Notes under the pieces: generated by a model | What the model was told of the DNA's origin: nothing | What the model saw: only the letters and a program-made list of their open reading frames with translations | Databases searched by the model: none | Shown: positions 1 through 64,000 of the stretch, in pieces | Position numbering within the stretch: the first letter of the stretch is position 1 | Layout of the letters: every line of letters starts with the position of its first letter | Source of the DNA: Sutcliffiella horikoshii | Lineage (GTDB): Bacteria; Bacillota; Bacilli; Bacillales; Bacillaceae_I | DNA: 64,000 bases | Direction of reading: 5' to 3' | Assembly: GCF_002157855.1 (NCBI RefSeq) | Contig: NZ_CP020880.1 | Span: 3,162,001 to 3,226,000, forward strand | Made by a program: the position numbers and the translations under genes

Positions 1-121
1 CCAGGTCATCCATCAATAATGAAAGCTCTTTCAAAACTACGGATGACAAAGCATTCGCCGGGGCTTTGTTGATGGTGATGAGAGCAATTCGATCTTCTAC
101 TTTCATTTGCAAGAATTCCAT
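1..121 (-). CDS. fadB: Enoyl-CoA hydratase, N-terminal part (runs off the window)
   Basis: The first 40 codons of a gene that leaves the left edge. The peptide begins MEFLQMKVEDRIALITINK and continues to a PANALSS motif, which is the typical beta-strand start of crotonase-fold enoyl-CoA hydratases (beta-oxidation, hydration of trans-2-enoyl-CoA). An AGGAGGG-like ribosome site (127-133) precedes the ATG at 121. It follows fadR by 34 bases on the same strand, matching the B. subtilis order lcfA-fadR-fadB-etfB-etfA, so etfB and etfA are expected just outside. Only the N-terminus is visible, so the active-site glutamates cannot be checked. Confidence 0.8.
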   Translation of the reverse strand, partial: MEFLQMKVEDRIALITINKAPANALSSVVLKELSLLMDDL

Positions 122-155
122 TATTAAACCCTCCTTATGTAAAACGGAGAACTAC

Positions 156-743
156 TTAAGGGGTAGCTCCAAACCCTTTGATTAATAATTCGTGTACTCT
201 TGGTGCAATGGATGTTAGGTCATACTTTTGGTCATTCATAACCCACGTGGTGATTGTTTCATCAATCGTACCGAATACCATTTGCCTTGCAAGGCGGACA
301 TCTAAGTCGGAACGAAGCTCACCATTCTGGGTACCAGCCAGTAAAATTTCATCCACAACATGTAGATACCCTTTTAGCACCTCGTTAATCTTTAAACGGA
401 GCTCTAAATTGGATTGCCTTAATTCCAACTGCGTAACGATGGCAAGATGGTGGTCTTCAGCAAGCATGGAAAAGTGTTTTTCTATCAACGTTAATAATTT
501 CTCTGTTGATGTCGATTTTCCTGCAATTTCTTGGCGAATCTTTTCGACGAAGAGTCCCATTTTTTCCTGAAACAGTGAAATAAGAATGTCTTCCTTATTT
601 TTAAAATAAAGATAGATGGTCCCGTCTGCTACTCCGGCTTGTTTGGCGATCTTGGAAACCTGTGCCTGGTGGTAGCCGTTTTCTGCTATGACGATTACTG
701 CAGCATCTATTATTTGTTTATATTTAGGCTTTTGTTGTTTCAA
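156..743 (-). CDS. fadR: TetR-family fatty-acid degradation repressor FadR
   Basis: A 195-residue TetR-family regulator. The N-terminal HTH covers about residues 10-55 (IIDAAVIVIAENGYHQ, then VADGTIYLYFKNKEDIL, the recognition-helix hallmark of the family). The rest is the helical ligand domain; in B. subtilis FadR it binds long-chain acyl-CoA and releases DNA. It lies between lcfA and fadB on the same strand, as in B. subtilis. A perfect FadR-like palindrome lies 22 bases before its start codon, so the gene is probably autoregulated and controls fadB and the genes after it. Identity is strongly supported by the neighbours and the operator. Confidence 0.92.
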   Translation of the reverse strand: MKQQKPKYKQIIDAAVIVIAENGYHQAQVSKIAKQAGVADGTIYLYFKNKEDILISLFQEKMGLFVEKIRQEIAGKSTSTEKLLTLIEKHFSMLAEDHHLAIVTQLELRQSNLELRLKINEVLKGYLHVVDEILLAGTQNGELRSDLDVRLARQMVFGTIDETITTWVMNDQKYDLTSIAPRVHELLIKGFGATP

Positions 744-764
744 GCTTTTCGCTCCTTTTTGAAA

Positions 765-784
765 ATGAATGAATAATCATTCAT
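765..784. promoter_or_regulatory. FadR operator palindrome
   Basis: ATGAATGAATAATCATTCAT is a perfect 20-bp palindrome. It matches the known Bacillus FadR consensus TGAATGA-N4-TCATTCA. It sits just upstream of fadR, so it should control the fadR-fadB transcript. Confidence 0.88.
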
Positions 785-856
785 ATTTTCATGATACTGT
801 ACCCTGAATGAACTGTCAATCATTATCTTATCATAATTTTAATGATCGTTACTATA

Positions 857-896
857 CAAAAAAAGAGAGAGAGGCTACTTTCTTCTCCCTCTCTTT
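857..896 (-). terminator. Terminator after lcfA
   Basis: On the minus strand AAAGAGAGGGAG pairs with CTCTCTCTCTTT, followed by a T-run. It separates lcfA from fadR, so fadR-fadB probably use their own promoter next to the operator. Confidence 0.8.
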
Positions 897-901
897 AACT
901 A

Positions 902-2590
902 TCACTTCGCTATTTTTTGCTTTTCTTCTTCCACCAATGCTCTTCTGAGGATTTTTCCTACGGCGGTTTTTGGAAGTTCATCTCTGAACTCGTAGTATCT
1001 TGGGACCTTGTAGGCAGCAAGATGTTTACGGGTATATTGGTCCAATTCTTCTTCTGTCAGCTTGGATCCGGCCTTTTTCACGATATAGGCTTTAACGGTT
1101 TCGCCACGGTAAGCATCTGGAATTCCTGCGACTACAACTTCTTGAATTTCTTCGTGTTCATATAATACTTCCTCAATCTCTCGAGGGTAAATATTAAATC
1201 CACCGGCAATAATCATATCCTTTTTACGATCCACTACGTAAAAATAACCGCGTTCATCCATATAACCTAAATCGCCGGTTAGGAGCCAGCCATCTTTTAA
1301 AACAGCTTCAGTCTCTTCTTTACGATTCCAATATCCTTTCATGATTTGTGGACCTCTTACCGCAATTTCTCCAATTTCACCAGTCGGAGCCAGTTCACCA
1401 TTTTCCATGGAAAGTATGACGGATTCTGTATTTGGCCAAGGTATCCCGATACTTCCTGACACTCTTTCATCCCAAAGGAAATTGGCATGTGTTACAGGAG
1501 AGGCTTCTGAGAGTCCATATCCTTCCACCAGTTTTCCTCCTGTTACACGTTCAAACTGCTCTTGCACCTCAACAGGAAGTGCAGCAGATCCACTGATACA
1601 AGAATCTATGGAAGATAAATCATACTTTTTAATATCAGGATGATTTAAAAGGGCGATATAGATGGTCGGTGCCCCAGGAAATAAGGTTGGCTTTTCCTTT
1701 TGAATGGCTTTCAATGTGGTTTCAGGGTCAAACTTGGGTAAAAGGACCATTTCAAATGCCTGCATGATAGAAAGGTTCATTACCGCCGTCATCCCGTATA
1801 CATGGAAGAACGGAAGAATACCAATCACCTTTTCCTGTGCCTTTTTGCATTTATACATCCATTTCACACTCATCATTGTGTTAGAAACAAGATTCATGTG
1901 TGTCAACATAACCCCTTTAGGAAAGCCTGTTGTGCCTCCAGTATATTGTAGCAACGCAAGATCTTCGTTAGGGTTGATCGCTACATCAATGGTTTGTGCT
2001 TCTGATTGTTTAATGATTTCGGTAAACAAATGGTTTTGTCCACTATGCTCCACCTTCACCACAATTCCGTACTGTTTTTTCTGAACAAAAGGGTAAAGCA
2101 TGTTTTTAGGGAACGGAAGATAGTCCTTTATTCCCGTTACGATAACATGTTTTAGTTTTGTTAGCGCTTTCACCTTTGACACTCTTGGATATAAAATATC
2201 TAGCGTGATGATGATTTCGGAGCCGGAGTCATTGACTTGGTATTCGAGTTCACGTTCCATGTATAGTGGATTGGTTTGCACCACAATTCCGCCCGCTAAA
2301 AGAACGCCATAATAGCTGATAACAGCCTGAGGGCAGTTCGGGAGCATGATAGACACTCTGTCGCCTTTTTCAATTCCAAGTTCTTTTAAGTAGTTTGCCA
2401 GTTTTAAAGATTGATCATACACTTCTTCAAATGTTAACTTTTTGCCGAGGAAGCTGATAGCCGTTTTGGTTGGATACTCTTCCGCCGCTTGTTTCAAATA
2501 AGACTGCAGTGTTCGCTCTTCGAAGTTGATCTCATGAGGTATTTCTTCTGGATAAAGTGATAGCCACGGCTTATTCACTACTTGCTCCAT
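902..2590 (-). CDS. lcfA: Long-chain fatty-acid--CoA ligase
   Basis: A 562-residue AMP-forming acyl-CoA synthetase that activates long-chain fatty acids for beta-oxidation. The P-loop-like AMP-binding motif YTGGTTGFPKG is at residues 216-226. The FACS signature (TGDLGYMDERGYFYVVDRKK, then GGFNIYPREIEE) and the C-terminal catalytic lysine motif PKTAVGKILRR are present, so the enzyme looks complete. Length is normal for LcfA. A GGAGGG ribosome site precedes the ATG. It is upstream of fadR and closed by its own terminator. A TATAAT box lies about 90 bases upstream, but I see no FadR palindrome there. Confidence 0.93.
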   Translation of the reverse strand: MEQVVNKPWLSLYPEEIPHEINFEERTLQSYLKQAAEEYPTKTAISFLGKKLTFEEVYDQSLKLANYLKELGIEKGDRVSIMLPNCPQAVISYYGVLLAGGIVVQTNPLYMERELEYQVNDSGSEIIITLDILYPRVSKVKALTKLKHVIVTGIKDYLPFPKNMLYPFVQKKQYGIVVKVEHSGQNHLFTEIIKQSEAQTIDVAINPNEDLALLQYTGGTTGFPKGVMLTHMNLVSNTMMSVKWMYKCKKAQEKVIGILPFFHVYGMTAVMNLSIMQAFEMVLLPKFDPETTLKAIQKEKPTLFPGAPTIYIALLNHPDIKKYDLSSIDSCISGSAALPVEVQEQFERVTGGKLVEGYGLSEASPVTHANFLWDERVSGSIGIPWPNTESVILSMENGELAPTGEIGEIAVRGPQIMKGYWNRKEETEAVLKDGWLLTGDLGYMDERGYFYVVDRKKDMIIAGGFNIYPREIEEVLYEHEEIQEVVVAGIPDAYRGETVKAYIVKKAGSKLTEEELDQYTRKHLAAYKVPRYYEFRDELPKTAVGKILRRALVEEEKQKIAK

Positions 2591-2695
2591 TCCATTCCCT
2601 CCTCTTTATCGGCCTGTACTACTACAAAAGGCCCATATCTGTTTGTTATAGTATATCAGCAAATCCATAAAAATTATAACATTTTTTTGATTTTT

Positions 2696-2745
2696 GCAAA
2701 AAATGCTGAAAGATGACATCCTTAGCCAGGAACTTTCAGCTTTAT
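2696..2745 (-). terminator. Terminator overlapping the end of khtU
   Basis: GCTGAAAG pairs with CTTTCAGC followed by ATTTTTTG on the minus strand. The upstream arm lies inside the last codons of khtU. Confidence 0.65.
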
Positions 2746-3900
2746 ATTCTTTTTAACTCTTTTCTTTTCATAGAATAGATTCGTCAATTTTGGCGCCAAA
2801 ATAAAAATCAAAATCCCCAGTATCGCTGAGGTCAGGATAAATACACTGCTAAAAACCTTCGCCGCTCCAGTGGCAATAGTTGCAATCACAACGGAAAATT
2901 CTCCTCTAGGGGTTAATGAAAAACCAGCTCTCAACGCCACCCGTTTTGTGAGCCCGTACCATCTTCCACCAAGTATTCCGACAAAGATTTTTCCAAGCAA
3001 AGCCCAACCAACTAATGTAAGCAATAACCCTACATACGGCACTCCCTCCCCAAGGTCGATTGTCGTACCGAAATGCATAAAAAATATAGGCAGCAGCAAA
3101 TCTCTCACTGGCAAGGTAACTTGCTCTATAGCTTCAGAGCGCTTCGTTTCGGCAAGCATGATACCTGCCAAAAATGCTCCCAATACTTCTGACAGTCCAA
3201 GTAACAATGCCAGACCTGCATAACTAAGGGCAATCCCGACTGTTAGCATGATGAAGATATCACTTCCAACCAACCGCTCAAAGAATTTCTCCAAGCGAGT
3301 GAAACCGAAGCGACCAATTACCATCGCTACCACGGTCAACAACAAGATCTTACCCAAAAGAATCATAAAGTCCATCCCTGTTATCCCACTGTCTGAGGCT
3401 AATCCTATTAGGACTGCAACAATGATTGGCGCTACAATATCCTCAAAGATGAGGATTGCCAGTATGTATTCCGACTCTGCATTTGCCAATCTTTTCGTAC
3501 TTTCCAATAGTTTGGCGGAAATTGAGGAGCTTGTAGCATATAGGACCCCTCCTATAATGAAGGAAGTCAGTAGGTCTAGTCCAAAGAATAGACAAATAAC
3601 TGCTGATATCCCAAAGTTTAAGACAACATCCAATAAGCCTGGTTTCCAGACCTTGGTTGCCATTTTCTTTAGTTTTTTCAAGGGGAATTCCAACCCTAGT
3701 AAAAAAAACAAAAGAACAATTCCAATTTCACTGGCTGTATACAATAATTCGTTTTCTGAGATGAATGTTCCGATGCCTAGTCCTAAAAATATATATAGTA
3801 TGACGCCGGGGATTTTTACTTTCCCCCCAACATACCCCATAACAAATAGAACGAGTAGTATGACTCCTATGCTTACAAGTATCGGAGTACCTTCATGCAT
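2722..3900 (-). CDS. khtU: K+/H+ antiporter membrane subunit (CPA2 family)
   Basis: A very hydrophobic protein of 392 residues with about a dozen membrane segments and the Na_H_exchanger fold of the KefB/CvrA/KhtU group. Typical sequences are ILYIFLGLGIGTFISENELL, the GLEFPLKKLKK loop and ILIFEDIVAPIIVAV. It is expected to export K+ in exchange for protons. I take the ATG at 3900, not an earlier in-frame ATG at 3924, because it overlaps the khtT stop as TGATG and has a GGGGGAGGG site at the right distance. The overlap implies translational coupling with the regulatory subunit khtT. Confidence 0.88.
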   Translation of the reverse strand: MHEGTPILVSIGVILLVLFVMGYVGGKVKIPGVILYIFLGLGIGTFISENELLYTASEIGIVLLFFLLGLEFPLKKLKKMATKVWKPGLLDVVLNFGISAVICLFFGLDLLTSFIIGGVLYATSSSISAKLLESTKRLANAESEYILAILIFEDIVAPIIVAVLIGLASDSGITGMDFMILLGKILLLTVVAMVIGRFGFTRLEKFFERLVGSDIFIMLTVGIALSYAGLALLLGLSEVLGAFLAGIMLAETKRSEAIEQVTLPVRDLLLPIFFMHFGTTIDLGEGVPYVGLLLTLVGWALLGKIFVGILGGRWYGLTKRVALRAGFSLTPRGEFSVVIATIATGAAKVFSSVFILTSAILGILIFILAPKLTNLFYEKKRVKKNIKLKVPG

Positions 3901-4394
3901 CAGGTAGCAGTCCCTCCCCCGCAAAGCTTGGTGAGTTTTTCAATTTGCGCTTGTTTGCCACAAACCATCAGCACATCCGCTTCATGGAGCTTTATATCAA
4001 CGTCCGGTACAGCGATGTTATCTTCACCCTTTACAATACCAATAATGGATGCCCCTGTTTTGGTTCTTATTTTCGATTCTCCGATGGATTTTCCAATTAA
4101 AGAGGAACCTTTTTTCACTTCAATCCACTCAATGATGATTTGTTTCTTAAATATTTTCATTTTATCCATATCTACAGGTTGATAGATAGCACCCAGCAGC
4201 TGAGCCCCAAGTTCCCTTGTTTCGTCTGAGGTCAAGGAAATGGAGAAATCTGCTTCATCTTGATCAGGGTCTTCAAAAAAATACATCTCTCGTTTCCCCG
4301 AGTGGTGCACAACCAAAACCACCATATTTCCTTCAGCCGTAACAAATGATAGCTTCTTCCCAATCCCCGGTAGTTCCGTAGTCTTAAATTGCAT
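3900..4394 (-). CDS. khtT: K+/H+ antiporter regulatory subunit with TrkA-C (RCK_C) domain
   Basis: A 164-residue soluble protein. The C-terminal half (GSSLIGKSIGESKIRTKTGA, PDVDIKLHEADVLMVCG) is a TrkA-C domain, which in KhtT binds nucleotide and gates the KhtU antiporter. The N-terminal part is the KhtT-specific domain. The ATG at 4394 (MQFKTTELPGIGKK) has an AGGGAGGGG site; an upstream in-frame ATG at 4436 lacks one. The gene overlaps khtU. The third gene of the B. subtilis operon, khtS, is not present upstream, where a family A repeat begins about 115 bases away. Confidence 0.87.
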   Translation of the reverse strand: MQFKTTELPGIGKKLSFVTAEGNMVVLVVHHSGKREMYFFEDPDQDEADFSISLTSDETRELGAQLLGAIYQPVDMDKMKIFKKQIIIEWIEVKKGSSLIGKSIGESKIRTKTGASIIGIVKGEDNIAVPDVDIKLHEADVLMVCGKQAQIEKLTKLCGGGTAT

Positions 4395-4510
4395 CTTAAG
4401 AACCCCTCCCTTACCACCTATATTCTCTAAAACCACCTATTCTCCCTGCCTCAACTTTTCAGGAAAAAAAACTACCAGTCCTTTATAGTGAATATTAGTC
4501 AGTGATTAAT

Positions 4511-4648
4511 CTCCGCTGTTCCTTTCCGCAAATGACTTCGCTTTCCGCGGGACGGTGCTTGAGCCTCCTCGCTGCGCTGTGGGGTCTCAAGCTACCGTTA
4601 CTCCCCCGCTGGAGTCTACGTCATTTGCTCCAACCACAGCTAAAAATC
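4511..4648 (+). repeat. Family A palindromic element, copy 1
   Basis: A GC-rich imperfect palindrome of about 138 bp. The outer arm GCAAATGACTTCGC pairs with the downstream GTCTACGTCATTTGC. An inner stem is formed by TTGAGCCTCC and GGGGTCTCAA. It matches copies at 24234, 41440 and 55481. Confidence 0.85.
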
Positions 4649-4727
4649 GCGTTAACGATACGTTAATGGTTATTCAGATACCTCGATTAAAAGGTTTTCA
4701 ATAACCTAATTTGAATGAAGTCATCTT

Positions 4728-4855
4728 GTTGATTGGAGTGGAAGGCGCGCAGACGCCCGCGGGAGGAAGGGACAGGTGAGACCCCGGTAGGCGAAGCCTG
4801 AGGATGCTCACGTACCGCCCGCAGGCAAGCGAAGCGCCTGGAACGGAAATCAACC
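4728..4855 (-). repeat. Family A palindromic element, copy 2 (other outer arm, reverse)
   Basis: Reverse-oriented copy with the outer arms GTTGATT..CAGGCGC / GCGCC..AATCAAC. It resembles the copies at 12181 and 62380. Together with copy 1 it fills most of the gap between khtT and the yshE terminator. Confidence 0.85.
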
Positions 4856-4879
4856 GGATTTTAAACTATCTTATCGTTT

Positions 4880-4922
4880 TAAAAAAAGGAAGAAGCAGCA
4901 ATGTGAAACTTGCTTCTTCTTC
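4880..4922 (-). terminator. Terminator of the zapA-to-yshE gene run
   Basis: GGAAGAAGAAGCAA pairs with TTGCTGCTTCTTCC and is followed by seven T on the minus strand. Confidence 0.85.
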
Positions 4923-4940
4923 CTCACTGTTATTAACTCT

Positions 4941-5021
4941 TTATGCTACTAAAAGATAAATAATGCCAACTACAATAAACAAAATACAGCATCCTATCAA
5001 AACTTTTGCTAATGTTTCCAA
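4941..5021 (-). CDS. Candidate 26-residue membrane peptide
   Basis: TTG start at 5021 with an AAGGAG site eight bases upstream, which overlaps the last bases of yshE. The peptide begins METLAKVLIGCC and continues as one hydrophobic span ending IIYLLVA. It ends about 20 bases before a strong terminator, so it would be the last gene of the yshE operon. No family is recognised; the well-placed ribosome site and single transmembrane helix are the only support. Confidence 0.4.
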   Translation of the reverse strand: METLAKVLIGCCILFIVVGIIYLLVA

Positions 5022-5033
5022 CGTTTCTACTCC

Positions 5034-5441
5034 TTATCCAATACTTGCCCCGATAATAAACGATAACCCTACAGAAATGACAAAAGAAATAAATCCGACG
5101 GCCCGATTTCCATTTCGTATTTCCTCATCAATGTTAAAGCTTGGCGTTAAAAACTCAAAGATAAAGTAAGCAAACAACAACAAGACAAACCCAGCCGCTC
5201 CCCAGCCGATCATCGTCAACAACGAATCATGATCACTGATAGAATACCTGAAAATGTTAGCAATACCGAGTATTTTCCCGCCTGTTGCCATTGCAACTGC
5301 AAAATTACCTTTTTTAATTTCTTCCATATTTTTATACTTTGTCACTAGTTCAAAAATAGCCAGAAACAATACAAGACATAGAACAACCACACTAAAATTG
5401 GCAGCCGTTCTAACTAAGTCATTTTCCCAAAAAGCAGACAT
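5034..5441 (-). CDS. yshE: DUF350 family membrane protein YshE
   Basis: A 135-residue protein with four hydrophobic segments and the internal duplication typical of DUF350: two copies of an EI(R/K)(K/N)GNxAVA/G motif (EEIKKGNFAVAMATGG near residue 40 and EEIRNGNRAVGFISF near residue 106). Its function is unknown in the family. It follows mutS2 by 14 bases on the same strand, as in B. subtilis, so it is probably co-transcribed with mutS2. Naming rests on the family and position. Confidence 0.82.
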   Translation of the reverse strand: MSAFWENDLVRTAANFSVVVLCLVLFLAIFELVTKYKNMEEIKKGNFAVAMATGGKILGIANIFRYSISDHDSLLTMIGWGAAGFVLLLFAYFIFEFLTPSFNIDEEIRNGNRAVGFISFVISVGLSFIIGASIG

Positions 5442-5455
5442 ATCAGGCTCCCCTC

Positions 5456-7813
5456 TTATTTCAGTTCGACGACGGTAACACCAGTGCCACCTTCAGACGC
5501 CTCACCAAATCGATAATTTTTGACGGAACGATGATTTTTCAAGTAATTCTGCACCCCAACACGCAATGCTCCTGTTCCTTTACCATGAATGATAGAAACT
5601 CGGTGATAGCCTGCTAAAGTTGCGTCGTCTAAGTATTTCTCCACTCTCATGAGTGCATTTTCAAAACGTTCACCACGTAGGTCAAGCTCGATGCTTACAT
5701 GATAGTCTTTCCCTTTGATGGTAGCGAGTGGCTTTGTTTCCACGGGCTTTGGTCTGCTAACATATTGAATGTCTTTCGTTTTCACTTTCATTTTCATGAT
5801 GCCGATTTGAACTTGCCATTCTTTGTCTCCCGTTTTTTGTACGAGATGCCCTTTTTGATTAAGACTCATAACTTTCACTTCATCACCAGGTTCAAGTGTT
5901 TGGTTGCTGACTTCCTGTTTTTTCGTGGCAGCAGATTTTTTAACGGTAGGCACAGCGCCTTCCAATCGTTTTTTCGCATCAATCAATTCATGCTCTTTTA
6001 CATTGGCGTGCTGTTCTATGCGCATTTTACGCAACTCACGGATAACCTTTTCTGCTTCTTCTTTTGCATCCTCCACCATCTTCTCGGCTTTTTCGGCTGC
6101 TTTTTCGTACAATTTATCACGCTGTTCATTTAACTCATGCATTTGCTGTTCGAGATCTTCATGAAGTTGTTGTGATGTTTTTCTTATTTTTTCTGCTTCT
6201 CTCCATTCTTCTTCCGCTCGTTTTTGGGAAGCTTCCAAAGAAGCAATCATATTCTCCACTTTGTTGCTATCCTCACTGACAAATTCTTTGGCACGGTCAA
6301 TAACTTCCATACTTAAGCCTAGTCGTTTGGATATTTCAAACGCGTTACTTCTTCCTGGAACCCCGATAAGCAAACGATACGTAGGGCTTAGGGTATCCAC
6401 ATCAAATTCCACACTGGCATTTACCACGCCTTCCCGGTTATAGCCATAAGCCTTCAGCTCAGGATAGTGGGTGGTCGCAATGACACAGGCACCGCGTTGA
6501 TAGACTTCATCCAAAATGGAAATAGCAAGGGCGGCCCCTTCTTGAGGATCTGTTCCTGCTCCAAGCTCATCAAAAAGAACAAGGCTGTCATGATCGACCT
6601 TTTTAAGAATATCCACAATATTAACCATATGCGAAGAAAATGTACTTAAACTTTGTTCGATAGATTGTTCATCACCGATATCTGCATAAACTGCGTTGAA
6701 CACACCAACTTCCGATCCGTCTTGAGCGGGTACATGCAATCCGGATTGAGCCATAATCGTTAACAAACCTAGTGTTTTCAACGTTACGGTCTTACCACCT
6801 GTATTGGGACCGGTTATCACGATAGAGGTATAATCTTTTCCGAGCTCTATGGTGTTTGGGACCACCTCATCCTCATTGATTAGAGGGTGTCTTGCCTGAA
6901 CAAGCCTGATATATTTTTCATTATTGATCTCAGGCTTTGTTCCGCGAATATGCTTTCCATACTTTGCTTTAGCAAACATAAAATCTATTTCCGCCAAAAT
7001 ATGAACATTTTCAAGAAGCTCGCGGGCAACTTCTGCCACTTCAGCTGAAAGTTCGGCAAGGATACGATCTATTTCAAGCTTCTCTTTTACCTTCGCTTCC
7101 TGCAGGACATTGTTTAGGTCTACCACCTGCTGGGGCTCAATGAACAATGTCGCACCAGATGAAGATTGATCATGAACGATTCCGCCATAAGAATTGCGGT
7201 ATTCTTGTTTTACTGGTATGACATAACGCTCATTACGAATGGTGATGATCGCATCTGACAACATCTTCTGTGCGTTGGAAGAACGAATCATGCTTTCAAG
7301 TTTCTCTCGTACTCTGGATTCAGTCGACCTTAATTGCTGACGGATTCCTCGCAGCTTATCACTAGCCCCATCAAGTACTTCCCCGTATTCGTCTATACAA
7401 TTTTTGATATTGCGTTCAAGTTCAGGATAGATGATTAACTGATCCATATACTCTTTTAAAATAGGAATGGATATATCTTCATCTAATACAGATTCCACAA
7501 AACGGTCCAGCTTTCTTGCAGCATAGATGGTTCCCGCTATATCCAATAGTTCATGAGTGTTCAATGTCCCGCCGATCTCCGCGCGTTTCACATGTCCACG
7601 GATATCGGTGATTCCTCCAAGCGGAACTTCCCCTTTTAAGCGGAGAACAGTTGCTGCCTCGTCTGTTTGCAGCTGTCTTTTTACCACCTCTTCATAATTG
7701 GTGGCAGGCGTCAGCTGGGCCACTTTTTCTTTTCCTAAGGAAGATGCCGAAAAAGTAGCCAATTTATCTTTTACTTTATTAAATTCCAATACCTTTAAAA
7801 CTCTCGGTTGCAC
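5456..7813 (-). CDS. mutS2: Endonuclease MutS2 (ribosome-collision/DNA-structure ATPase)
   Basis: A 785-residue MutS2. The Walker A GPNTGGKT is at residues 335-342 and the Walker B region is [16 protein letters not shown] long charged coiled coil (about 510-620) follows. The C-terminal Smr domain (about 710-785) keeps the [11 protein letters not shown] and [10 protein letters not shown] motifs. There is no MutS mismatch-recognition domain I, as expected for MutS2. The family acts on branched DNA and, in B. subtilis, on collided ribosomes. It lies between polX and yshE, the conserved Bacillus order. The protein seems intact. Confidence 0.95.
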
Positions 7814-7841
7814 GTTACCATAACTCCCTTCTGTCTTTCTA

Positions 7842-9563
7842 TTACGTATGGTGTCGTGTTAAAAATTTCTTTAACTCGTCTAGCGACCATGTATTGATCA
7901 CATTGTCCTTTTTGATCCAGCCTTTTCTTGCCGCTGCCACTCCCACTTCCATATGTTCGAGCATGTCGATGCTATGGGCATCTGTGTTAATGACAAGCTT
8001 CACACCAGCATCCTGTGCAAGTCGGACATAATGACTCGCAAGATCCAAGCGGTTTGGATTGGCATTGAGCTCAAGCGCCGTATCAGTTTCTTTTGCCAGC
8101 TGAATTAACATTTCCACGTCCACATCATACCCTTCCCTGCGTCCAATCAGCCGTCCTGTAGGGTGTGCGATAATGTCTACATGATTATTTTCCAATGCTT
8201 TTCTTAAGCGGTCCATGATTACTTCTCTCTTTTGCGAAAAGCTTGAATGAATGGATGCGATGACAATATCCATCTCCTCCATTAACTCGTCATCATAATC
8301 AAGAGAGCCGTCCGGAAGAATGTCCATTTCCACACCGGATAATATCGTAATATCATCATACTTTTCATTAAGTTTCTTAATTTCTTCCTTTTGCTGTCTT
8401 AGGCGTTCTGGCGTCAATCCGTTTGCCACTTTCAAATATTGAGAATGGTCCGTTATTGCCATATATTTATACCCTTTTGCACGGTTTGCTTCTATCATTT
8501 CTTCTATTGTGTAGGCACCATCACTGTAGGTGGAGTGCATATGAAGATCTCCTTGTATGTCATTCAGTTGCACCAATGGTATTTCTCCATGCTTCAATGC
8601 ATAATCTATTTCCGTACCATCTTCCCTGATCTCAGGCGGGATGAAAGGCAGGTTAAAATGACGGAAAAAAGCTTCTTCCGTTTTGAAATGCTTCATTTCT
8701 CCCGTTTCCACATTTTCCACACCGTACTCACTAATTTTTTCTCCGCGGTCTTTTGCAAGCTGGCGCATACGGACATTATGATCCTTTGAGCCGGTAAAAT
8801 GATGAAGGGTTGTCGTGAAACTTAGTGGCTCGACCATGCGGAAATCAACCGACACATCATAATCATATTTTAGAATGATGGATACTTTTGTATCACCATT
8901 GGCGATAATTTCTGTCACTCTATCCATTTTCACAAGCTGCTCTCGTACCTTTGTAGGATCTGTTGTAGAAATGATAAAGTCCAAGTCTTTAATTGTCTCT
9001 CTGTATCTGCGCAAGCTTCCTGCACGGGAATATTCCTCTATTCCCTCCACTGTTGCAAGGAATTGTTCAATCTGCTCTGCAATTGGCGTCATGAAAGAAA
9101 TAGGCAAACGATCTGGACGTTTCCCCACTTCCTCGATTGCAGCAAGAATTTTCTCCTCTGTCTTTTTTCCAAAGCCTGCAAGCGCCTGCACCTTTCCCGC
9201 TTCACATACTTCTTTCAAGCTTGCCATATCTATTACGTTCAGCTCTTGATAAAGTTTCGCTATTTTCTTGCCGCCAAGTCCAGGCAATTTTAATAGCGTG
9301 ATCAATCCTTCTGGTACTTCTTGTTGAAGCTCTTCTAAAACAGATGACTTTCCTGTTTCTAAAATTTCATGGATAACCGCTGCAGTTCCTTTTCCAATCC
9401 CGCTTAACTTAGTAAAATCCTCTATCTGACTTAAGCTTCTCTCATCATTTTCAAGGGCCAGCGCTGCTTTTCGGAACGCCGAAACTTTAAAGCCGTTCTC
9501 GCCCTTCAATTCCATATATGTCGCAATCGTTTCAAGCCATTTCACGATTTGTTTTTTATTCAC
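7842..9563 (-). CDS. polX: DNA polymerase X with PHP domain
   Basis: A 573-residue family X polymerase for base-excision-type gap filling. Helix-hairpin-helix motifs ([14 protein letters not shown] and [13 protein letters not shown]) lie in the first 120 residues. The polymerase core carries [17 protein letters not shown] with the metal-binding Asp pair. The C-terminal PHP domain starts at about 338 with [11 protein letters not shown] and ends with INTDAHS, giving the expected 3'-5' exonuclease metal site. Length equals B. subtilis PolX (570). It is downstream of cvpA on the same strand. Confidence 0.94.
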
Positions 9564-9651
9564 GTTTCTTCACCTGACCTTATGTAGACTTATCTTATTA
9601 AATCATACAAATAATTGAGGCAAATGTACAATCGAACAAACCAAATCCATA

Positions 9652-9683
9652 AAAAAACAGACCTAAGGAAGGCCTGTTTTTCG
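9652..9683 (-). terminator. Terminator after cvpA
   Basis: AACAGGCC pairs with GGTCTGTT around a short loop and is followed by a T-run, minus strand. Confidence 0.75.
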
Positions 9684-9689
9684 TTTGCA

Positions 9690-10244
9690 TTATTGTTTGC
9701 TTGCCATATACCCGGACCATAACTCTTGTAGTTTTTCTGAGAATATCGGCGTATTTTCCACAATACCCTTCGCCATGGAAGAATCACTGATGGAGGATTG
9801 CACAATTTCCATGGGAACCAATGCTCCTATGTACAAGAAAATAAAGACAATCAAATAAACTTCCACAAATCCTAACACCGCACCAGCCCAGCTGTTCACC
9901 TGCTTTAAAATCGGCAAGTGGGAAAGGAAATCCAGCATCGAACCAATAATTTGTGCCGCAATCCTGGTACCGAAGAAGAGGATGGCAAAAGCAATAGCTC
10001 TATAATAAGCTGTATCTAGGCTTATTGTCTCAAAAAACATGGAAAACTCTGCGTTTCCAAAACTCGGCATTGGCACCCATAGCTTCAGCTTTGGGGCTAA
10101 ATCAGCATAAAACATATATGCAACCACAAATGCTGCTATAAAGCCGGAAAGATGGACAATCTGCATAATGAATCCTCTGCGGATCCCAACAATCAGTCCC
10201 ATAATAAATAGAAAGATAATAATCAAGTCTAACATCGTACTCAA
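9690..10244 (-). CDS. CvpA family membrane protein
   Basis: A 184-residue CvpA-family protein (YshB in B. subtilis) with four predicted membrane segments. The N-terminal signature is [20 protein letters not shown] and the middle has [18 protein letters not shown]. The family is linked to colicin V production and envelope function in E. coli; the role in Bacillus is not established. The start overlaps the zapA stop by four bases (ATGA), so the two are translationally coupled. Confidence 0.85.
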
Positions 10245-10495
10245 CCCTTTTTCTTTAATTCTCTCTCAAGCATATCGTAATCGTCTTTTAATTTGATATA
10301 ATCATGTACAACGTTCACCGCAGTCAGAACTGCCAATTTACTGATGTCCAGGTGTGAATTTTTACTATTGATTTCTCTCATTTTTTCATCGACAATGGAA
10401 GCAACAAGTCGTATGTGACTTATACTTTCCGTACCAACAATCGAGTATTGTTGTCCATATATGTCGACAGTTGTGCGAGTTTTTTGCTCTGACAA
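10241..10495 (-). CDS. zapA: Cell division protein ZapA
   Basis: A short protein (84 residues from TTG at 10495) that binds FtsZ and promotes Z-ring bundling. The sequence [19 protein letters not shown] matches Bacillus ZapA, and the C-terminal part ([22 protein letters not shown]...) forms the coiled coil. I prefer the TTG at 10495 ([20 protein letters not shown] ribosome site nine bases upstream) over the ATG at 10510 because it gives the normal length and N-terminus. It is divergent from rnhC, as in B. subtilis. Confidence 0.88.
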
Positions 10496-10604
10496 CGTGT
10501 ATGCCCCCATTCATTAAAATCCTAATCCTTATAATACCACGAAACTTTCTAAAGTGGAAAAGAAACATGGAAAAATGTAAAAATTTGTAGTAGGAGTGAA
10601 TTAA

Positions 10605-11561
10605 TTGTCATATCAAGTAATCCAGGTATCTGGAACTATATTAAACAAAATCGAAAGTTTCTATAAAGAACATAAGATAGATAAACTTCCAGCAGGGGCT
10701 GTTTTCGTCGCCAAATCTCCCACTTGTAATATTACCGCATACAAGTCGGGAAAGGTTTTGTTCCAAGGAAAAGGAGCAGATGAGGAAGCGAATATTTGGA
10801 AGGGTTTCGGGGCAACGGCTGCTCCGTCTAAATCTAGCAAAAAGGCAACCACCGTGTCATCATCAGGAAATAAAGTGAAATCCTCCCTGCCTGCAGGCTT
10901 TGCTTCCCTTTCTGTCATCGGTTCTGATGAAGTAGGGACAGGAGATTACTTTGGCCCGATTACGGTTTGTGCCGCTTATGTTAAAAAAGAGCAGATGGCC
11001 ATGTTGAAAGAACTGGGTGTACAGGATTCAAAAGCATTGAATGATGAAAAGATAGTAAGGATAGCAAAAGCAATCTTACCGCATGTTCCTTATAGTCTAT
11101 TGGTTTTACATAATGAAAAATATAATGAATTGCAACAGAGTGGTATGAGCCAAGGGAAAATTAAGGCGTTGCTGCATAATAAAGCATTGCAACATGTATT
11201 GGATAAGATTGCTCCGGAGAAACCTGATGCGATACTGATTGACCAGTTTGCAGAATCAGGGATCTACTATCGCCATGTCGCTCAGCAGAAGAACATTGTT
11301 CGTGAAAATGTCTATTTTCATACAAAAGCGGAAGGCCTTCACCTTTCCGTGGCAGCGGCGTCTATTATCGCTAGGTATTCTTTCTTAAAAGAGATGGATA
11401 AGCTAAGCGAACTTGCAGGTATTACAATACCTAAAGGTGCGGGGTCAAAAGTGGATGCTGCAGCTGCAAGGGTGATTGAAAAGCACGGAGAAAGTTTTTT
11501 GAACAAGGTGGCGAAAGTCCATTTTGCCAATACGTTGAAGGCAAAAAAGCTGGTCAGATAA
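10605..11561 (+). CDS. rnhC: Ribonuclease HIII
   Basis: A 318-residue RNase HIII that cleaves the RNA strand of RNA/DNA hybrids. The N-terminal TBP-like substrate-binding domain (about 1-85) is followed by the RNase H fold. GSDEVGTGDYFGP contains the catalytic Asp108-Glu109 pair, and DQFAESG plus the SVAAASIIARY stretch complete the signature. Start is TTG at 10605 with an AGGAG site. Downstream lies the type I toxin/antitoxin locus. No rnhC terminator was seen before it. Confidence 0.93.
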   Translation: MSYQVIQVSGTILNKIESFYKEHKIDKLPAGAVFVAKSPTCNITAYKSGKVLFQGKGADEEANIWKGFGATAAPSKSSKKATTVSSSGNKVKSSLPAGFASLSVIGSDEVGTGDYFGPITVCAAYVKKEQMAMLKELGVQDSKALNDEKIVRIAKAILPHVPYSLLVLHNEKYNELQQSGMSQGKIKALLHNKALQHVLDKIAPEKPDAILIDQFAESGIYYRHVAQQKNIVRENVYFHTKAEGLHLSVAAASIIARYSFLKEMDKLSELAGITIPKGAGSKVDAAAARVIEKHGESFLNKVAKVHFANTLKAKKLVR

Positions 11562-11581
11562 CTTTACCAATTGAAAGTTCG

Positions 11582-11609
11582 TTTACAGTTGGTTGTCTTG
11601 TGCTATAAT
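11582..11609 (+). promoter_or_regulatory. Promoter of the antitoxin RNA
   Basis: TTTACA and TATAAT with a 16-bp spacer, directing transcription rightward toward the toxin 3' end. No coding frame follows, but a terminator does at 11957. Confidence 0.6.
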
Positions 11610-11615
11610 TTGTGT

Positions 11616-11957
11616 ATACACATGATTGAAGAAGCCAAAGTGTTGGACGCACTTTGACTTAACAGAGCTCTTTTCTCAAAGATTGTTGCTTACTACTAGT
11701 AAAAAGTCGGCACTTTGACTTTTTACTGTACTCTCAAACAAATTATTGCATGATACTTTTCTTGTCCATTCAGGAAAAGAGCACGACAGCAACAATTGTA
11801 ACGAGGGTGTCAAAAATACGTAATAGCAACAAAGGATGCGAAAAGAACCCAACAGTATAAGTTCCGCAGAAGCACGGCTACTGTGGAGTCGAACGTAATA
11901 AGTAACTCACCCGACTGCCTAACAGCGAATTAGAAGTCACGGGTGGGTTATTTTTTT
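11616..11957 (+). ncRNA. Candidate antisense antitoxin RNA, interrupted by a family B element
   Basis: A noncoding unit bounded by the promoter above and a strong terminator (CTCACCCG pairing with CGGGTGGG, then seven T, ending about 11957). It starts with a small hairpin in which CAAAGTG pairs with CACTTTG. Its 3' part runs antisense through the 3' region of the toxin mRNA, the arrangement of txpA/RatA and bsrG/SR4 in B. subtilis. A 184-bp mobile element (11667-11850) splits it; without the element the RNA would be about 158 nt, a usual antitoxin size. Exact ends are inferred. Confidence 0.5.
11667..11850 (+). mobile_element. Family B MITE-like element, copy 1
   Basis: About 184 bp with inverted ends: GCTCTTTTCTCAAAGATTG at the left and, in reverse complement, GGTTCTTTTCGCATCCTTTG at the right, each followed by TTGCT. 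AACAG is found on both outer sides, a possible decayed target duplication. Internal blocks (AAAAAGTCGGCA, GGAAAAGAGCACGACAG) are shared with the copy at 30921. It has no coding capacity. Confidence 0.75.
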
Positions 11958-12043
11958 GTCATTTCTTTTATTAGCACGATTACTAGATTTACAAACGCAA
12001 AGAGGAATAGTCCTGATGTGAGGAATAGCTGCATCTCGCTCAT
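11948..12043 (-). CDS. Holin-like type I toxin (TxpA/BsrG-type small hydrophobic peptide)
   Basis: A 31-residue peptide beginning MSEMQLFLTSGLFLFAFVN and ending with a charged KEMTKK tail. It is one membrane-spanning helix with a positive C-terminus, the layout of the putative holin-like toxins of Bacillus type I systems. A strong GGGGGTGA ribosome site precedes the ATG at 12043, and two TATAAT boxes lie 55-80 bases upstream on the same strand. The 3' region overlaps a convergent RNA with its own promoter and terminator. The call rests on size, layout and the antisense RNA, not on residue-level identity. Confidence 0.72.
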   Translation of the reverse strand: MSEMQLFLTSGLFLFAFVNLVIVLIKEMTKK

Positions 12044-12180
12044 ACGGTCACCCCCGTTCTCCACAGGGATTCACCGCACCACCCGTTCCTATTATACTGT
12101 CCACTCTATTATACCATTCTATCGAAAAAACAGAACACACGTTCTTATAAATCGTTCAGAATACCTAGTTTTGCATTAAC

Positions 12181-12308
12181 GGTTGATCTCCGTTACAGGC
12201 GCTTCGCTTTTCTGCGGGCGGTCCGGGAGCCTCCTCGGCTTCGCCTGTGGGGTCTCCCTTGTCCCTTCTTCCCGCGGAAGTCTTCGCGCCTTTCACTGCG
12301 ATCAACTA
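12181..12308 (+). repeat. Family A palindromic element, copy 3
   Basis: GGTTGATCTCCG..CAGGCGC pairs with GCGCC..GCGATCAAC, with an inner GGGAGCCTCC / GGGGTCTCCC stem. It lies between the toxin promoter and the pheT terminator. Confidence 0.85.
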
Positions 12309-12330
12309 GGGTTTTGCATTTTCAAGAGAA

Positions 12331-12362
12331 TCAAAAAGGGATCCCGTTTGGAATCCCTTTTT
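12331..12362 (-). terminator. Terminator after pheT
   Basis: AAAGGGATTCC and GGGATCCCTTT form a stem, followed by TTTT on the minus strand; it starts four bases after the stop codon. Confidence 0.8.
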
Positions 12363-12365
12363 TTA

Positions 12366-14780
12366 TTAGCTTCTTAATACTGCTTCGAATTTTTCTTCTA
12401 CTGCTTGAAGTACTTTTGTGTGGACTTTTGTTACTTCTTCGTCTGTTAATGTGTGTTCTGGGTGGTAGTAACGTAATGCGAAAGCGACTGATTTTTTGGA
12501 TGAGTCGATTTTGTCTCCTTCGTATACGTCAAATACCTGTACTTCTTTTAGAAGGGAACCACCAGTTGTCTTGATGACTGCTTCTAGTTCACCTGCTGGA
12601 GTTTCACGATCCACTACAAGCGCGATATCGCGGCTGATGGATGGGAAACGCGGAATTGCTTCGTATTGGATTTCACCGATACTTTCTCCAAGTAGTGCTG
12701 TTAAGGAAAGCTCGAACACATATGTTTCAGGCAGGTCCAGCTCATTTAATTTCTCTGGATGAAGCTGACCGATGAACCCAATGCTCTCACCGTCCAGTAA
12801 GATTTCTGCTGTACGTCCAGGGTGTAAGCCATCTTTTTCAGCACGGTTGTAAGTAATCGCTTCATTCACACCAAGCATAGAGAACATGCCTTCCAAGATT
12901 CCTTTGGCTACAAAGAAATCAACAGCTTTTTTCTCTCCCTGCCATGGATGTTGCTGCCATAGACCTGTCAACGCACCAGCAAGTCGCTCTTTTTCTTCAG
13001 GTAACACAGTGCCCTCTTTTCCAATGAACACAGAACCGATTTCATAAACAGCATTTGCTTGCAAAGAACGAGCAATATTGTGTTGAAGCGCTTCTAGAAG
13101 ATGAGGCACTAAGCTTAGTCGCAGCGTGCTTCTCTCTTCACTCATTGGCATGGCAAGGCGGATCGCTTTTCCATCTTCAAGGGCGAATTGTTTTGCGCGT
13201 TCGTCACTCGTTAGGGAGTACGTGATGTTTTGAATCAGACCAGCACCCTCAAGGTAACGGCGAACTTTACGACGCTTTGCTTGATAGGCAGTCAGCACAC
13301 CAGGTGTTGCAGCACTTACAGGTAATGTCGTTGGAATATTGTCATAACCGTAAAGACGAGCGACTTCCTCTACAAGATCCTCTTCAATCGTGATATCGCC
13401 ACGACGAGTCGGAACCGTTACGGTGAAGCTTCCATTGTCTTCTGTTACGTCAAATTTAAGCTTTGTGAAAATATCTTTCACTTCCGCAGCAGTGATGGAA
13501 GTACCTAAAACAGAATTTATCTTTTCTACAGTAGTAGACACAACTGCAGGTTCTGCTTTTAATGTGTTCACTTCCACAGAACCACCGACCACTTCACCGC
13601 CAGCATATTCTGCCATAAGGGCAACTGCTCTTTCTGCCGCTTCATGAGTACGGTTAGGATCGATTCCTTTTTCATAGCGGGCACTTGCTTCACTACGAAG
13701 ACCGTGGTCTTTGGAGGCTTTTCTGACAGTAACTCCGTTAAAGTATGCGGACTCCAATAGGATCGTCGTTGTGTCAGATTGAACCTCTGAATTCGCTCCA
13801 CCCATGACACCGGCAAGCGCAACTGGCTCTGAGCCATTTGTGATCACAAGGTGGTCTTCTGTTAGCGTACGCTCTGCATCATCAAGCGTCGTTATTTTCT
13901 CATCCTTGCGAGCACGGCGGACAAGGATTTCTTTACTGCCAAGGCGATCATAATCGAACGCATGCAATGGCTGACCGTATTCTAGTAAAATGTAGTTTGT
14001 GATGTCGACCACATTGTTGTGTGGGCGGATTCCCGCTGCCATCAGACGACCTTGCATCCAAAGCGGTGAAGGACCGATTTTCACGTTTTTCACTACTTTT
14101 GCAACATATAATGGGTTGTCTTCAAAAGCTTCCACATTTACAGAAATATAATCTGAAGCTTCTTCGCTGTTTGTTTCATAATCTGTGGATGGCCACTTTA
14201 CGTCACGGCCAAGGATTGCGCCGACTTCATAAGCCACACCTAGCATGCTTAGTGCATCTGAGCGGTTAGGCGTAAGACCTAGTTCCATCACTTTGTCGTT
14301 GCGGTTGAGGTATTCTAGTGCATCTGTACCGACTTCCACCTCATTCGGGAATACGAAAATTCCTTCCGAAAATTCTTTGGCAACAAGCTTAGAACCTATT
14401 CCCAACTCTTGTAGGGAACAAATCATCCCATTGGACTCTTCGCCGCGAAGCTTTGCGCGCTTTATCTTAAAATTACCAGGAAGCACTGCCCCAACTGTTG
14501 CCACAGCCACTTTTTGGCCTTTGTCTACATTTTTAGCTCCGCAGACAATTTGTACAGTTTCCCCTTTTCCAAGGTCCACTTGACATACGTTCAATTTGTC
14601 CGCATTTGGATGCTGTTCCTTTTCTAAAACGTGGCCGACTACGACACCGTTGATTCCGTCGTTCAGCACTTCCACGCCTTCTACTTCAATACCGCTTCTT
14701 GTAATTTTCTCTGCCAAGTCTTCAGCAGAAATATCATCTATATTTACGTAATCTTTTAACCAATTGTAAGATACTAACAT
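12366..14780 (-). CDS. pheT: Phenylalanine--tRNA ligase beta subunit
   Basis: An 804-residue beta subunit, the same length as B. subtilis PheT. The N-terminal tRNA-binding (EMAP-like) domain includes [19 protein letters not shown] (about residues 45-65). The B3/B4 editing region includes [14 protein letters not shown] and [13 protein letters not shown]. The B5 domain and the C-terminal FDX-ACB anticodon-binding domain (ending [14 protein letters not shown]) are all present. It forms the alpha2-beta2 enzyme with PheS and follows pheS by 14 bases. Expression is set by the T-box upstream of pheS. Confidence 0.96.
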
Positions 14781-14794
14781 GATTTCCCCTCCTC

Positions 14795-15829
14795 TTAAAC
14801 TCGATTGAATTGCTTCACAAAACGTTGATCGTTCGTATAGAAATGGCGGATATCGTCAATGCCGTAACGAAGCATCGCAATGCGCTCAGGTCCCATTCCA
14901 AAAGCAAATCCTTGATATTTTTTCGGATCATATCCTGACATTTCAAGCACGCGCGGATGAACCATACCCGCACCTAAAATTTCTATCCAACCAGTTCCTT
15001 TACACATGCTGCATCCTTTACCTCCACATTTCGCACATGTCACGTCGATTTCAACGGAAGGCTCTGTGAACGGGAAGAAGCTAGGACGAAGACGGATTTC
15101 ACGGTCTTCACCGAACATCTTTTTCGCAAAAGTTTCAAGCGTTCCTTTAAGGTCACTCATACTGATGTTTTCGTCAATAACAAGTCCTTCGATTTGCGTA
15201 AACTGATGGGAGTGAGTCGCATCGTCATCATCACGGCGATAAACTTTACCAGGACAGATGATTTTGATAGGTCCCTTTTCTTGATTCGCTTCCATTGTTC
15301 TTGCTTGAACAGGAGACGTTTGCGTTCTTAACAGTATCTCATCAGTAATGTAGAAAGAATCTTGCATATCACGAGCCGGGTGATCCTTCGGCAAGTTTAA
15401 TGCTTCAAAGTTGTAGTAATCCGTTTCCACTTCCGGTCCTTCTGTGATCGTGTAGCCCATTCCTAAGAACAGGTCTTCGATTTCTTCAATGACTTTTGTT
15501 AGAGGGTGTGGGTTTCCAGTTGGTGCCGGACGGCCAGGTAACGTTACATCAATCGTTTCAGATGCAAGCTTCTTCGCTACTTCCGCTTTTTCAAGCTCAG
15601 CTTGTTTTGCTTCAATTTTCTCCGCAACATTTCCACGGACAACGTTAGCCAGTGCTCCCATTTTCGGGCGTTCCTCTGCAGAAAGCTTACCCATTCCTTT
15701 TAAAATTTCCGTGATTGGTCCTTTTTTTCCAAGGTACGCCACACGGACTTCATTTAGTGCTTTTAAGTCTTGCGCTTGTTCTACCTGCTCAATGGCAAGC
15801 GTCTCTAATTCCTTCAATCGTTGTTCCAC
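14795..15829 (-). CDS. pheS: Phenylalanine--tRNA ligase alpha subunit
   Basis: A 344-residue class II synthetase alpha subunit. Motif 2 ([21 protein letters not shown]) and motif 3 ([15 protein letters not shown]) are clear, and a [12 protein letters not shown] zinc-like insert is present. I use GTG at 15829 ([15 protein letters not shown]) because an AAGGAGG site lies seven bases before it and it gives exactly the usual 344 residues; an in-frame ATG at 15859 would add ten residues without a site. It is the first gene of pheST, under T-box control. Confidence 0.95.
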
Positions 15830-15860
15830 ATCTATTCCTCCTTGGTTCATTTTTGACAAA

Positions 15861-16138
15861 TAAAAAACTCGCCCCTCAAAAAGGGACGAGATATTCGCGG
15901 TACCACCCTAGTTAACAAAGACAAAAATACTCTTTGTTCGCTCTGTTCCAGATAACGGCTATCTAACCGGTCCACCTTTACAGCAACTTCTGTGGGCTGC
16001 TGGTCCAAGTGTCACTCAAGAGGTGAAATCTTCACTCATTCTTCCTTTAAGATGCTTTCAGTCTGCGGCACCTTTTCCCTGATAAGGTCTGAAACGAGCT
16101 ACTTGCCTCTCTCATTGCTTTGTTCAGTATGTAACTAT
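15861..16138 (-). promoter_or_regulatory. T-box leader of pheST
   Basis: On the minus strand the leader carries the T-box sequence GGGTGGTACCGCG (15895-15907) and ends in a terminator (CTCGTCCC...GGGGCGAG then T-run, 15861-15890). Uncharged tRNA-Phe binding would favour the antiterminator. A TTC in AGATTTCACC upstream is the likely Phe specifier codon. Confidence 0.93.
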
Positions 16139-16144
16139 TGTTAT

Positions 16145-16173
16145 ATTATATTGAAAACAAGTGACGGATGCAA
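16145..16173 (-). promoter_or_regulatory. SigA-type promoter of pheST
   Basis: TTGCAT and TATAAT with a 17-bp spacer on the minus strand, just after the ysgA stop codon and upstream of the T-box leader. Confidence 0.75.
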
Positions 16174-16175
16174 CT

Positions 16176-16934
16176 CTATCCGCGTAAAAAATACATTAAA
16201 ATTCCCGCTGCAACCCCGACATTCAAGGACTCGCTCTGACCATGAATCGGGATGTACAGGTTCTGATCTGTCATCTCTAAATGTTCCTGGGCCATTCCTT
16301 TCCCTTCATTGCCAAGAATGAGGGCGAAAGACTCAGAAGGTTGGACTTCCTGGTACGGGACACCGTTTTGCAGGGAGGTTCCGTAAACAGGCGTTTGTAG
16401 TTCCTTACACTCCTTGATATAGCTTTTAAGATCGCCTCTTGCAATCGGTAAGTGAAAAATCGACCCTTGTGTGGACCGAATCACTTTTGAGCTGTATAAA
16501 TCAGCGCATCCTTCTCCTAAAATAACCATGTCCATTCCAGCAGCGTCCGCTGTTCTAATCATGGTGCCCACATTTCCCGGATCTTGAACATTATCTAGTA
16601 GAAGAATTTTTTGGTTAGGTTGTATTTTTCGTTCGTTTTGTTCCGGAATGCGGCATATTGCTGCGACTCCTTGAGGCGTTTCCGTTTCACTGATTTCTTT
16701 TAATACATTCGGAACAGCGTAAATAAGTTCCACATGGTTGAGATCCCATTCGCTCGGTATGGAACGGTCTTCAGAAATAATGACTTCTTCTACAAGGTTG
16801 TCCACTTTCAGAGCCTCTTCCACCAAGTGAAAGCCTTCAATGATAAATGTTCCGGACTGTTCACGTTCTTTCTTTTTCTGCAGTTTTTTCCACTGTTTCA
16901 CTTTATTGTTCTTGACCGATTCTATATGTTTCAA
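16176..16934 (-). CDS. ysgA: SpoU/TrmH-family RNA 2'-O-methyltransferase YsgA
   Basis: A 252-residue SPOUT methyltransferase. An N-terminal substrate-binding domain (SpoU_sub_bind, about 25-95) is followed by the knotted catalytic domain. The three motifs are LLDNVQDPGNVGTMIRTADA (motif 1), LILGNEGKGM (motif 2) and LYIPIHGQSESLNVGVAAGI (motif 3). It probably methylates rRNA using S-adenosylmethionine; the target is not evident. It is upstream of pheST and divergent from sspI, as in B. subtilis. Confidence 0.88.
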   Translation of the reverse strand: MKHIESVKNNKVKQWKKLQKKKEREQSGTFIIEGFHLVEEALKVDNLVEEVIISEDRSIPSEWDLNHVELIYAVPNVLKEISETETPQGVAAICRIPEQNERKIQPNQKILLLDNVQDPGNVGTMIRTADAAGMDMVILGEGCADLYSSKVIRSTQGSIFHLPIARGDLKSYIKECKELQTPVYGTSLQNGVPYQEVQPSESFALILGNEGKGMAQEHLEMTDQNLYIPIHGQSESLNVGVAAGILMYFLRG

Positions 16935-17052
16935 TGCTTGTTTCTCCTTTTCCGCTACTCAATACTGCTATTATACGCATTTTGCCCACATAATTAAACC
17001 ATCTATTGGACATGCTATGTGTTGATACTATTTTTCCTACGAGGTGATAAGG

Positions 17053-17259
17053 ATGAATTTAAATTTACGTCATGCGATCCGTCAGAATGTGGAAGGAAAT
17101 TCTCAAGACCAGCTTAGAGAGACAATCTTAGATGCCATCAATAAAGGCGAAGAAAAAATGCTTCCAGGTTTAGGCGTGTTGTTTGAAGTAATTTGGGAGA
17201 ATTCTTCTGAGCAGGACAAAGCTGAAATGCTCTCAACTTTAGAGGATGGATTGAAATAG
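17053..17259 (+). CDS. sspI: Small acid-soluble spore protein SspI
   Basis: A 68-residue spore protein. [16 protein letters not shown] and [16 protein letters not shown] are diagnostic for SspI. It accumulates in the forespore, where in B. subtilis it is needed for spore outgrowth. I use the ATG at 17053 with a GAGGTGAT site; a GTG nine bases upstream falls inside that site. A terminator follows directly, so it is a single-gene transcript. Confidence 0.95.
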
Positions 17260-17266
17260 TATTGGA

Positions 17267-17301
17267 TCAAAGGCAGCTCCTTTTTGAGGGGGCTGTTTTT
17301 T
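17267..17301 (+). terminator. Terminator after sspI
   Basis: GCAGCTCC pairs with GGGGGCTGT and is followed by six T. Confidence 0.85.
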
Positions 17302-18259
17302 ATTTGAGCTTGTAGGTTCTCCTATACCTTGATCCGCAGTGTGTTAGTCCTAGAGAGTAGATCATTTTGGAAGTGGTTGAATTCGTTGCTAACCCTAGAA
17401 ATTCTTTTAATTCTAGATGCGTGATGTTTGGACCGAAAAGCAAGCGGTAATCTTCCAAGGTTGCTATATGGGCATCTTTAGATTTCAAATTGCATTTGGC
17501 ACAAAACCATGAACCACTTTGCCTGTTCATTGGAATATTTGAACAACCTGGGCATTGAACTCCGTTTATTATTTCGTTACGGTCTATATCATATCGTTTA
17601 AGGATGTTAACAACCTCCTCGCAATGCTGCTTTAATAATTTTCGCGAAATCTTTAGCAATTCTTTTTCAGTAAACATGGACGAATCGAATTGTTGATTCA
17701 GCTCTTCCAGTTTTGAAAAAAGATTGTGTGCATGCATGACGGATTGGGAAGCTTTCACTCGGGAATCTGACCTTATAATTGTCTGGGGATTGGTAAAACA
17801 AACAAGGGATTTTATTGGGGGTCGCTTCATCTTTTGACTTTCTATAAAAGAATCTAATCTTAATTTCTGTTTTTTTACTTGATCTAGTGGATTATAGAAT
17901 CCTTCTTCTATGCCATTTAATGTCCGGATAAATTGAGCAAAATGATTTTCAAAAGTGACTTGGCCGATGATGTTTTTTATTTCAATGATGAGGAAGTATT
18001 TTGAGGTTAAGAGAAGGACATCCATTTGGAAGCAGTAGTTGCTAGATGATTGGAGTCTTAATGCATGCAAGATATAGTATTTACGCTCATCCAAAAACGA
18101 TAAATGATACTCCATGGACTGCTCACCTTTGTAGCCTGCCATTCTTTTTGCAAGATCTTGCTCAATTTGAGGTCTTTTAGGGTGATTTTTATCAATTCTT
18201 ATTAACAATGCTTCTAGCTTTTTGATTGTTAACGGTTTTTCTAATGGTTTTATTATCAT
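17300..18259 (-). CDS. NERD (nuclease-related) domain protein with a C-terminal zinc ribbon
   Basis: A 319-residue protein. The NERD domain (about residues 40-160) has GEQSMEYHL, FQMDVLLLTSKYFLIIEIKN (the D...EIK nuclease-like core) and GFYNPLDQVKKQK. A CPGCSNIP...WFCAKCN zinc ribbon (about 250-275) follows. Such proteins are predicted nucleases or DNA-processing factors without a proven role. I start at the ATG at 18259 (MIIKPLEKPL), which has a TTTGGAGGG site, not at 18298. It is convergent with sspI and preceded by an array of 21-bp repeats. Confidence 0.82.
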   Translation of the reverse strand: MIIKPLEKPLTIKKLEALLIRIDKNHPKRPQIEQDLAKRMAGYKGEQSMEYHLSFLDERKYYILHALRLQSSSNYCFQMDVLLLTSKYFLIIEIKNIIGQVTFENHFAQFIRTLNGIEEGFYNPLDQVKKQKLRLDSFIESQKMKRPPIKSLVCFTNPQTIIRSDSRVKASQSVMHAHNLFSKLEELNQQFDSSMFTEKELLKISRKLLKQHCEEVVNILKRYDIDRNEIINGVQCPGCSNIPMNRQSGSWFCAKCNLKSKDAHIATLEDYRLLFGPNITHLELKEFLGLATNSTTSKMIYSLGLTHCGSRYRRTYKLK

Positions 18260-18307
18260 TTTTCCCTCCAAATAGTTTAATTGAGTTAATATTACCATGT
18301 TATAACA

Positions 18308-18433
18308 ATGGTGTGCAGAAAATTACCAGAGTTGGTGCCGTTTTATAGTGAGTTCGTGCGGAAATGGACCAAGTTCGTGCCGAAATTGCTCGAGTTCGTG
18401 CCAAAACACACTGAGTTCGTTCCAAAAAGAATT
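18308..18433. repeat. Array of six 21-bp tandem repeats
   Basis: Units start at 18308, 18329, 18350, 18371, 18392 and 18413, exactly 21 bp apart. The consensus is GAGTTCGTGCCGAAATNGACC; the first and last units are degenerate. It lies upstream of the NERD gene and downstream of ysdC. No open frame of a plausible gene covers it. Confidence 0.85.
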
Positions 18434-18486
18434 TTTACCTAATTTCTACCAAAAAAGACACCAATAACCCCTTACTTCCTATCTAA

Positions 18487-18518
18487 AAACGAAAGGCCCG
18501 CCGAGGCGAGCCTTCCAA
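18487..18518 (-). terminator. Terminator after ysdC
   Basis: AAGGCTCGCC and GGCGGGCCTT flank a small loop, followed by a T-rich tail on the minus strand. Confidence 0.75.
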
Positions 18519-18525
18519 AAACCTA

Positions 18526-19611
18526 TCAATCAAACGTCAATCTGCTGACAGTATCAGCATCTAACTTCTTAATAACTTCCGCAATCAATTTCACCGCGTT
18601 CTCATAGTCATCACGGTGCAACATTGCTGCGTGAGAGTGGATGTAGCGCGTTGCGATGGTGATGGATAGTGCCGGTACACCTTGAGCTGTCAGGTGGATG
18701 GCACCGGAATCTGTTCCGCCTCCTGCAACAGAGTCAAACTGATATGGAATTTCCATTTCGTCGGCTACACCTGTAACGAAATCGCGTAAACCTTTGTGGG
18801 AGATCATGGATGCATCATAAAGGATGATTTGTGGACCTTTCCCCATTTTGCTTAGTGCTTCTTTTTCCGTTACGCCTGGAGTATCTCCTGCGATCCCTAC
18901 ATCCACGCCAAATCCGATGTCAGGTTGGATCAGGTTAGCGGAAGTTTTCGCACCACGAAGGCCAACTTCCTCTTGAACTGTACCTACTCCGTACACCACG
19001 TTTGGATGGTCTGCGCCTTTTAATTGCTTTAACACGTCAATCGCGATGGCACAGCCGATACGGTTATCCCAAGCTTTTGCAAGAAGCATTTTTTCGTTGT
19101 TCATGACAGTGAATTCGAAGTAAGGAACAACCTGGTCACCAGGGCGAACTCCCCATTCTTGTGCTTCTTCACGGCTGGATGCACCGATGTCGATGAACAT
19201 GTCTTTGATGTCTACCGGCTTTTTGCGTGCTTCTGGAGGTAGGATGTGTGGTGGTTTAGAACCGATCACACCTGTAACGTCCCCCTTAGAAGTTACAATT
19301 GTTACTCGTTGTGCCAACATTACTTGGGACCACCAGCCGCCCACCGTTTGGAAGCGAAGGAATCCGCGGTCATCAATATGTGTAATCATGAAGCCTACTT
19401 CGTCTAAGTGACCTGCAACCATTACTTTTGGTCCGTCCGCTTTCCCGACTTTTTTAGCAATTAAGCTTCCAAGTCCGTCTGTGAATACTTCATCAGCAAA
19501 TGGCGTTATGTATTTTTTCATTACGTCGCGTGGTTCTTTTTCGTTGCCGGGAATACCCTTGGCATCTGTTAGATCTTTTAACATTGTTAATGTTTCATCT
19601 AGCTTTGTCAT
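18526..19611 (-). CDS. ysdC: M42-family glutamyl/leucyl aminopeptidase YsdC
   Basis: A 361-residue dinuclear metallo-aminopeptidase of the M42 (tetrahedral TET-type) family. Metal-ligand motifs visible are [12 protein letters not shown] (His-Asp), [11 protein letters not shown] (Asp), [10 protein letters not shown] (catalytic Glu-Glu), [10 protein letters not shown] and [14 protein letters not shown] (His). It releases N-terminal residues from peptides in the cytoplasm. The GGGGGTCG site before the ATG supports the start. It is a single gene closed by its own terminator. Confidence 0.9.
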
Positions 19612-19683
19612 GTATTTCGACCCCCTTAATAAATATCAATCCAACAATTATTATACAGAAAACTCTTACTAATGTAAAAAGGA

Positions 19684-20175
19684 TTAGTAACCTTGCTGTT
19701 GTCTTTCGTGATTCACCTGATTTTTTTCTAAGTATGCCTGCTCTACTTCCGCCCATTCAAAACCTAGCATTTGACCCATTTGAATGTAGGAATCCAGTAA
19801 TAGATAGTAATTCTCTTCAGACAAATCTTCTTTAAAAGTAGAGACCAGCTGATAGACTCTATTGAATTGCTCAGTTAGCGTGGCTGCTTCTTCCGCAAGT
19901 CCTCTAGAAGTTTCCGTGCCGTCATACCCAAAGGTCAATCCAAGGGATAAAATAAAATGCACCCCGTCCACATACTCTTCAAGTATTACTCCGCGTTCAG
20001 CAGGGGGCTTTACACTCCAAAACTTAAAGCAGCGAGTTTCATTCGCCAATTCCCCTAACTCTACAAGCAAAGCTAATATTTTTTCATCAACCAAATCCTC
20101 TTTTCTCAGTCCATGTTGTGATTCAATTTTTGCATCAAGCTCTCTTTGCATGTCATATAAACGTCGTAAATTCAA
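19684..20175 (-). CDS. Dimeric (MazG-fold) dUTP diphosphatase
   Basis: A 163-residue all-alpha dUTPase of the dUTPase_2 family that hydrolyses dUTP to dUMP, keeping uracil out of DNA. The metal-binding ELGELANE motif and the downstream KFWS, EEYVDGVHFILSLGL stretch (ExxxD type) are typical. I place the start at TTG 20175 (MNLRRLYDMQRELDAKI) with an AAGAAGGCG site; the frame stays open 37 codons further upstream but that stretch is lysine/phenylalanine-rich and unlike the family. It is divergent from ysdB. Confidence 0.87.
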   Translation of the reverse strand: MNLRRLYDMQRELDAKIESQHGLRKEDLVDEKILALLVELGELANETRCFKFWSVKPPAERGVILEEYVDGVHFILSLGLTFGYDGTETSRGLAEEAATLTEQFNRVYQLVSTFKEDLSEENYYLLLDSYIQMGQMLGFEWAEVEQAYLEKNQVNHERQQQGY

Positions 20176-20211
20176 AAATATCGCCTTCTTTTTAAAAAAT
20201 TTTATAAAAAA

Positions 20212-20238
20212 TGAAACTTTATGATACCTACACCCGTA
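20212..20238 (+). promoter_or_regulatory. SigW-type promoter of ysdB
   Basis: TGAAAC and CGTATA with a 17-bp spacer match the ECF SigW consensus (TGAAAC-N16/17-CGTA). It points at ysdB, a known SigW-regulon gene in B. subtilis. Confidence 0.82.
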
Positions 20239-20288
20239 TATAAGGTATTTTATAATACAAACTGTATTTTTGCGAAGGAGTAGCAAAT

Positions 20289-20687
20289 ATGTTTATGATT
20301 CTCATTCGTCTTGCTTTACTTGCACTTTTTGCTTTTATTATTTATTCCATTTTTAAGTATCTCCTGAATCCAAAAAGGAAGCTTGAGATTGCGCATGAAC
20401 AGAAGAATTTTTACCTTCTTGATCAAAGAAGTAATGTACGGAAGAATTTTCTCCTGACCTATAAAGGGGTCATGTTTGAAGGGGAAAAATATTTGGGGAC
20501 GACAGACAGGGCTTTTGAGGTCATTTCCATTTTTATCTGGCCGAAGAATCCCGAAAAGTTGCAAGGATTGAAAAAGCATGACTTTGAATTTATTCAAAAA
20601 GAAGTACGAAAACAATACCCGGATGCTTTGATTGATTGGAAAAGTCCTATTAAAGAGTTTTTAAAAGGTGAAAGAGGTTTACGCTAA
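20289..20687 (+). CDS. ysdB: SigW-regulon protein YsdB
   Basis: A 132-residue protein with one N-terminal membrane helix (about residues 3-22), then a soluble part containing LLTYKGVMFEGEKYLG and FIWPKNPEKL. This matches YsdB of B. subtilis in length and topology. The biochemical role is unknown. An AAGGAG site and a SigW promoter upstream imply induction by cell-envelope stress. It is the last backbone gene before the accessory island. Confidence 0.8.
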   Translation: MFMILIRLALLALFAFIIYSIFKYLLNPKRKLEIAHEQKNFYLLDQRSNVRKNFLLTYKGVMFEGEKYLGTTDRAFEVISIFIWPKNPEKLQGLKKHDFEFIQKEVRKQYPDALIDWKSPIKEFLKGERGLR

Positions 20688-20757
20688 GTAGCGTTAACCT
20701 CTTTTAACCTTAAAAGGCAATCCTTATTAATGAAGGATTGCTGTATAACTACAATTA

Positions 20758-20970
20758 TTAATTAGCTTCTCCTATCTGCGTCACTATTACTTTACCATTC
20801 TCGTCTAATAAAGGGGTGAGTGCGCATCCTTGCGCACTCCATGTGTATAAATAATTAACACCTGTTTGACGATCAACCCATATAGATATTAGGCTACCCT
20901 GTTGAGAAGTTTGTACCAACTTCTCATCAAAACGTTTATCATCTGTTTTATCTTTTTTATTGAACATCAT
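20758..20970 (-). CDS. DUF6440-like small protein
   Basis: A 70-residue soluble protein. The core WVDRQTGVNYLYTWSAQGCALTPLLDENGK resembles the short DUF6440 proteins of Firmicutes (xVDxxTGVxYLxxxxxxxGGLTPLLDxxG). Function is unknown. A short hairpin at 20715-20742 (AGCAATCCTT and its complement) may terminate both this gene and the convergent ysdB. Confidence 0.65.
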   Translation of the reverse strand: MMFNKKDKTDDKRFDEKLVQTSQQGSLISIWVDRQTGVNYLYTWSAQGCALTPLLDENGKVIVTQIGEAN

Positions 20971-21078
20971 TTACCACTCCTTATAAATACTTTAAAATAC
21001 TTAATCTAATTTCCCATTGAAAAATAATACTGAATGTTCACTCAAATCTATACAGTAAATTTTATTGTTTTCCAGTAG

Positions 21079-21215
21079 TTAACTATCTAACCCATTTTTC
21101 TTGTATGAGTAAATAAAGATAACTAAAGCAATGATGAACCAACCAGAGAGAACACTAATATCAGTTAGGTTCCACTGATATCCAGTTTCGGAATATATGC
21201 TGTTTGCAAAGTTTG
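21079..21215 (-). pseudogene. Possible C-terminal remnant of a small membrane protein
   Basis: An open frame with no start codon, entered just after a stop, gives a protein-like end: SETGYQWNLTDISVLSG, then a hydrophobic WFIIALVIFIY helix and a KKNGLDS tail. No ribosome site is present. The rest of the gap 20971-21492 shows no gene and has the AT-rich look of decayed sequence. I treat this as a decayed gene fragment; the family is not recognised. Confidence 0.3.
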
Positions 21216-21492
21216 TTCAGGATATTACCTCTCCCTCTTCGGCACCTTAAACAACCAATGTTGAATCTGGATACATACATACAGAACGATTCACTTAACT
21301 CCTAGTGTGCTAAAAGATATTCTTTCACAATATAGCATATAAGTGAAGATTCTTGCTGCACTTTAATAGTCTAATACGCAAGATAAAATTACTCTTCTTC
21401 TGGCATAAAATAAAGAATGAGCGCTGATCTTTTTTTCTAGAATCGCGCCCTTTCGTGGAATAACTAACATATGTCTTGATCCTAAAATCACT

Positions 21493-22755
21493 CTACTTTT
21501 TATGTCTGTTCTCTGTTCTCAATAATTTGATATATTTCTCTTCATGCTCCGAAGTAGCATAGATTCTATACTGCCAAAACGCTAACAGACATTTTTTAAA
21601 TCTCTCCATATTTCCTATTCTATTAGATAATTCCGCCACCTCTAAAAGAACTATCATACCCTCTTCAAATTGACTGCATTTACATTGAAACAAAGCATAA
21701 GCATAGCGAAAATCTAAATACATTTTTTCTTTTAACCATGGTTCCTTACTTACAGCCATATCATTAATAATATGTTTATATTTTTTTATTAACCCTTTAG
21801 CATCATCTATCCGATTTAATCGAACATACGTCTCTAATAATCTAGGCAAGCCCACATACAAATCTTCTCTTCCCTCAAGCCAGGAGAGATATTCATCAAC
21901 ATATTCTGAGTGGCCAAAGTCCAATAGTGCAACATATCTATTACCAACTGATGTATCCGCAAAAAAAATGTTTATATGGGCATACTGCTTTATAAGATCT
22001 AGCACTTCTTCAAGCGAGGCCCCTAATCTAGTCAAAGCAAAGCTCTTATACATTAGAGCCCGCCCATAGTACTCGCCTTCAGATGCCAATTTCTCTAATT
22101 TTTCAGCATAATTCAGTACCTGGCTCCAATCTTCGCGCCGATAGTAATCTGCCATGATCCACATGAATGCTTCCTTCCTATTTTCAATTGGCATATTTGC
22201 TAGTTGATCTAGTAAATGAGTTAGTGCATGCTGGCCCTCGTCTGTCATTCTTACGATATAAAACTTCCGAAAATAGCTAACCGATATTTTTTCAGAGAAG
22301 CGATCCAACTCATTATCAATAATTACCTCATAAAGAGGTAGTGCTTGCTTTTCTTTACCTTCATGAAAAAGCATTTCCGCCACTGAAAAGATGTATAGTA
22401 AGTTTTTCTTTCTAATTGTTTTCGAATTTTCTTCTAACATAAAACTTAATAAATCATTACAATGCTTTATATACCCTTTGGCTGCGCACTTATATAAGAA
22501 CTGAGTACTTCGGCGCTTATCGATACGGCTTCCTTCGTTCAAGCATTCTTCTATATAGTGTGAATAGAGTGTACCTTCTGCTAGTCCGAAAGCACTTGTA
22601 ATGGCATCTAAATTTTGCAAAGAAAGTGGCTGTCTATGATTTAGTATACGACTTATCTCGCTTATATGAATTCCGGAATTTTTCGAAAGCTCCGTTTTAT
22701 TCCAGTCTTTCCACTGCATATATTTTTGTATCTCTTGAAAAAGTACAACGTTCAT
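21493..22755 (-). CDS. HTH-TPR regulator (AimR/RRNPP-like)
   Basis: A 420-residue protein. An N-terminal HTH (about residues 15-65: WNKTELSKNSGIHISEISRILNHRQ in outline) is followed by a long helical region that looks like TPR repeats. This is the architecture of peptide-sensing RRNPP regulators, and the overall layout is closest to AimR-type arbitrium receptors, though the similarity is architectural. It is divergent from a second HTH-TPR gene, and a long inverted repeat sits between them. No obvious signal-peptide gene follows it. Ligand and targets are unknown. Confidence 0.65.
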   Translation of the reverse strand: MNVVLFQEIQKYMQWKDWNKTELSKNSGIHISEISRILNHRQPLSLQNLDAITSAFGLAEGTLYSHYIEECLNEGSRIDKRRSTQFLYKCAAKGYIKHCNDLLSFMLEENSKTIRKKNLLYIFSVAEMLFHEGKEKQALPLYEVIIDNELDRFSEKISVSYFRKFYIVRMTDEGQHALTHLLDQLANMPIENRKEAFMWIMADYYRREDWSQVLNYAEKLEKLASEGEYYGRALMYKSFALTRLGASLEEVLDLIKQYAHINIFFADTSVGNRYVALLDFGHSEYVDEYLSWLEGREDLYVGLPRLLETYVRLNRIDDAKGLIKKYKHIINDMAVSKEPWLKEKMYLDFRYAYALFQCKCSQFEEGMIVLLEVAELSNRIGNMERFKKCLLAFWQYRIYATSEHEEKYIKLLRTENRHKK

Positions 22756-22805
22756 AATTCATATTCACCCTATTCTTATGATGAGATTAACATATTTCAT
22801 TATAA

Positions 22806-22847
22806 AAATTTGATAGAATTTTTCAAAAATAATATCCTATCAAATTT
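22806..22847. promoter_or_regulatory. Long inverted repeat between divergent regulators
   Basis: AAATTTGATAG (22806-22816) and CTATCAAATTT (22837-22847) are perfect 11-bp arms 20 bp apart. It lies in the shared control region of two divergent HTH-TPR genes and is a candidate operator. Confidence 0.55.
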
Positions 22848-22971
22848 AATTATAATGAAAAGAATAAGGTTATTAAAGGTGCACGAAGCAAATTTACATG
22901 CTTCAAAAAACCATTCTTTTATATATTTTTGAATATACTTAGAAACTAACTTTGGTAGGGGAGAAAACATC

Positions 22972-24201
22972 ATGCATGAAGGAAGAATAATCAAATATTT
23001 TCGCAAGAAAGCTAAATTAACACAACAGCAACTTGGGGATGGCATTTGTTCTGACACTCATGTAAGTAAGATCGAACGTGGGATGACAGAATATTCCCCA
23101 GAGGTTACATTCCTACTATCTAAACGACTTGGAATAAATATCGAAGAGGAGCTAAGCCGTTTTCATAACTTAAAGAAAATTCTCGCTCGCTGGCATGATG
23201 CAATCATCATGCAACGGTTCGAAGCTATTGAAATAATAAAAGAAGAACTAGATAATGAAGAACTAATCCAAATCAGTGAACATCAAATCCTTTATGATTT
23301 ACTTAGAGCAAGATATCACCTACTACGTAATAATTTAATAGAAGCAGACATAATCACAAAAAATATACAAAAAGCTCATAGAAAGTTGCCCCCATATGAA
23401 AGTAACCTACTAAAGCACATATTAGGGATGTATTACCTAGCTAATAAAGATATGATAAAGGCAGTCAATATTTTACGATCGATTAACAGTGATGATTATA
23501 ATAATCCAGAGTATTATCTAACTTTATCAACCGCTTATCTTGCAGTGAATTCAAAGATAATGGCTTATTACTATGCAGAATTATCTTTGCAATTTTTCAT
23601 CAAAACCAATAATTACTTAAGAAGTATAGATGCAGAAATGATTATGCTAATAACTAGGGAAGGTGAGGGACAATGTGATTTTCAAAAAATAGTCGAGCAG
23701 TATGAAGCTTTAATCCAAACCTGTGACCTTTGCCATGCCCATGATAAAAAGGCAAAGGTTCTTCATAACTTAGCAGAGGAACATTATTGTAGAAAAGATT
23801 ATAAAGCATCTAGTCGGTTGTTTCATAAATCTATGTTGCTAAAAGAAAAAAAATCAGCTGAGTACTTAATTTCTTTGGAAGCTTTCATACGGTGTTGCTT
23901 CGAAGGAAGTATCCTATCAAAGGATAAATTAGAAAAGCTTGGAAACGAAGGGCTAGTGATTGCAAGAGAGATTAACCAGGGTCTACATACAATAAATCTA
24001 CAGCTTCTTCTCCTTCGGATCAACAACCAAATTGCGGAATACTATCATTACTTAAGTACTAAAGCCTTAACTTACTATAAAAAATGTGGTTATGTATCTA
24101 TAGTACAGCGGTATGAAAAGGAACTTTTTAACTATCATTTAAAAACCCGCCAAATCGATGATGCTCTAAAATTTGCGGATTTATTAATTAATAATGGTTA
24201 A
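22972..24201 (+). CDS. NprR-like HTH-TPR quorum-sensing regulator, copy 1
   Basis: A 409-residue protein. The N-terminal XRE-type HTH (residues 5-55) contains TQQQLGDGICSDTHVSKIE, close to the TQEEL..GICSV.YLSKIE signature of NprR/PlcR. The remainder is helical TPR. It is paralogous to the regulator at 31232-32467 (shared GIC/GVCS, THVSKIERG, KxLxxWHD, YYYAELSL). Known relatives bind short re-imported peptides and activate extracellular protease genes, and here the neighbour is a secreted protease. It has a good GGGGAG ribosome site. A family A element begins about 30 bases after its stop. Confidence 0.75.
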   Translation: MHEGRIIKYFRKKAKLTQQQLGDGICSDTHVSKIERGMTEYSPEVTFLLSKRLGINIEEELSRFHNLKKILARWHDAIIMQRFEAIEIIKEELDNEELIQISEHQILYDLLRARYHLLRNNLIEADIITKNIQKAHRKLPPYESNLLKHILGMYYLANKDMIKAVNILRSINSDDYNNPEYYLTLSTAYLAVNSKIMAYYYAELSLQFFIKTNNYLRSIDAEMIMLITREGEGQCDFQKIVEQYEALIQTCDLCHAHDKKAKVLHNLAEEHYCRKDYKASSRLFHKSMLLKEKKSAEYLISLEAFIRCCFEGSILSKDKLEKLGNEGLVIAREINQGLHTINLQLLLLRINNQIAEYYHYLSTKALTYYKKCGYVSIVQRYEKELFNYHLKTRQIDDALKFADLLINNG

Positions 24202-24233
24202 AAAATGTAGAGTATGCTCGCTAAAAAATGGCC

Positions 24234-24444
24234 GCCACTGAAAAAGTACTTTATTTTAGATTTTATTCGGCACCGCTGTTGATTTCCGCAAATGGCTTCG
24301 CTTTCCGTGGGGCGACCTTGAGCCTCCTCAGGCTGCGCCCTGTAGGGTCTCAAAATTGTCGCTACTCCCCCGCAAGAGTCTACGCCATTTGCTCCAATCA
24401 TCAGCTAGAAACCATCAATAACAATAGGGTTTCAGTTTTAAGTT
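24234..24444 (+). mobile_element. Family A element, copy 4 (nearly full length)
   Basis: Starts with the terminal sequence GCCACTGAAAAAGT and contains the core palindrome GCAAATGGC...GCCATTTGC and the inner TTGAGCCTCC / GGGTCTCAA stem. The right end is decayed (TTTCAGTTTTAAG). Confidence 0.8.
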
Positions 24445-24448
24445 ATCT

Positions 24449-24483
24449 CGATAAATGCCAGGGAGTTCTCCCTGGCATTTTTG
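24449..24483. terminator. Bidirectional terminator after the first protease gene
   Basis: AAATGCCAGGGAG pairs with CTCCCTGGCATTT, with T-rich sequence on both sides. Confidence 0.75.
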
Positions 24484-24491
24484 CTGTTTAT

Positions 24492-27400
24492 TTAGTTTCT
24501 TAATTCCAGCCCTATTGATCGGAATAATTTTTCCAATGTTACCTTACCTGATTTTTCTTTAGGTTTCTTATCCCCTTTAACATCTGGGCCTACTTTAAAG
24601 AAATTCTTCTCGATGTATCGGAGGTCTTTCTCATCTACTTTACCATCTTGGTTGATATCTCCCTTGTTCACACCTACATTCTCTTTTCCATAGGAGAAAA
24701 CAGCAATAATCGCATCGTTAATATCAATCATCTTGTCACCATTTACGTCACCCGCATAGCCTGTTTCTATTTGGGCTATATGTCGTGTCCCTACTAACTC
24801 ACCATCAATATACGTCCCTACAGTCTGAGTCGTTTTACTCGTAAGGTGACCAGGTACTTGCACATAAATGTCATACTCTTGTTCTGTAGTTGGTAGTTTA
24901 TCTATTGTATAGTAAGCATTACTATGAATAATCGAGGCTTCAAAGGTTTTTCCATTGTTATTTTTCGCATAGACCTTTGCTCCAAGCTTAGAGTAGTCAA
25001 ATGTATTATCCCATTGACCATTTTCTCTCATGAATGCTTCTGGTTTCATGTTCCCATTTACGATGGAGTATTTTGCCAGAATTATAAATGACTTGTCTTT
25101 ATATACTCGAATCGTAGTAGGGTTAGAATCTGATGTTTTCTTGTATTTAAAGGCAATAGTATCAAAAGATAATGATAATCCATCTTGGTAAGTGTAGTTT
25201 TCATCGTTTATGACTTTGAATGTGACATCCAAAAACGGTAAGTTCTGATCGATAGCTAAATCATTTTCCTCAATCGAAGCTCCTACTTTGACAGTGCTAG
25301 CATTTAATGTTGGTTCATCTAATATAAAGTTAACTCCCTTTTCCTCTGTGTACTTTTCAAAGGCCTCATTGACTTTGACATTCAGAAATTCAAAGTGTTT
25401 ATTATAGAAAGGTACAGTGAATTCTCCAGAGGCCAGTTGCTTAACATTGTTCAAATTCAATGTCATCGTAATTCCGTCCCCAAGACGCACCTTTTCTTTA
25501 TCATAACTTGGAACCGCGTATTCCGTTCCTTCTTTTATGAACAGGTAACGATTTATGCCTTGCGGATATCCTACTGAAGCTGTTGCATTATCAAATACAA
25601 ATAAATTGGAGTCTAAATAAGACATTTGGTCAATTCTTTCCTTCGTTGCCGGAAATCTAAAGTTCCCTTCGCTATCCACCGCAAGGAAATGACGATTATA
25701 GTAGTTATACTCCCACCAAAGTGCACCATTCACAGATTGATCGATAGCCATTCCTTTTTGTTTGAGAGCATCGACTGTCGAATCATATACGTTTCCGTGA
25801 ATCCATACTGCAGGGCCTTCATATCCTTCTTCTATCGTGTACATCGAATCATCCACTTCATAAATACCAGGATCCATGGATACCTCTACCTCCGGAGGAG
25901 TATTATCAATCATCACCATTGCGCCTTTACTCCGGGGTATACCTTGCTCATCATACCCAATCATTTCGAACGTATAGTCACCTTCCGGCAGTTTCACCTC
26001 TTTATCAGAAATTGGCTGCGAAGGATCATTGGTGAATGGGTACACTTTTCCTTTAAAAATAGCATCTGCCCAATAATCAATACCTGTCAATAATTGGCTT
26101 GCATCAATGGTTGCGATAAATCCAATTGCTTCCCCTGATTTTCCATCTTTCACCAATACATCAATCGTCTCTAATGGAGTTGATAATTTTACGATTGCAT
26201 TGGTATATGGCGTATAATACGGATGTGCCTTCGAATCATTCGCAATCATCGGTCTTGTCAATACCATTTTCTCAAATCCTTTTTCTGTCACACGGATGGA
26301 AAAAGGTATTCGGTAATTTTCTTCTTCATGTTCCGAATTAATAAGGGTAACATATCCTTCATACCGCCCGAATTCCGCATCTTGTGAAACGCGTATAGTC
26401 GGCTCAACCTCTACATATTTTCCTGGTTCAATAGAAACTGTATTTGGTATTATTACTTCTACACCATTTTTGTCGGCATCCTGAATTTCTCCCTTAGCTG
26501 GTAAGAATTCAACATTTGTGTTAAATTCCTTTACATCTTTTTCATTGAAGTTCCGTATAACTATTTTCCTGCTGTCTTCAATAGGCCCATCTCCCTCTTT
26601 AAAGTGACTGCCGAAAGCAATTGAACCCGTTTCTTCATCAATTTCGATGAAATTCCCATCTTGTTCATGCATCGTTTTGTCCATAACTTTTATTAGGGTT
26701 TCCGTATGAACCGCCTCGTACGCATTAATTCGCCCTGAGCCGATTTCATTGACGGAGTATTCGCCATTCATTTCATCCGCCGTATTCATTAACGCCGCTT
26801 TCACATCAAAAGGTGTATATTCAGGATTGGCTTGCAAGATAAGCGCTGCCGTCCCAGCTACATGAGGAGCAGCCATGGATGTCCCTTGGAGACGAGCATA
26901 TGCGGTATCGTATTTTCCTCCGTCCTGTGGATCATTAATAAACTCAGGGATAGTAGAGAATATTGCCACTCCCGGTCCGACGACATCTGGTTTAATGTCA
27001 TCATTCCCGTTAGCAGGGCCTCTTGAACTAAATTCAGCTAAGCGGTCTCCTTCTGTCTTGACACTACCTAGTGATTCAAATTTAATTTCTGATTGAGGAA
27101 GCATCTGTTCCCCGTCAGCTTTTGTAATCCCGAAAGTAGGAATATAATTCATCCCCTCCCCAAGATAAGCTTCTATCTCCCCATCAACATGATTATAAAT
27201 AATTACAGCTTTAGCACCTGCAGCTCTAGCATTTTGAATTTTTTCATCAAATGTAATGTCGCCTCGTTGAATGATTGCTACCTTACCTGCGACATCTTTA
27301 TTGTCAAAGTCGGTTTTAGTTCCTATTCCAACATCGACAGTAGGCAAGGTTTTATTTTCGAGATCTTTTAAGTTATCTGTAAAGTTTTGCGCCAATAACT

Positions 27401-28664
27401 TCATGTCGGTGATGCTGGCTTCCCCTGCACTTGCGGTAATCGTTGGAATGGTTACCGAAACATCACTTGCCCCTACCGTAATTCCTAATGCTGCTGCTCC
27501 AGGAGATCCTAGAGTTTTTTCACCAGGTCCTGCGTTTCCAGACGCAACGACAGTCACAACGCCTGAGAGCATCGCATTATTAACCGCTATAGATGCCGGA
27601 TTTAGCGGATCATTAATACTTGATCCTAATGATAAGTTGATAACATCCATCTCTTCTCGAACCGCCCTGTCAATACCTGCAATGATTGCAGCAAGCGATC
27701 CTCTCCCATAAGAACCCAACACACGATACATATATAAATCGACATCAGGGGCTACTCCCTTTACTGCAGATGCCGAGCTGTTTTTCTTTTGTGCTGCGAT
27801 AGATCCAGCTACGTGTGTTCCATGTAATGTATAGTAACTGGAACCACCTTCAAATTCAGGCCTTCCGGAATCCTTCCAATCTTGATACGTTGCCTCCATT
27901 GGATCTGAATCATTATCAACAAAATCATATCCGCCTTTATAAGAATCTTTTAAATCTGGGTGATTATAGTCAATTCCTGTATCAATCACCCCCACTTTTA
28001 CTCCCGATCCGGAAATATTCTCTTGATGAAGTTTGTCCGCACCGATTTGTACAAGGCTATCATCTACCTTTGAGGAAGTTGATGATTTCATTTCACTTGC
28101 TTCTTCTGGTAGGTCAAGCTTCACTTCAGCATCTTTCCAAATACGTTTGACAACTCCTGTACTAAGTAACTCTTGCACCGCCGTTCCCGGTAATGTCATC
28201 GCTACCCCATTGAATGCCTCATGGTATTCTCTCGTAATCTTGGAGTCTTTCATCTTTTCTTCATTTGGTCTATTTAAGCTTTTGATAGTTTTCCATTCTT
28301 TTTGAAACGTATCGTGATCTTTTTTCACTTTACTTTTTGCTGAAGAAAGAGTCATTCTTTTTCCTTTTGCAGCATTCTTTGCCACTTCCACCTCTGCTGG
28401 GTCAGAATTAAATTCTACAATTACGTTGACTAATTCTGAATTCTCTTTGTTAATATCAGGTGAAACGACAAACCCTGGTGTAATCTCAAGTTCTTTCAGC
28501 GCTTTCCTTTGATGCTCAGTTAAATTAACTAACATCTGCTCCACACCATTTTTATCATTCTGAATATTATCTTCAGCAATAGCTTTATATGAAGTCCCCG
28601 TGGAAAATAACAAACTAGCAACTAAAGTTCCTGTAATTAAATGTTTTATTTTTCCAATGCTCAT
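24492..28664 (-). CDS. Secreted cohesin-dockerin subtilase 1
   Basis: A 1390-residue extracellular serine protease. Signal peptide 1-30; I9-like propeptide about 75-185; S8 domain with Asp228 (VIDTG), His281 (HGTHVAG), oxyanion Asn377 (ASGNAGP) and Ser596 (GTSMAAPHVAG), so the triad is complete. A PA domain is inserted at about 405-540, as in Vpr/lactocepin types. Beta-sandwich modules cover 660-1045, a cohesin-like module about 1050-1185 (RLGDGITMTLNLNNV), a carboxypeptidase-regulatory-like module about 1190-1300, and a dockerin 1304-1355 with two calcium loops (GDVNGDKMIDINDA, GDINQDGKVDEKDL). The tail ends KVTLEKLFRSIGLEL. An AGGAGG site precedes the ATG. This is the most divergent of the dockerins here. 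Confidence 0.92.
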   Translation of the reverse strand: MSIGKIKHLITGTLVASLLFSTGTSYKAIAEDNIQNDKNGVEQMLVNLTEHQRKALKELEITPGFVVSPDINKENSELVNVIVEFNSDPAEVEVAKNAAKGKRMTLSSAKSKVKKDHDTFQKEWKTIKSLNRPNEEKMKDSKITREYHEAFNGVAMTLPGTAVQELLSTGVVKRIWKDAEVKLDLPEEASEMKSSTSSKVDDSLVQIGADKLHQENISGSGVKVGVIDTGIDYNHPDLKDSYKGGYDFVDNDSDPMEATYQDWKDSGRPEFEGGSSYYTLHGTHVAGSIAAQKKNSSASAVKGVAPDVDLYMYRVLGSYGRGSLAAIIAGIDRAVREEMDVINLSLGSSINDPLNPASIAVNNAMLSGVVTVVASGNAGPGEKTLGSPGAAALGITVGASDVSVTIPTITASAGEASITDMKLLAQNFTDNLKDLENKTLPTVDVGIGTKTDFDNKDVAGKVAIIQRGDITFDEKIQNARAAGAKAVIIYNHVDGEIEAYLGEGMNYIPTFGITKADGEQMLPQSEIKFESLGSVKTEGDRLAEFSSRGPANGNDDIKPDVVGPGVAIFSTIPEFINDPQDGGKYDTAYARLQGTSMAAPHVAGTAALILQANPEYTPFDVKAALMNTADEMNGEYSVNEIGSGRINAYEAVHTETLIKVMDKTMHEQDGNFIEIDEETGSIAFGSHFKEGDGPIEDSRKIVIRNFNEKDVKEFNTNVEFLPAKGEIQDADKNGVEVIIPNTVSIEPGKYVEVEPTIRVSQDAEFGRYEGYVTLINSEHEEENYRIPFSIRVTEKGFEKMVLTRPMIANDSKAHPYYTPYTNAIVKLSTPLETIDVLVKDGKSGEAIGFIATIDASQLLTGIDYWADAIFKGKVYPFTNDPSQPISDKEVKLPEGDYTFEMIGYDEQGIPRSKGAMVMIDNTPPEVEVSMDPGIYEVDDSMYTIEEGYEGPAVWIHGNVYDSTVDALKQKGMAIDQSVNGALWWEYNYYNRHFLAVDSEGNFRFPATKERIDQMSYLDSNLFVFDNATASVGYPQGINRYLFIKEGTEYAVPSYDKEKVRLGDGITMTLNLNNVKQLASGEFTVPFYNKHFEFLNVKVNEAFEKYTEEKGVNFILDEPTLNASTVKVGASIEENDLAIDQNLPFLDVTFKVINDENYTYQDGLSLSFDTIAFKYKKTSDSNPTTIRVYKDKSFIILAKYSIVNGNMKPEAFMRENGQWDNTFDYSKLGAKVYAKNNNGKTFEASIIHSNAYYTIDKLPTTEQEYDIYVQVPGHLTSKTTQTVGTYIDGELVGTRHIAQIETGYAGDVNGDKMIDINDAIIAVFSYGKENVGVNKGDINQDGKVDEKDLRYIEKNFFKVGPDVKGDKKPKEKSGKVTLEKLFRSIGLELRN

Positions 28665-28764
28665 ACCGTTCCTCCTAGAAAAATTATTCTAAATCTAAAG
28701 CATGGTGAAAAAGAAATTTAGTAGACTCATAATAATTGGCTCTGATTGTTAATATTGAGTAGGA

Positions 28765-28892
28765 TTCTAGCTGTTTACTTCTTACAGAGGTACCGGCAAT
28801 CTTGAGATCTCGCAGGGCAAAGCCCGGGGAAGCTCAAGGTAGCCCTTTGATAAGTTCAGCCTGTTGCGGAAATCAAGAGCGGCGCTTAACAG
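28765..28892 (-). repeat. Degenerate family A element
   Basis: Reverse complement keeps CCGCTCTTGATTTCCGCAA, CCTTGAGC, a CCCCGGGC region, GATCTCAAGATTG and AACAGCTAGA, in the same order as in the copy at 24234, but the arms no longer pair well. It lies upstream of the first protease gene. Confidence 0.6.
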
Positions 28893-28902
28893 AGCCTAAT
28901 AA

Positions 28903-29166
28903 TCAAATCCAAGTTTCAACAATTGTTGCGTCATCACCGGGCGAATTTTTTATTAGAGAAAATCCCTTAGGTATTTCCTTTCTAATAGCTTCTAGATTTG
29001 TTCTCGTCAAGATATAGTTAGTAGGTTTATTGACATCGAATACCCTTGCTATATACATGTCCTGATAGTCTATCGGACTAGAAAATATAACTATGATCGG
29101 CATTTTATACTTTGTAAAATTAATCTCACTAAATGAATTTATCAGTCTGTCCTGGTTGACCATCAT
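28903..29166 (-). CDS. Conserved hypothetical small protein
   Basis: An 87-residue soluble protein with an AGGGAG ribosome site. It has the look of a real protein: an IVIFSSPIDYQDMYIARVFD beta-rich segment, a NYILTRTNLEAIRKEIP helix and a DDATIVETWI end, a pattern seen in short uncharacterised Firmicute proteins. I do not recognise a function. It lies after the tasA-like gene terminator on the same strand, and its 3' end abuts a degenerate family A element. Confidence 0.6.
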   Translation of the reverse strand: MMVNQDRLINSFSEINFTKYKMPIIVIFSSPIDYQDMYIARVFDVNKPTNYILTRTNLEAIRKEIPKGFSLIKNSPGDDATIVETWI

Positions 29167-29212
29167 AATTCTCCCTTTTTAAAACAATTTCAATGCATGT
29201 AGTATATAATGA

Positions 29213-29262
29213 CAAAAAGAAAGCCAAGAATATCGAACACTGAGGATATTCTTGACTCTTAA
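29213..29262 (-). terminator. Terminator after the tasA-like gene
   Basis: AGTCAAGAATATC pairs with GATATTCTTGGCT and is followed by TTCTTTTTG on the minus strand. Confidence 0.75.
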
Positions 29263-29345
29263 CACTGGTGTTTATCTTTGATTGTTTAGTAGAGAAAAGG
29301 ATTATCTCGAAGGTTGGTATTTAATACTTGTAACATCTTCTATTT

Positions 29346-30059
29346 TCAATATTTAGCATCATCAACCATTTGTTTTGCTTGAATATTTAAATTGGAAGAG
29401 TAGGTGACGCCTTGGTATTCGTTCCCTGCTGTATGATCCAATTTAATTGCAAAGGAAAGGTCGATATATTGATTATCGTTTAATTGCCAGAACTCATGCT
29501 TCTCCCCTTCTTTTGACCCCTCGCCTAATACCATCTTCGCTTTTCCGTTACTGCTTTTTGCTGCTGGTTGAATTTCCTCTTCTTCTACAAATCCAACTAC
29601 CATTTCAACTCCAGGAGTAATCATTTTAGATAAAGTCTTGGCTTCGTTTGTTGGACCATTGAAGAGTTGATCCAAGTAGATTCTTGATTCTTCCAAGATG
29701 TCATCCGTCATTTCTTCTCCTTCAGAGAACTTATAGGCAATATATCCAATTTTATAAGCATCAAGAGAAACATCTGCATCTACAGACTGGTTATACGTTG
29801 CTTTTAAATATACATCCATATCCCCAGTGTTTTCGATTGTTAACCATTCACCATAAACTAATTGGGATGGGGCAAAGCCTGTTTGGTCCACTATCATGGT
29901 CTCCATGTCTTGCCCGTTATTAATTTCTAGTAAACCGTTTGTTATTTGTCCAGTAGCATTTGTCTCAGATGTAAACCAAGAATATGTACCGAAACTTGCT
30001 GACACCACCATCGTTCCTACCAACGCACTACCTAAAAACGCATTTTTCAATTTAAACAT
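29346..30059 (-). CDS. TasA/camelysin-family (CalY-like) matrix fibre protein
   Basis: A 237-residue secreted protein. The N-terminus (MFKLKNAFLGSALVGTMV...SWFTSE) is the SipW-dependent signal-peptide type. The mature part shows family features: ITNGLLEIN near the new N-terminus, WLTIENTGDMDVYLKATYN, and the C-terminal LDHTAGNEYQGVTYSSNLNIQAKQ. TasA/CalY proteins form extracellular fibres in biofilms and camelysin has been linked to protease activity. It follows a sipW gene by 18 bases, so the pair forms a processing and matrix operon. An AAGGGGGAT ribosome site precedes the ATG. It lies between protease genes 1 and 2. Confidence 0.85.
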   Translation of the reverse strand: MFKLKNAFLGSALVGTMVVSASFGTYSWFTSETNATGQITNGLLEINNGQDMETMIVDQTGFAPSQLVYGEWLTIENTGDMDVYLKATYNQSVDADVSLDAYKIGYIAYKFSEGEEMTDDILEESRIYLDQLFNGPTNEAKTLSKMITPGVEMVVGFVEEEEIQPAAKSSNGKAKMVLGEGSKEGEKHEFWQLNDNQYIDLSFAIKLDHTAGNEYQGVTYSSNLNIQAKQMVDDAKY

Positions 30060-30077
30060 GTTAATCCCCCTTATTCA

Positions 30078-30617
30078 TTATGATTGTTTAATCTCTTTCT
30101 TCCTCTTTGGCTTTATTTTTTCAAATGCCACTATACATACATAGCCTGTTAAAGGTAGAGCTATGAACAGTAAGAAACCAAGTGGGCCCTTTATAAATTG
30201 AGAAAAGTAGCCTAAGAATGGAATCAGAAATATTTTTTTTCCTACAATCTCATTAGCTGTTGTGACATTCTCGTCTGCTGAATTGTTGTTATCACCTTTC
30301 GTATAAAAATGTCTCCCCCCATCTGCTTCAACAATGGACGTGATTCTATGAGTGACCAGTAGTTGCTCTTCGTTGTAAAAGGAAATAATGTCACCCTTGC
30401 TAAGATCACCTGGATCAACCTCTCGAGTAATAATGACATCCCCAGCCTCAAAAACTGGTGCCATACTATTCGATAATACGGTGAGAGGCTTTATCCCCAA
30501 AACGCTTAGTGGTTTGTTACTGTTAAGGCTAGCGAAAATGGAAAATAGGATGACCATGATGAATAAGATGATTGTGATCGTTAAACCTTTTTTTACTAAT
30601 GTTGCAACCTTTTCCAT
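30078..30617 (-). CDS. sipW: Signal peptidase I, SipW (ER) type
   Basis: A 179-residue membrane protease with helices near residues 10-32 and 145-165. The catalytic serine is Ser51 in LSNSMAPVFEAGD. It has His90 in LLVTHRI in place of the bacterial lysine, plus the TKGDNN motif (Asp108), so it is the Ser-His ER-type enzyme. In B. subtilis SipW processes TasA and TapA. Here it precedes a TasA-like gene. A GAGGGTGAG ribosome site is present. One of the shared G5 motifs lies 135 bases upstream. Confidence 0.88.
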   Translation of the reverse strand: MEKVATLVKKGLTITIILFIMVILFSIFASLNSNKPLSVLGIKPLTVLSNSMAPVFEAGDVIITREVDPGDLSKGDIISFYNEEQLLVTHRITSIVEADGGRHFYTKGDNNNSADENVTTANEIVGKKIFLIPFLGYFSQFIKGPLGFLLFIALPLTGYVCIVAFEKIKPKRKKEIKQS

Positions 30618-30752
30618 TTCTCACCCTCGTTTCTAGTTGTTGTGCCAATAAGGTTTATTGTTGAAGAAAAAATTTGCTTCATTCAGAACACTATATTAAT
30701 ATTCTGATTTTTACTGCTATTCAAATTATTGCACAGTTATTGGTACAAGTGT

Positions 30753-30764
30753 ATTGGGGGATTT
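30753..30764. promoter_or_regulatory. Shared G5 motif upstream of sipW
   Basis: ATTGGGGGATTT on the plus strand. Similar 12-bp sites are found upstream of three of the protease genes (36842, 36986, 37168 and 45783). Confidence 0.45.
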
Positions 30765-30920
30765 AATAGTATTCAGCTCTGCAAATCCCATGACTTTTCA
30801 TCAAAAAATCCTCTCAAAGTTCGATAGAATAGGAATATATTAATATAAAAAGAAGAAGGGTGTAAAAACAACCAGTACAATATTCCTACTTCATTCCCCC
30901 AACTTTCACTCTTTATAAAA

Positions 30921-31102
30921 GGCTGTTTTCGTAAACTTTGTTGCTTTTTCGTATGTTTAAACCAACCCTTATATTCCTTACTGTCGTGCTCTTTTCCTTG
31001 CTGAACAGGAAAGCTCGCCTGCCATTTACAGTGTAGATAAGCGGGAAAAAGTCCAGTTGCCGACTTTTTCCTTGCGAATAGCAACAATCTTTGAGAAAAG
31101 AG
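30921..31102 (+). mobile_element. Family B MITE-like element, copy 2, with 10-bp target duplication
   Basis: 182 bp with inverted ends (GGCTGTTTTCGTAAACTTTG at the left; reverse complement of the right end GCTCTTTTCTCAAAGATTG). It is flanked on both sides by the perfect 10-bp direct repeat CTTTATAAAA (30911-30920 and 31103-31112). There is no transposase, so mobilisation must be in trans. It matches the element at 11667-11850 in reverse orientation. Confidence 0.85.
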
Positions 31103-31116
31103 CTTTATAAAATGAA

Positions 31117-31158
31117 AAACAAAAAAGCTGTTCCAATACTATTGGAACAGCAACAATT
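31117..31158 (-). terminator. Terminator after the second NprR-like regulator
   Basis: GCTGTTCCAATA pairs with TTGGAACAGC and is followed by six T on the minus strand. Confidence 0.85.
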
Positions 31159-31231
31159 TATTATATGTTATATAAATTCTTTGATTGTGTGAGTCTCACT
31201 GGGGAAATCAGCAGTAGACTCCCGCATCCTA

Positions 31232-32467
31232 CTAATTGTTAAGGAGTCTGCTAGCATACCTGTTAGCCTCCTCATGCTTGCATTGGTCTAGGTAGTATTG
31301 AAACATCGTTTTTTCATACGTATGCAACTGATGATAATTCCCGTTCTTGTTAAGCATAGGGATGATTTTTTCCTCAATAAATTGATAATAAAGCTCTTTT
31401 TCATCATCGTGCAGTAAACGAAGCATTTGAAAGAATGCTAAGCTACTATGATCTTTGATTTCCTTTGATATTTCCATGCCCGTTTGAATCAATTGCGTCA
31501 GCATACTATCCACTTTATTTTCTTTTATCTGTAAGCAACAGTAAATATATCCTATAAGGTTATTTAAGTAATTAGAAGATTTTTTATTACCTTTCAGTAG
31601 GTCCAATGTCTTTTTATAGTATATTCTTGCGTTTTCATTATCCCCAGTATAAGAATATTCATAAGCTAAATTACTTAGCAAGTTGGCTTTTTTTGAAGTA
31701 TCATTTATTATTTCGCATTGCGCAATCAATTGGTTATATCGATTGACAAGATTGTCAAAATTCCAAAGCTCGTTTCTTCCTTCATTAATTAATTTAATAG
31801 TTTCTGCATCAATGATTTTTTTGAAATTATTTGTCTTTTGAAAATATTCAAGTGAAAGTTCACTATAATAGTAAGCCTTTACTTTAAATTGTAGATTGTG
31901 ATAGGCAATTGCAATCTGATAATAGAATTCCAGGTTCTGATATTCTTTTTCATTAATTTTAAGAAGATATTCCAGTGCTTTTTTGAAGTTACCTTTTTGA
32001 AGTTCTGTTATTCCTAATAGATGGTGGAGTAAATGAGTTTCGTACGTATTTAAATCTTTGCGGACGTTATATATTTTATCAATAAGTGCTTTTGCATTCG
32101 TTATGTCCCCTCGCAATAGAAAATACCTTGCTTGCAGAAGAAAATACTTATTTTTCACTGATTGGATTAAAAACAGAGAATTCTTTTCAATTTGATTTTT
32201 GAGTCGTTCAATTTCATTGTTCTGTTGCAAGACCATACAATCGTGCCATTGATGCAGAAGTTTTTCAAATTTCTGAAGCGATTGTAATTCTTCTTCCATA
32301 TTAATTCCCAGCTTCTCACTTAATAGATTGGTGATCTCTGATGAAAACTGAGTCGTTCCCCGCTCAATTTTACTTACATGAGTTACAGAACAGACCCCTT
32401 TTCCCAGTTCTTCTTGTGTCAGGCCATTTTTTTCCCTATGGAATTTAATTAGGATTCCTAAACTCAA
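31232..32467 (-). CDS. NprR-like HTH-TPR quorum-sensing regulator, copy 2
   Basis: A 411-residue paralogue of the regulator at 22972. The HTH (residues 5-55) contains LTQEELGKGVCSVTHVSKIE, matching the NprR-type signature closely; the rest is TPR-like helices. Start is TTG at 32467 with a GGGAGTG site. It lies immediately downstream of protease gene 2 on the same strand, separated by a weak hairpin, and upstream of sipW, and has its own terminator. A 19-codon frame (31168-31227) lies between its stop and that terminator, but it has no ribosome site or signal-like sequence, so I do not call it a pheromone gene. Probable role: peptide-controlled regulation of the neighbouring extracellular protein genes. 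Confidence 0.75.
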   Translation of the reverse strand: MSLGILIKFHREKNGLTQEELGKGVCSVTHVSKIERGTTQFSSEITNLLSEKLGINMEEELQSLQKFEKLLHQWHDCMVLQQNNEIERLKNQIEKNSLFLIQSVKNKYFLLQARYFLLRGDITNAKALIDKIYNVRKDLNTYETHLLHHLLGITELQKGNFKKALEYLLKINEKEYQNLEFYYQIAIAYHNLQFKVKAYYYSELSLEYFQKTNNFKKIIDAETIKLINEGRNELWNFDNLVNRYNQLIAQCEIINDTSKKANLLSNLAYEYSYTGDNENARIYYKKTLDLLKGNKKSSNYLNNLIGYIYCCLQIKENKVDSMLTQLIQTGMEISKEIKDHSSLAFFQMLRLLHDDEKELYYQFIEEKIIPMLNKNGNYHQLHTYEKTMFQYYLDQCKHEEANRYASRLLNN

Positions 32468-32616
32468 TGCAACACACTCCCAACTATTTTATATACTATA
32501 TACTGAATGGAGCTTTTTCTTATCATACCTTTTATTTGCATTCAGATGTAGTAGCATTATTAGTTTTTTGCGATAATTTAGAATCTACTATTCAAATCCA
32601 CTTTTAAATGATGCAA

Positions 32617-32660
32617 TAGAACAAGGGCAGCCTAAAGAATAGGACTACCCTTGTTCATCG
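32617..32660 (-). terminator. Hairpin after protease gene 2
   Basis: AACAAGGGTAG and the downstream GCTGCCCTTGTT pair on the minus strand. The T-run is weak (CTATTGC), so termination may be partial. Confidence 0.5.
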
Positions 32661-32682
32661 TTGTAAGTCAGAGCCTGTTACA

Positions 32683-35600
32683 TTAAGAAGTAATACCCAA
32701 CTCTTTTTTTATCTTTTGAATAGTCATGCCATTAGCTTCAGGTTGAGGGTCTGGCGTATCGAGTACAAAGTCGTTTTCAGATAAATAGTACTTTTCAAGA
32801 AGTTGAAAATCCAACTCATTTGTCGTACCATCGAAATTTATATCTGTACTTCTATTTTCAGTTCCCCAATGCTCATGAAGTAATAAGACATCATAAATAT
32901 CTACAACATTGTCTTTATTAATATCACCTGGCTTTGATACTGCAGTTCTATAGGAAATCCACTCTCCAATATCAGTCCCATTTACTTCATATCCAACTTC
33001 TAATGGGGTGTATGTCGTATAATGTCCTGGCACATCAATAATCATTGTATATTTCTTCACTGTTACAGGGAGATTATCAACATATAATCGACCATTAGCT
33101 TCTAATCTCGCTGGATAGGTTGTTCCTTCCATATCTTTTAAATGGATAGCTGCTCCCACTTTTGAATAATCTCTACTATAATCAAATCCACCATTTTCTG
33201 TTAACAATCCTTCAGCACCTAAAAATCCTGCATCCACCTGTGAGATTGTTGGATAAATTGGGTGAAGCCCGATTTCCGTCGTTATTCGTGGTCCATTATT
33301 TATCTGCATCGTAGTAGTACTAAATAGAGGTGCATAAACATATCTAAATTCTTCTGCATTTGTATCTGCGGTCATTTCAAATAAAACTACATCTCCGGAG
33401 ACGCCCTCTTCTGGGATAGATATGTCAATAGTTGTCCGTGTTGTACCTGGTTTAGTAGTTGTTTCTACTAATTCCGATCCTTCAGGCAATTGGTCTCCTA
33501 GCTGGAAATCAATAGATTCATCAAAGAACTTATCTTGATAAGATAGAGTCATAGAGAGGTCCTTGGCATTTGTAAGATTATGTGCATAGAACGTGTACTT
33601 GATTTTATCTCCCATTCGGTACGACTCTTTATCTGGCTTTGCAAATATAAACTGTGACCCTTCTTTTACATAATAAACGACTTTAGGTATAGCCGTATTA
33701 CCTGCATAATCAGCACCAAGGAATTGCAATTTTCGTATGGAGCTCGTTGCAACATTGAGTTCTTGTGAGAACTTACCATTTTCATCCACTTCAAGGCGAA
33801 AGTTTGGACCGGTCGGGCCATACCAAAGGTTGTTATCTGCTTGACTCAGTGAAATGCCTGCTTGTTGTGCTTCATTTAGTTCTTGATCGATCAAATTACC
33901 TGATAATGTTACGCTGTCTTGGCCTTCTGGCAGCACTACAATTGGGTTATCACCTTTAGGCATGGCATTTGTCTCGTCAAAGGTCACTTGTGGTTCACTA
34001 TTATCAAGGCTTATGGTCGACGTTCTAGCAAATTGCCTGCCATCCTTTGTCGTGCCAATCATCTTGACTTCATATATGCCATCTTCTGCTCTAATTCTAG
34101 TATAGCTAATTGGCTTCTTCTCGTGTCCGGTAAACGGAAAATAATAACCTGCAAATCCATCTTCAATGAAATAGTCATAGTCAATTGCTGCTCCCGTCGC
34201 GTTTACTCCTGTAATCCAGCCTAAGTCTTCTTTTGTATCGGGATCCACCAATATCCAGTCCAATGTTTCCATTGGGGAATTTAATCTAAAGTCTAGATCT
34301 GTAGCCTTCCTACTGTAAGGGTTTTTCACCCGGTTAGTAGAAATACTTGGTGTATATACTTCAAAGTGTCCGATCCCTTCTTCCACTACCTTTGCTCCAA
34401 AAGGAATACGGTAGATTTCATCTGTATCCTTTTGGTTTTTAATGACAATATATCCTTCGTAGGTTCCTTTTTGGGAGGATTTCGGAATCGTAAGAAAAGC
34501 ATTGAAGCGACCCTCTTTATTTTTTTTCACTTTAATCGACCTTGGAACATTCAGTCTTACACCGTTTTCCACTGCATCCAGGGATCCTGATGCTTCCGCT
34601 CCAACATTATATTCAACAGAGATATCATACTTTTTGTTTTTCTTACTATTATTTGTAATCGATAGATTCGTTGTTTTGGTGATATGTTCATCCCCCATTG
34701 GAATGAAACCGTAACTTAAGCCACCAGTTTGTTCTGGGATGATTGTTTCTTCTCCGTTTTCAATAAATGGCGTTTCATCCAGCACGGAAATGAACGTATC
34801 TGAGTGAAGTGCCTGCATTGGATCGACTCGCCCCGCTCCGACTTCAAATACACTATATTGATTTTGTAACGGATCTGCTGTATTCATGATGATAGATTTA
34901 ATATCACTTGGTGTGTAATCCGGATGTGCTTGTAATAATAACGCGGCAATCCCGGCAACTTGAGGAGAGGCCATGGATGTTCCTGATAATCGTTGGTAAG
35001 CAAATGAATAATCAGTAGAATCTTCTTTATTATGCATATATGCTGGGACGGTGGATAAAATATTCACGCCCGGTGCTGTTACATCTGGCTTGATATCATA
35101 TAATGTGCCTGATGGGCCCTTTGAACTGAAAGAAGCAAGCTCATCTCCGCTAATTTCCGCTTCACCCATTTCCCCAAGTGTGATAGTTGGTAAACCCTCT
35201 TTAAATAATTCTTTTACTGCTAAACCATCTTGATTTGATAGAGAAAAAGTAGGGATATTTTCGTTGTTTTCTCCTAGATAGTGTGGAATATGGCCGTCGT
35301 CCGGGACATTGTTATAAATTACAACACCAGCAGCGCCATTTTGTTTAGCGTAATTCATTTTATCAATAAGGGCATAGGTGCCTCTGGCAACGAATGCAAC
35401 CTTTCCATCTACATCTTTCCCGTTGTAATCAGCAGGTCCGCCTTCTCCAACTTCGACCATTTCGTAATTTTGTCCCTCGAGCTTCCTAAAATCATCCGTC
35501 CATTTATTGGTCATCAACTGCAGGGTACCGTTCGACTCCTTGCCATCTGCAGAAAACATACCATTATAAGTTGTGACAAAAGAGGGGGCAGAACTGGCTC

Positions 35601-36783
35601 CTACCGTCAAAGCAAGGGCGGCAGCTCCAGGCGAACCTAACGTACTATTCCCAAGATCTCCTGAATTTCCGGCAGCTACGACAGCCGTCACACCGCTTAA
35701 GACGGCATTATTGACGGTTAAGCTAGCAGCATCTAAAGGATTGTTCGTTTGTGCTCCAAGCGATAGATTAATGACATCCATACCGTCTGCAACTGCACGA
35801 TCTATGCCGGCAATAATCGCGCTATTCGATCCGCTTCCATAAGGGCCCAATACACGATAAGCATACAAATCGGCTTCAGGAGCAACACCTATGACCTTAT
35901 AGTCCGAATCATTCTCAGCTTGTCCAACAATTGTCCCTGATACATGTGTTCCATGATTTGTATAGTAGGTGTTACCTTGGTTCACTTCAGGATACCCAGG
36001 AGCTGCTTTCCAATCCTCATATGTGGCTTCCATCGGATCATCATCATTGTCTACAAAGTCATATCCTCCTTTGTAAGCATCTTTTATATCTGGATGATTA
36101 TAATCGACTCCTGTGTCTATAACGCCAACCTTTACTCCTTTACCTGTAAACCCTTCTTTATGTAACTGATCAATATTCATAAAGAGGATACTGTCCACTT
36201 TGGTTGTTGCCTCTTCTTCCTCTGTTAATTTTGGTGGAGGAGTTAGCTGGACTTCCAATTCGCTGTATACTGCTTTTACCACATCAGAGTCTAATAGATT
36301 TTCAACCTTGTTGGCCGGCAAGGACAGGGCAATTCCATTAAAAGCATTTTTATAGGAGTGCTTTACTTCGTAGTTTGCTTTCCCGGATTTCTCCTTTGGC
36401 ACAAGCTTGTCATCTAATTCTTTTTTAAATTTTTCATGTGATTCTTCCACCATTTTTTTCGCCTTTTCAAGAGGAACCTCTTCCCCTTGTAGTGACTTGG
36501 AAACTGTCTCTGCCTTCGCAGGTAATTGCTCGAATTCAACAATGACGGTCACATTCTCCTCACTCTTTAAATCAATGTCCCTTGATAATTGAAGGCCTCT
36601 AATCGAGCGGTTTGTCTCTAATTTATCGAGTGCCTCTCGTTGTTCTTTTGACAGACTCGCAACAATATTCATGGCGTTCTGCTTTGGTTCTGCCTGTACA
36701 ACTGTTTCTGAACCGATCGGCAAAGCTGAGCCCAAAAGAATCCCAACACTTAGCACAATCTTCGGCAACTTTCTACTTTTCAT
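32683..36783 (-). CDS. Secreted cohesin-dockerin subtilase 2
   Basis: From the ATG at 36783 (GGGGGT ribosome site seven bases upstream; an ATG at 36804 precedes that site) the protein has 1366 residues. Signal peptide is MKSRKLPKIVLSVGILLGS to about residue 32. The I9-like propeptide is followed by an S8 domain with Asp223, His277, Asn373 and Ser603 (LSGTSMASPQVAG). A PA insert carries YNGKDVDGKVAFVARG. Beta modules, a cohesin-like module (SYRMGDKIKYTFYAHNLTNA), a carboxypeptidase-regulatory-like module and a dockerin at 1285-1335 (GDINKDNVVDIYD, TDINFDGTTNELD) follow. It ends GMTIQKIKKELGITS. The second dockerin loop is less canonical. It is divergent from protease gene 3 across about 480 bp. 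Confidence 0.92.
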   Translation of the reverse strand: MKSRKLPKIVLSVGILLGSALPIGSETVVQAEPKQNAMNIVASLSKEQREALDKLETNRSIRGLQLSRDIDLKSEENVTVIVEFEQLPAKAETVSKSLQGEEVPLEKAKKMVEESHEKFKKELDDKLVPKEKSGKANYEVKHSYKNAFNGIALSLPANKVENLLDSDVVKAVYSELEVQLTPPPKLTEEEEATTKVDSILFMNIDQLHKEGFTGKGVKVGVIDTGVDYNHPDIKDAYKGGYDFVDNDDDPMEATYEDWKAAPGYPEVNQGNTYYTNHGTHVSGTIVGQAENDSDYKVIGVAPEADLYAYRVLGPYGSGSNSAIIAGIDRAVADGMDVINLSLGAQTNNPLDAASLTVNNAVLSGVTAVVAAGNSGDLGNSTLGSPGAAALALTVGASSAPSFVTTYNGMFSADGKESNGTLQLMTNKWTDDFRKLEGQNYEMVEVGEGGPADYNGKDVDGKVAFVARGTYALIDKMNYAKQNGAAGVVIYNNVPDDGHIPHYLGENNENIPTFSLSNQDGLAVKELFKEGLPTITLGEMGEAEISGDELASFSSKGPSGTLYDIKPDVTAPGVNILSTVPAYMHNKEDSTDYSFAYQRLSGTSMASPQVAGIAALLLQAHPDYTPSDIKSIIMNTADPLQNQYSVFEVGAGRVDPMQALHSDTFISVLDETPFIENGEETIIPEQTGGLSYGFIPMGDEHITKTTNLSITNNSKKNKKYDISVEYNVGAEASGSLDAVENGVRLNVPRSIKVKKNKEGRFNAFLTIPKSSQKGTYEGYIVIKNQKDTDEIYRIPFGAKVVEEGIGHFEVYTPSISTNRVKNPYSRKATDLDFRLNSPMETLDWILVDPDTKEDLGWITGVNATGAAIDYDYFIEDGFAGYYFPFTGHEKKPISYTRIRAEDGIYEVKMIGTTKDGRQFARTSTISLDNSEPQVTFDETNAMPKGDNPIVVLPEGQDSVTLSGNLIDQELNEAQQAGISLSQADNNLWYGPTGPNFRLEVDENGKFSQELNVATSSIRKLQFLGADYAGNTAIPKVVYYVKEGSQFIFAKPDKESYRMGDKIKYTFYAHNLTNAKDLSMTLSYQDKFFDESIDFQLGDQLPEGSELVETTTKPGTTRTTIDISIPEEGVSGDVVLFEMTADTNAEEFRYVYAPLFSTTTMQINNGPRITTEIGLHPIYPTISQVDAGFLGAEGLLTENGGFDYSRDYSKVGAAIHLKDMEGTTYPARLEANGRLYVDNLPVTVKKYTMIIDVPGHYTTYTPLEVGYEVNGTDIGEWISYRTAVSKPGDINKDNVVDIYDVLLLHEHWGTENRSTDINFDGTTNELDFQLLEKYYLSENDFVLDTPDPQPEANGMTIQKIKKELGITS

Positions 36784-37264
36784 CCTTTTTACCCCCTGCG
36801 TCATTCTACTTATAATTTTAATGTCGAATCGTCTTCATGTCATTGGGGGTAATTTAGTTAAATTAAGTAAGGAAAAGCAAAGAATTTATTTATGGTAACT
36901 AAAACCTAAACATTGAATTATCAAACTTTTCATAGATTTTCATTTTGATTTGTATCCATAGAACCAGCACTAAATACTCATATAAATTGGGGGATATTAA
37001 AATAGTTTCAAAGAGTTATATTTTACAAAATTTATAACTTGGGAAAATCAAACCATTCTAAAGAACTATACCGTTTTATATCAGTTTAAAGATTTCTGAA
37101 AATAACTATAAATAAAACGATTTCGCTGGGCCATAAGTTGCGTTATTCCTGCCTTTATTCTCCTATGTTCCCCCCATACATTCTTCAAATAGCATGTGAG
37201 ATTATTTATTTCATTAAGAATATTTTGCTTTCTTAATAAACAAATTGCAGAAGGAGTGGATCAC
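36784..37264. promoter_or_regulatory. Divergent control region of protease genes 2 and 3
   Basis: An AT-rich 481-bp gap with no gene. It holds three of the shared G5-type sites: ATTGGGGGTAAT (36842-36853), ATTGGGGGATAT (36986-36997) and, on the other strand, TTCCCCCCATAC (37168-37179). The first is 59 bases from start 2 and the last 86 bases from start 3. Confidence 0.5.
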
Positions 37265-40200
37265 TTGGACAAAAGTAAGTTATTTAAAAGTGTCACTGTA
37301 GTCGGATTGTCATTAAGTTTGCTTTTCAGTACTATTTCTTATTCTCCTGAAAAGGTATCTGGGGAAACATTAGGAAAAACAACCTCTTCTAGTATGGAAA
37401 TACTAAACAATCTAACAGATGCACAAAGAAAAGCCATGAAGTATTTAGAATTAAACGATAAAACTGGGCTGCAATTGCCTCCTGCAGTTAACCTGGACAA
37501 TGATGAAGAGATCTCTGTTATCTTAGAATTTCATCAAAAACCAGCTAAGGTTGCACAACTAATAGCAAGTTTGAAGGGGGAAGAAGTATCGGAATCAAAA
37601 GCCAAAAGCAATATTAACCTTGAACAGAAGAAATTCAAAGAAGAGTTAAGTGGCATTTTCAAAGACAGTGGGAAAAGTGACTCTTATTCCATTAAATATC
37701 AATACTCAGAAATATTTAACGGAATGGCTATTACATTGCCGGCAAACAAGATAAAAACAGTTTTGCAAACCGGGACCGTAAAAACGATTTGGGGAAATGA
37801 AACAATCAGCATTAATCCACCAGATTTAAGCGAAGTGTCTAATCTTGGAATAACTACTAAAATGGCAGATAGCAACCCTCACTTAGGGATAGACCGACTT
37901 CATGAAGAAGGATTGACCGGAAAAGGGATAAAAATTGGCGTTATTGATACTGGAATAGATTATAACCATCCTGACTTAAGAGATGCCTACAAAGGTGGAT
38001 ATGACTTTGTAGATAACGATGACGACCCAATGGAAACAACTTATGAAAATTGGAAATCTACTTACAAACCAGAATTTTCAGGGGGAAATTCATATTATAC
38101 CAATCATGGTACGCATGTCTCTGGAATTATTGCTGGACAAGCTTCCAATAACAGTGATTATGCAACGAATGGAGTGGCTCCAGATGCCGACCTTTATGCA
38201 TATAGAGTACTTGGCCCATATGGTAGCGGTGCTACAGAAAATGTGTTAAAAGGGATTGACCAAGCGGTCGAAGATGGGATGGACATCATAAACCTGTCTT
38301 TAGGTGCTGCCATTAATGATCCATATTATCCGACTAGTGTCGCAGTTAACAATGCAGTTCTTAGTGGAGTAACAGCCATTGTAGCAGCAGGAAACTCAGG
38401 GGATGCAGCCTATACTCTTGGATCACCAGGCTCTTCTGCACTAGCATTGACGGTAGGGGCAAGTGATACCCCTTTGGAAATCCTTACTTACGAAGGGAAA
38501 TTATCCTCACAATCTATTAGTCTACAATTACTAGGAAAACACTATAGTGATAAAGCAGAAGACTTTAAAGGTCAGACACTACCAATCACAGAAGTGGGGT
38601 TAGGAAGATCAGAGGATTATTCAGGGAAAGATGTTAAGGATAAGATTGTTCTTGTCAGACGCGGAGAGATTTCGTTAAATGACAAAATTAAACATGCAAA
38701 ACTAAATGAGGCTAAAGCTATCTTTATGTACAACAATGAAGAGGACGGGCATATCCCTTACTTCCTGGGTGAAAATAAAGACTTCATTCCAACATTCAGT
38801 TTGACAAAAAAAGATGGAGAAATATTACTGGAAGAAATGGAACTTTCAGAGGAATTTCTTTTCGAAAAAACGGGCACCGTTTTAACGGAGGGAGATCGTT
38901 TAGCTGACTTCAGTTCACGAGGACCTTCAAAATTTAATTATGATATTAAGCCTGAAGTGGTAGCGCCTGGAGTCGGTATTCAATCCACAGTCCCATCCTA
39001 CATGGTAAACCCTGAGAATGTGGATAATTATGAATATGCGTATCAACGATTATCAGGCACATCCATGGCCGCTCCTCAAGTAGCTGGTATTGCCGCTCTC
39101 TTATTAGAATCCAATCAGGAAATGCAACCAGAGGATATAAAAACAATTCTAATGAACACGGCAGATCCGTTAAATGGGGATTACAGCGTATTTGAAGTTG
39201 GGGCGGGACGAGTCGATCCGTATGAAGCAGTCCATTCTAACATGCTATTCCAGGTGATCGATGAAACAACTAACATATCTGATGGAGATAGTATTATAAT
39301 TGATGAAAAAACAGGCTCCATCAGCTTTGGCCTACAATACAACGATGGAAAACACATTCGCGATCAACGTACAATTGAAGTGAGTAATCATGGTAATGAA
39401 AAGAAATCCTTTAAAGGAAAAGTAGAATTCACCAATCATTCATTGGGTGCAGATGAGAACGGTGTACAGGTCCTATTTGATAAGAAGGTTTCAATTAAAC
39501 CTAGAAAATCGAAAAAAACCAATGCGTTTGTCATGATTCCAAAAACAGCAGAACCAGGGTTTTATGAAGGTTATATCTCTTATGAGAATGTAAACGACTC
39601 AAATGAAACCTTTCAAGTTCCCTTTTCCATCCGTGTTGCAGCAGAAGGGTTTGACTTCTTGGCACTTGATAAACAAGTCTTAACCACCAATCCAGGAGGC
39701 TCCTATTTTGGATCATTTCCTGTTGCGACCTTCAGTTTCCAGCTTAACTCTAACGTAGAGCAAGTGGATGTAGTCTTAGCAGATGGAAAAACAGGTGAAG
39801 ATATTGGTTATGTGGGATATTTCAATGGCAGTGACTTACAAATAGGTATCCCCTACGGGTTATATGGATATGGAGGCAATTATTATCCATTTACTGGAGA
39901 TGAGGATTATCCCGTTCATCTAAAGGAAATGTTCGCGAAACAAGGACATTATAAGTTGAAATTTATTGCTACCAATGAAAGCGGCAAAACGTTTACGGAA
40001 GTAGATGACATATTTGTCGATAATAATAAACCAGAATTTAATACGAGTATTGATGATCAACTAGTCTATGAATTTTCTGAAGGACAAGAAACCTACTCAG
40101 TAAGTGGAACATTAATTGACAATGAAGTAAGGGATATTCAAGCAGCAGGTATCAATATTAGTCAGGCAGATAATTTCATTTATGAATATTTGTACACAAT

Positions 40201-41332
40201 GTTACCTGATTATCGTATTTTCCCAGAAGAAGATGGCACTTTTGAAATGGAAGTCCCTCTTGTTAGACCAACAAACAATATAGCAAGCTTGGATGCCCTA
40301 GATGCTGCGACGAACAAAACGGTGAAAAGAACGTATAATTTTGTTCCCGAAGGTACTTCCTATATGACAGGAGTCTACAGTAAAAAGTCCGCGAAACCTG
40401 GAGACATTGTTACGTTTACAATGACTGCCAATAATGTTAGACAATTAAAAGAAGCAAAATTCACGTTATATTTCATGGATTCAATGGAAATTCTCGATAT
40501 TAAAGAAAATGATGCATTATCCAATTATGATGTAGACCTACAAACTAATTTGTCCATTGGCTCTACCTCCAATGCAAAAGTGGATCTTATCCTGACTGGA
40601 GATCAAGAAATCACAGGTGACATGCCATTGTTAGATGTTACATTTAAAGTAACCGATAAGAGATGGACGGACTTCGCAGGATTTAACTTTACAAGCAATA
40701 GATACATTGACACAAATGGAGATTCCATTACAGCACAAGGATATATAGAAGGACTGAAATTGCTTAATCAAACAGGAATCATCAGTGGTGGATTTGTTGG
40801 GCAAGGATTCTTAAAACCGGATACATCCGTTGATTTTTCCCGAGACTATACAAAAGTCGGTGCTTCCATTGAACTGATAAGTCCGGACGGAACCAAATCT
40901 ACGACTGACATCAATACAAGAGCAGGTTTCAGCTTCCATAACATACCGATAAATGCTGAGCCATATACATTAAAGGTGAATATCCCCGGTCACTTTCCTT
41001 ATTTTAAAGATATTATGGTGAATAAAGAGGAAGATGGAGAAATTACAGGATCTTTAACTTCCATTACTGCGTTTACGTATGCAGGTGATGTGAATCAAGA
41101 CGATGTGATTGATATTTTTGATGCCTTATATCTAAAAGAAAAATGGCAGGCTAGTGATCGTTCTGCCGATATCAATTTAGATGGCATTGTTGATGAGAAG
41201 GATTGGAGTTATGTGGAAGAGAACTACCTAATGAGAAATCATACTTTAGATGAACTAAAGGATGTTGTTAAAGTTCATCAAGGCATGACCCTGGAGAAAG
41301 TGAAAAAGGAATTAGGGATTACTAATCCGTAA
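37265..41332 (+). CDS. Secreted cohesin-dockerin subtilase 3
   Basis: 1355 residues from a TTG at 37265, chosen because GAAGGAGTGG precedes it and a normal signal peptide follows (MDKSKLFKSVTVVGLSLSLL). The frame is open for 23 codons upstream without a ribosome site. Propeptide about 80-180; S8 domain with Asp228, His281, Asn377 and Ser600 (LSGTSMAAPQVAG); PA insert about 405-540; beta modules; a cohesin-like module (AKPGDIVTFTMTANNVRQL, ending PLLDVTFKVTD); a carboxypeptidase-regulatory-like module (DYTKVGASIEL..IPGHFPYF); dockerin 1273-1323 (GDVNQDDVIDIFDA, ADINLDGIVDEKD); and tail GMTLEKVKKELGITNP. It is the only protease gene on the plus strand. Confidence 0.92.
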   Translation: MDKSKLFKSVTVVGLSLSLLFSTISYSPEKVSGETLGKTTSSSMEILNNLTDAQRKAMKYLELNDKTGLQLPPAVNLDNDEEISVILEFHQKPAKVAQLIASLKGEEVSESKAKSNINLEQKKFKEELSGIFKDSGKSDSYSIKYQYSEIFNGMAITLPANKIKTVLQTGTVKTIWGNETISINPPDLSEVSNLGITTKMADSNPHLGIDRLHEEGLTGKGIKIGVIDTGIDYNHPDLRDAYKGGYDFVDNDDDPMETTYENWKSTYKPEFSGGNSYYTNHGTHVSGIIAGQASNNSDYATNGVAPDADLYAYRVLGPYGSGATENVLKGIDQAVEDGMDIINLSLGAAINDPYYPTSVAVNNAVLSGVTAIVAAGNSGDAAYTLGSPGSSALALTVGASDTPLEILTYEGKLSSQSISLQLLGKHYSDKAEDFKGQTLPITEVGLGRSEDYSGKDVKDKIVLVRRGEISLNDKIKHAKLNEAKAIFMYNNEEDGHIPYFLGENKDFIPTFSLTKKDGEILLEEMELSEEFLFEKTGTVLTEGDRLADFSSRGPSKFNYDIKPEVVAPGVGIQSTVPSYMVNPENVDNYEYAYQRLSGTSMAAPQVAGIAALLLESNQEMQPEDIKTILMNTADPLNGDYSVFEVGAGRVDPYEAVHSNMLFQVIDETTNISDGDSIIIDEKTGSISFGLQYNDGKHIRDQRTIEVSNHGNEKKSFKGKVEFTNHSLGADENGVQVLFDKKVSIKPRKSKKTNAFVMIPKTAEPGFYEGYISYENVNDSNETFQVPFSIRVAAEGFDFLALDKQVLTTNPGGSYFGSFPVATFSFQLNSNVEQVDVVLADGKTGEDIGYVGYFNGSDLQIGIPYGLYGYGGNYYPFTGDEDYPVHLKEMFAKQGHYKLKFIATNESGKTFTEVDDIFVDNNKPEFNTSIDDQLVYEFSEGQETYSVSGTLIDNEVRDIQAAGINISQADNFIYEYLYTMLPDYRIFPEEDGTFEMEVPLVRPTNNIASLDALDAATNKTVKRTYNFVPEGTSYMTGVYSKKSAKPGDIVTFTMTANNVRQLKEAKFTLYFMDSMEILDIKENDALSNYDVDLQTNLSIGSTSNAKVDLILTGDQEITGDMPLLDVTFKVTDKRWTDFAGFNFTSNRYIDTNGDSITAQGYIEGLKLLNQTGIISGGFVGQGFLKPDTSVDFSRDYTKVGASIELISPDGTKSTTDINTRAGFSFHNIPINAEPYTLKVNIPGHFPYFKDIMVNKEEDGEITGSLTSITAFTYAGDVNQDDVIDIFDALYLKEKWQASDRSADINLDGIVDEKDWSYVEENYLMRNHTLDELKDVVKVHQGMTLEKVKKELGITNP

Positions 41333-41364
41333 CCCCAGTCAGAGAAAAACGCTAGGCTCTCCTA

Positions 41365-41411
41365 GTAAAAGATGACCTCTGTAATGAACAGGGGTCATCT
41401 TTTTTAATTTC
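41365..41411 (+). terminator. Terminator after protease gene 3
   Basis: AAAAGATGACC pairs with GGTCATCTTTT, with CTG/CAG extending the stem, then six T. Confidence 0.88.
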
Positions 41412-41439
41412 CATTCCTATTCCCCCCGAATAAGCATCG

Positions 41440-41655
41440 GAAGCCACTGAAAATGTAACTGATTCAAGATTTGTTAAGACACCGCTGTTGATTTCCGCAA
41501 ATGGCTTCGCTTTCCTAGGGGCGCTGCTGGAGCCTCCTCGGCTACGCCTGCGGGGTCTCCACCTAGCGCTATCTCCCTCAGGAGTCTTCGCCCTTTGCTC
41601 CAATCCACAGCTAGAAATCACTAAGCACATGATATTTCAGTTTTTCAGTGGCTTC
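41440..41655 (+). mobile_element. Family A MITE-like element, intact copy with 9-bp target duplication
   Basis: 216 bp. The left end GAAGCCACTGAAAA is repeated in inverted form at the right (TTTTTCAGTGGCTTC). It is flanked by perfect 9-bp direct repeats TAAGCATCG (41431-41439 and 41656-41664). The interior is the family palindrome GCAAATGGC...CTTTGC with the inner GGAGCCTCC / GGGGTCTCC stem. It has no coding capacity. Confidence 0.9.
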
Positions 41656-41678
41656 TAAGCATCGTGGGGAGATATTAG

Positions 41679-44600
41679 TTAATTTAAATCAGCTAATATA
41701 TCATCTAGTGTTCTTCCGGACTCAATTTCTGTTGGTTCTCTGGAAGCTTCTCCAGTCGGATTTTTTAGTAAATAATTCTTTAGGATAAAGCTCATATCTT
41801 TGTGATCCACTACACCATCAAAATTGATATCTGCGTTTCTGTTGTTAGATCCCCATTGTTCTTCGAGATAGACAGCATCCAATATATCGATGACTCCATC
41901 CTTATTCACGTCTCCTGCAAGTGCCCCAAGAAAATTCAAGAATTTTTTCTCTCCTAAATGCCTAGTTTCCCTACCGATAGTAAAACTCTTTTTAACAGTA
42001 AAATGTCCTGGTATATCAAGAAGAAGGAACATTTTTTCCTGAGTGGAGGGTAATCCTAAAATACTAAATTGAGCATCCTCTTTAATTTCAGCAGGATATT
42101 CATTACCTTCGTTATCCAATACCCGAATATTCGCCCCTAATGCAAAATAGTCGATATGTGTAGAGAGTAAATTTCCAAACCCATTCCTTTCATATACGGC
42201 TTCTCCATTAATATTCCCCTGCAATTCAGAGTAGCTTGACCAAACTTTAACTGGTAGTGAAATAGAAGAAACGGATACCTTTGAGTTATCTGCTTTTGTT
42301 AATGATACCGAGTTTGCGGTAAGTGGAAAATAATCACTTACAAACGCATCATCCTTAATAGTTACATTAACGTTTAATAAGGTGGTTACGTCTTCTAGGT
42401 TAGATTCAGTCGTCGTTAATGTGATAATGGTGCCATTATCTGAATCAGTGGTTTCAAGGTGAACCTTTTCCTTCCATTCCTCCACAACAGAGATTTCTTT
42501 GATATCTATCACATCTTTATTGTATTGGTAGGAAAAGCTTAGCTTTTTCCACGGATCAAGATTATTTGTACGGAATGCAAAATCCATGCTATCACCTGAC
42601 AAGGCTTCTTTTTGCGTCGGAATACTAGCAACGTATGGTGCTCCTTTTCTTACAAGGTTGTAGTTTTTTTGTAAAGAAGCAATACCTGCTCGGTCTCTTC
42701 CTAGAATACTTAAGTTCATTACGTTTAAGTGACGCGGAAAAGAAGCATTGATAGCAAATTCACCATCATCACTTAATGGAGTATTTTGCCAAAAACTGCC
42801 ACTCTTATATCTTACCGAGTTATTTCCTTGATTTACATCAATACCTGTTGTCTTAGCTGATTCAATTTGATTATCATGAATGCTGCCTTCCAATGAATAA
42901 GTGGTATTTTCAGGCTCCACTTCAATAATTTCTGTTTCTACATCCATTTCTAACGTTGGCATTTCTTTATCAATGATAAAGGGCATATTCACCAAAAGTT
43001 CTTCCCCATCATCTTTGATAAAAACAAATTTTAAATAATACGACCCAGGAGTTGCTTTAGTTGTTTCATGAGTAATCGGTGAATCGGGATTATTGGTAAA
43101 AGGGTAATATTCCCCATTGGAGAACGTGTAAAATGAATACGGCTTTTCCACTTGTAGAAATGCTCCGTCCATGCTTCCTACAAAACCTAATTCATCCCCA
43201 GTATTAGCGTCCGTTAAATATACATCGATATTTCTCATGTGTGAATAGAGGGAAAACTTGGTATTCATGGCAGTCGGACCACCACCATAGTTTTCTCTAA
43301 TGGTTGATAAGGTGTCATTCGCCGTTAAGTACTCTATACCATCTTTCGAGAGTCTAAATGCGAAAGGAACTTGGTAGCTATCTGTTTCATCTTCCACGTT
43401 TGTGAAGGTAATAGTACCTTCATAAACTCCTTCTTCCGCCGTATTTGGTATAGTTAAGAAAATATTATTTGTTACTTTTTTATTAGCTGCAATACTAACT
43501 GTTTTTTTTGTATTCACTTTTACTCCATTTTTTGCTCCATCCTTCGAACCGCGAATTCCTACATGGAATTGTGAATCAATAGTAAATGTCACCTTCTTAT
43601 CTAGATGATTAGTAATGGTAATACTTGCATTCTCTCGATGATGAGAATCATTGGTGATAAGTGTTCCCAACGCTAAAGCACCTGTCACGGATGGAGCCCA
43701 CTTTTTCTCACCATCTATAAATGTCTCGGTTTTACCCATTACTTTAATGGTCACAGAAGCCGTTTCTGCCTTCCAAGCATTAACTCTACCAGCCCCGATA
43801 TCAAAAACGCTGTTCGCACCATTAATTGGCTCCGCTGAATTCATTAAAAGTGCTTTGATATCTCCAGGAGTTAGAGAAGGGTATGCTTCTAATAGCAAAG
43901 CAGCAATTCCTGCGACATATGGAGTAGCCATTGATGTGCCAGATAATTTCGCATATGCCGAGGAATAATCTTTTTCTTTCCCACCATAGTAATGTGGTAC
44001 AGTGGATAATATATTCCCACCTGGCGCAACAATTTCTGGTTTTATATCATACGTAAGTCTTGCTGGCCCACGTGAACTGAAAGAAGACAGCGTATCATCC
44101 TGAACAACCACAGTTGGAACTAATTTAGTAAAAGTAAAAGTCATTTCATCTATTGCTAGAATTTGTTTAATTTTATCTCCTTGCACCCCTCGCAGATGAT
44201 AGGTAGGTACAAAGTTTTCATTTTCGCGATATACAACCCCATTATAATCCCCATACCCTGGCGTATAACTGAACACTACTGCTGCACCATGTTCTTTAGC
44301 AATCGCAATTTTCTCATCTGTACGAATAGAACCCGTTTTTATCAAGACTATTTTTCCATTTACATCTATATTTTCATAATCGCTTTGCATTCCATTCCCA
44401 GCATCTATTACCTCGAAAGTTTTTCCTTCTAATGATCTCGGTGAATTCTCCATTCCAGCAGTTGCATATCGAACTTCGCTCGACTCTTTGCCTTCCTCAT
44501 ATAAGAATTCTCCTTCAAAATCTGGATATGCAACCATCGTGTTAGTAGACCCAACGGTAATATTCAAAGCAGAAGCAGCAGGAGATCCGATCGAATATAA

Positions 44601-45707
44601 CGAAGAACCAGTATTCCCTGCAGCGGAAACGGTTGTAACGCCTGCAAGTACGGCATTATTAAGGGCCACGGAAAAGGGGGATAGCGGATCATTTATGTTA
44701 TTCCCTAACGATAAATTGATAATATCCATTTCTGCTTGAACAGAATATTCAATTCCTGCTAATATGTCTTCCATCGTCCCTGTTCCATATGGCCCTAAAA
44801 CACGATAAGCATACAATTCCACCCCCGGTGCTACACCTAATACGGCTAAAGGCGATTCATTTTTATTCTGACCTGCTATGATTCCGGCAACATGTGTACC
44901 ATGGGAAGTATAAAAGGCGTTTGAGCCGAGAGTTTCTGGGAGGCCCGATTCAAGCCAATCTGAATAGGTAGCCTCCATTGGATCATCATCTTCATCAACG
45001 AAGTCATACCCACCATGATATACATCCTGTAAATCTGGGTGATGATAATCTATACCTGTATCTAATACAGCTACTTTTACACCTTTGCCTGTTAGCCCTT
45101 TTTCATGTAATTTGTTTACCCCTGTCAATTCAAGTGGATGCTTCCCGTCATATGCTTGTCGTGTTACATCCTCCTTGTTTTCGGGTAATTCTAATTGAAT
45201 TGTTTCGTTTTCCCAGATGTTTTTTATCACTTTCGATTTTAATAGTTTTGGAATATCAGAGGTTGGTAAATGAACAGTCACCCCATTAAACGCTTCTTTA
45301 TAGCTTTTTGTAACTTCTCCGTCTATATTTAATTCTAATAGATCTTCCGCAAAAATTTGGTGATCTTTCTCCACTAACTGTTGCCCTTCCTCAATGGAGG
45401 CTGTTTCCCCCTCTGCCTCTTTCATAGCTACAGCTGTTTTTGGAGTGAAATGGTTGAATTCCACAATAATCGAGATTTCTTCATCACTGGAATAATCAAT
45501 GTCACCAGGAAGGTTCACTTCTGAAGTTACCGATGACGTTAAGTCGTTAATAGCCCTCCTTTTTTCTGCTGATAGTAATGTCATCGCATCCTCTATCCCT
45601 ATATTCCCCTCTGCTACAACTGTGTTAGGATTTGAAATGGCTGGTGTAATACTACTTATGAATAATGCACCAACCAACATCAACCCTACGATTTTTTTCC
45701 TTTTCAA
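41679..45707 (-). CDS. Secreted cohesin-dockerin subtilase 4
   Basis: 1342 residues from the TTG at 45707, which follows GGGGGAGAGG and opens a clean signal peptide (MKRKKIVGLMLVGALFISS). An ATG at 45749 is in frame but weaker. S8 domain: Asp216 in VAVLDTG, His269, oxyanion Asn365 (AAGNTGSS) and Ser592 (LSGTSMATPYVAG). A PA insert, beta modules, a cohesin-like module (ALSGDSMDFAFRTNNLDPW), a carboxypeptidase-regulatory-like module and a dockerin at 1264-1314 (GDVNKDGVIDILDA, ADINFDGVVDHKD) follow. The tail is GRTLDDILADLN. Its S8 and PA parts are less like those of the other four proteins. A shared G5 motif lies about 75 bases upstream. Confidence 0.91.
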   Translation of the reverse strand: MKRKKIVGLMLVGALFISSITPAISNPNTVVAEGNIGIEDAMTLLSAEKRRAINDLTSSVTSEVNLPGDIDYSSDEEISIIVEFNHFTPKTAVAMKEAEGETASIEEGQQLVEKDHQIFAEDLLELNIDGEVTKSYKEAFNGVTVHLPTSDIPKLLKSKVIKNIWENETIQLELPENKEDVTRQAYDGKHPLELTGVNKLHEKGLTGKGVKVAVLDTGIDYHHPDLQDVYHGGYDFVDEDDDPMEATYSDWLESGLPETLGSNAFYTSHGTHVAGIIAGQNKNESPLAVLGVAPGVELYAYRVLGPYGTGTMEDILAGIEYSVQAEMDIINLSLGNNINDPLSPFSVALNNAVLAGVTTVSAAGNTGSSLYSIGSPAASALNITVGSTNTMVAYPDFEGEFLYEEGKESSEVRYATAGMENSPRSLEGKTFEVIDAGNGMQSDYENIDVNGKIVLIKTGSIRTDEKIAIAKEHGAAVVFSYTPGYGDYNGVVYRENENFVPTYHLRGVQGDKIKQILAIDEMTFTFTKLVPTVVVQDDTLSSFSSRGPARLTYDIKPEIVAPGGNILSTVPHYYGGKEKDYSSAYAKLSGTSMATPYVAGIAALLLEAYPSLTPGDIKALLMNSAEPINGANSVFDIGAGRVNAWKAETASVTIKVMGKTETFIDGEKKWAPSVTGALALGTLITNDSHHRENASITITNHLDKKVTFTIDSQFHVGIRGSKDGAKNGVKVNTKKTVSIAANKKVTNNIFLTIPNTAEEGVYEGTITFTNVEDETDSYQVPFAFRLSKDGIEYLTANDTLSTIRENYGGGPTAMNTKFSLYSHMRNIDVYLTDANTGDELGFVGSMDGAFLQVEKPYSFYTFSNGEYYPFTNNPDSPITHETTKATPGSYYLKFVFIKDDGEELLVNMPFIIDKEMPTLEMDVETEIIEVEPENTTYSLEGSIHDNQIESAKTTGIDVNQGNNSVRYKSGSFWQNTPLSDDGEFAINASFPRHLNVMNLSILGRDRAGIASLQKNYNLVRKGAPYVASIPTQKEALSGDSMDFAFRTNNLDPWKKLSFSYQYNKDVIDIKEISVVEEWKEKVHLETTDSDNGTIITLTTTESNLEDVTTLLNVNVTIKDDAFVSDYFPLTANSVSLTKADNSKVSVSSISLPVKVWSSYSELQGNINGEAVYERNGFGNLLSTHIDYFALGANIRVLDNEGNEYPAEIKEDAQFSILGLPSTQEKMFLLLDIPGHFTVKKSFTIGRETRHLGEKKFLNFLGALAGDVNKDGVIDILDAVYLEEQWGSNNRNADINFDGVVDHKDMSFILKNYLLKNPTGEASREPTEIESGRTLDDILADLN

Positions 45708-45782
45708 CTGCCTCTCCCCCAACTTGATAGTACTGATTACCTCAGTCATTACTAGTAATTCGTGAAAATGTGAGGGTTCCCT

Positions 45783-45794
45783 ATTGGGGGAATT
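45783..45794. promoter_or_regulatory. Shared G5 motif upstream of protease gene 4
   Basis: ATTGGGGGAATT on the plus strand (TTCCCCCAAT in the direction of the gene), 75 bases before the chosen start. Confidence 0.45.
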
Positions 45795-45855
45795 TTTTAG
45801 GTAAAAAGTATGAAGAAGGGATTAATGACAATAAAAGTTGCAAGTGATTTTCCCC

Positions 45856-45905
45856 ATAAAAAAACCACACCCATATTTTTCATAATGGATGTGGTTTTTA
45901 TTTTA
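45856..45905 (-). terminator. Terminator after protease gene 5
   Basis: AACCACATCCAT and ATGGGTGTGGTT form a stem followed by TTTTTTT on the minus strand. It separates genes 5 and 4, so gene 4 needs its own promoter. Confidence 0.85.
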
Positions 45906-45921
45906 TTTAATTCGTACTTCC

Positions 45922-48900
45922 TTATTGGATGTTCAGCTCGTTCAAGATTCTTTCTAAGGTTTGTCCTTTATAATTCTTCTTAGGTTTTGGCGCATTTTGG
46001 ATGGTCGGATTTTGCATGAAGTAGTTGTTTACAACAAAAGCCATATCCTTTTCATCTACAATGCCGTCATAGTTAATATCGGCTTCGCGTTTATCAGTAC
46101 CCCAATGCGATTGGATGTACACTGCGTCCATGATATCGATGACATCATCTTTATTAACATCCCCACCGATTGCAGTTTTATAAGGCAGATATTTTCTTTG
46201 GCTGGTTACTTTACCATCATCATGGAATCCAACATTAAATGTATTGTGCACAGTAAAATGCCCAGGTACATTTAGCTCGAATTGGAATTCTTCATCCGTT
46301 AAAGGCAAATATGGAATCTGGTAATTTGTTGACGATGAAGAAGAAAATCTTCCTTGATATACCTTGCCGTCCTTACCAGTTGCATGTACTTTGACACCGA
46401 CCTTCTTGTAATCATTTGAGTTTGGAGTTCCACTCAAATTCATAAATGCTTCTGCAGCTACACCTCCGTACACCATTGAGTACGTTGCCTTGACAAAAAT
46501 CATCGGATTTGCACTCAATGCTTCCTTCATTTCATTATTCGTATCCGTGTAAGATACAGTCATATACCTGGCATAAAATATAGGGGCTTGCGAATATCTG
46601 TCGTCCTTCATCTTAAACTCTATATCCGCTAGGGAAAGGTCATTAGACAATGCCGGCACTCCATCCTTCGTTGATACTGTAACTGTCAATTTGTTGTAAT
46701 CCCCAAATTCTTTTACATCCTCTACTTTTATATCAACTGCATCACTAACGCTGCTGTGCGTCGTTACAGTCGGTTCAGCCAAGGCATTATTATACTGCAA
46801 CGTATACACAGCTTCTTTTACATCGGTTACATTGTCTAGGGTTAAAGTCGTTTGTACAGACTCTCCCATATTTGCAAATATTTTTTCAGTCTGCATATTT
46901 GCGTGCGGCTCTCCTTCACGAATAACGTAGATCATTCTACTATTATTCCATGTTTGATTGGACGCAGCATCTCTCCCGTAAAACCAAAGTTGCATAGGTC
47001 TTGTTTGATTGATAGGAATATCAACAGAGAAAGTGCCATCTTCATTAACAGGAATCTGTACCGGTCGGCCTCCAAGCTGATCATGATAAAACATTTCATT
47101 ACTTCCTTGAGAAACATCAAATCCTGCGGCCTTCATATCTTGCGTTTCTTTATCGAAAATAGAACCCGTGACGTTTATTGTAGTTTCTTTAGGAGTGTAT
47201 TCGTATACATCCTCTTTTATATTAAGATCAAGTTCCGGTGCGATACTCTCCATATAAATGGTAGATTCTTTAGAGAAAGTTTTTCCTGCATCATTTGTCC
47301 CTACGAATTTCAATTTGTAAGATCCTTGCTTGGCTATTTTCGGGTTATAAGCAATTGGCTTGTCCGCATCACCAGTAAACGGATAGTAATACCCTTCAAA
47401 TACATGCTTAATCCCAAGATCCACTTTCTCATTCATCAACATACCATCATATGTTCCGATAAATCCTAATTCTTCGTTTGTTTTTCCATCCACTAAAAAC
47501 ACATCGAGTGTACGCATATGGGATGTTAAATTCAAATATACATCTGTGTATCGTCTTGCCGCATTATAATCTTTCGTAGTTGTAATTGCTTTATTAAGTA
47601 TTTCTACAAACTCGATTCCTTCCTTTGTCGTGCGGATAGCAAACGGGACTTGATATGTCTCTTCCGGATTTACTTGGTTTGTATAGGTAATATAGCCTTC
47701 ATACGTTCCTAACGCTGCCGTTTTGGGAATCGTAATGAAGACATTCGTTTTCTTTTTCCCCTTTCCATTCACTTTTACTTTCTTATCTGCGGAAATTTGA
47801 ACACCGTTAGCATCTGCGTCGTTTGATGTTCGATAATCGTTTTGGAATCGTCCTTCCAATACTTGAAACTCTATATTTACATCAAATGTTTTTGCTTGTT
47901 TACTATTGTTGTAGATAGTAAGAGAACGTTGATCTGTCACATTGGTTCCATCCGGTGCAAAGGTTCCAAAGCTGATTGCCCCTGTTTTATCTTGTACCAT
48001 CTTATAATTACCTTTTTTGTCTAATTTCCCTTGTGTTTCATCGCTTACTTCGATTCGGCTTTGAGAATGAATAGCTTCGTACGGATCCACTACACCTGCT
48101 CCCACTTCATAAACGCTATATTCCCCATTTAGTGGATCTGCCGTGTTCATCAATACTTGCTTCACTTGTTCAGGAGTGAAATCTGGGTTCGCTTGTAATA
48201 ATAATGCAGCTACCCCAGCCACATTCGGGCTTGCCATCGAAGTTCCTGATAGTCTTTTATAGGCATATTGATAGTTTCCGATTTGGTCTTCCCCATGCAT
48301 ATACGAAGGTACTGTAGAGAAAACAGATACGCCTGGTGCTATTACTTCCGGCTTGATATCATATGTCGTACGAGCCGGTCCACGTGAACTAAAGGATGCA
48401 AGCTTGTTTCCTTCCGTCACTACTTCCCCAATTTCATTAAAGGAGAATTCCGAAGTGCCATTTACGTTTTGTTTCAACAGCTTTCCTTGTTCATAGGATA
48501 GGGAAAATGTCGGAATCATTCCGTACCCTTCTCCTAGATACGAGGGAATGAATCCTTCTCCTTGAATGTTATTAGCCATTAATACTGCTTTTGCTCCATG
48601 TTTTTGCGCTTCTTTAATCTTGGCATCCAATGTGAGAATTCCTCTATCGACTAGGACAATCTTTCCCTTCACATCTTTGTTGTTAAAATCAGAAGCAGCC
48701 CCATATCCAGCGTATATGATTGGAAGACTCTGACCCTTTAGCTCTTCTACTTTATCATCTAGACTTTTTGCCAAAAGTTTTAGGTCTGCTGTTACATCTT
48801 CCAATGTACCTTTAGATGTTTCAATCATTTCTGGTGTATCGCTTGCTCCAACTGTAATAGCTAAGGCAGCAGTACCTGGGGACCCAAGTGTGTACATACT

Positions 48901-50034
48901 GTCTCCGCTGTTACCAGCAGAAACAACTGACGTCACTCCCGCCATCACTGCATTGTTCAATGCCATACTAGTAACATAGAGAGGGTCATTGTAGGATCGG
49001 CCCAGAGAAAGGTTGATTACATCCATTCCATCTAGCACAGCCCGGTCAATTGCTGCCAGTATAGCTTCCGTTGAACCAGAACCATATTGCCCTAATACAC
49101 GGTACGCATAAATATCCGCTTCCGGTGCTACACCAGTCACGGCGTAATCTGCATTATTTTTACCTTGTCCTGCAATAATACCCGCTACATGGGTTCCATG
49201 TTGCGTATAATAAGTGGAACCTGTCAAAGGATTAATTTCTGCGTACCCCGATTTTTTCCAATCATCATATGTTGTCTCCATCGGGTCATTATCGTTATCG
49301 ACAAAATCATAGCCGCCTTTATAAGCATCCTTTAAATCAGGATGATTATAATCAATTCCTGTATCGATAACTCCTACCTTAATCCCTTTACCTGTTAATC
49401 CTTCGTGGTGCAATTGATCCACACCAGGGAATGTCAATCTTTTGGTTTCTGTCGTTTTATCAGATGATTTTTGTTCCACAGGAGGCTCTACTTGCACTGT
49501 TTCATTACTCCAAACTGCTTTTACTACCTTGGACTGCATTAATGCCTCCACTTTATTAGAAGGTAATTCCATAGATACCCCGTTAAGAGAGTGCTTATAC
49601 GATCTTTTAATTTTATAGAAATCTTGCTTCTTTTTTACATCTTCTTGATAAATGCTCTGTAAGTCTTTCTTGAACGTCTCATGAGCAGCATCGGCCTTTT
49701 GCTCTGCCTCAGCTAACGACACTTTTTTCCCTTTTACGGCCTCTTCTACTACTGCTGTCTTAGCAGGCTTGTCCTTGAATTCAACGATAACGGAAACTTT
49801 ATCATCGCTCTCCAAATTCACTTCAGGCGCTAATTGCAAACCAGACTGATCGCTGATTTGTAATTTATTCAACGCTTCACGTTGGGCTGGTGTGAGATTT
49901 GTTAAAACCTGGTTAATGCTTGATGGTGTTTCGGCATGAACGTTTAATGGATTGTTAACCGGCGCAAATGCACTGAACATAAGGCCAGTTGCCAATGCCA
50001 AGGTTGTGGCCTTCTTGAAAACTTTCTTTTTCAT
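45922..50034 (-). CDS. Secreted cohesin-dockerin subtilase 5
   Basis: A 1370-residue protein with a classical signal peptide (MKKKVFKKATTLALATGLMF to about residue 35). The I9-like propeptide (about 80-180) is followed by an S8 domain with Asp224, His279, Asn375 and Ser599 (LSGTSMASPNVAG). The PA insert includes FNNKDVKGKIVLVDRG. Beta modules, a cohesin-like module (ANMGESVQTTLTLDNVTDV), a carboxypeptidase-regulatory-like module and a dockerin at 1290-1340 (GDVNKDDVIDIMDA, ADINYDGIVDEKD) follow, with the tail GQTLERILNELNIQ. The dockerin loops are fully canonical. No G5 motif was found upstream, unlike genes 2-4. Confidence 0.92.
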   Translation of the reverse strand: MKKKVFKKATTLALATGLMFSAFAPVNNPLNVHAETPSSINQVLTNLTPAQREALNKLQISDQSGLQLAPEVNLESDDKVSVIVEFKDKPAKTAVVEEAVKGKKVSLAEAEQKADAAHETFKKDLQSIYQEDVKKKQDFYKIKRSYKHSLNGVSMELPSNKVEALMQSKVVKAVWSNETVQVEPPVEQKSSDKTTETKRLTFPGVDQLHHEGLTGKGIKVGVIDTGIDYNHPDLKDAYKGGYDFVDNDNDPMETTYDDWKKSGYAEINPLTGSTYYTQHGTHVAGIIAGQGKNNADYAVTGVAPEADIYAYRVLGQYGSGSTEAILAAIDRAVLDGMDVINLSLGRSYNDPLYVTSMALNNAVMAGVTSVVSAGNSGDSMYTLGSPGTAALAITVGASDTPEMIETSKGTLEDVTADLKLLAKSLDDKVEELKGQSLPIIYAGYGAASDFNNKDVKGKIVLVDRGILTLDAKIKEAQKHGAKAVLMANNIQGEGFIPSYLGEGYGMIPTFSLSYEQGKLLKQNVNGTSEFSFNEIGEVVTEGNKLASFSSRGPARTTYDIKPEVIAPGVSVFSTVPSYMHGEDQIGNYQYAYKRLSGTSMASPNVAGVAALLLQANPDFTPEQVKQVLMNTADPLNGEYSVYEVGAGVVDPYEAIHSQSRIEVSDETQGKLDKKGNYKMVQDKTGAISFGTFAPDGTNVTDQRSLTIYNNSKQAKTFDVNIEFQVLEGRFQNDYRTSNDADANGVQISADKKVKVNGKGKKKTNVFITIPKTAALGTYEGYITYTNQVNPEETYQVPFAIRTTKEGIEFVEILNKAITTTKDYNAARRYTDVYLNLTSHMRTLDVFLVDGKTNEELGFIGTYDGMLMNEKVDLGIKHVFEGYYYPFTGDADKPIAYNPKIAKQGSYKLKFVGTNDAGKTFSKESTIYMESIAPELDLNIKEDVYEYTPKETTINVTGSIFDKETQDMKAAGFDVSQGSNEMFYHDQLGGRPVQIPVNEDGTFSVDIPINQTRPMQLWFYGRDAASNQTWNNSRMIYVIREGEPHANMQTEKIFANMGESVQTTLTLDNVTDVKEAVYTLQYNNALAEPTVTTHSSVSDAVDIKVEDVKEFGDYNKLTVTVSTKDGVPALSNDLSLADIEFKMKDDRYSQAPIFYARYMTVSYTDTNNEMKEALSANPMIFVKATYSMVYGGVAAEAFMNLSGTPNSNDYKKVGVKVHATGKDGKVYQGRFSSSSSTNYQIPYLPLTDEEFQFELNVPGHFTVHNTFNVGFHDDGKVTSQRKYLPYKTAIGGDVNKDDVIDIMDAVYIQSHWGTDKREADINYDGIVDEKDMAFVVNNYFMQNPTIQNAPKPKKNYKGQTLERILNELNIQ

Positions 50035-50165
50035 TTTTCTTTTCCCCTCTTTCTTCCTTTGATAGTTTCATTGTATCGACATTTTACGAGATATTATTTT
50101 TGCAAAATTCCATCAAATCACTTTTTTTAGAGAAACGAAATATACGTGCATTTGAGACACAAATA

Positions 50166-50216
50166 AAAACAAGGATGTCCGAATATCAATACTCATGACA
50201 TTTGGACATCCTTGTT
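50166..50216. terminator. Hairpin upstream of protease gene 5
   Basis: ACAAGGATGTCC pairs with GGACATCCTTGT. The T-rich side on the minus strand (TTTTTATTTG) suggests it ends a transcript coming from 50.2-50.5 kb. Confidence 0.6.
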
Positions 50217-50523
50217 TATCAATTCATCTTTCATCGATGGCTTACCGGTTAAGTTTTCCATTGGTTCCTGCTTTTATGACTCTCTTAGCTTGTCCAGCTC
50301 ATGCAATAAAGTTGCTTGCAAATGACACTGCAGCCCAGCTCTATGATACCTCTTTAGTGAAATTAAAAACCTCTATTTAATTTAGCCACTGATAGCTCCC
50401 GTATGGTCACCTCAGAATCTACGCAGTACAGCACTATCCATTATGTTTAATCAAATTGTTTAATATCCAGCAGCAACAACAGCCTCCTTTCTTCCTGGTT
50501 TTCAAATAGAGTTGGTATTCAAA
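50217..50523. other. Gap with no clear gene
   Basis: No gene with a good start is visible. On the minus strand a short frame lacking a start codon ends QATLLHELDKLRES, faintly like the ELDxL end of Spo0E-type phosphatases. With the hairpin just after it, it may be a decayed gene, but the spacing does not fit the family well. Confidence 0.2.
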
Positions 50524-50566
50524 ATAAAAAAAGCCGATAACTGCAAGTCGACTTTTTTCGTTATTT
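50524..50566. terminator. Terminator after the TVP38 gene
   Basis: AAAAAAGTCGA pairs with TCGGCTTTTTT; T-runs on both strands. Confidence 0.75.
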
Positions 50567-50626
50567 AAGATCAGTCTATTTACTCCCTCTTTTATCCAAA
50601 ATAAGCGTTAATACTGTAAATAAGCG

Positions 50627-51214
50627 TTAACCTCTTTTGTATTGCTTTTCTTTTTGAAAGAACTGCTCCCACTTCATCACGACGACTTTTTGTCTCATCA
50701 CCAACATGAGGAGTAAGAGTCCTATAAGCACAGCAACCATGGCAGTTGGAGAAAATTCCGTGATAAATTGGCCAAAGACGGTATAGATGATAGCGAGAGG
50801 AATATTAGTCAGGAGAGAAGCTTTTGCATAGTTAGAAAAGCTTTTTGTCGTTTCAATCAAGCAGAGAGAAAGTAAGTGGAAGTGGATGAATGGGATCAGA
50901 CGCATGATAGTGATCTGTCCAACCGAAAAGTTTGCCCGGTTGCCAAAGAGCCTTTCTTTCATTCTTAAAATTTTCCCGAATATGCTAGGAAACTGCTGGT
51001 ATAAGAAGTAGAAAAATAAACTGGATAATGTTAAGCCTGCCACAGAGTAGATACTCCCGATTACCCCGCCGAACAAGGCTCCACCGGCAATGCAGATGAT
51101 GACTACCGGAATAAACAAAACTTGTCTTAATATATGGAAAAGAATAAAACCTAGAGAAGCCAGCCACCAATGACTTTCAATCACGACAAAGAGTACGTTC
51201 ATTTTTTCGTCCAT
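50627..51214 (-). CDS. TVP38/TMEM64 (DedA-like) family membrane protein
   Basis: A 195-residue protein with five or six hydrophobic segments. LRQVLFIPVVIICIAGGALFGGVIGSIYS in outline is the SNARE-assoc/DedA-like half-hairpin, and MRLIPFIHFHLLSLCLI corresponds to the second conserved block. Members of this superfamily act in lipid scrambling or transport; its substrate here is unknown. It lies between the island and ysdA. No symbol is assigned because several paralogues exist in Bacillus. Confidence 0.75.
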   Translation of the reverse strand: MDEKMNVLFVVIESHWWLASLGFILFHILRQVLFIPVVIICIAGGALFGGVIGSIYSVAGLTLSSLFFYFLYQQFPSIFGKILRMKERLFGNRANFSVGQITIMRLIPFIHFHLLSLCLIETTKSFSNYAKASLLTNIPLAIIYTVFGQFITEFSPTAMVAVLIGLLLLMLVMRQKVVVMKWEQFFQKEKQYKRG

Positions 51215-51278
51215 TTTGGCTTGCCTCCTAGTATTAATATTAAAGCTTATTCAACTATCAATATTTTATGTTAACTTA

Positions 51279-51542
51279 TCAGGCTGTGAGAAAATACCCC
51301 CAAAACCCGATATGTAAAAATGTTATGAATGGTAGACCTATACGGAATAACAGGAGCTTGGTTTTATGACGGAATGTTTGCATCCCCATCCACGTACCTA
51401 GTGCGCCGCCAAGCAAGGCAATTCCCCATAGATGTAATTCAGGTATTCTCCAGCGATGTTCGATGGCTCTTTGTTTATCTACTTTCATAATAATGAAGCC
51501 TACAATGTTTATAAAGATATAATAACCGACGAGTACTTCCAT
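51279..51542 (-). CDS. ysdA: DUF1294 membrane protein YsdA
   Basis: An 87-residue protein with three membrane helices. KVDKQRAIEHRWRIPE followed by LLGGALGTWMGMQTFRHKT is diagnostic for DUF1294. I start at the second of two adjacent ATG codons (51542, MEVLVGYYIF) with a GGAGG site; the frame is open 28 codons further without support. It follows rplT, as in B. subtilis. The function is unknown. Confidence 0.87.
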   Translation of the reverse strand: MEVLVGYYIFINIVGFIIMKVDKQRAIEHRWRIPELHLWGIALLGGALGTWMGMQTFRHKTKLLLFRIGLPFITFLHIGFWGYFLTA

Positions 51543-51665
51543 CATATCCTCCGACGTTCGAATGTGTGCACACATTTTGTAGACTGACTTCACTATCAGT
51601 CTCGATATTATTTTATCAAAACACAAAAGAGGCTACCAAATTGTTAGCCTCCTTTGTTTGGATAA

Positions 51666-52025
51666 TTATTTATTTAAGCTGTTTTTCGCAGCAGTTGCCA
51701 ATTCAGCAAATGCTTTTTCGTCGCTAACTGCTAGCTCAGCTAACATTTTGCGGTTTACTTCGATTCCAGCTACTTTCAAACCGTGCATTAGACGGCTGTA
51801 AGAAAGACCGTTCATGCGAGCCGCTGCGTTGATACGAGCGATCCAAAGCTTACGGAAGTCGCGCTTTTTCTGGCGACGATCGCGATAAGCGTACATTAGG
51901 GATTTCATTACTTGTTGGTTAGCTACTTTATATAAAGTATGTTTAGAACCGTAATAACCTTTGGCTAATTTAATGACTTTTTTACGACGTTGGCGTGTTA
52001 CTGTACCGCCTTTAACTCTTGGCAT
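51666..52025 (-). CDS. rplT: 50S ribosomal protein L20
   Basis: A 119-residue, very basic protein: [26 protein letters not shown] and [20 protein letters not shown] are invariant L20 sequences. It binds 23S rRNA early in 50S assembly and, in B. subtilis, represses its own operon through the infC leader. Third gene of infC-rpmI-rplT, 24 bases after rpmI. Confidence 0.98.
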
Positions 52026-52049
52026 TATGAATACCTCCTATAAAAAATA

Positions 52050-52250
52050 TTATCTTAAGTTGTCTAACATGTGACGGATGCGTTTGAAATCACCTTTGCT
52101 TACCATAGCTGATTTACGCAATTTACGCTTTTGCTTTTGAGACTTGTTAGCGAATAAGTGACTTGTGTATGCGTGAGAACGCTTTAAGCTACCAGATCCA
52201 GTTTTCTTGAATCTTTTCGCTGATCCGCGATGAGTTTTCATTTTAGGCAT
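52050..52250 (-). CDS. rpmI: 50S ribosomal protein L35
   Basis: A 66-residue basic protein, [20 protein letters not shown], the standard L35 sequence. It lies between infC and rplT in the usual operon, with a GGAGGA ribosome site. Complete length for the family. Confidence 0.98.
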
Positions 52251-52271
52251 TGGAGTTCCTCCTCATATGAA

Positions 52272-52787
52272 TTACTTTTCGTTTTTTGGTGCCAAAATTA
52301 AGAACATGCTACGCCCATCCATTTTTGGATGAGACTCAATTGTTGAAACTTCTGCACAAGCTGCAGAGAAACGATCTAGCACACGCTGACCGATTTCTTT
52401 ATGCGTAATCGCACGACCTTTGAATCGAATCGATGCTTTTACTTTGTCTCCTTTTTCAAGGAACTTGATTGCATTGCGAAGTTTCGTATTGAAGTCATGC
52501 TCATCAATAGTAGGACTTAAACGAACTTCCTTTAAGCTGATTACTTTTTGGTTTTTACGCGCTTCTTTATCTTTCTTCTGTTGCTCGAAACGGAACTTTC
52601 CGTAGTCCATAATTCGGCATACAGGAGGTTTCGCATTAGGCGCAACCATTACTAAGTCAAGGTTAGCACGTGCTGCAATTTCCAGCGCTTCTACTTTTGA
52701 CTTAATTCCTAGCTGGTCTCCATTTTGACCGATTAGACGTATTTCGCGGGCACGAATGCCATCGTTTACCATCATGTCCTTGCTAAT
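52272..52787 (-). CDS. infC: Translation initiation factor IF-3, ATT start
   Basis: 171 residues. The N-terminal domain includes [21 protein letters not shown] in outline and the C-terminal domain includes [17 protein letters not shown]-3 binds the 30S subunit and checks start codons. The start is ATT at 52787: GGAGGTGG lies at the correct distance, the N-terminus ISKDMMVND matches Bacillus IF-3, and the next in-frame ATG would remove conserved residues. An ATT start is known for infC and lets IF-3 control its own translation. The frame is open far upstream, but that stretch is the leader RNA. Confidence 0.95.
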
Positions 52788-52799
52788 AATTAGCCACCT

Positions 52800-53005
52800 C
52801 CAAGGTTTATTCCGAATACCGTTTGACGAACAATTTACTCTTTTGTACAAACAAAAAAGTGTGGGTGTACACATACACCCACACTTTACGATTACGTAAG
52901 TAAAAGATAGAATCTTTCTCGTAAAACCTGCCAACTGCATAAAATGCGTCAATCAGGTGAGAAGCGGGTGCTTCTTCTTGTCCTCAAACAAGTATTCAAT
53001 TTGAC
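52800..53005 (-). promoter_or_regulatory. L20-type leader with terminator, upstream of infC
   Basis: The untranslated leader has the AAGCACCCGCTTCTCACC element near its 5' end and a strong terminator (AAAGTGTGGGTGTATG.. pairing with ACACCCACACTTT, then T-run, 52843-52883). This matches the Bacillus infC leader at which L20 causes premature termination. Confidence 0.82.
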
Positions 53006-53012
53006 CTTGTAT

Positions 53013-53042
53013 AATATATCATTAATGATGATTGATTGTCAA
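53013..53042 (-). promoter_or_regulatory. Promoter of infC-rpmI-rplT
   Basis: Perfect TTGACA (53037-53042) and TATATT (53013-53018) with an 18-bp spacer on the minus strand. Confidence 0.72.
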
Positions 53043-53125
53043 GAATTCGTATCAAATGAAACAACGTTTTAAATGATATCAGATAAATTGCGATTGCGCA
53101 ATAGTTTTTTTCTCTGGGTGTAAAC

Positions 53126-53260
53126 TCCACCTCTCCTTTCGTTCCGGGTGGTCGCTTTCCGCGGGACGGTGCTTGAGCCTCCTCACAACGCTTCAGGGGT
53201 CTAAACCTACCGTTATCCCCCGCAGGAGTCAACCACCCTGCACTACAGTCGGCAGGGGGA
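53126..53260 (+). repeat. Family A palindromic element, copy 7 (third arm type)
   Basis: Outer arms GGGTGGTCGC and GTCAACCACCC differ from the other copies but still pair. The inner TTGAGCCTCC / GGGGTCTAAA stem is conserved. Confidence 0.8.
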
Positions 53261-53287
53261 ATTTTCAATTACATTGTAACTAAGGCT

Positions 53288-53412
53288 TACTGTCGGAAAG
53301 TACCCATTTACTGTCAGAACGGAGTGAAATACTGTCCGAAATTTAAAAATACGAGCGAAAGTGAGGCATTTACTGTCCAAATTACCTCGAATACAAGCCA
53401 AACGACAAACTC
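53288..53412. repeat. Second array of 21-bp repeats
   Basis: Units begin at 53288, 53309, 53330, 53350, 53371 and 53392 (spacing 21, 21, 20, 21, 21). Core TACTGTCCGAAATT; units 4 and 6 are degenerate. It shares a TG(C/T)CCGAAATT submotif with the array at 18308. Confidence 0.75.
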
Positions 53413-53466
53413 TGCCAAATTGCGACACCCACCCCTGAGTGCAGCCCGTAACCCTACCACAACAAA

Positions 53467-53506
53467 GGGGAACACCCTGGCACCTTCAGCCAGGACATTC
53501 CCCCGT
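53467..53506 (-). terminator. Terminator after thrS
   Basis: GGGGAATGTCCTGGC pairs with GCCAGGGTGTTCCCC, then TTTGTTG on the minus strand. Confidence 0.75.
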
Positions 53507-53518
53507 ATCACGAAAAGC

Positions 53519-55450
53519 CTATCTCTTCGCTTCTTTCACCAGTTCACCCACAAATTTCTCTAGGGAGATTGTTTCGGATTTTTGTTCGCCGTATTTACGG
53601 ACGTTTACTGCGCGTTCTTGGATTTCGTTGTCGCCTAGCACTAACATGTATGGGATCTTTTGCATTTGTGCTTCACGGATTTTGTAGCCGATCTTTTCGT
53701 TTCTTTCGTCCATTTCTACGCGGATTCCTTTTGATTTCAGAAGGTCTTGCACTTCTTTTGCATAATCAAAATGTGCATCAGGTGATACAGGGATCACTTG
53801 GACTTGTACTGGCGCCAACCAAGTTGGGAATGCACCTTTGTACTCTTCGATCAGGAATGCCACAAAGCGTTCCATAGTGGAAACGACACCACGGTGGATA
53901 ACAACCGGACGGTGTTGCTTGCCGTCTTCCCCTACATAAGTGAGGTCGAATTTCTCTGGTAGTAAGAAGTCAAGCTGCACAGTGGATAGAGTCTCTTCTT
54001 TTCCAAGGGCTGTACGTACTTGAACGTCTAACTTAGGACCGTAGAATGCTGCTTCGTCGATTGCTTCGAAATAATCAAGACCAAGCTCATCCATTGCTTC
54101 CTTCAGCATGCCTTGTGCTTTTTCCCACATTGCATCGTCATCAAAATACTTCTCTTTATTTTCTGGATCACGGTAGGAAAGACGGAAGGAATAGTCATCC
54201 AAGCCGAAATCTTTATACACTTCAAGTACAAGGTTGACAACACGCTTCAGCTCATCCTTAATTTGATCAGGACGGACGAAGATATGTGCATCATTTAGAG
54301 TCATTCCACGTACACGTTGCAGTCCTGCCAATGCTCCAGACATTTCATAGCGGTGCATTGTGCCAAGTTCCGCGATACGTACAGGAAGTTGACGGTAACT
54401 GTGGATACTGTTCTTGTACACCATCATATGGTGCGGACAGTTCATTGGACGAAGAACAAGTTGCTCGTTATCCATTTCCATTGGAGGGAACATGCCGTCC
54501 TGATAGTGATCCCAGTGACCGGAAGTTTTGTATAGCTCCACGCTACCCATTACTGGAGTGTATACGTGGTCATAGCCAAGCTCTACTTCTTTGTCGACGA
54601 TATAGCGTTCGATTACGCGTCGGATTGTTGCACCTTTTGGCAACCATAGCGGCAAGCCTTGCCCAACTTTTTGGGAGTTGAAGAAAAGGTCAAGCTCTTT
54701 ACCAATTTTACGGTGATCACGCTCTTTTGCTTCTTCTAACAGGCGAAGGTGCTCATCAAGTTCTGCTTTTTTGAAGAACGCTGTTCCGTAGATACGCTGC
54801 AGCATTTTATTTTTGCTGTCGCCTCTCCAGTATGCACCTGCAATGCTTAACAGTTTAAACTCTTTGATTTTCCCAGTGGATGGTACGTGGATGCCACGGC
54901 AAAGGTCAAAGAACTCGCCTTGTTCGTAAATGGAGATTGTTTCTCCTTCTGGTAGTTCGCGGATCAATTCAAGCTTCAGTTCATCGTTCAGCTCTTCGTA
55001 GCGGCGCAATGCTTCTTCTCTGCTTACTTCCACACGAACAACATCCAAGTTTTCGCTGACGATTTTCTTCATTTCTTTTTCGATCTTTTGAAGGTCTTCT
55101 GGAGTTAGTGATTCCTCCATGTCGATATCGTAGTAGAATCCGTTCTCGATTACTGGACCGATTCCTAGTTTTACATTGCCGTATAGGCGTTTGATCGCTT
55201 GTGCCATCAAGTGGGCAGTACTGTGTCGCATGATTCCAAGCGCTTCGTCGGAGTCTTGCATGATGATGCTGATTTCTCCGTCTATATTAATCGGGGAACG
55301 CAGGTCAATGAGTTCTCCGTTAAGCTTTCCAGCGATTGCTTTCTTTTTCAGACCCGGACTGATGGATGCAGCGATATCTTCTGTTGTTGTACCACGTTCA
55401 AACTCCTTTACCGCTCCGTCTGGAAATGTGATCTTCATTAATTCCGACAT
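53519..55450 (-). CDS. thrS: Threonine--tRNA ligase
   Basis: 643 residues from the ATG at 55450 ([17 protein letters not shown]), the same length as B. subtilis ThrS; an AGAGGTGA site lies five bases upstream. A TGS domain (1-62) is followed by the editing domain ([30 protein letters not shown]), the class II catalytic core (motif 2 [21 protein letters not shown], motif 3 [19 protein letters not shown]) and the anticodon-binding domain. Zinc ligands are in [11 protein letters not shown]. Expression is controlled by a T-box leader, and a family A element sits between that leader and the start codon. Confidence 0.96.
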
Positions 55451-55480
55451 CTCTGTCACCTCTTCTTTAGAATTTTTGTT

Positions 55481-55640
55481 GGTTCATATAACGCCGCAAT
55501 TGCTCTCCGCAAACGGCTTCGCTTTCCGCGGGACGGTGCTTGAGCCTCCTCACAACGCTTCAGGGGTCTCAACCTACCGTTACTCCCCCGCAGGAGTCTT
55601 CTCCTTTTGCTCCAAGCAATTGCTAATGGTTATTTGAACC
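55481..55640 (+). repeat. Family A element, copy 8, inside the thrS leader
   Basis: Long arms GGTTCATATAAC..GCAATTGC and GCAATTGC..GTTATTTGAACC enclose the standard core (TTGAGCCTCC / GGGGTCTCAA). It lies between the T-box terminator and the thrS start, so it is transcribed into the 5' untranslated region. Confidence 0.85.
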
Positions 55641-55644
55641 AAAA

Positions 55645-55925
55645 TAAAAAAACCCGCCCCTTATATAATATAAGGGACGAGTTTAATATCCGTGTTTCCA
55701 CCCAAGTTCCCATCTTTTAAAGATACTAAAAGACGGCTTCATTTTTAGATAACGAGGGATTTCCCCGTCAACAGCTACTGCAATGTTCACTGTTGAAGTT
55801 CAGAGGTGGTTAGGGTTTTACTCGTGATAGGAAGCTTACAGCCGGTGACTTCCCTCTCTAACATCCGTTTTTAAAACACTCATGTCCTCATCGATACTTT
55901 TTGAGCTATAAAGTTAAAATTGATT
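55645..55925 (-). promoter_or_regulatory. T-box leader of thrS
   Basis: The minus strand carries the T-box variant GGGTGGAAACACGG (55689-55702) and a terminator (CTCGTCCCTTATAT.. pairing with ..AAGGGGCGGG, then T-run, 55645-55684). Candidate Thr specifier: ACC in AACCACCTCTG. It responds to uncharged tRNA-Thr. Confidence 0.9.
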
Positions 55926-55934
55926 ATGTAGGTT

Positions 55935-55963
55935 ATTATATTCTCCTGTTACAGGAAAATCAA
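55935..55963 (-). promoter_or_regulatory. Promoter of thrS
   Basis: TTGATT and TATAAT with a 17-bp spacer on the minus strand, between ytxC and the T-box leader. Confidence 0.72.
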
Positions 55964-55972
55964 GTGGTCACT

Positions 55973-56809
55973 TTAATCAATTTTACTTTTATTTTGCCCA
56001 AAATAGTGAAAAGGTAAAACAACGGCACGTTCTTCAAAAATATTTCGAATCGTCTCCACAAGTTGATGCTCCGTGTTATCTGTGTAAAGAAAGAGCTTTT
56101 TCGGCGCGATAGAAACTAATGGAGCAAGTACGACCGAGTCTATATAATACGAATAATTATTAAAATGAGTTCTATTCATAAATTTGATGAGCTGATTTTT
56201 GGGGATATGCGAGAAAGACTTGTCATAAAAATCGAATTGATATTGATAGACAAGATGCAATTCGTCAAGCTTGGAATCTGTCGTCGTCAACAATCCCCTC
56301 AGCTGATGGACGAACGATTGGTACTCTTGTTCCAATTTATACTCATCAATTGCCGCTTCCACAAATACCTGCAACCCTTCAAAGTATTCTTTCAACCTGA
56401 ACATAATGAAGGAGTCAAATGAAAATGAAATGGGCTGTTGAAAAAAAGACTGCATGACAGAATCCAATTGGGCATCACGCTGTTCTATAGCCGGGAGATT
56501 CGGAATATCAGACCGTTCCCCAAGTAGGATCGATTGCAAAATACATAGAATTTGCTCTTGTTCTTCTTCCTCTTTATAGTAAAACGTATTTTCCAATACT
56601 GATAAGATCCATTCTTTCTCCTTGGTTCGGTGAATGTAATTCTTCAGCACCGGAACAATGGTATTTCTGTAAAAATGAACATCCTTTGATTCCACGACGA
56701 TTTTTTCTTTATGTAAAGAAAGGATAGAATCACTCTCAGGATTTTTCTCTAATACCTTCATATATATCGCATTTGCGTCCGATTCATTTCGAAAGGAAAT
56801 CTCAAACAA
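55973..56809 (-). CDS. ytxC: Sporulation protein YtxC
   Basis: A 278-residue soluble, mostly helical protein. FLYTDNTEHQLVETIRNIFEERA in outline near the C-terminus and its place between dnaB and thrS match YtxC of Bacillus. It belongs to a spore-former-restricted family of unknown biochemical role, expressed during sporulation in B. subtilis. The GGGGG-type ribosome site precedes the ATG. The thrS promoter begins within ten bases of its stop. Confidence 0.82.
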   Translation of the reverse strand: MFEISFRNESDANAIYMKVLEKNPESDSILSLHKEKIVVESKDVHFYRNTIVPVLKNYIHRTKEKEWILSVLENTFYYKEEEEQEQILCILQSILLGERSDIPNLPAIEQRDAQLDSVMQSFFQQPISFSFDSFIMFRLKEYFEGLQVFVEAAIDEYKLEQEYQSFVHQLRGLLTTTDSKLDELHLVYQYQFDFYDKSFSHIPKNQLIKFMNRTHFNNYSYYIDSVVLAPLVSIAPKKLFLYTDNTEHQLVETIRNIFEERAVVLPFHYFGQNKSKID

Positions 56810-56876
56810 GTTTGTCCCCCCTTTGGTACACCTAATTCAATGTATATGGGAAGGAGGATGGAAAAATGAATAAATA

Positions 56877-56935
56877 TAAAAAAATATGCGCCGGTCCATC
56901 AACTAAAAGGACTAGCGCATATTATTTTTCTTCAC
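56877..56935. terminator. Hairpin between ytxC and the lipid-kinase gene
   Basis: ATATGCGC..GGTCC pairs with GGAC..GCGCATAT with A/T runs on both sides; it would terminate the lipid-kinase transcript. Confidence 0.75.
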
Positions 56936-57831
56936 TCAAATGGATAATCGCCAATGACTACTTCAAGATGACCTGGAAGAATGGAGACAGTAGAAGGGGT
57001 ATGGTAGGTCTTTTCTCCGTCTGTATCGATTTCCTGATTTGGAGTGGCTTCAATTCTTAGTTTTTTCGCTCGGAAATAGATTAACTCGTCGTTTCCTTCT
57101 GCCGGAAGCTCTTTTTGGAGTCTTGTCTGCATCCATGTCCAAAGCTGGGCAATGGAGGTCTGCTTGATAATCAATACATCCAGTTCCCCGTCCTGTATGC
57201 TTGAAGAAGGAAAAAACGACTGAATACCACCCAAAAAAGAACCATTGCCTATCAGAAGCATGACAGCATCACCTTCATAAGATTGTGTTTCACTTTCTAT
57301 CGTGAGCTGAAACGGTTCCTCTTCCATTACCGTTTGTCCGGCGCTGATGTAATAGGATAGTTTTCCAAGTAGCTGTTTCGTCCCGTTGTCGATGTTGTCT
57401 GAAACCTTTGATACCAATCCAATTCCCCAAAAATTCAAGAAGTATTGATTATCACTTTTTCCGACATCCACCTTTTCTGTACGCTTTTCCATGATCTGTT
57501 CCACTGCTTTGATAGGATTCTGATTGATTCCAAGCGTTCGTGAAAAATCATTACAGGTTCCGCCTGGTATGATGGCAAAAACAGGCCTCTTTTCCAAAGG
57601 AGCCAACGCATTGATTAATTCAAAGATGGTTCCGTCCCCTCCGGCACCGATAAGAAGATCCACATGATTTGCCAGCTTCTCCACTAGCCTCGCTCCATCG
57701 CCTTCTTTTTCGGTAGGATGGATGGTTACTTCATCAAATGCACTTAAGAGCATTTTTTCTATTTGTTCAATGGAATTGATCAACTTTTTGTTCCCGGCAT
57801 TGGGATTAACGATCACCGCTACTCTCTTCAA
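56932..57831 (-). CDS. Diacylglycerol/lipid kinase family protein (YtlR-like)
   Basis: A 299-residue DAGK_cat family protein. The N-terminal VIVNPNAG and the GAGGDGTIFELINAL nucleotide-binding motif (about 62-76) followed by IPGGTCNDFSRTLGI are diagnostic. The C-terminal domain includes DGELDVLIIK and a DTDGEK motif. Members phosphorylate lipids such as diacylglycerol; a housekeeping DgkB is usually encoded elsewhere in Bacillus, so the substrate here is open. It occupies the place where dnaI would be expected after dnaB. Confidence 0.82.
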   Translation of the reverse strand: MKRVAVIVNPNAGNKKLINSIEQIEKMLLSAFDEVTIHPTEKEGDGARLVEKLANHVDLLIGAGGDGTIFELINALAPLEKRPVFAIIPGGTCNDFSRTLGINQNPIKAVEQIMEKRTEKVDVGKSDNQYFLNFWGIGLVSKVSDNIDNGTKQLLGKLSYYISAGQTVMEEEPFQLTIESETQSYEGDAVMLLIGNGSFLGGIQSFFPSSSIQDGELDVLIIKQTSIAQLWTWMQTRLQKELPAEGNDELIYFRAKKLRIEATPNQEIDTDGEKTYHTPSTVSILPGHLEVVIGDYPFE

Positions 57832-57914
57832 AGGTTATTTCCCCTTTTCTTTAGTCTTATAGTAGACGATACCCTTTTTTGGTAGTATTAACATCTTTTT
57901 AAGAAATAGCATCA

Positions 57915-57955
57915 ATAAAAAGAAGGCCGCATCCCCCAAAAGGTATATGCAGCCT
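57915..57955 (-). terminator. Terminator after dnaB
   Basis: GGCTGCAT and ATGCGGCC form a stem followed by TTCTTTTTA on the minus strand, directly after dnaB. Confidence 0.75.
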
Positions 57956-57960
57956 CTACA

Positions 57961-59415
57961 TTATGGATCTAACCTTATCTTTTTCTCTTTCATTTTCGCC
58001 AAACGTTCCATCAGCTTCTGTTTTTCATCCTCTTCTACTTCCTTGAACTTGTCGGACTGACTACTTGAAGCATCTGATTCCGTTGCCGTTCCGTCCGAAC
58101 TGACAAAACGGTTGCGCACCACCTTACCTGCTTTCGCTTTAGAGGCGCTACCTCCACCAGTACTCTTCGCTGCTGGCTTGGTATCCGCCCAATTCTGATA
58201 CTGGCGATGCTCTTCTTTGGCAAGTTCCATCGCTTCACTGACAGTTTTCACCTGTTTACGCGCCCAGTGACTTGCAATCTTCTCAACGTATTTGCGATTT
58301 AGCTTCATATCTGTTTTCAACAACACATAATAAAGCAGGACATTCACGACTCCAGGTGTTAATTGTTGCTTGAACATGACATCTTCTACAATTAGGAGGT
58401 CTGAGGCAGAAGGTTCTGAACCACCTGAAAGGTCTGTCAGCATTTGTTTTGGTGAGACATTCTCCAGCTGTTGGATAAGCTGTTCATCTTTAGTTGCCGG
58501 TTTTTTGTCCGTAAACTGTCTCAGGTTCAACGGTTGTGTTTTTTCCACAAGCCCCGGCAAAGTATCTTGGTATTCTAGCTGATACCAATCTCTTGCTGCC
58601 TTACGCAGTTTCTCTAAATCCACTTTTTCATCTACATCAATTACATTCATCATCAAATCGCGCATCGATATCGGATCAATGGTATAGATGAAGGATAGTT
58701 TGACAATCGCTTCCTTCACTTTGGCGGTAATTGATTTTTTTGGGATGACCACCTCAGACAGCCCTGCAAAAAACAAATCAAAGTCAAAGGTTTCTTGACT
58801 TACCCTCGGCTCGCTTCCCTTTTTGCGCTCCATCCATTCTTCTCCTTGTTCCAGTGGTAGTTCCTCCATCATCTCCTCATTTGCTGCATACGCCATGTTT
58901 TCTGACTGGACAGATTGGAAGACATCACTGAAATTTCGAGTCACTTCCTGGTATTCATCCGCAGGGATTACCTTATCGGAAAAGTATTTCTTCACACTTG
59001 CGTATTTATTTTTTCCTAGTCGATTGTATAAATAAATGGTTAGCATTGGTTCTGAAAAGAATGCTTCCGGGGAAAGGGGTGGTTGGAGTTCATAAATGAA
59101 GGTGCGCAGCTGATCTTCTTCCTTCACCCACGTCTTTAAAAGGCCGATGCCTTCCAGTTTTATTCTCTCCTGATGGATATCTTTTAAGTTGCATTGCATC
59201 GTTGTCATTATGCCGTGATGCGTTGTCTCCCCGCCCCACAAGCGATCTTGGTCCAGCTCACTCCAGAGGGTCATATATAGACTGTATCCCCTGAATCCCA
59301 GCAAAGGTTGATATAGCATTGTTAGGAGTTTACGGTCAAACTGTTGGAGCACTCCATTTGAACGGACAATATACCGGTCTACAGGGACCAGCTCTTTCCA
59401 ATGGCGATCAGACAT
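57961..59415 (-). CDS. dnaB: Replication initiation and membrane attachment protein DnaB
   Basis: A 484-residue Firmicute DnaB (helicase co-loader, not the helicase). An N-terminal DnaB/DnaD winged-helix domain (LLTMLYQPLLGFRGYSLYMTLWSEL in outline, about 30-55) is followed by the C-terminal DnaB_2 domain (about 310-410: LIVEDVMFKQQLTPGVVNVLLYYVLL in outline, YVEKIASHWARKQVKTV). It works with DnaD and DnaI to load the DnaC helicase at the origin. It lies downstream of nrdR. In B. subtilis dnaI is next; here a terminator and a lipid-kinase gene follow. Confidence 0.9.
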   Translation of the reverse strand: MSDRHWKELVPVDRYIVRSNGVLQQFDRKLLTMLYQPLLGFRGYSLYMTLWSELDQDRLWGGETTHHGIMTTMQCNLKDIHQERIKLEGIGLLKTWVKEEDQLRTFIYELQPPLSPEAFFSEPMLTIYLYNRLGKNKYASVKKYFSDKVIPADEYQEVTRNFSDVFQSVQSENMAYAANEEMMEELPLEQGEEWMERKKGSEPRVSQETFDFDLFFAGLSEVVIPKKSITAKVKEAIVKLSFIYTIDPISMRDLMMNVIDVDEKVDLEKLRKAARDWYQLEYQDTLPGLVEKTQPLNLRQFTDKKPATKDEQLIQQLENVSPKQMLTDLSGGSEPSASDLLIVEDVMFKQQLTPGVVNVLLYYVLLKTDMKLNRKYVEKIASHWARKQVKTVSEAMELAKEEHRQYQNWADTKPAAKSTGGGSASKAKAGKVVRNRFVSSDGTATESDASSSQSDKFKEVEEDEKQKLMERLAKMKEKKIRLDP

Positions 59416-59448
59416 GAAACATCCAAACCTTTCTTATAAAAAAGTAAT

Positions 59449-59482
59449 CGAAAAAGAGAGGCATATGTTTCCTCTCTCACTT
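59449..59482 (-). terminator. Terminator between nrdR and dnaB
   Basis: GAGAGAGGAAAC..GCCTCTCTTTTT on the minus strand, nine bases after the nrdR stop. Confidence 0.65.
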
Positions 59483-59490
59483 AGGGTTCC

Positions 59491-59952
59491 TTATTTTCGT
59501 TCCTTATCAATGATTTCTTTTAATTCATCCAAAAAGACATTGATATCTTTGAATTGACGGTAAACAGAGGCAAAGCGGACATATGCCACTTCATCTATTT
59601 TTGATAGTCTCTCCATTACCATTTCACCGACCATATCGCTTTTCACTTCCGATATGCCGATATTTCTTAATTCTTTTTCCACTTCCATCACAATGTCTTC
59701 GAGTTGTTTTAGGGCAACCGGTCTTTTTTCACATGCCCGAATTAAACCTCTCAGCACTTTTTCCCTGCTGAACTCTTCTCGTATTCCTTCCTTTTTCACG
59801 ACGATAAGCGGCATTTCTTCCACTTTTTCAAATGTCGTAAAACGATAGGAACAAGACTCGCATTCTCTTCTTCTTCTGATGGATTTTCCCTCTTCTACAG
59901 GGCGTGAATCTAATACCTTCGTCCCATTATGATGACAGGAAGGACATTTCAT
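59491..59952 (-). CDS. nrdR: Transcriptional repressor NrdR
   Basis: 153 residues from the ATG at 59952 ([18 protein letters not shown]) with a GGAGTGG site. The zinc ribbon (CPSC...CESC, first 35 residues) is followed by the ATP-cone domain ([20 protein letters not shown]). NrdR represses ribonucleotide reductase genes in response to dATP/ATP. An ATG four codons upstream is in frame but lies before the ribosome site. It precedes dnaB, as in other Bacillus. Confidence 0.94.
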
Positions 59953-59976
59953 GATGGTTTCCACTCCGTTTCCAAT

Positions 59977-60381
59977 CTACTTTTTCCCCGAATTCAGCCC
60001 GGATCCAATATAGATCATCGATTTATCAATCCGTTCATACATTTGTTTGATCAGTTGACGACTGTATCCAAAATCGAAAGGTAGTTTGGTTTCTGTTGTA
60101 ACGGAAAAATCAACCGCTGTTTCAAAAGGTCGGACAGAGATAACTGTAACAATGACAAACGCTTTTCTGCCTTTGTTCACTTGCAATGCAATTTCCCCGT
60201 GCTCCTCAGAAACAGATTTTACCGTTACCCCTTCCATCTTGTTAAACAATTCTTGCAAGGCTTTCATTGCATTCTTATTGGTAGTTTTATAATAACGACT
60301 GCGTAAGGATTCTTCTGTATGATTTTCCCGCGTTTCCGAGTGATTGGTCAATATCCCTTTCAACTTTTGTATCGCTCCCAC
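59977..60381 (-). CDS. Conserved cytosolic protein of unknown function
   Basis: A 134-residue soluble protein, alternating helix and strand, with LRSRYYKTTNKNAMKALQEL, a GEIALQVNKGRKAFVIVTVISV strand region and a DFGYSRQLIKQMYERID helix. It loosely resembles DUF1499-type proteins. It lies 24 bases upstream of nrdR on the same strand and is probably co-transcribed with it. I do not assign a function. Confidence 0.6.
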   Translation of the reverse strand: MGAIQKLKGILTNHSETRENHTEESLRSRYYKTTNKNAMKALQELFNKMEGVTVKSVSEEHGEIALQVNKGRKAFVIVTVISVRPFETAVDFSVTTETKLPFDFGYSRQLIKQMYERIDKSMIYIGSGLNSGKK

Positions 60382-60438
60382 TTTAGCCTGACAACCCCTT
60401 AATTTGTTGTTTTTTATGTATAATATATTTTGAGTATA

Positions 60439-60477
60439 ATAAAAAGAGGTGCATGCTATACACCTCTCTTTATTTTA
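60439..60477 (-). terminator. Terminator after speD
   Basis: AAAGAGAGGTGTATAG and ATGCACCTCTTTTT pair with a T-run on the minus strand. Confidence 0.85.
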
Positions 60478-60495
60478 ATGCATTTAGTTATAATT

Positions 60496-60870
60496 TTAAA
60501 GAGCTTTTGCTTTGTTTACTTGAACAGGACCCATTCCACGTGGAAGTTCGATTGTTTCACGCGTCTGAGCATTTAAAGCAGTTGCAATATAGTCAGCTGA
60601 AATATTAGGATCTAATTCTCCGCATGTATAAACATCGATACTTGCATATCCGTGCTCTGGGAAGCTATGAATGGTTAAGTGGGATTCGGAAATAATAACT
60701 ACTCCGCTTACCCCTTGAGGAGCAAATTTATGAAAAGCTACCTCTCTTACTTCTGCACCTGATTTTAATGCAGCATCGACAAATGTTTTTTCGATGTAAT
60801 CCATATCATTCAATTTGTCAAAATCGCAACCCCATAGTTCTGAAATAACGTGACGACCTACTGTTTCCAT
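60496..60870 (-). CDS. speD: S-adenosylmethionine decarboxylase proenzyme
   Basis: 124 residues from the ATG at 60870 ([15 protein letters not shown]) with a GGGGGAA site; the upstream 15 codons are unsupported. The self-cleavage site SESH is present with Glu62-Ser63 (Ser63 becomes the pyruvoyl group), together with His68 and Cys83, the residues known to act in the bacterial class 1B enzyme. It makes decarboxylated AdoMet for spermidine synthesis. The 145-base leader and promoter are described separately. It lies next to gapB, as in B. subtilis (speH). Confidence 0.94.
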
Positions 60871-61020
60871 CTCACGTTCCCCCTTTTCATTTTTTAAAAT
60901 ACATGAATTCCTCAAAGGTGAAGAGTGATTGATGTATTACTACCACGGGGGAAAGTTAGTCCAGAGAGGTCCTAACCCTTTAAGTAGCCACATAATCGTT
61001 TCAAGAAGTTCACGAAAAAT

Positions 61021-61049
61021 AGTATAATGCTTTTATTTTAGTTTTGCAA
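61021..61049 (-). promoter_or_regulatory. Promoter of speD
   Basis: TTGCAA and TATACT with a 17-bp spacer on the minus strand. The transcript would have a leader of about 145 bases. Confidence 0.72.
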
Positions 61050-61126
61050 CAGGCATTTAAGACTTTTTTTCTCGTAAACTATTAATTTATGAAAAAGGGA
61101 AATGTTAATCCACTCTGCGACAAATG

Positions 61127-61160
61127 CAAAAAAGCGATTAACAAAGAACGTTAACCGCTT
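61127..61160 (-). terminator. Terminator after gapB
   Basis: AAGCGGTTAACG and TTAATCGCTT form a stem, then six T on the minus strand. Confidence 0.78.
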
Positions 61161-61195
61161 ACATTTATTTCACTATAGCATTGCCTTAGGCTAAA

Positions 61196-62227
61196 TTAAC
61201 CAGCCATTACCTCTTTTGCTTCTACCATTTTTACTGCTACGAATTGAACAAGATCTACTACTCGGCAAGAATAACCCCACTCATTGTCATACCAAGCTAA
61301 TACTTTTACCTTTGTATCGCCCATCACCATTGTGGATAAACCATCGATGACTGCTGAATGTGGATTTGTGTTAAAGTCCACAGACACAAGCGGCTCCATT
61401 GTAACCCCTAATATGCCATCCATCGAGCCGATGGAAGCACTTTGGAACGCATCATTCACGTCTTCAACCGTAACCGGCTTTTTCAAGTCTACTACAAGGT
61501 CAACAAGCGATACGTTAGGTGTTGGCACACGTAGCGCCATTCCATGCAGTTTACCCTTTAAATGTGGAAGAACTAAGGATAATGCTTTTGCCGCTCCAGT
61601 TGAAGTTGGGATGATGGACTGTCCGCAAGCTCTTGCTCTGCGCAGGTCCTTATGCGGGTTGTCAATATTCTTTTGGTCATTTGTATAAGCATGAACAGTT
61701 GTCATTAATCCATTCTCGATGCCAAACTGTTGATCTAACACTTTGACAACCGGCGCTAAGCAGTTTGTTGTACAAGAAGCATTAGAGATGACAAAGTGCT
61801 CATTCATATTCAGCACTTCTTCATTTACTCCCATGACAATCGTTACATCTTCGTTTTTACCAGGCGCTGTCAAGACCACTCGCTTCGCACCAGCTTGAAG
61901 ATGAAGTGCCGCTTTATCGCGGGAATTAAACTTTCCTGTCGCTTCAATTACGATATCTATGTTCATTTCTTTCCAAGGAAGTTCTTCTGGATTACGGTTG
62001 TTCACTAATTGAATGCGCTTACCATTTACAATTAACGCATTGTCTTCTGCGTAAACATCCGCGTCAAAGCGTCCATGGTTTGTGTCATATTTAATAAGGT
62101 GAGCTAGCGTTTCCGCAGGGTAGCTCGCATTGATTGCAACGATATTTAAGCCTTCTTCTTGGATGGCGCGTCTGAATACCATTCTCCCAATTCGTCCAAA
62201 CCCGTTAATTGCAACCTTTGCCTTCAT
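61196..62227 (-). CDS. gapB: Gluconeogenic glyceraldehyde-3-phosphate dehydrogenase GapB
   Basis: 343 residues from the ATG at 62227 ([21 protein letters not shown]) with an AGGGGA site; the frame extends 18 codons upstream through the operator region and is not used. The Rossmann NGFGRIGR motif and the active-site cysteine Cys152 in [12 protein letters not shown] are present. Neighbours (speD, coaE) and the CcpN boxes upstream identify it as GapB, the NADP-preferring gluconeogenic enzyme, not glycolytic GapA. Confidence 0.93.
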
Positions 62228-62249
62228 GTAAATTCCCCTTTTCTGTATA

Positions 62250-62294
62250 TATGTTATACTTATTAATCTGTTATCCTGCAATTAGTATAACATA
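62250..62294. promoter_or_regulatory. Two CcpN operator boxes at the gapB promoter
   Basis: TATGTTATACT (62250-62260) and its inverted copy AGTATAACATA (62284-62294) both match the known CcpN consensus TRTGHYATAYW exactly. The upstream box overlaps the likely -10 TATACT. They predict glucose repression of gapB by CcpN. Confidence 0.85.
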
Positions 62295-62318
62295 TTTAAT
62301 TTCTATATGTCATGTAAA

Positions 62319-62356
62319 AAGTACAAAAAGGGCATATCCCTATTTTTGGATATGCC
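62319..62356 (-). terminator. Terminator downstream of coaE
   Basis: GGGCATATCC pairs with GGATATGCCC, then five T on the minus strand. A family A element lies between coaE and this terminator. Confidence 0.85.
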
Positions 62357-62379
62357 CTAGAGTTAGTATTTGGTTTTAC

Positions 62380-62506
62380 GGTTGATCTCCGTTCCAGGCG
62401 CTTCGCTTTCCACGGGCGGTCCGGAAGGCTACGGAAGCGATTCATCGCACGAAGAAAATGCGTTAGCATTTTCGAGGAGTCTCGCGCCTTCCACTGCGAT
62501 CAACTC
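62380..62506 (+). repeat. Family A palindromic element, copy 9 (altered loop)
   Basis: Arms GGTTGATCTCCG..CAGGCGC and GCGCC..GCGATCAAC as in the copy at 12181, but the inner part is replaced by a different hairpin (AATGC..GCATTTTC). Confidence 0.82.
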
Positions 62507-62510
62507 TGGG

Positions 62511-63110
62511 TTACTGGATATGCCAGTTGGTTAGTATGTCATTTAGTTGTTGTTCTGTTTTGGTGACGGATCCGTTGTTGTCGATGACGGCATGGGAGAG
62601 TTTAACTTTTTCGGTAAGGGGCATCTGGGATCGTATTCTGTCTGTTGCTTCCTTTTCAGATAAGTCGTTTCTCTCCATTAAGCGTTTCAGCTGGGTTGCC
62701 TCCGTTACATAGACGAGTAATGTTTTATCTACAAGGTGAGTCAGCTTGCTTTCAAAAAGCAGGGGAATATCCATGACCACCACTTCATGGCCATCTTCCA
62801 AGAATTTTTGGGTCTTTTCTTTCATGCTTGTTCTGATGCTTGGGTGCATGATGTTGTTCAACTTTTGCCGTTTAGTCTCATCCTGAAAAATAATGCTACC
62901 TAGTTTTGGTCTGTTCAGTGTTTTGTCGTCGTTAAGTATTTCAGTCCCAAACTCTTTTACAAGTTCTTTATATGTATCTGTACCAATTTCCACGACTTCT
63001 CGAGCCACGATATCAGCATCCACAATCGGAATGTTTTTATCGCGCAGCATATTGGCCACTGTGCTTTTACCGCTTGCTATTCCTCCAGTTAGTCCTATAA
63101 CCAATGGCAT
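62511..63110 (-). CDS. coaE: Dephospho-CoA kinase
   Basis: 199 residues from the ATG at 63110, seven bases after AGGAGG (an ATG two codons earlier is too close to that site). Walker A is GLTGGIASGKST (residues 6-17). The IVDADIVAREVV motif and the MDIPLLFE and VYVTEATQLKRLMERN lid segments match CoaE, which phosphorylates dephospho-CoA in the last step of CoA synthesis. It follows ytaF, as in B. subtilis. Confidence 0.95.
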   Translation of the reverse strand: MPLVIGLTGGIASGKSTVANMLRDKNIPIVDADIVAREVVEIGTDTYKELVKEFGTEILNDDKTLNRPKLGSIIFQDETKRQKLNNIMHPSIRTSMKEKTQKFLEDGHEVVVMDIPLLFESKLTHLVDKTLLVYVTEATQLKRLMERNDLSEKEATDRIRSQMPLTEKVKLSHAVIDNNGSVTKTEQQLNDILTNWHIQ

Positions 63111-63166
63111 GTCCATTCCTCCTTTTCAAAAGAGAGGCTGCGCTACACAACCTCTAGTGTTTCTAC

Positions 63167-63808
63167 TTACATTTTAATAATTCCGATAACAATAAGTAAT
63201 ACGCCTGGTAAAAAGGAGAACTTGTTAATCCACGAAACGGTGGAGAACACCCTTCCTAATTTTATCCCAGTGATCACAAATAACGAACTCATCACAGCTA
63301 CTGAAATGGCCATCACACCGGGAGAATAACCAAGCAAGGCTGCACCGATTCCCGCTCCAAAAGCATCAAGGGACAGGGCAATGCCAAGAAAAAAGGCCTC
63401 TAACCCGGTGATGGAGCCTGAACGGTCAAAGTCTGCTTCTGTTGGCTTTCTCAAAATGTTGATGACAACACCGAGTGATTTGATTTCAAGATTGAACAAT
63501 ATGCGTTCATCTGCAAAAGAGGTACTGTCTTCGGCTGTACTGGCACGGAAAAACTGATAGAGAACCCACATTCCTAATAGGATTAGAATGCTTCCACCAA
63601 TTGTCTCTGCAAAAGCAGGGGAGAGAAATTTCATAAGTATGGTGCCTACTAACATGGCAAGCAAAAGCGAGACGGCCGAACAACACGCGATGATACTGAT
63701 TGATTTAAGCGGCATATGCATTTTTCTTAGGCCATATGTCAAGCCAACACTAAAGCTATCCAGACTAACGGCAAAGGCTAGTAGAATAAGTGAGATGTAT
63801 GGAATCAT
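63167..63808 (-). CDS. ytaF: Sporulation membrane protein YtaF (MntP-like fold)
   Basis: 213 residues from the ATG at 63808 (MIPYISLILLAFAVSLDSF) with a GGGAGGAG site. About six membrane segments carry the duplicated SLDSFSVGLTYG and SLDAFGAGIGAA motifs, as in MntP-type exporters. A central loop has an EF-hand-like DFDRSGSITGLE. YtaF is a spore-former protein of unproven transport specificity. It lies upstream of coaE on the same strand. Confidence 0.9.
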   Translation of the reverse strand: MIPYISLILLAFAVSLDSFSVGLTYGLRKMHMPLKSISIIACCSAVSLLLAMLVGTILMKFLSPAFAETIGGSILILLGMWVLYQFFRASTAEDSTSFADERILFNLEIKSLGVVINILRKPTEADFDRSGSITGLEAFFLGIALSLDAFGAGIGAALLGYSPGVMAISVAVMSSLFVITGIKLGRVFSTVSWINKFSFLPGVLLIVIGIIKM

Positions 63809-63904
63809 TAAGAGCTCCTCCCTAACTATCACTAGGATAGTATATGGCAGGAGCCCATTCGATGTGTTCTAATTATTTTTACTCTAACTCCCTTTTGCCT
63901 TACA

Positions 63905-64000
63905 ATCCGAGTGTTCGCTTTCCAGGGGCTGTGCTTGAGCCTAACTTGGGGGCCACTAAAAAGTCTGTCTATGAATTTAAATATTGGATAGACACCGCTG
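63905..64000 (+). repeat. Family A fragment and the start of another copy
   Basis: A truncated core (TTCGCTTTCC..GTGCTTGAGCCT, 63910-63940) is followed by GGCCACTAAAAAGT and, at the very end, ACACCGCTG. The last two match the left part of the copies at 24234 and 41440, so a further copy runs off the window. Confidence 0.65.

Follow-up and report, generated by a model that had tools for sequence, protein, structure and literature searches.

Five large subtilases of Sutcliffiella horikoshii with C-terminal units resembling those of scaffoldins

The protease cluster and its neighbours

The window analysed here is a stretch of 64,000 nucleotides of Sutcliffiella horikoshii contig NZ_CP020880.1, and all coordinates are counted from its first position. 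Five open reading frames of shared architecture lie between 24492 and 50034, confirming the cluster of paralogous S8 proteases recognised in the first-pass annotation.

24492..28664 (-), protease 1 (P0001), 1390 aa: signal/I9 propeptide, S8 with PA insert, beta modules, cohesin-X-dockerin-tail
32683..36804 (-), protease 2 (P0002), 1373 aa
37196..41332 (+), protease 3 (P0003), 1378 aa, source of both structure models
41679..45749 (-), protease 4 (P0004), 1356 aa
45922..50034 (-), protease 5 (P0005), 1370 aa

The upper end of the size range first given, 1390 aa, stands, while the lower end is 1356 aa and not 1342 aa, a figure that presumably came from another start codon. Peptidase_S8, PA and Inhibitor_I9 are each above the Pfam cut-off in 5/5 proteases, and Asp, His, oxyanion Asn and Ser are unchanged in the alignment of all five, so that each protease does have the complete catalytic triad (Asp/His/Ser) ascribed to it. 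The enzyme part of P0003 finds the Vpr fibril structure 8jmw_A as its top match both by sequence (E 3.1e-100 over aa 105-798) and by fold of the model (Foldseek E 4.1e-46, TM 0.76 by target). The five proteins are probably secreted, propeptide-bearing subtilases related to Vpr. Bacillus Vpr (8JMW), the best solved relative, has the same I9-S8-PA-Fn3-like enzyme, but its chain of 803 aa is without the cohesin-X-dockerin part of the proteases here, which are of about 1370 aa. Mean dN/dS per module is 0.085-0.18, and purifying selection, as an average over each module, acts on the proteases.

Five genes in and beside the cluster are of interest.

21493..22755 (-), HTH regulator of a second type, 420 aa (Pfam); relatives adjoin proteases of the family elsewhere
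22972..24201 (+), HTH regulator, 409 aa, convergent with protease 1 (Pfam HTH_3), of the family of the 31232..32467 regulator
29346..30059 (-), divergent TasA/CalY (camelysin)-like protein, 237 aa (Pfam Peptidase_M73 17.9 bits, cut-off 22.5)
30078..30617 (-), SipW-like signal peptidase I, 179 aa (TIGR02228 112.1 bits, above cut-off)
31232..32467 (-), HTH-TPR regulator, 411 aa, adjoining protease 2 (Pfam HTH_3 above, TPR_12 below cut-off)

RRNPP quorum-sensing regulators combine an HTH with TPR; all three regulators here have an HTH above the Pfam cut-off, and TPR is listed for the 31232..32467 protein alone, below it. The 22972..24201 regulator is 38% identical to that protein's locus and has no PDB match at E <= 0.01. 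Inspection by eye found no convincing secreted small ORF near the HTH regulators that could be a pheromone precursor. The signal peptidase scores 109.6 bits with the SipW model, under its cut-off of 190. Its neighbour, which has no PDB match at E <= 1, is called TasA/CalY-like here from its weak, sub-cut-off Peptidase_M73 match, the SipW-like gene beside it and its N-terminus. Relatives of the 31232..32467 regulator adjoin proteases of the same family at other loci, and in 9 of 76 loci a TasA-like relative stands beside a SipW-like gene near such proteases. The recurrence of the protease genes beside HTH regulators and sipW-tasA-like genes is new here.

The C-terminal unit

The modules following the catalytic half are located as follows.

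25077..25508 (-), P0001 cohesin-like module, aa 1053-1196 (P0003 alignment; Pfam cohesin 23.8 bits, 25 with neighbours)
33253..33639 (-), P0002 cohesin-like module, aa 1056-1184 (P0003 alignment)
40373..40765 (+), P0003 cohesin module, aa 1060-1190 (Pfam 25.7 bits; AlphaFold and Foldseek)
42240..42623 (-), P0004 cohesin-like module (P0003 alignment)
46489..46893 (-), P0005 cohesin-like module (P0003 alignment)
24762..25070 (-), P0001 X-like module, aa 1199-1301 (P0003 alignment)
32944..33246 (-), P0002 X-like module (P0003 alignment)
40772..41077 (+), P0003 X module, aa 1193-1294 (AlphaFold, profile, Foldseek)
41925..42233 (-), P0004 X-like module (P0003 alignment)
46174..46482 (-), P0005 X-like module (P0003 alignment)
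24585..24755 (-), P0001 dockerin, aa 1304-1360, both calcium loops intact (Pfam, alignment)
32770..32937 (-), P0002 dockerin (Pfam, alignment)
41081..41242 (+), P0003 dockerin, aa 1296-1349 (Pfam, profile, Foldseek)
41757..41918 (-), P0004 dockerin (Pfam, alignment)
46006..46167 (-), P0005 dockerin (Pfam, alignment)
24507..24551 (-), P0001 putative C-terminal clasp helix, F-type, aa 1372-1386 (alignment, family analysis)
32692..32736 (-), P0002 putative clasp helix, K-type (alignment)
41276..41320 (+), P0003 putative clasp helix, K-type (AlphaFold, coupling analysis)
41682..41723 (-), P0004 putative clasp helix, L-type (alignment)
45928..45972 (-), P0005 putative clasp helix, L-type (alignment)

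By fold and by profile, the best PDB match of the P0003 C-terminal region (AlphaFold pLDDT 95.9) is the cohesin-X-dockerin II C-terminus of Clostridium thermocellum CipA (ScaA), in identical module order. The profile search aligned CipA Coh9-X-DocII (3kcp_A) at E 2.8e-9 in a single stretch, 21-314 of 338, and Foldseek ranks 1-4 are the same unit (E 2.2e-17 to 4.0e-16, 321-340 columns), with an inter-module angle unlike that of CipA (TM by query 0.34-0.37). Since the whole unit matches in order, the part first described as carboxypeptidase-like corresponds to the X module in an X-dockerin dyad; the cohesin, dockerin and tail of that description remain in place. Order, folds and dyad are thus shared, whereas CipA is non-catalytic and combines type I cohesin with type II dockerin, and the proteases have a type II-like cohesin and an attached enzyme. 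The last 330 or so residues are best explained as a scaffoldin-type unit made of a type II-like cohesin, an X module, a type II-like dockerin and a closing C-terminal helix.

All of these modules are real. It is the cohesin that general libraries overlook in most of the five proteins. Pfam lists Cohesin, above its cut-off, for P0003 only, and the P0001 module also attains the cut-off in a whole-genome scan where it is counted with in-frame neighbours. The segment earlier called cohesin-like does adopt the cohesin beta-sandwich in the AlphaFold model of P0003 (Foldseek: 2xdh TMt 0.74, 2vo8 0.77), the protein for which the fold was modelled and searched; the other four modules are assigned by alignment to it, their C-terminal regions being 27-30% identical to that of P0003. 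An accidental similarity of the segment at 1050-1185 to cohesin is ruled out because profile, fold and module order agree. With a cohesin-only profile the best PDB matches are type II cohesins (3l8q at 2.9e-7, 3fnk, 3ghp, 4u3s, 5g5d), the aligned stretch being mainly profile 11-60. Judged by its nearest sequence relatives the cohesin looks type II-like. Sites aligned by eye to the type I contact residues Asn37 and Asp39 are not conserved. By fold, the closest single cohesins are non-cellulosomal ones, and those of C. perfringens and A. fulgidus are among the Foldseek matches (2vo8, 2jh2, 2w1n, 2xdh).

Among the modules, conservation is lowest in the cohesin (1.27 bits) and highest in the dockerin (2.66 bits). 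Pfam lists Dockerin_1 in all five proteases, above cut-off in four (P0001 has 19.9 of the 22.9 bits needed), and the D-x-N-x-D...D pattern is retained in both calcium loops of every protein (10/10 loops), which bears out the earlier assignment of a dockerin to each. In P0003 the X module sits immediately before the dockerin by profile and fold, and the pair, which matches 5k39_B, 2b59_B and 5g5d_B, resembles type II X-dockerins. With a cohesin that is type II by its relatives and a type II-like X-dockerin, each chain therefore holds a potentially matching pair. Position 10 of the first dockerin repeat is Ile or Val in 94% of the family, and CipA DocII has Leu there.

Coupling analysis of the family links the X module with the dockerin (sites 164 and 304, 9.2 SD) and the conserved tail with dockerin helix 3. 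The latter covariation, which is new here, suggests that the tail helix is a clasp packing on helix 3, and makes this likelier than a sorting or anchoring signal. The sites concerned are about 30 residues apart, and their linkage could partly stem from segmental gene exchange among paralogues.

Distribution of the family and comparison with known systems

A multi-cohesin scaffoldin was not found in the organism's own genome (Pfam, E <= 0.01), nor was a separate scaffoldin found in 10 genomes searched with the family cohesin profile, where 62/62 rows fall in frames of the family's sizes or its remnant, or in 15 congeners searched with Pfam, where all 12 cohesin and all 24 dockerin rows (E <= 0.001) lie within frames of 1356-1416 aa. 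The earlier view of an arrangement without scaffold protein agrees with the Pfam cohesin scan and the family profile, by which no scaffoldin was detected in the genome, and the proteases may consequently link directly to each other. All six Pfam dockerin rows of the genome (E <= 0.01) belong to the five proteases or a remnant of the family and none to a glycoside hydrolase, and Pfam found no cellulose-binding module in the five proteins. As these searches found neither a scaffoldin nor a dockerin-bearing hydrolase, a cellulosome proper is rejected.

The family is common across Bacillus-related genera, a breadth that is new here, and one genome (G187) alone has 21 standard-length frames. Within the genus, carrying genomes hold one to seven genes each; two (G004 and G015) have a single copy, so that self-binding would be the only option there. 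In giant variants the tail is replaced by other modules, such as three CWB2 cell wall binding domains in L228 and Ig-like and repeat domains in L222. All six giant frames inspected retain the first dockerin repeat (the printed stretch of L223 starts within it); the second loop is intact in L221 and L225 and interrupted or without ligands in L222, L223, L224 and L228.

Assembly through cohesin and dockerin is chiefly familiar from scaffoldin-bearing degraders of plant fibre. Glycosidases of C. perfringens and a cohesin of A. fulgidus exemplify non-cellulosomal use of these modules, but the enzymes differ from the S8 proteases here, and in C. perfringens cohesin and dockerin are mostly on separate proteins.

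Peptidases and other enzymes with both modules have already been published. As described in the accessible text of two papers (PMC6780208, PMC11557425), C. alkalicellulosi ScaP2 is Peptidase-Coh2-Peptidase-XDoc2-GalOx-Rhs and ScaO2 is Peptidase-Coh2-Doc1, and further peptidase scaffoldins are A. cellulolyticus ScaO and the S8-like, Coh1-Doc1 protein WP_128706311.1 of A. mesophilus. Compared by these descriptions, ScaO and ScaP resemble the present proteases in having peptidase, cohesin and dockerin on one chain, and ScaP2 in combining Coh2 with a type II X-dockerin. They belong, however, to cellulosome genomes with many other scaffoldins, several with oxidase or Rhs modules, whereas here the proteases are the sole carriers found of cohesin and dockerin. 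Paenibacillus guangzhouensis, according to the accessible text of PMC11557425, has 28 monovalent dockerin-cohesin adaptors, and many of these start with a glycoside hydrolase. The single cohesin and single dockerin, often with an enzyme, and the placing of nearly all dockerins on cohesin proteins are alike, but the enzymes are glycoside hydrolases and there are five SLH-anchoring scaffoldins. C. thermocellum dDoc_0689 likewise joins an S8 protease to dockerin and has an intramolecular clasp; it differs in having two dockerins and binding cellulosomal scaffoldins, and a cohesin is not mentioned in the accessible part of its description (PMC12484212). A 2008 survey included a Sub_N-Subt-PA-Dockerin architecture, the word 'cohesin' being absent from its accessible text (PMC2605481). 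A literature search, with most subscription journals outside its scope, found in the texts accessible to it no earlier description of a family with both modules.

Possible assembly of the proteases

The best explanation, which we hold tentatively and at somewhat short of an even chance, is that the proteases assemble without a scaffold through their scaffoldin-type C-terminal units. The free helix 1 face of one protease's X-dockerin would bind the cohesin of another, with calcium, and homo- and heterotypic assemblies would result, perhaps as the chains or rings first suggested. They might act in the extracellular matrix, because their genes adjoin those for a TasA/CalY-like protein and a SipW-like peptidase, and could be controlled by the HTH-type regulators. 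A fuller version, somewhat unlikely as a whole, is that the matching type II cohesin/X-dockerin halves drive scaffold-less copolymerisation into extracellular, calcium-dependent protease fibres, beside and perhaps in TasA-like fibres, with composition set by the paralogues expressed and control by peptide sensing; this would be a proteolytic counterpart of the cellulosome with more than 20 subunits in one genus.

Against scaffold-free assembly speak the low conservation of the cohesin, the unconserved positions aligned with Asn37 and Asp39, the genomes with a single copy and the inter-module angle unlike that of CipA. The couplings also show no excess of cohesin-dockerin pairs (29 in the top 300 versus 37.9 expected), and intramolecular packing of the two modules is thus unsupported. 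The test is a weak one, since cohesin-cohesin pairs are barely enriched either (48 versus 42.5 in the same top 300). One cohesin-dockerin pair, 28/301, ranks sixth at 6.8 SD; its sites change together on 7 branches (29 and 35 changes, 290 branches), too few to decide anything.

If scaffold-free assembly is correct, a widespread Bacillus-related family in which enzymes are the only partner carriers found would imply that the scaffold is dispensable, and would offer a genetically simple system for testing self-assembly, each carrying genome of the genus having one to seven of the genes. It would also connect extracellular protease function to biofilm matrix fibres, and the cohesin-X-dockerin modules could serve as self-assembling parts.

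It is also possible, but unlikely, that the X-dockerin ties each protease to an unrecognised partner, such as a divergent surface or matrix protein (perhaps the TasA/CalY-like one) or the wall, with another ligand for the cohesin and no protease-protease chain. We know of no precedent for dockerin binding to TasA. The sipW- and tasA-like genes adjoining proteases, in the window as at those nine loci, are consistent with such anchoring, as are the giant variants, where the broken second loop in 4/6 looks as if another anchor could substitute; the dockerin-bearing S8 protease of C. thermocellum, in the accessible text, favours cell-bound cohesin (PMC12484212). However, the family profile found no other cohesin in the 10 genomes scanned with it, and the family retains a cohesin that anchoring would make superfluous.

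About as unlikely is a purely structural role, in which the unit is an inherited, calcium-stabilised stalk that has lost binding in trans, and clasp and X module merely keep the dockerin folded. Low cohesin conservation, the X-dockerin coupling and the intramolecular packing suggested by the tail covariation would fit a stalk, but the retained calcium ligands, the strong conservation of the dockerin and its hydrophobic position 10 argue against it, and a clasp is also described, in the accessible text of PMC12484212, for a dockerin that does bind. Should binding fail, the family would still represent a scaffoldin C-terminus converted to a protease stalk.

Very improbable is polymerisation by the catalytic and adjoining beta modules, with the cohesin/dockerin unit only decorating or cross-linking the fibrils: Vpr, the top match of the enzyme by sequence and fold, forms active extracellular fibrils built by its own assembly domains, according to the accessible text of PMC10657474, but P0003 is only 34-35% identical to the two Vpr-like proteins encoded in the same genome.

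The five proteases and their C-terminal modules

Five paralogous ORFs are present in the window:

24492-28664, minus strand: protease 1 (P0001), 1390 residues
32683-36804, minus strand: protease 2 (P0002), 1373 residues
37196-41332, plus strand: protease 3 (P0003), 1378 residues
41679-45749, minus strand: protease 4 (P0004), 1356 residues
45922-50034, minus strand: protease 5 (P0005), 1370 residues

P0002-P0005 are 33-39% identical to P0001. Each protein has an I9 propeptide, an S8 domain and a PA insert above Pfam cut-offs, and the active-site Asp, His, Asn and Ser are invariant across the five. These ORFs and their domains bear out the first-pass annotation of five large S8 proteases with a complete triad, and its coordinates were exact. 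Pfam lists Dockerin_1 for every one of the five, four of them above cut-off, and Cohesin for a single protein, there above cut-off; acidic/Asn ligands are kept in both dockerin calcium loops of every protein. When a model of mature P0003 (AlphaFold, residues 215-1378; pLDDT 90.4, pTM 0.73) was compared by Foldseek, the Vpr fibril 8jmw_A came first (E 4.1e-46), followed by streptococcal SpyCEP-type and C5a peptidases. Vpr has been reported in TapA and PhrC processing and as active fibrils (PMC10657474). Two Vpr-like proteases are also encoded in this genome alongside the cluster (C1:4036606-4038132 and C1:3733800-3735461; frames of 776 and 817 residues). Protease 3 is opposite in orientation to the other four and convergent with protease 4.

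The C-terminal part of P0003 (1048-1378) was modelled by AlphaFold with 92 family rows at a mean pLDDT of 95.9 and pTM of 0.86, and confidence extends to the C-terminal helix (model residues 319-325). Foldseek ranks 1-4 against the PDB were taken by the C-terminal cohesin-X-dockerin II piece of the scaffoldin CipA (3kcp_A and three chains of 4fl4, with E from 2.2e-17 to 4.0e-16 over 321-340 columns). The TM by query was 0.34-0.37 and the rmsd about 12-14, which indicates that individual modules match CipA and that the inter-module angles differ; fitted singly, cohesins 2xdh and 2vo8 gave TM by target of 0.74 and 0.77, and X-dockerin 5g5d_B 0.73. A family profile search also placed 3kcp_A at the top (E 2.8e-9), in a single stretch across cohesin, X and dockerin. 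Because both fold and profile match CipA, the module previously described as carboxypeptidase-like is identified here as an X module, part of an X-dockerin dyad. At E <= 0.01 Pfam recognised CarboxypepD_reg in 10 of the 92 rows and Cohesin in 31; Dockerin_1 matches all 92, rows that had been chosen by dockerin patterns.

With a cohesin-only profile, type II cohesins were found first (3l8q_A, 2.9e-7; 3fnk, 3ghp, 4u3s, 5g5d_A), mostly over profile positions 11-60, and an X-dockerin search gave the type II X-dockerins 5k39_B, 2b59_B and 5g5d_B among other dockerins. Position 10 of dockerin repeat 1 is Ile or Val in 94% (weighted) and Leu in CipA DocII; the corresponding residues of repeat 2 are mostly Ala/Glu and Lys. 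The type II sequence affinity of both modules suggests that every chain carries both partners of a potentially matching cohesin/X-dockerin pair. The CipA cohesin is type I and is joined to DocII, whereas here cohesin and X-dockerin are both type II-like.

Search for a scaffoldin and spread of the family

In the source genome Pfam (E <= 0.01) placed cohesins at two sites and dockerins at six, all within the cluster except for a single dockerin that belongs to a damaged sixth copy; no scaffoldin was found there at this threshold, in line with the scaffold-free complex proposed at first reading. The sixth copy (C1:2785602-2786620) retains cohesin, X and dockerin pieces; no protease part was seen in it. 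Among 15 congeners Pfam at E <= 0.001 detected no separate scaffoldin, all cohesin (12/12) and dockerin (24/24) rows lying in frames of 1356-1416 residues. By Pfam, seven congeners have cohesin and dockerin, one (G004) dockerin alone and seven neither. A family cohesin profile also revealed no separate scaffoldin in 10 genomes, all 62 rows falling in family-size frames or the remnant, with frames assigned by size; rows from the window's own five proteases match by construction. One genome, G187, was left out of the Pfam cohesin search, and a very divergent scaffoldin could escape these searches.

Within the genus, 9 of 16 genomes have 1 to 7 rows (two have one; the source genome has seven, two of them the remnant), and congeners G007 and G014 carry counterparts of the window's five genes, 89-94% identical to them over the C-terminal 825-850 residues compared. 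At least 76 loci were found among named genomes, mostly of Bacillus and relatives (Gottfriedia, Rossellomorea, Fictibacillus, Peribacillus, Sporosarcina and others). Dockerin matches occur in 44 of 299 genomes of the order (21 of 112 genera), some outside this protease family, and genus g24 has at least 20 in six of the eight genomes listed with matches. The single contig of G187 contains 33 rows: 21 in frames of 1367-1456 residues, 3 in frames of 1762-1853, 2 in fragments and 7 in six giant frames of 2674-2864. By Pfam, three long variants are S8 proteases running on into Ig-like or repeat domains, locus L228 also having cell wall binding domains; of six giant frames inspected, the second dockerin loop is broken in four and both repeats are kept in two. 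The giant S8 proteases of L228 (4642-13386) and L222 (2896-11007), of 2700-2900 residues, have a Coh-X-dockerin-like unit mid-protein, followed by Shr-like and List_Bact repeats and, in L228, three CWB2 cell wall binding domains. A separate scaffoldin-like system within the same taxonomic order is seen in genome G258, where a 1760-residue protein (L229, 12432-17711) combines SLH repeats with two stretches of cohesin and lies near dockerin frames of 364-689 residues.

Peptidase-cohesin-dockerin proteins are known as ScaO and ScaP, but from cellulosome makers; ScaP2 combines Coh2 with an XDoc2 that bound every representative type II cohesin it was tested against (PMC6780208). P. guangzhouensis likewise has dockerin-cohesin proteins, but many carry a glycoside hydrolase and they occur alongside SLH scaffoldins (PMC11557425). 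What is new is a family of proteases in Bacillus-related genera for which no other carrier of cohesin and dockerin was found, together with its putative dockerin clasp, its scale, and its matrix-gene and regulator neighbours.

The C-terminal tail and possible assembly

Family-wide conservation is 2.66 bits in the dockerin, 2.11 in the tail (last 15 residues), 1.57 in X and 1.27 in the cohesin. Mean-field couplings were computed from 155 sequences (effective number 100). The top two join tail site 332 to sites 299 and 303 of dockerin helix 3 (10.5 and 10.2 SD), and 27 dockerin-tail pairs are among the top 300 against 8.7 expected. Glu303 accompanies Lys332 in 48/48 rows, compared with 26/98 other rows having both sites. 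Parsimony, on a tree built without these sites, gives 15 Lys/non-Lys switches at 332; 13 of them share their branch with a Glu/non-Glu switch at site 303, and the remaining two occur where Glu was present beforehand. The window has three kinds of tail: Lys (P0002, P0003), Leu (P0004, P0005) and Phe (P0001). Each Lys tail is matched by Glu in the dockerin of its own protein. This fits an intrachain contact, and segmental exchange among paralogues could contribute to the covariation. Most plausibly, the tail is a clasp over dockerin helix 3 that would leave helix 1 free. Mean dN/mean dS over ten orthologue pairs is 0.085 for the S8 part, 0.15 beta, 0.18 cohesin, 0.15 X, 0.11 dockerin and 0.17 tail, single short comparisons scattering up to 0.98.

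The most likely mechanism, put forward tentatively, is that the X-dockerin of one protease would bind the cohesin of another, and that such binding could give rise to scaffold-free protease assemblies in the matrix. Computation shows the anatomy, type affinity, clasp covariation and selection, and it detected no scaffoldin; the binding itself is inferred. Against binding in trans are the low cohesin conservation and the positions corresponding to type I contact sites, which by eye are not conserved. It also counts against binding that cohesin-dockerin pairs were not enriched among the top 300 couplings (29 vs 37.9 expected) in a test that misses most within-cohesin contacts; one such pair, 28-301, ranks sixth (6.8 SD) with few shared changes (7 branches, of 29 and 35 changes).

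Neighbouring genes

Other genes of interest in the window are:

21493-22755, minus strand: HTH regulator
22972-24201, plus strand: HTH regulator
29346-30059, minus strand: TasA/CalY-like protein
30078-30617, minus strand: SipW-like protein
31232-32467, minus strand: HTH regulator

Proteases 1 and 2 flank three of these genes, which encode the SipW-like signal peptidase, the camelysin/TasA-like protein (recognised only weakly) and a putative HTH-TPR regulator. In B. subtilis the main protein of the matrix is TasA (PMC9674648), and TasA/CalY filaments are formed in B. cereus (PMC13082335). Among the 76 named loci, several of which share a genome and whose flanks are often incomplete, 41 encode a protein related to one of the three HTH regulators, 12 a SipW-like protein, 9 a TasA-like protein and 9 both of the latter; the order protease-sipW-tasA on one strand is seen in seven of these nine. 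The regulator at 22972-24201 has only four close family members in the source genome, itself included, and one distant; two of the four are in the window and two at a second locus (C1:708000-725000, L249). There the two putative HTH-TPR regulators accompany camelysin (244 bits) and a SipW-like peptidase, and together with the locus counts this indicates that the association of protease and neighbours recurs both inside this genome and across genera. The second locus also contains a thermolysin-type (M4) protease, a giant S8 protease without cohesin or dockerin and, by eye, a transposase-like ORF pair (L249, 1080-2632).
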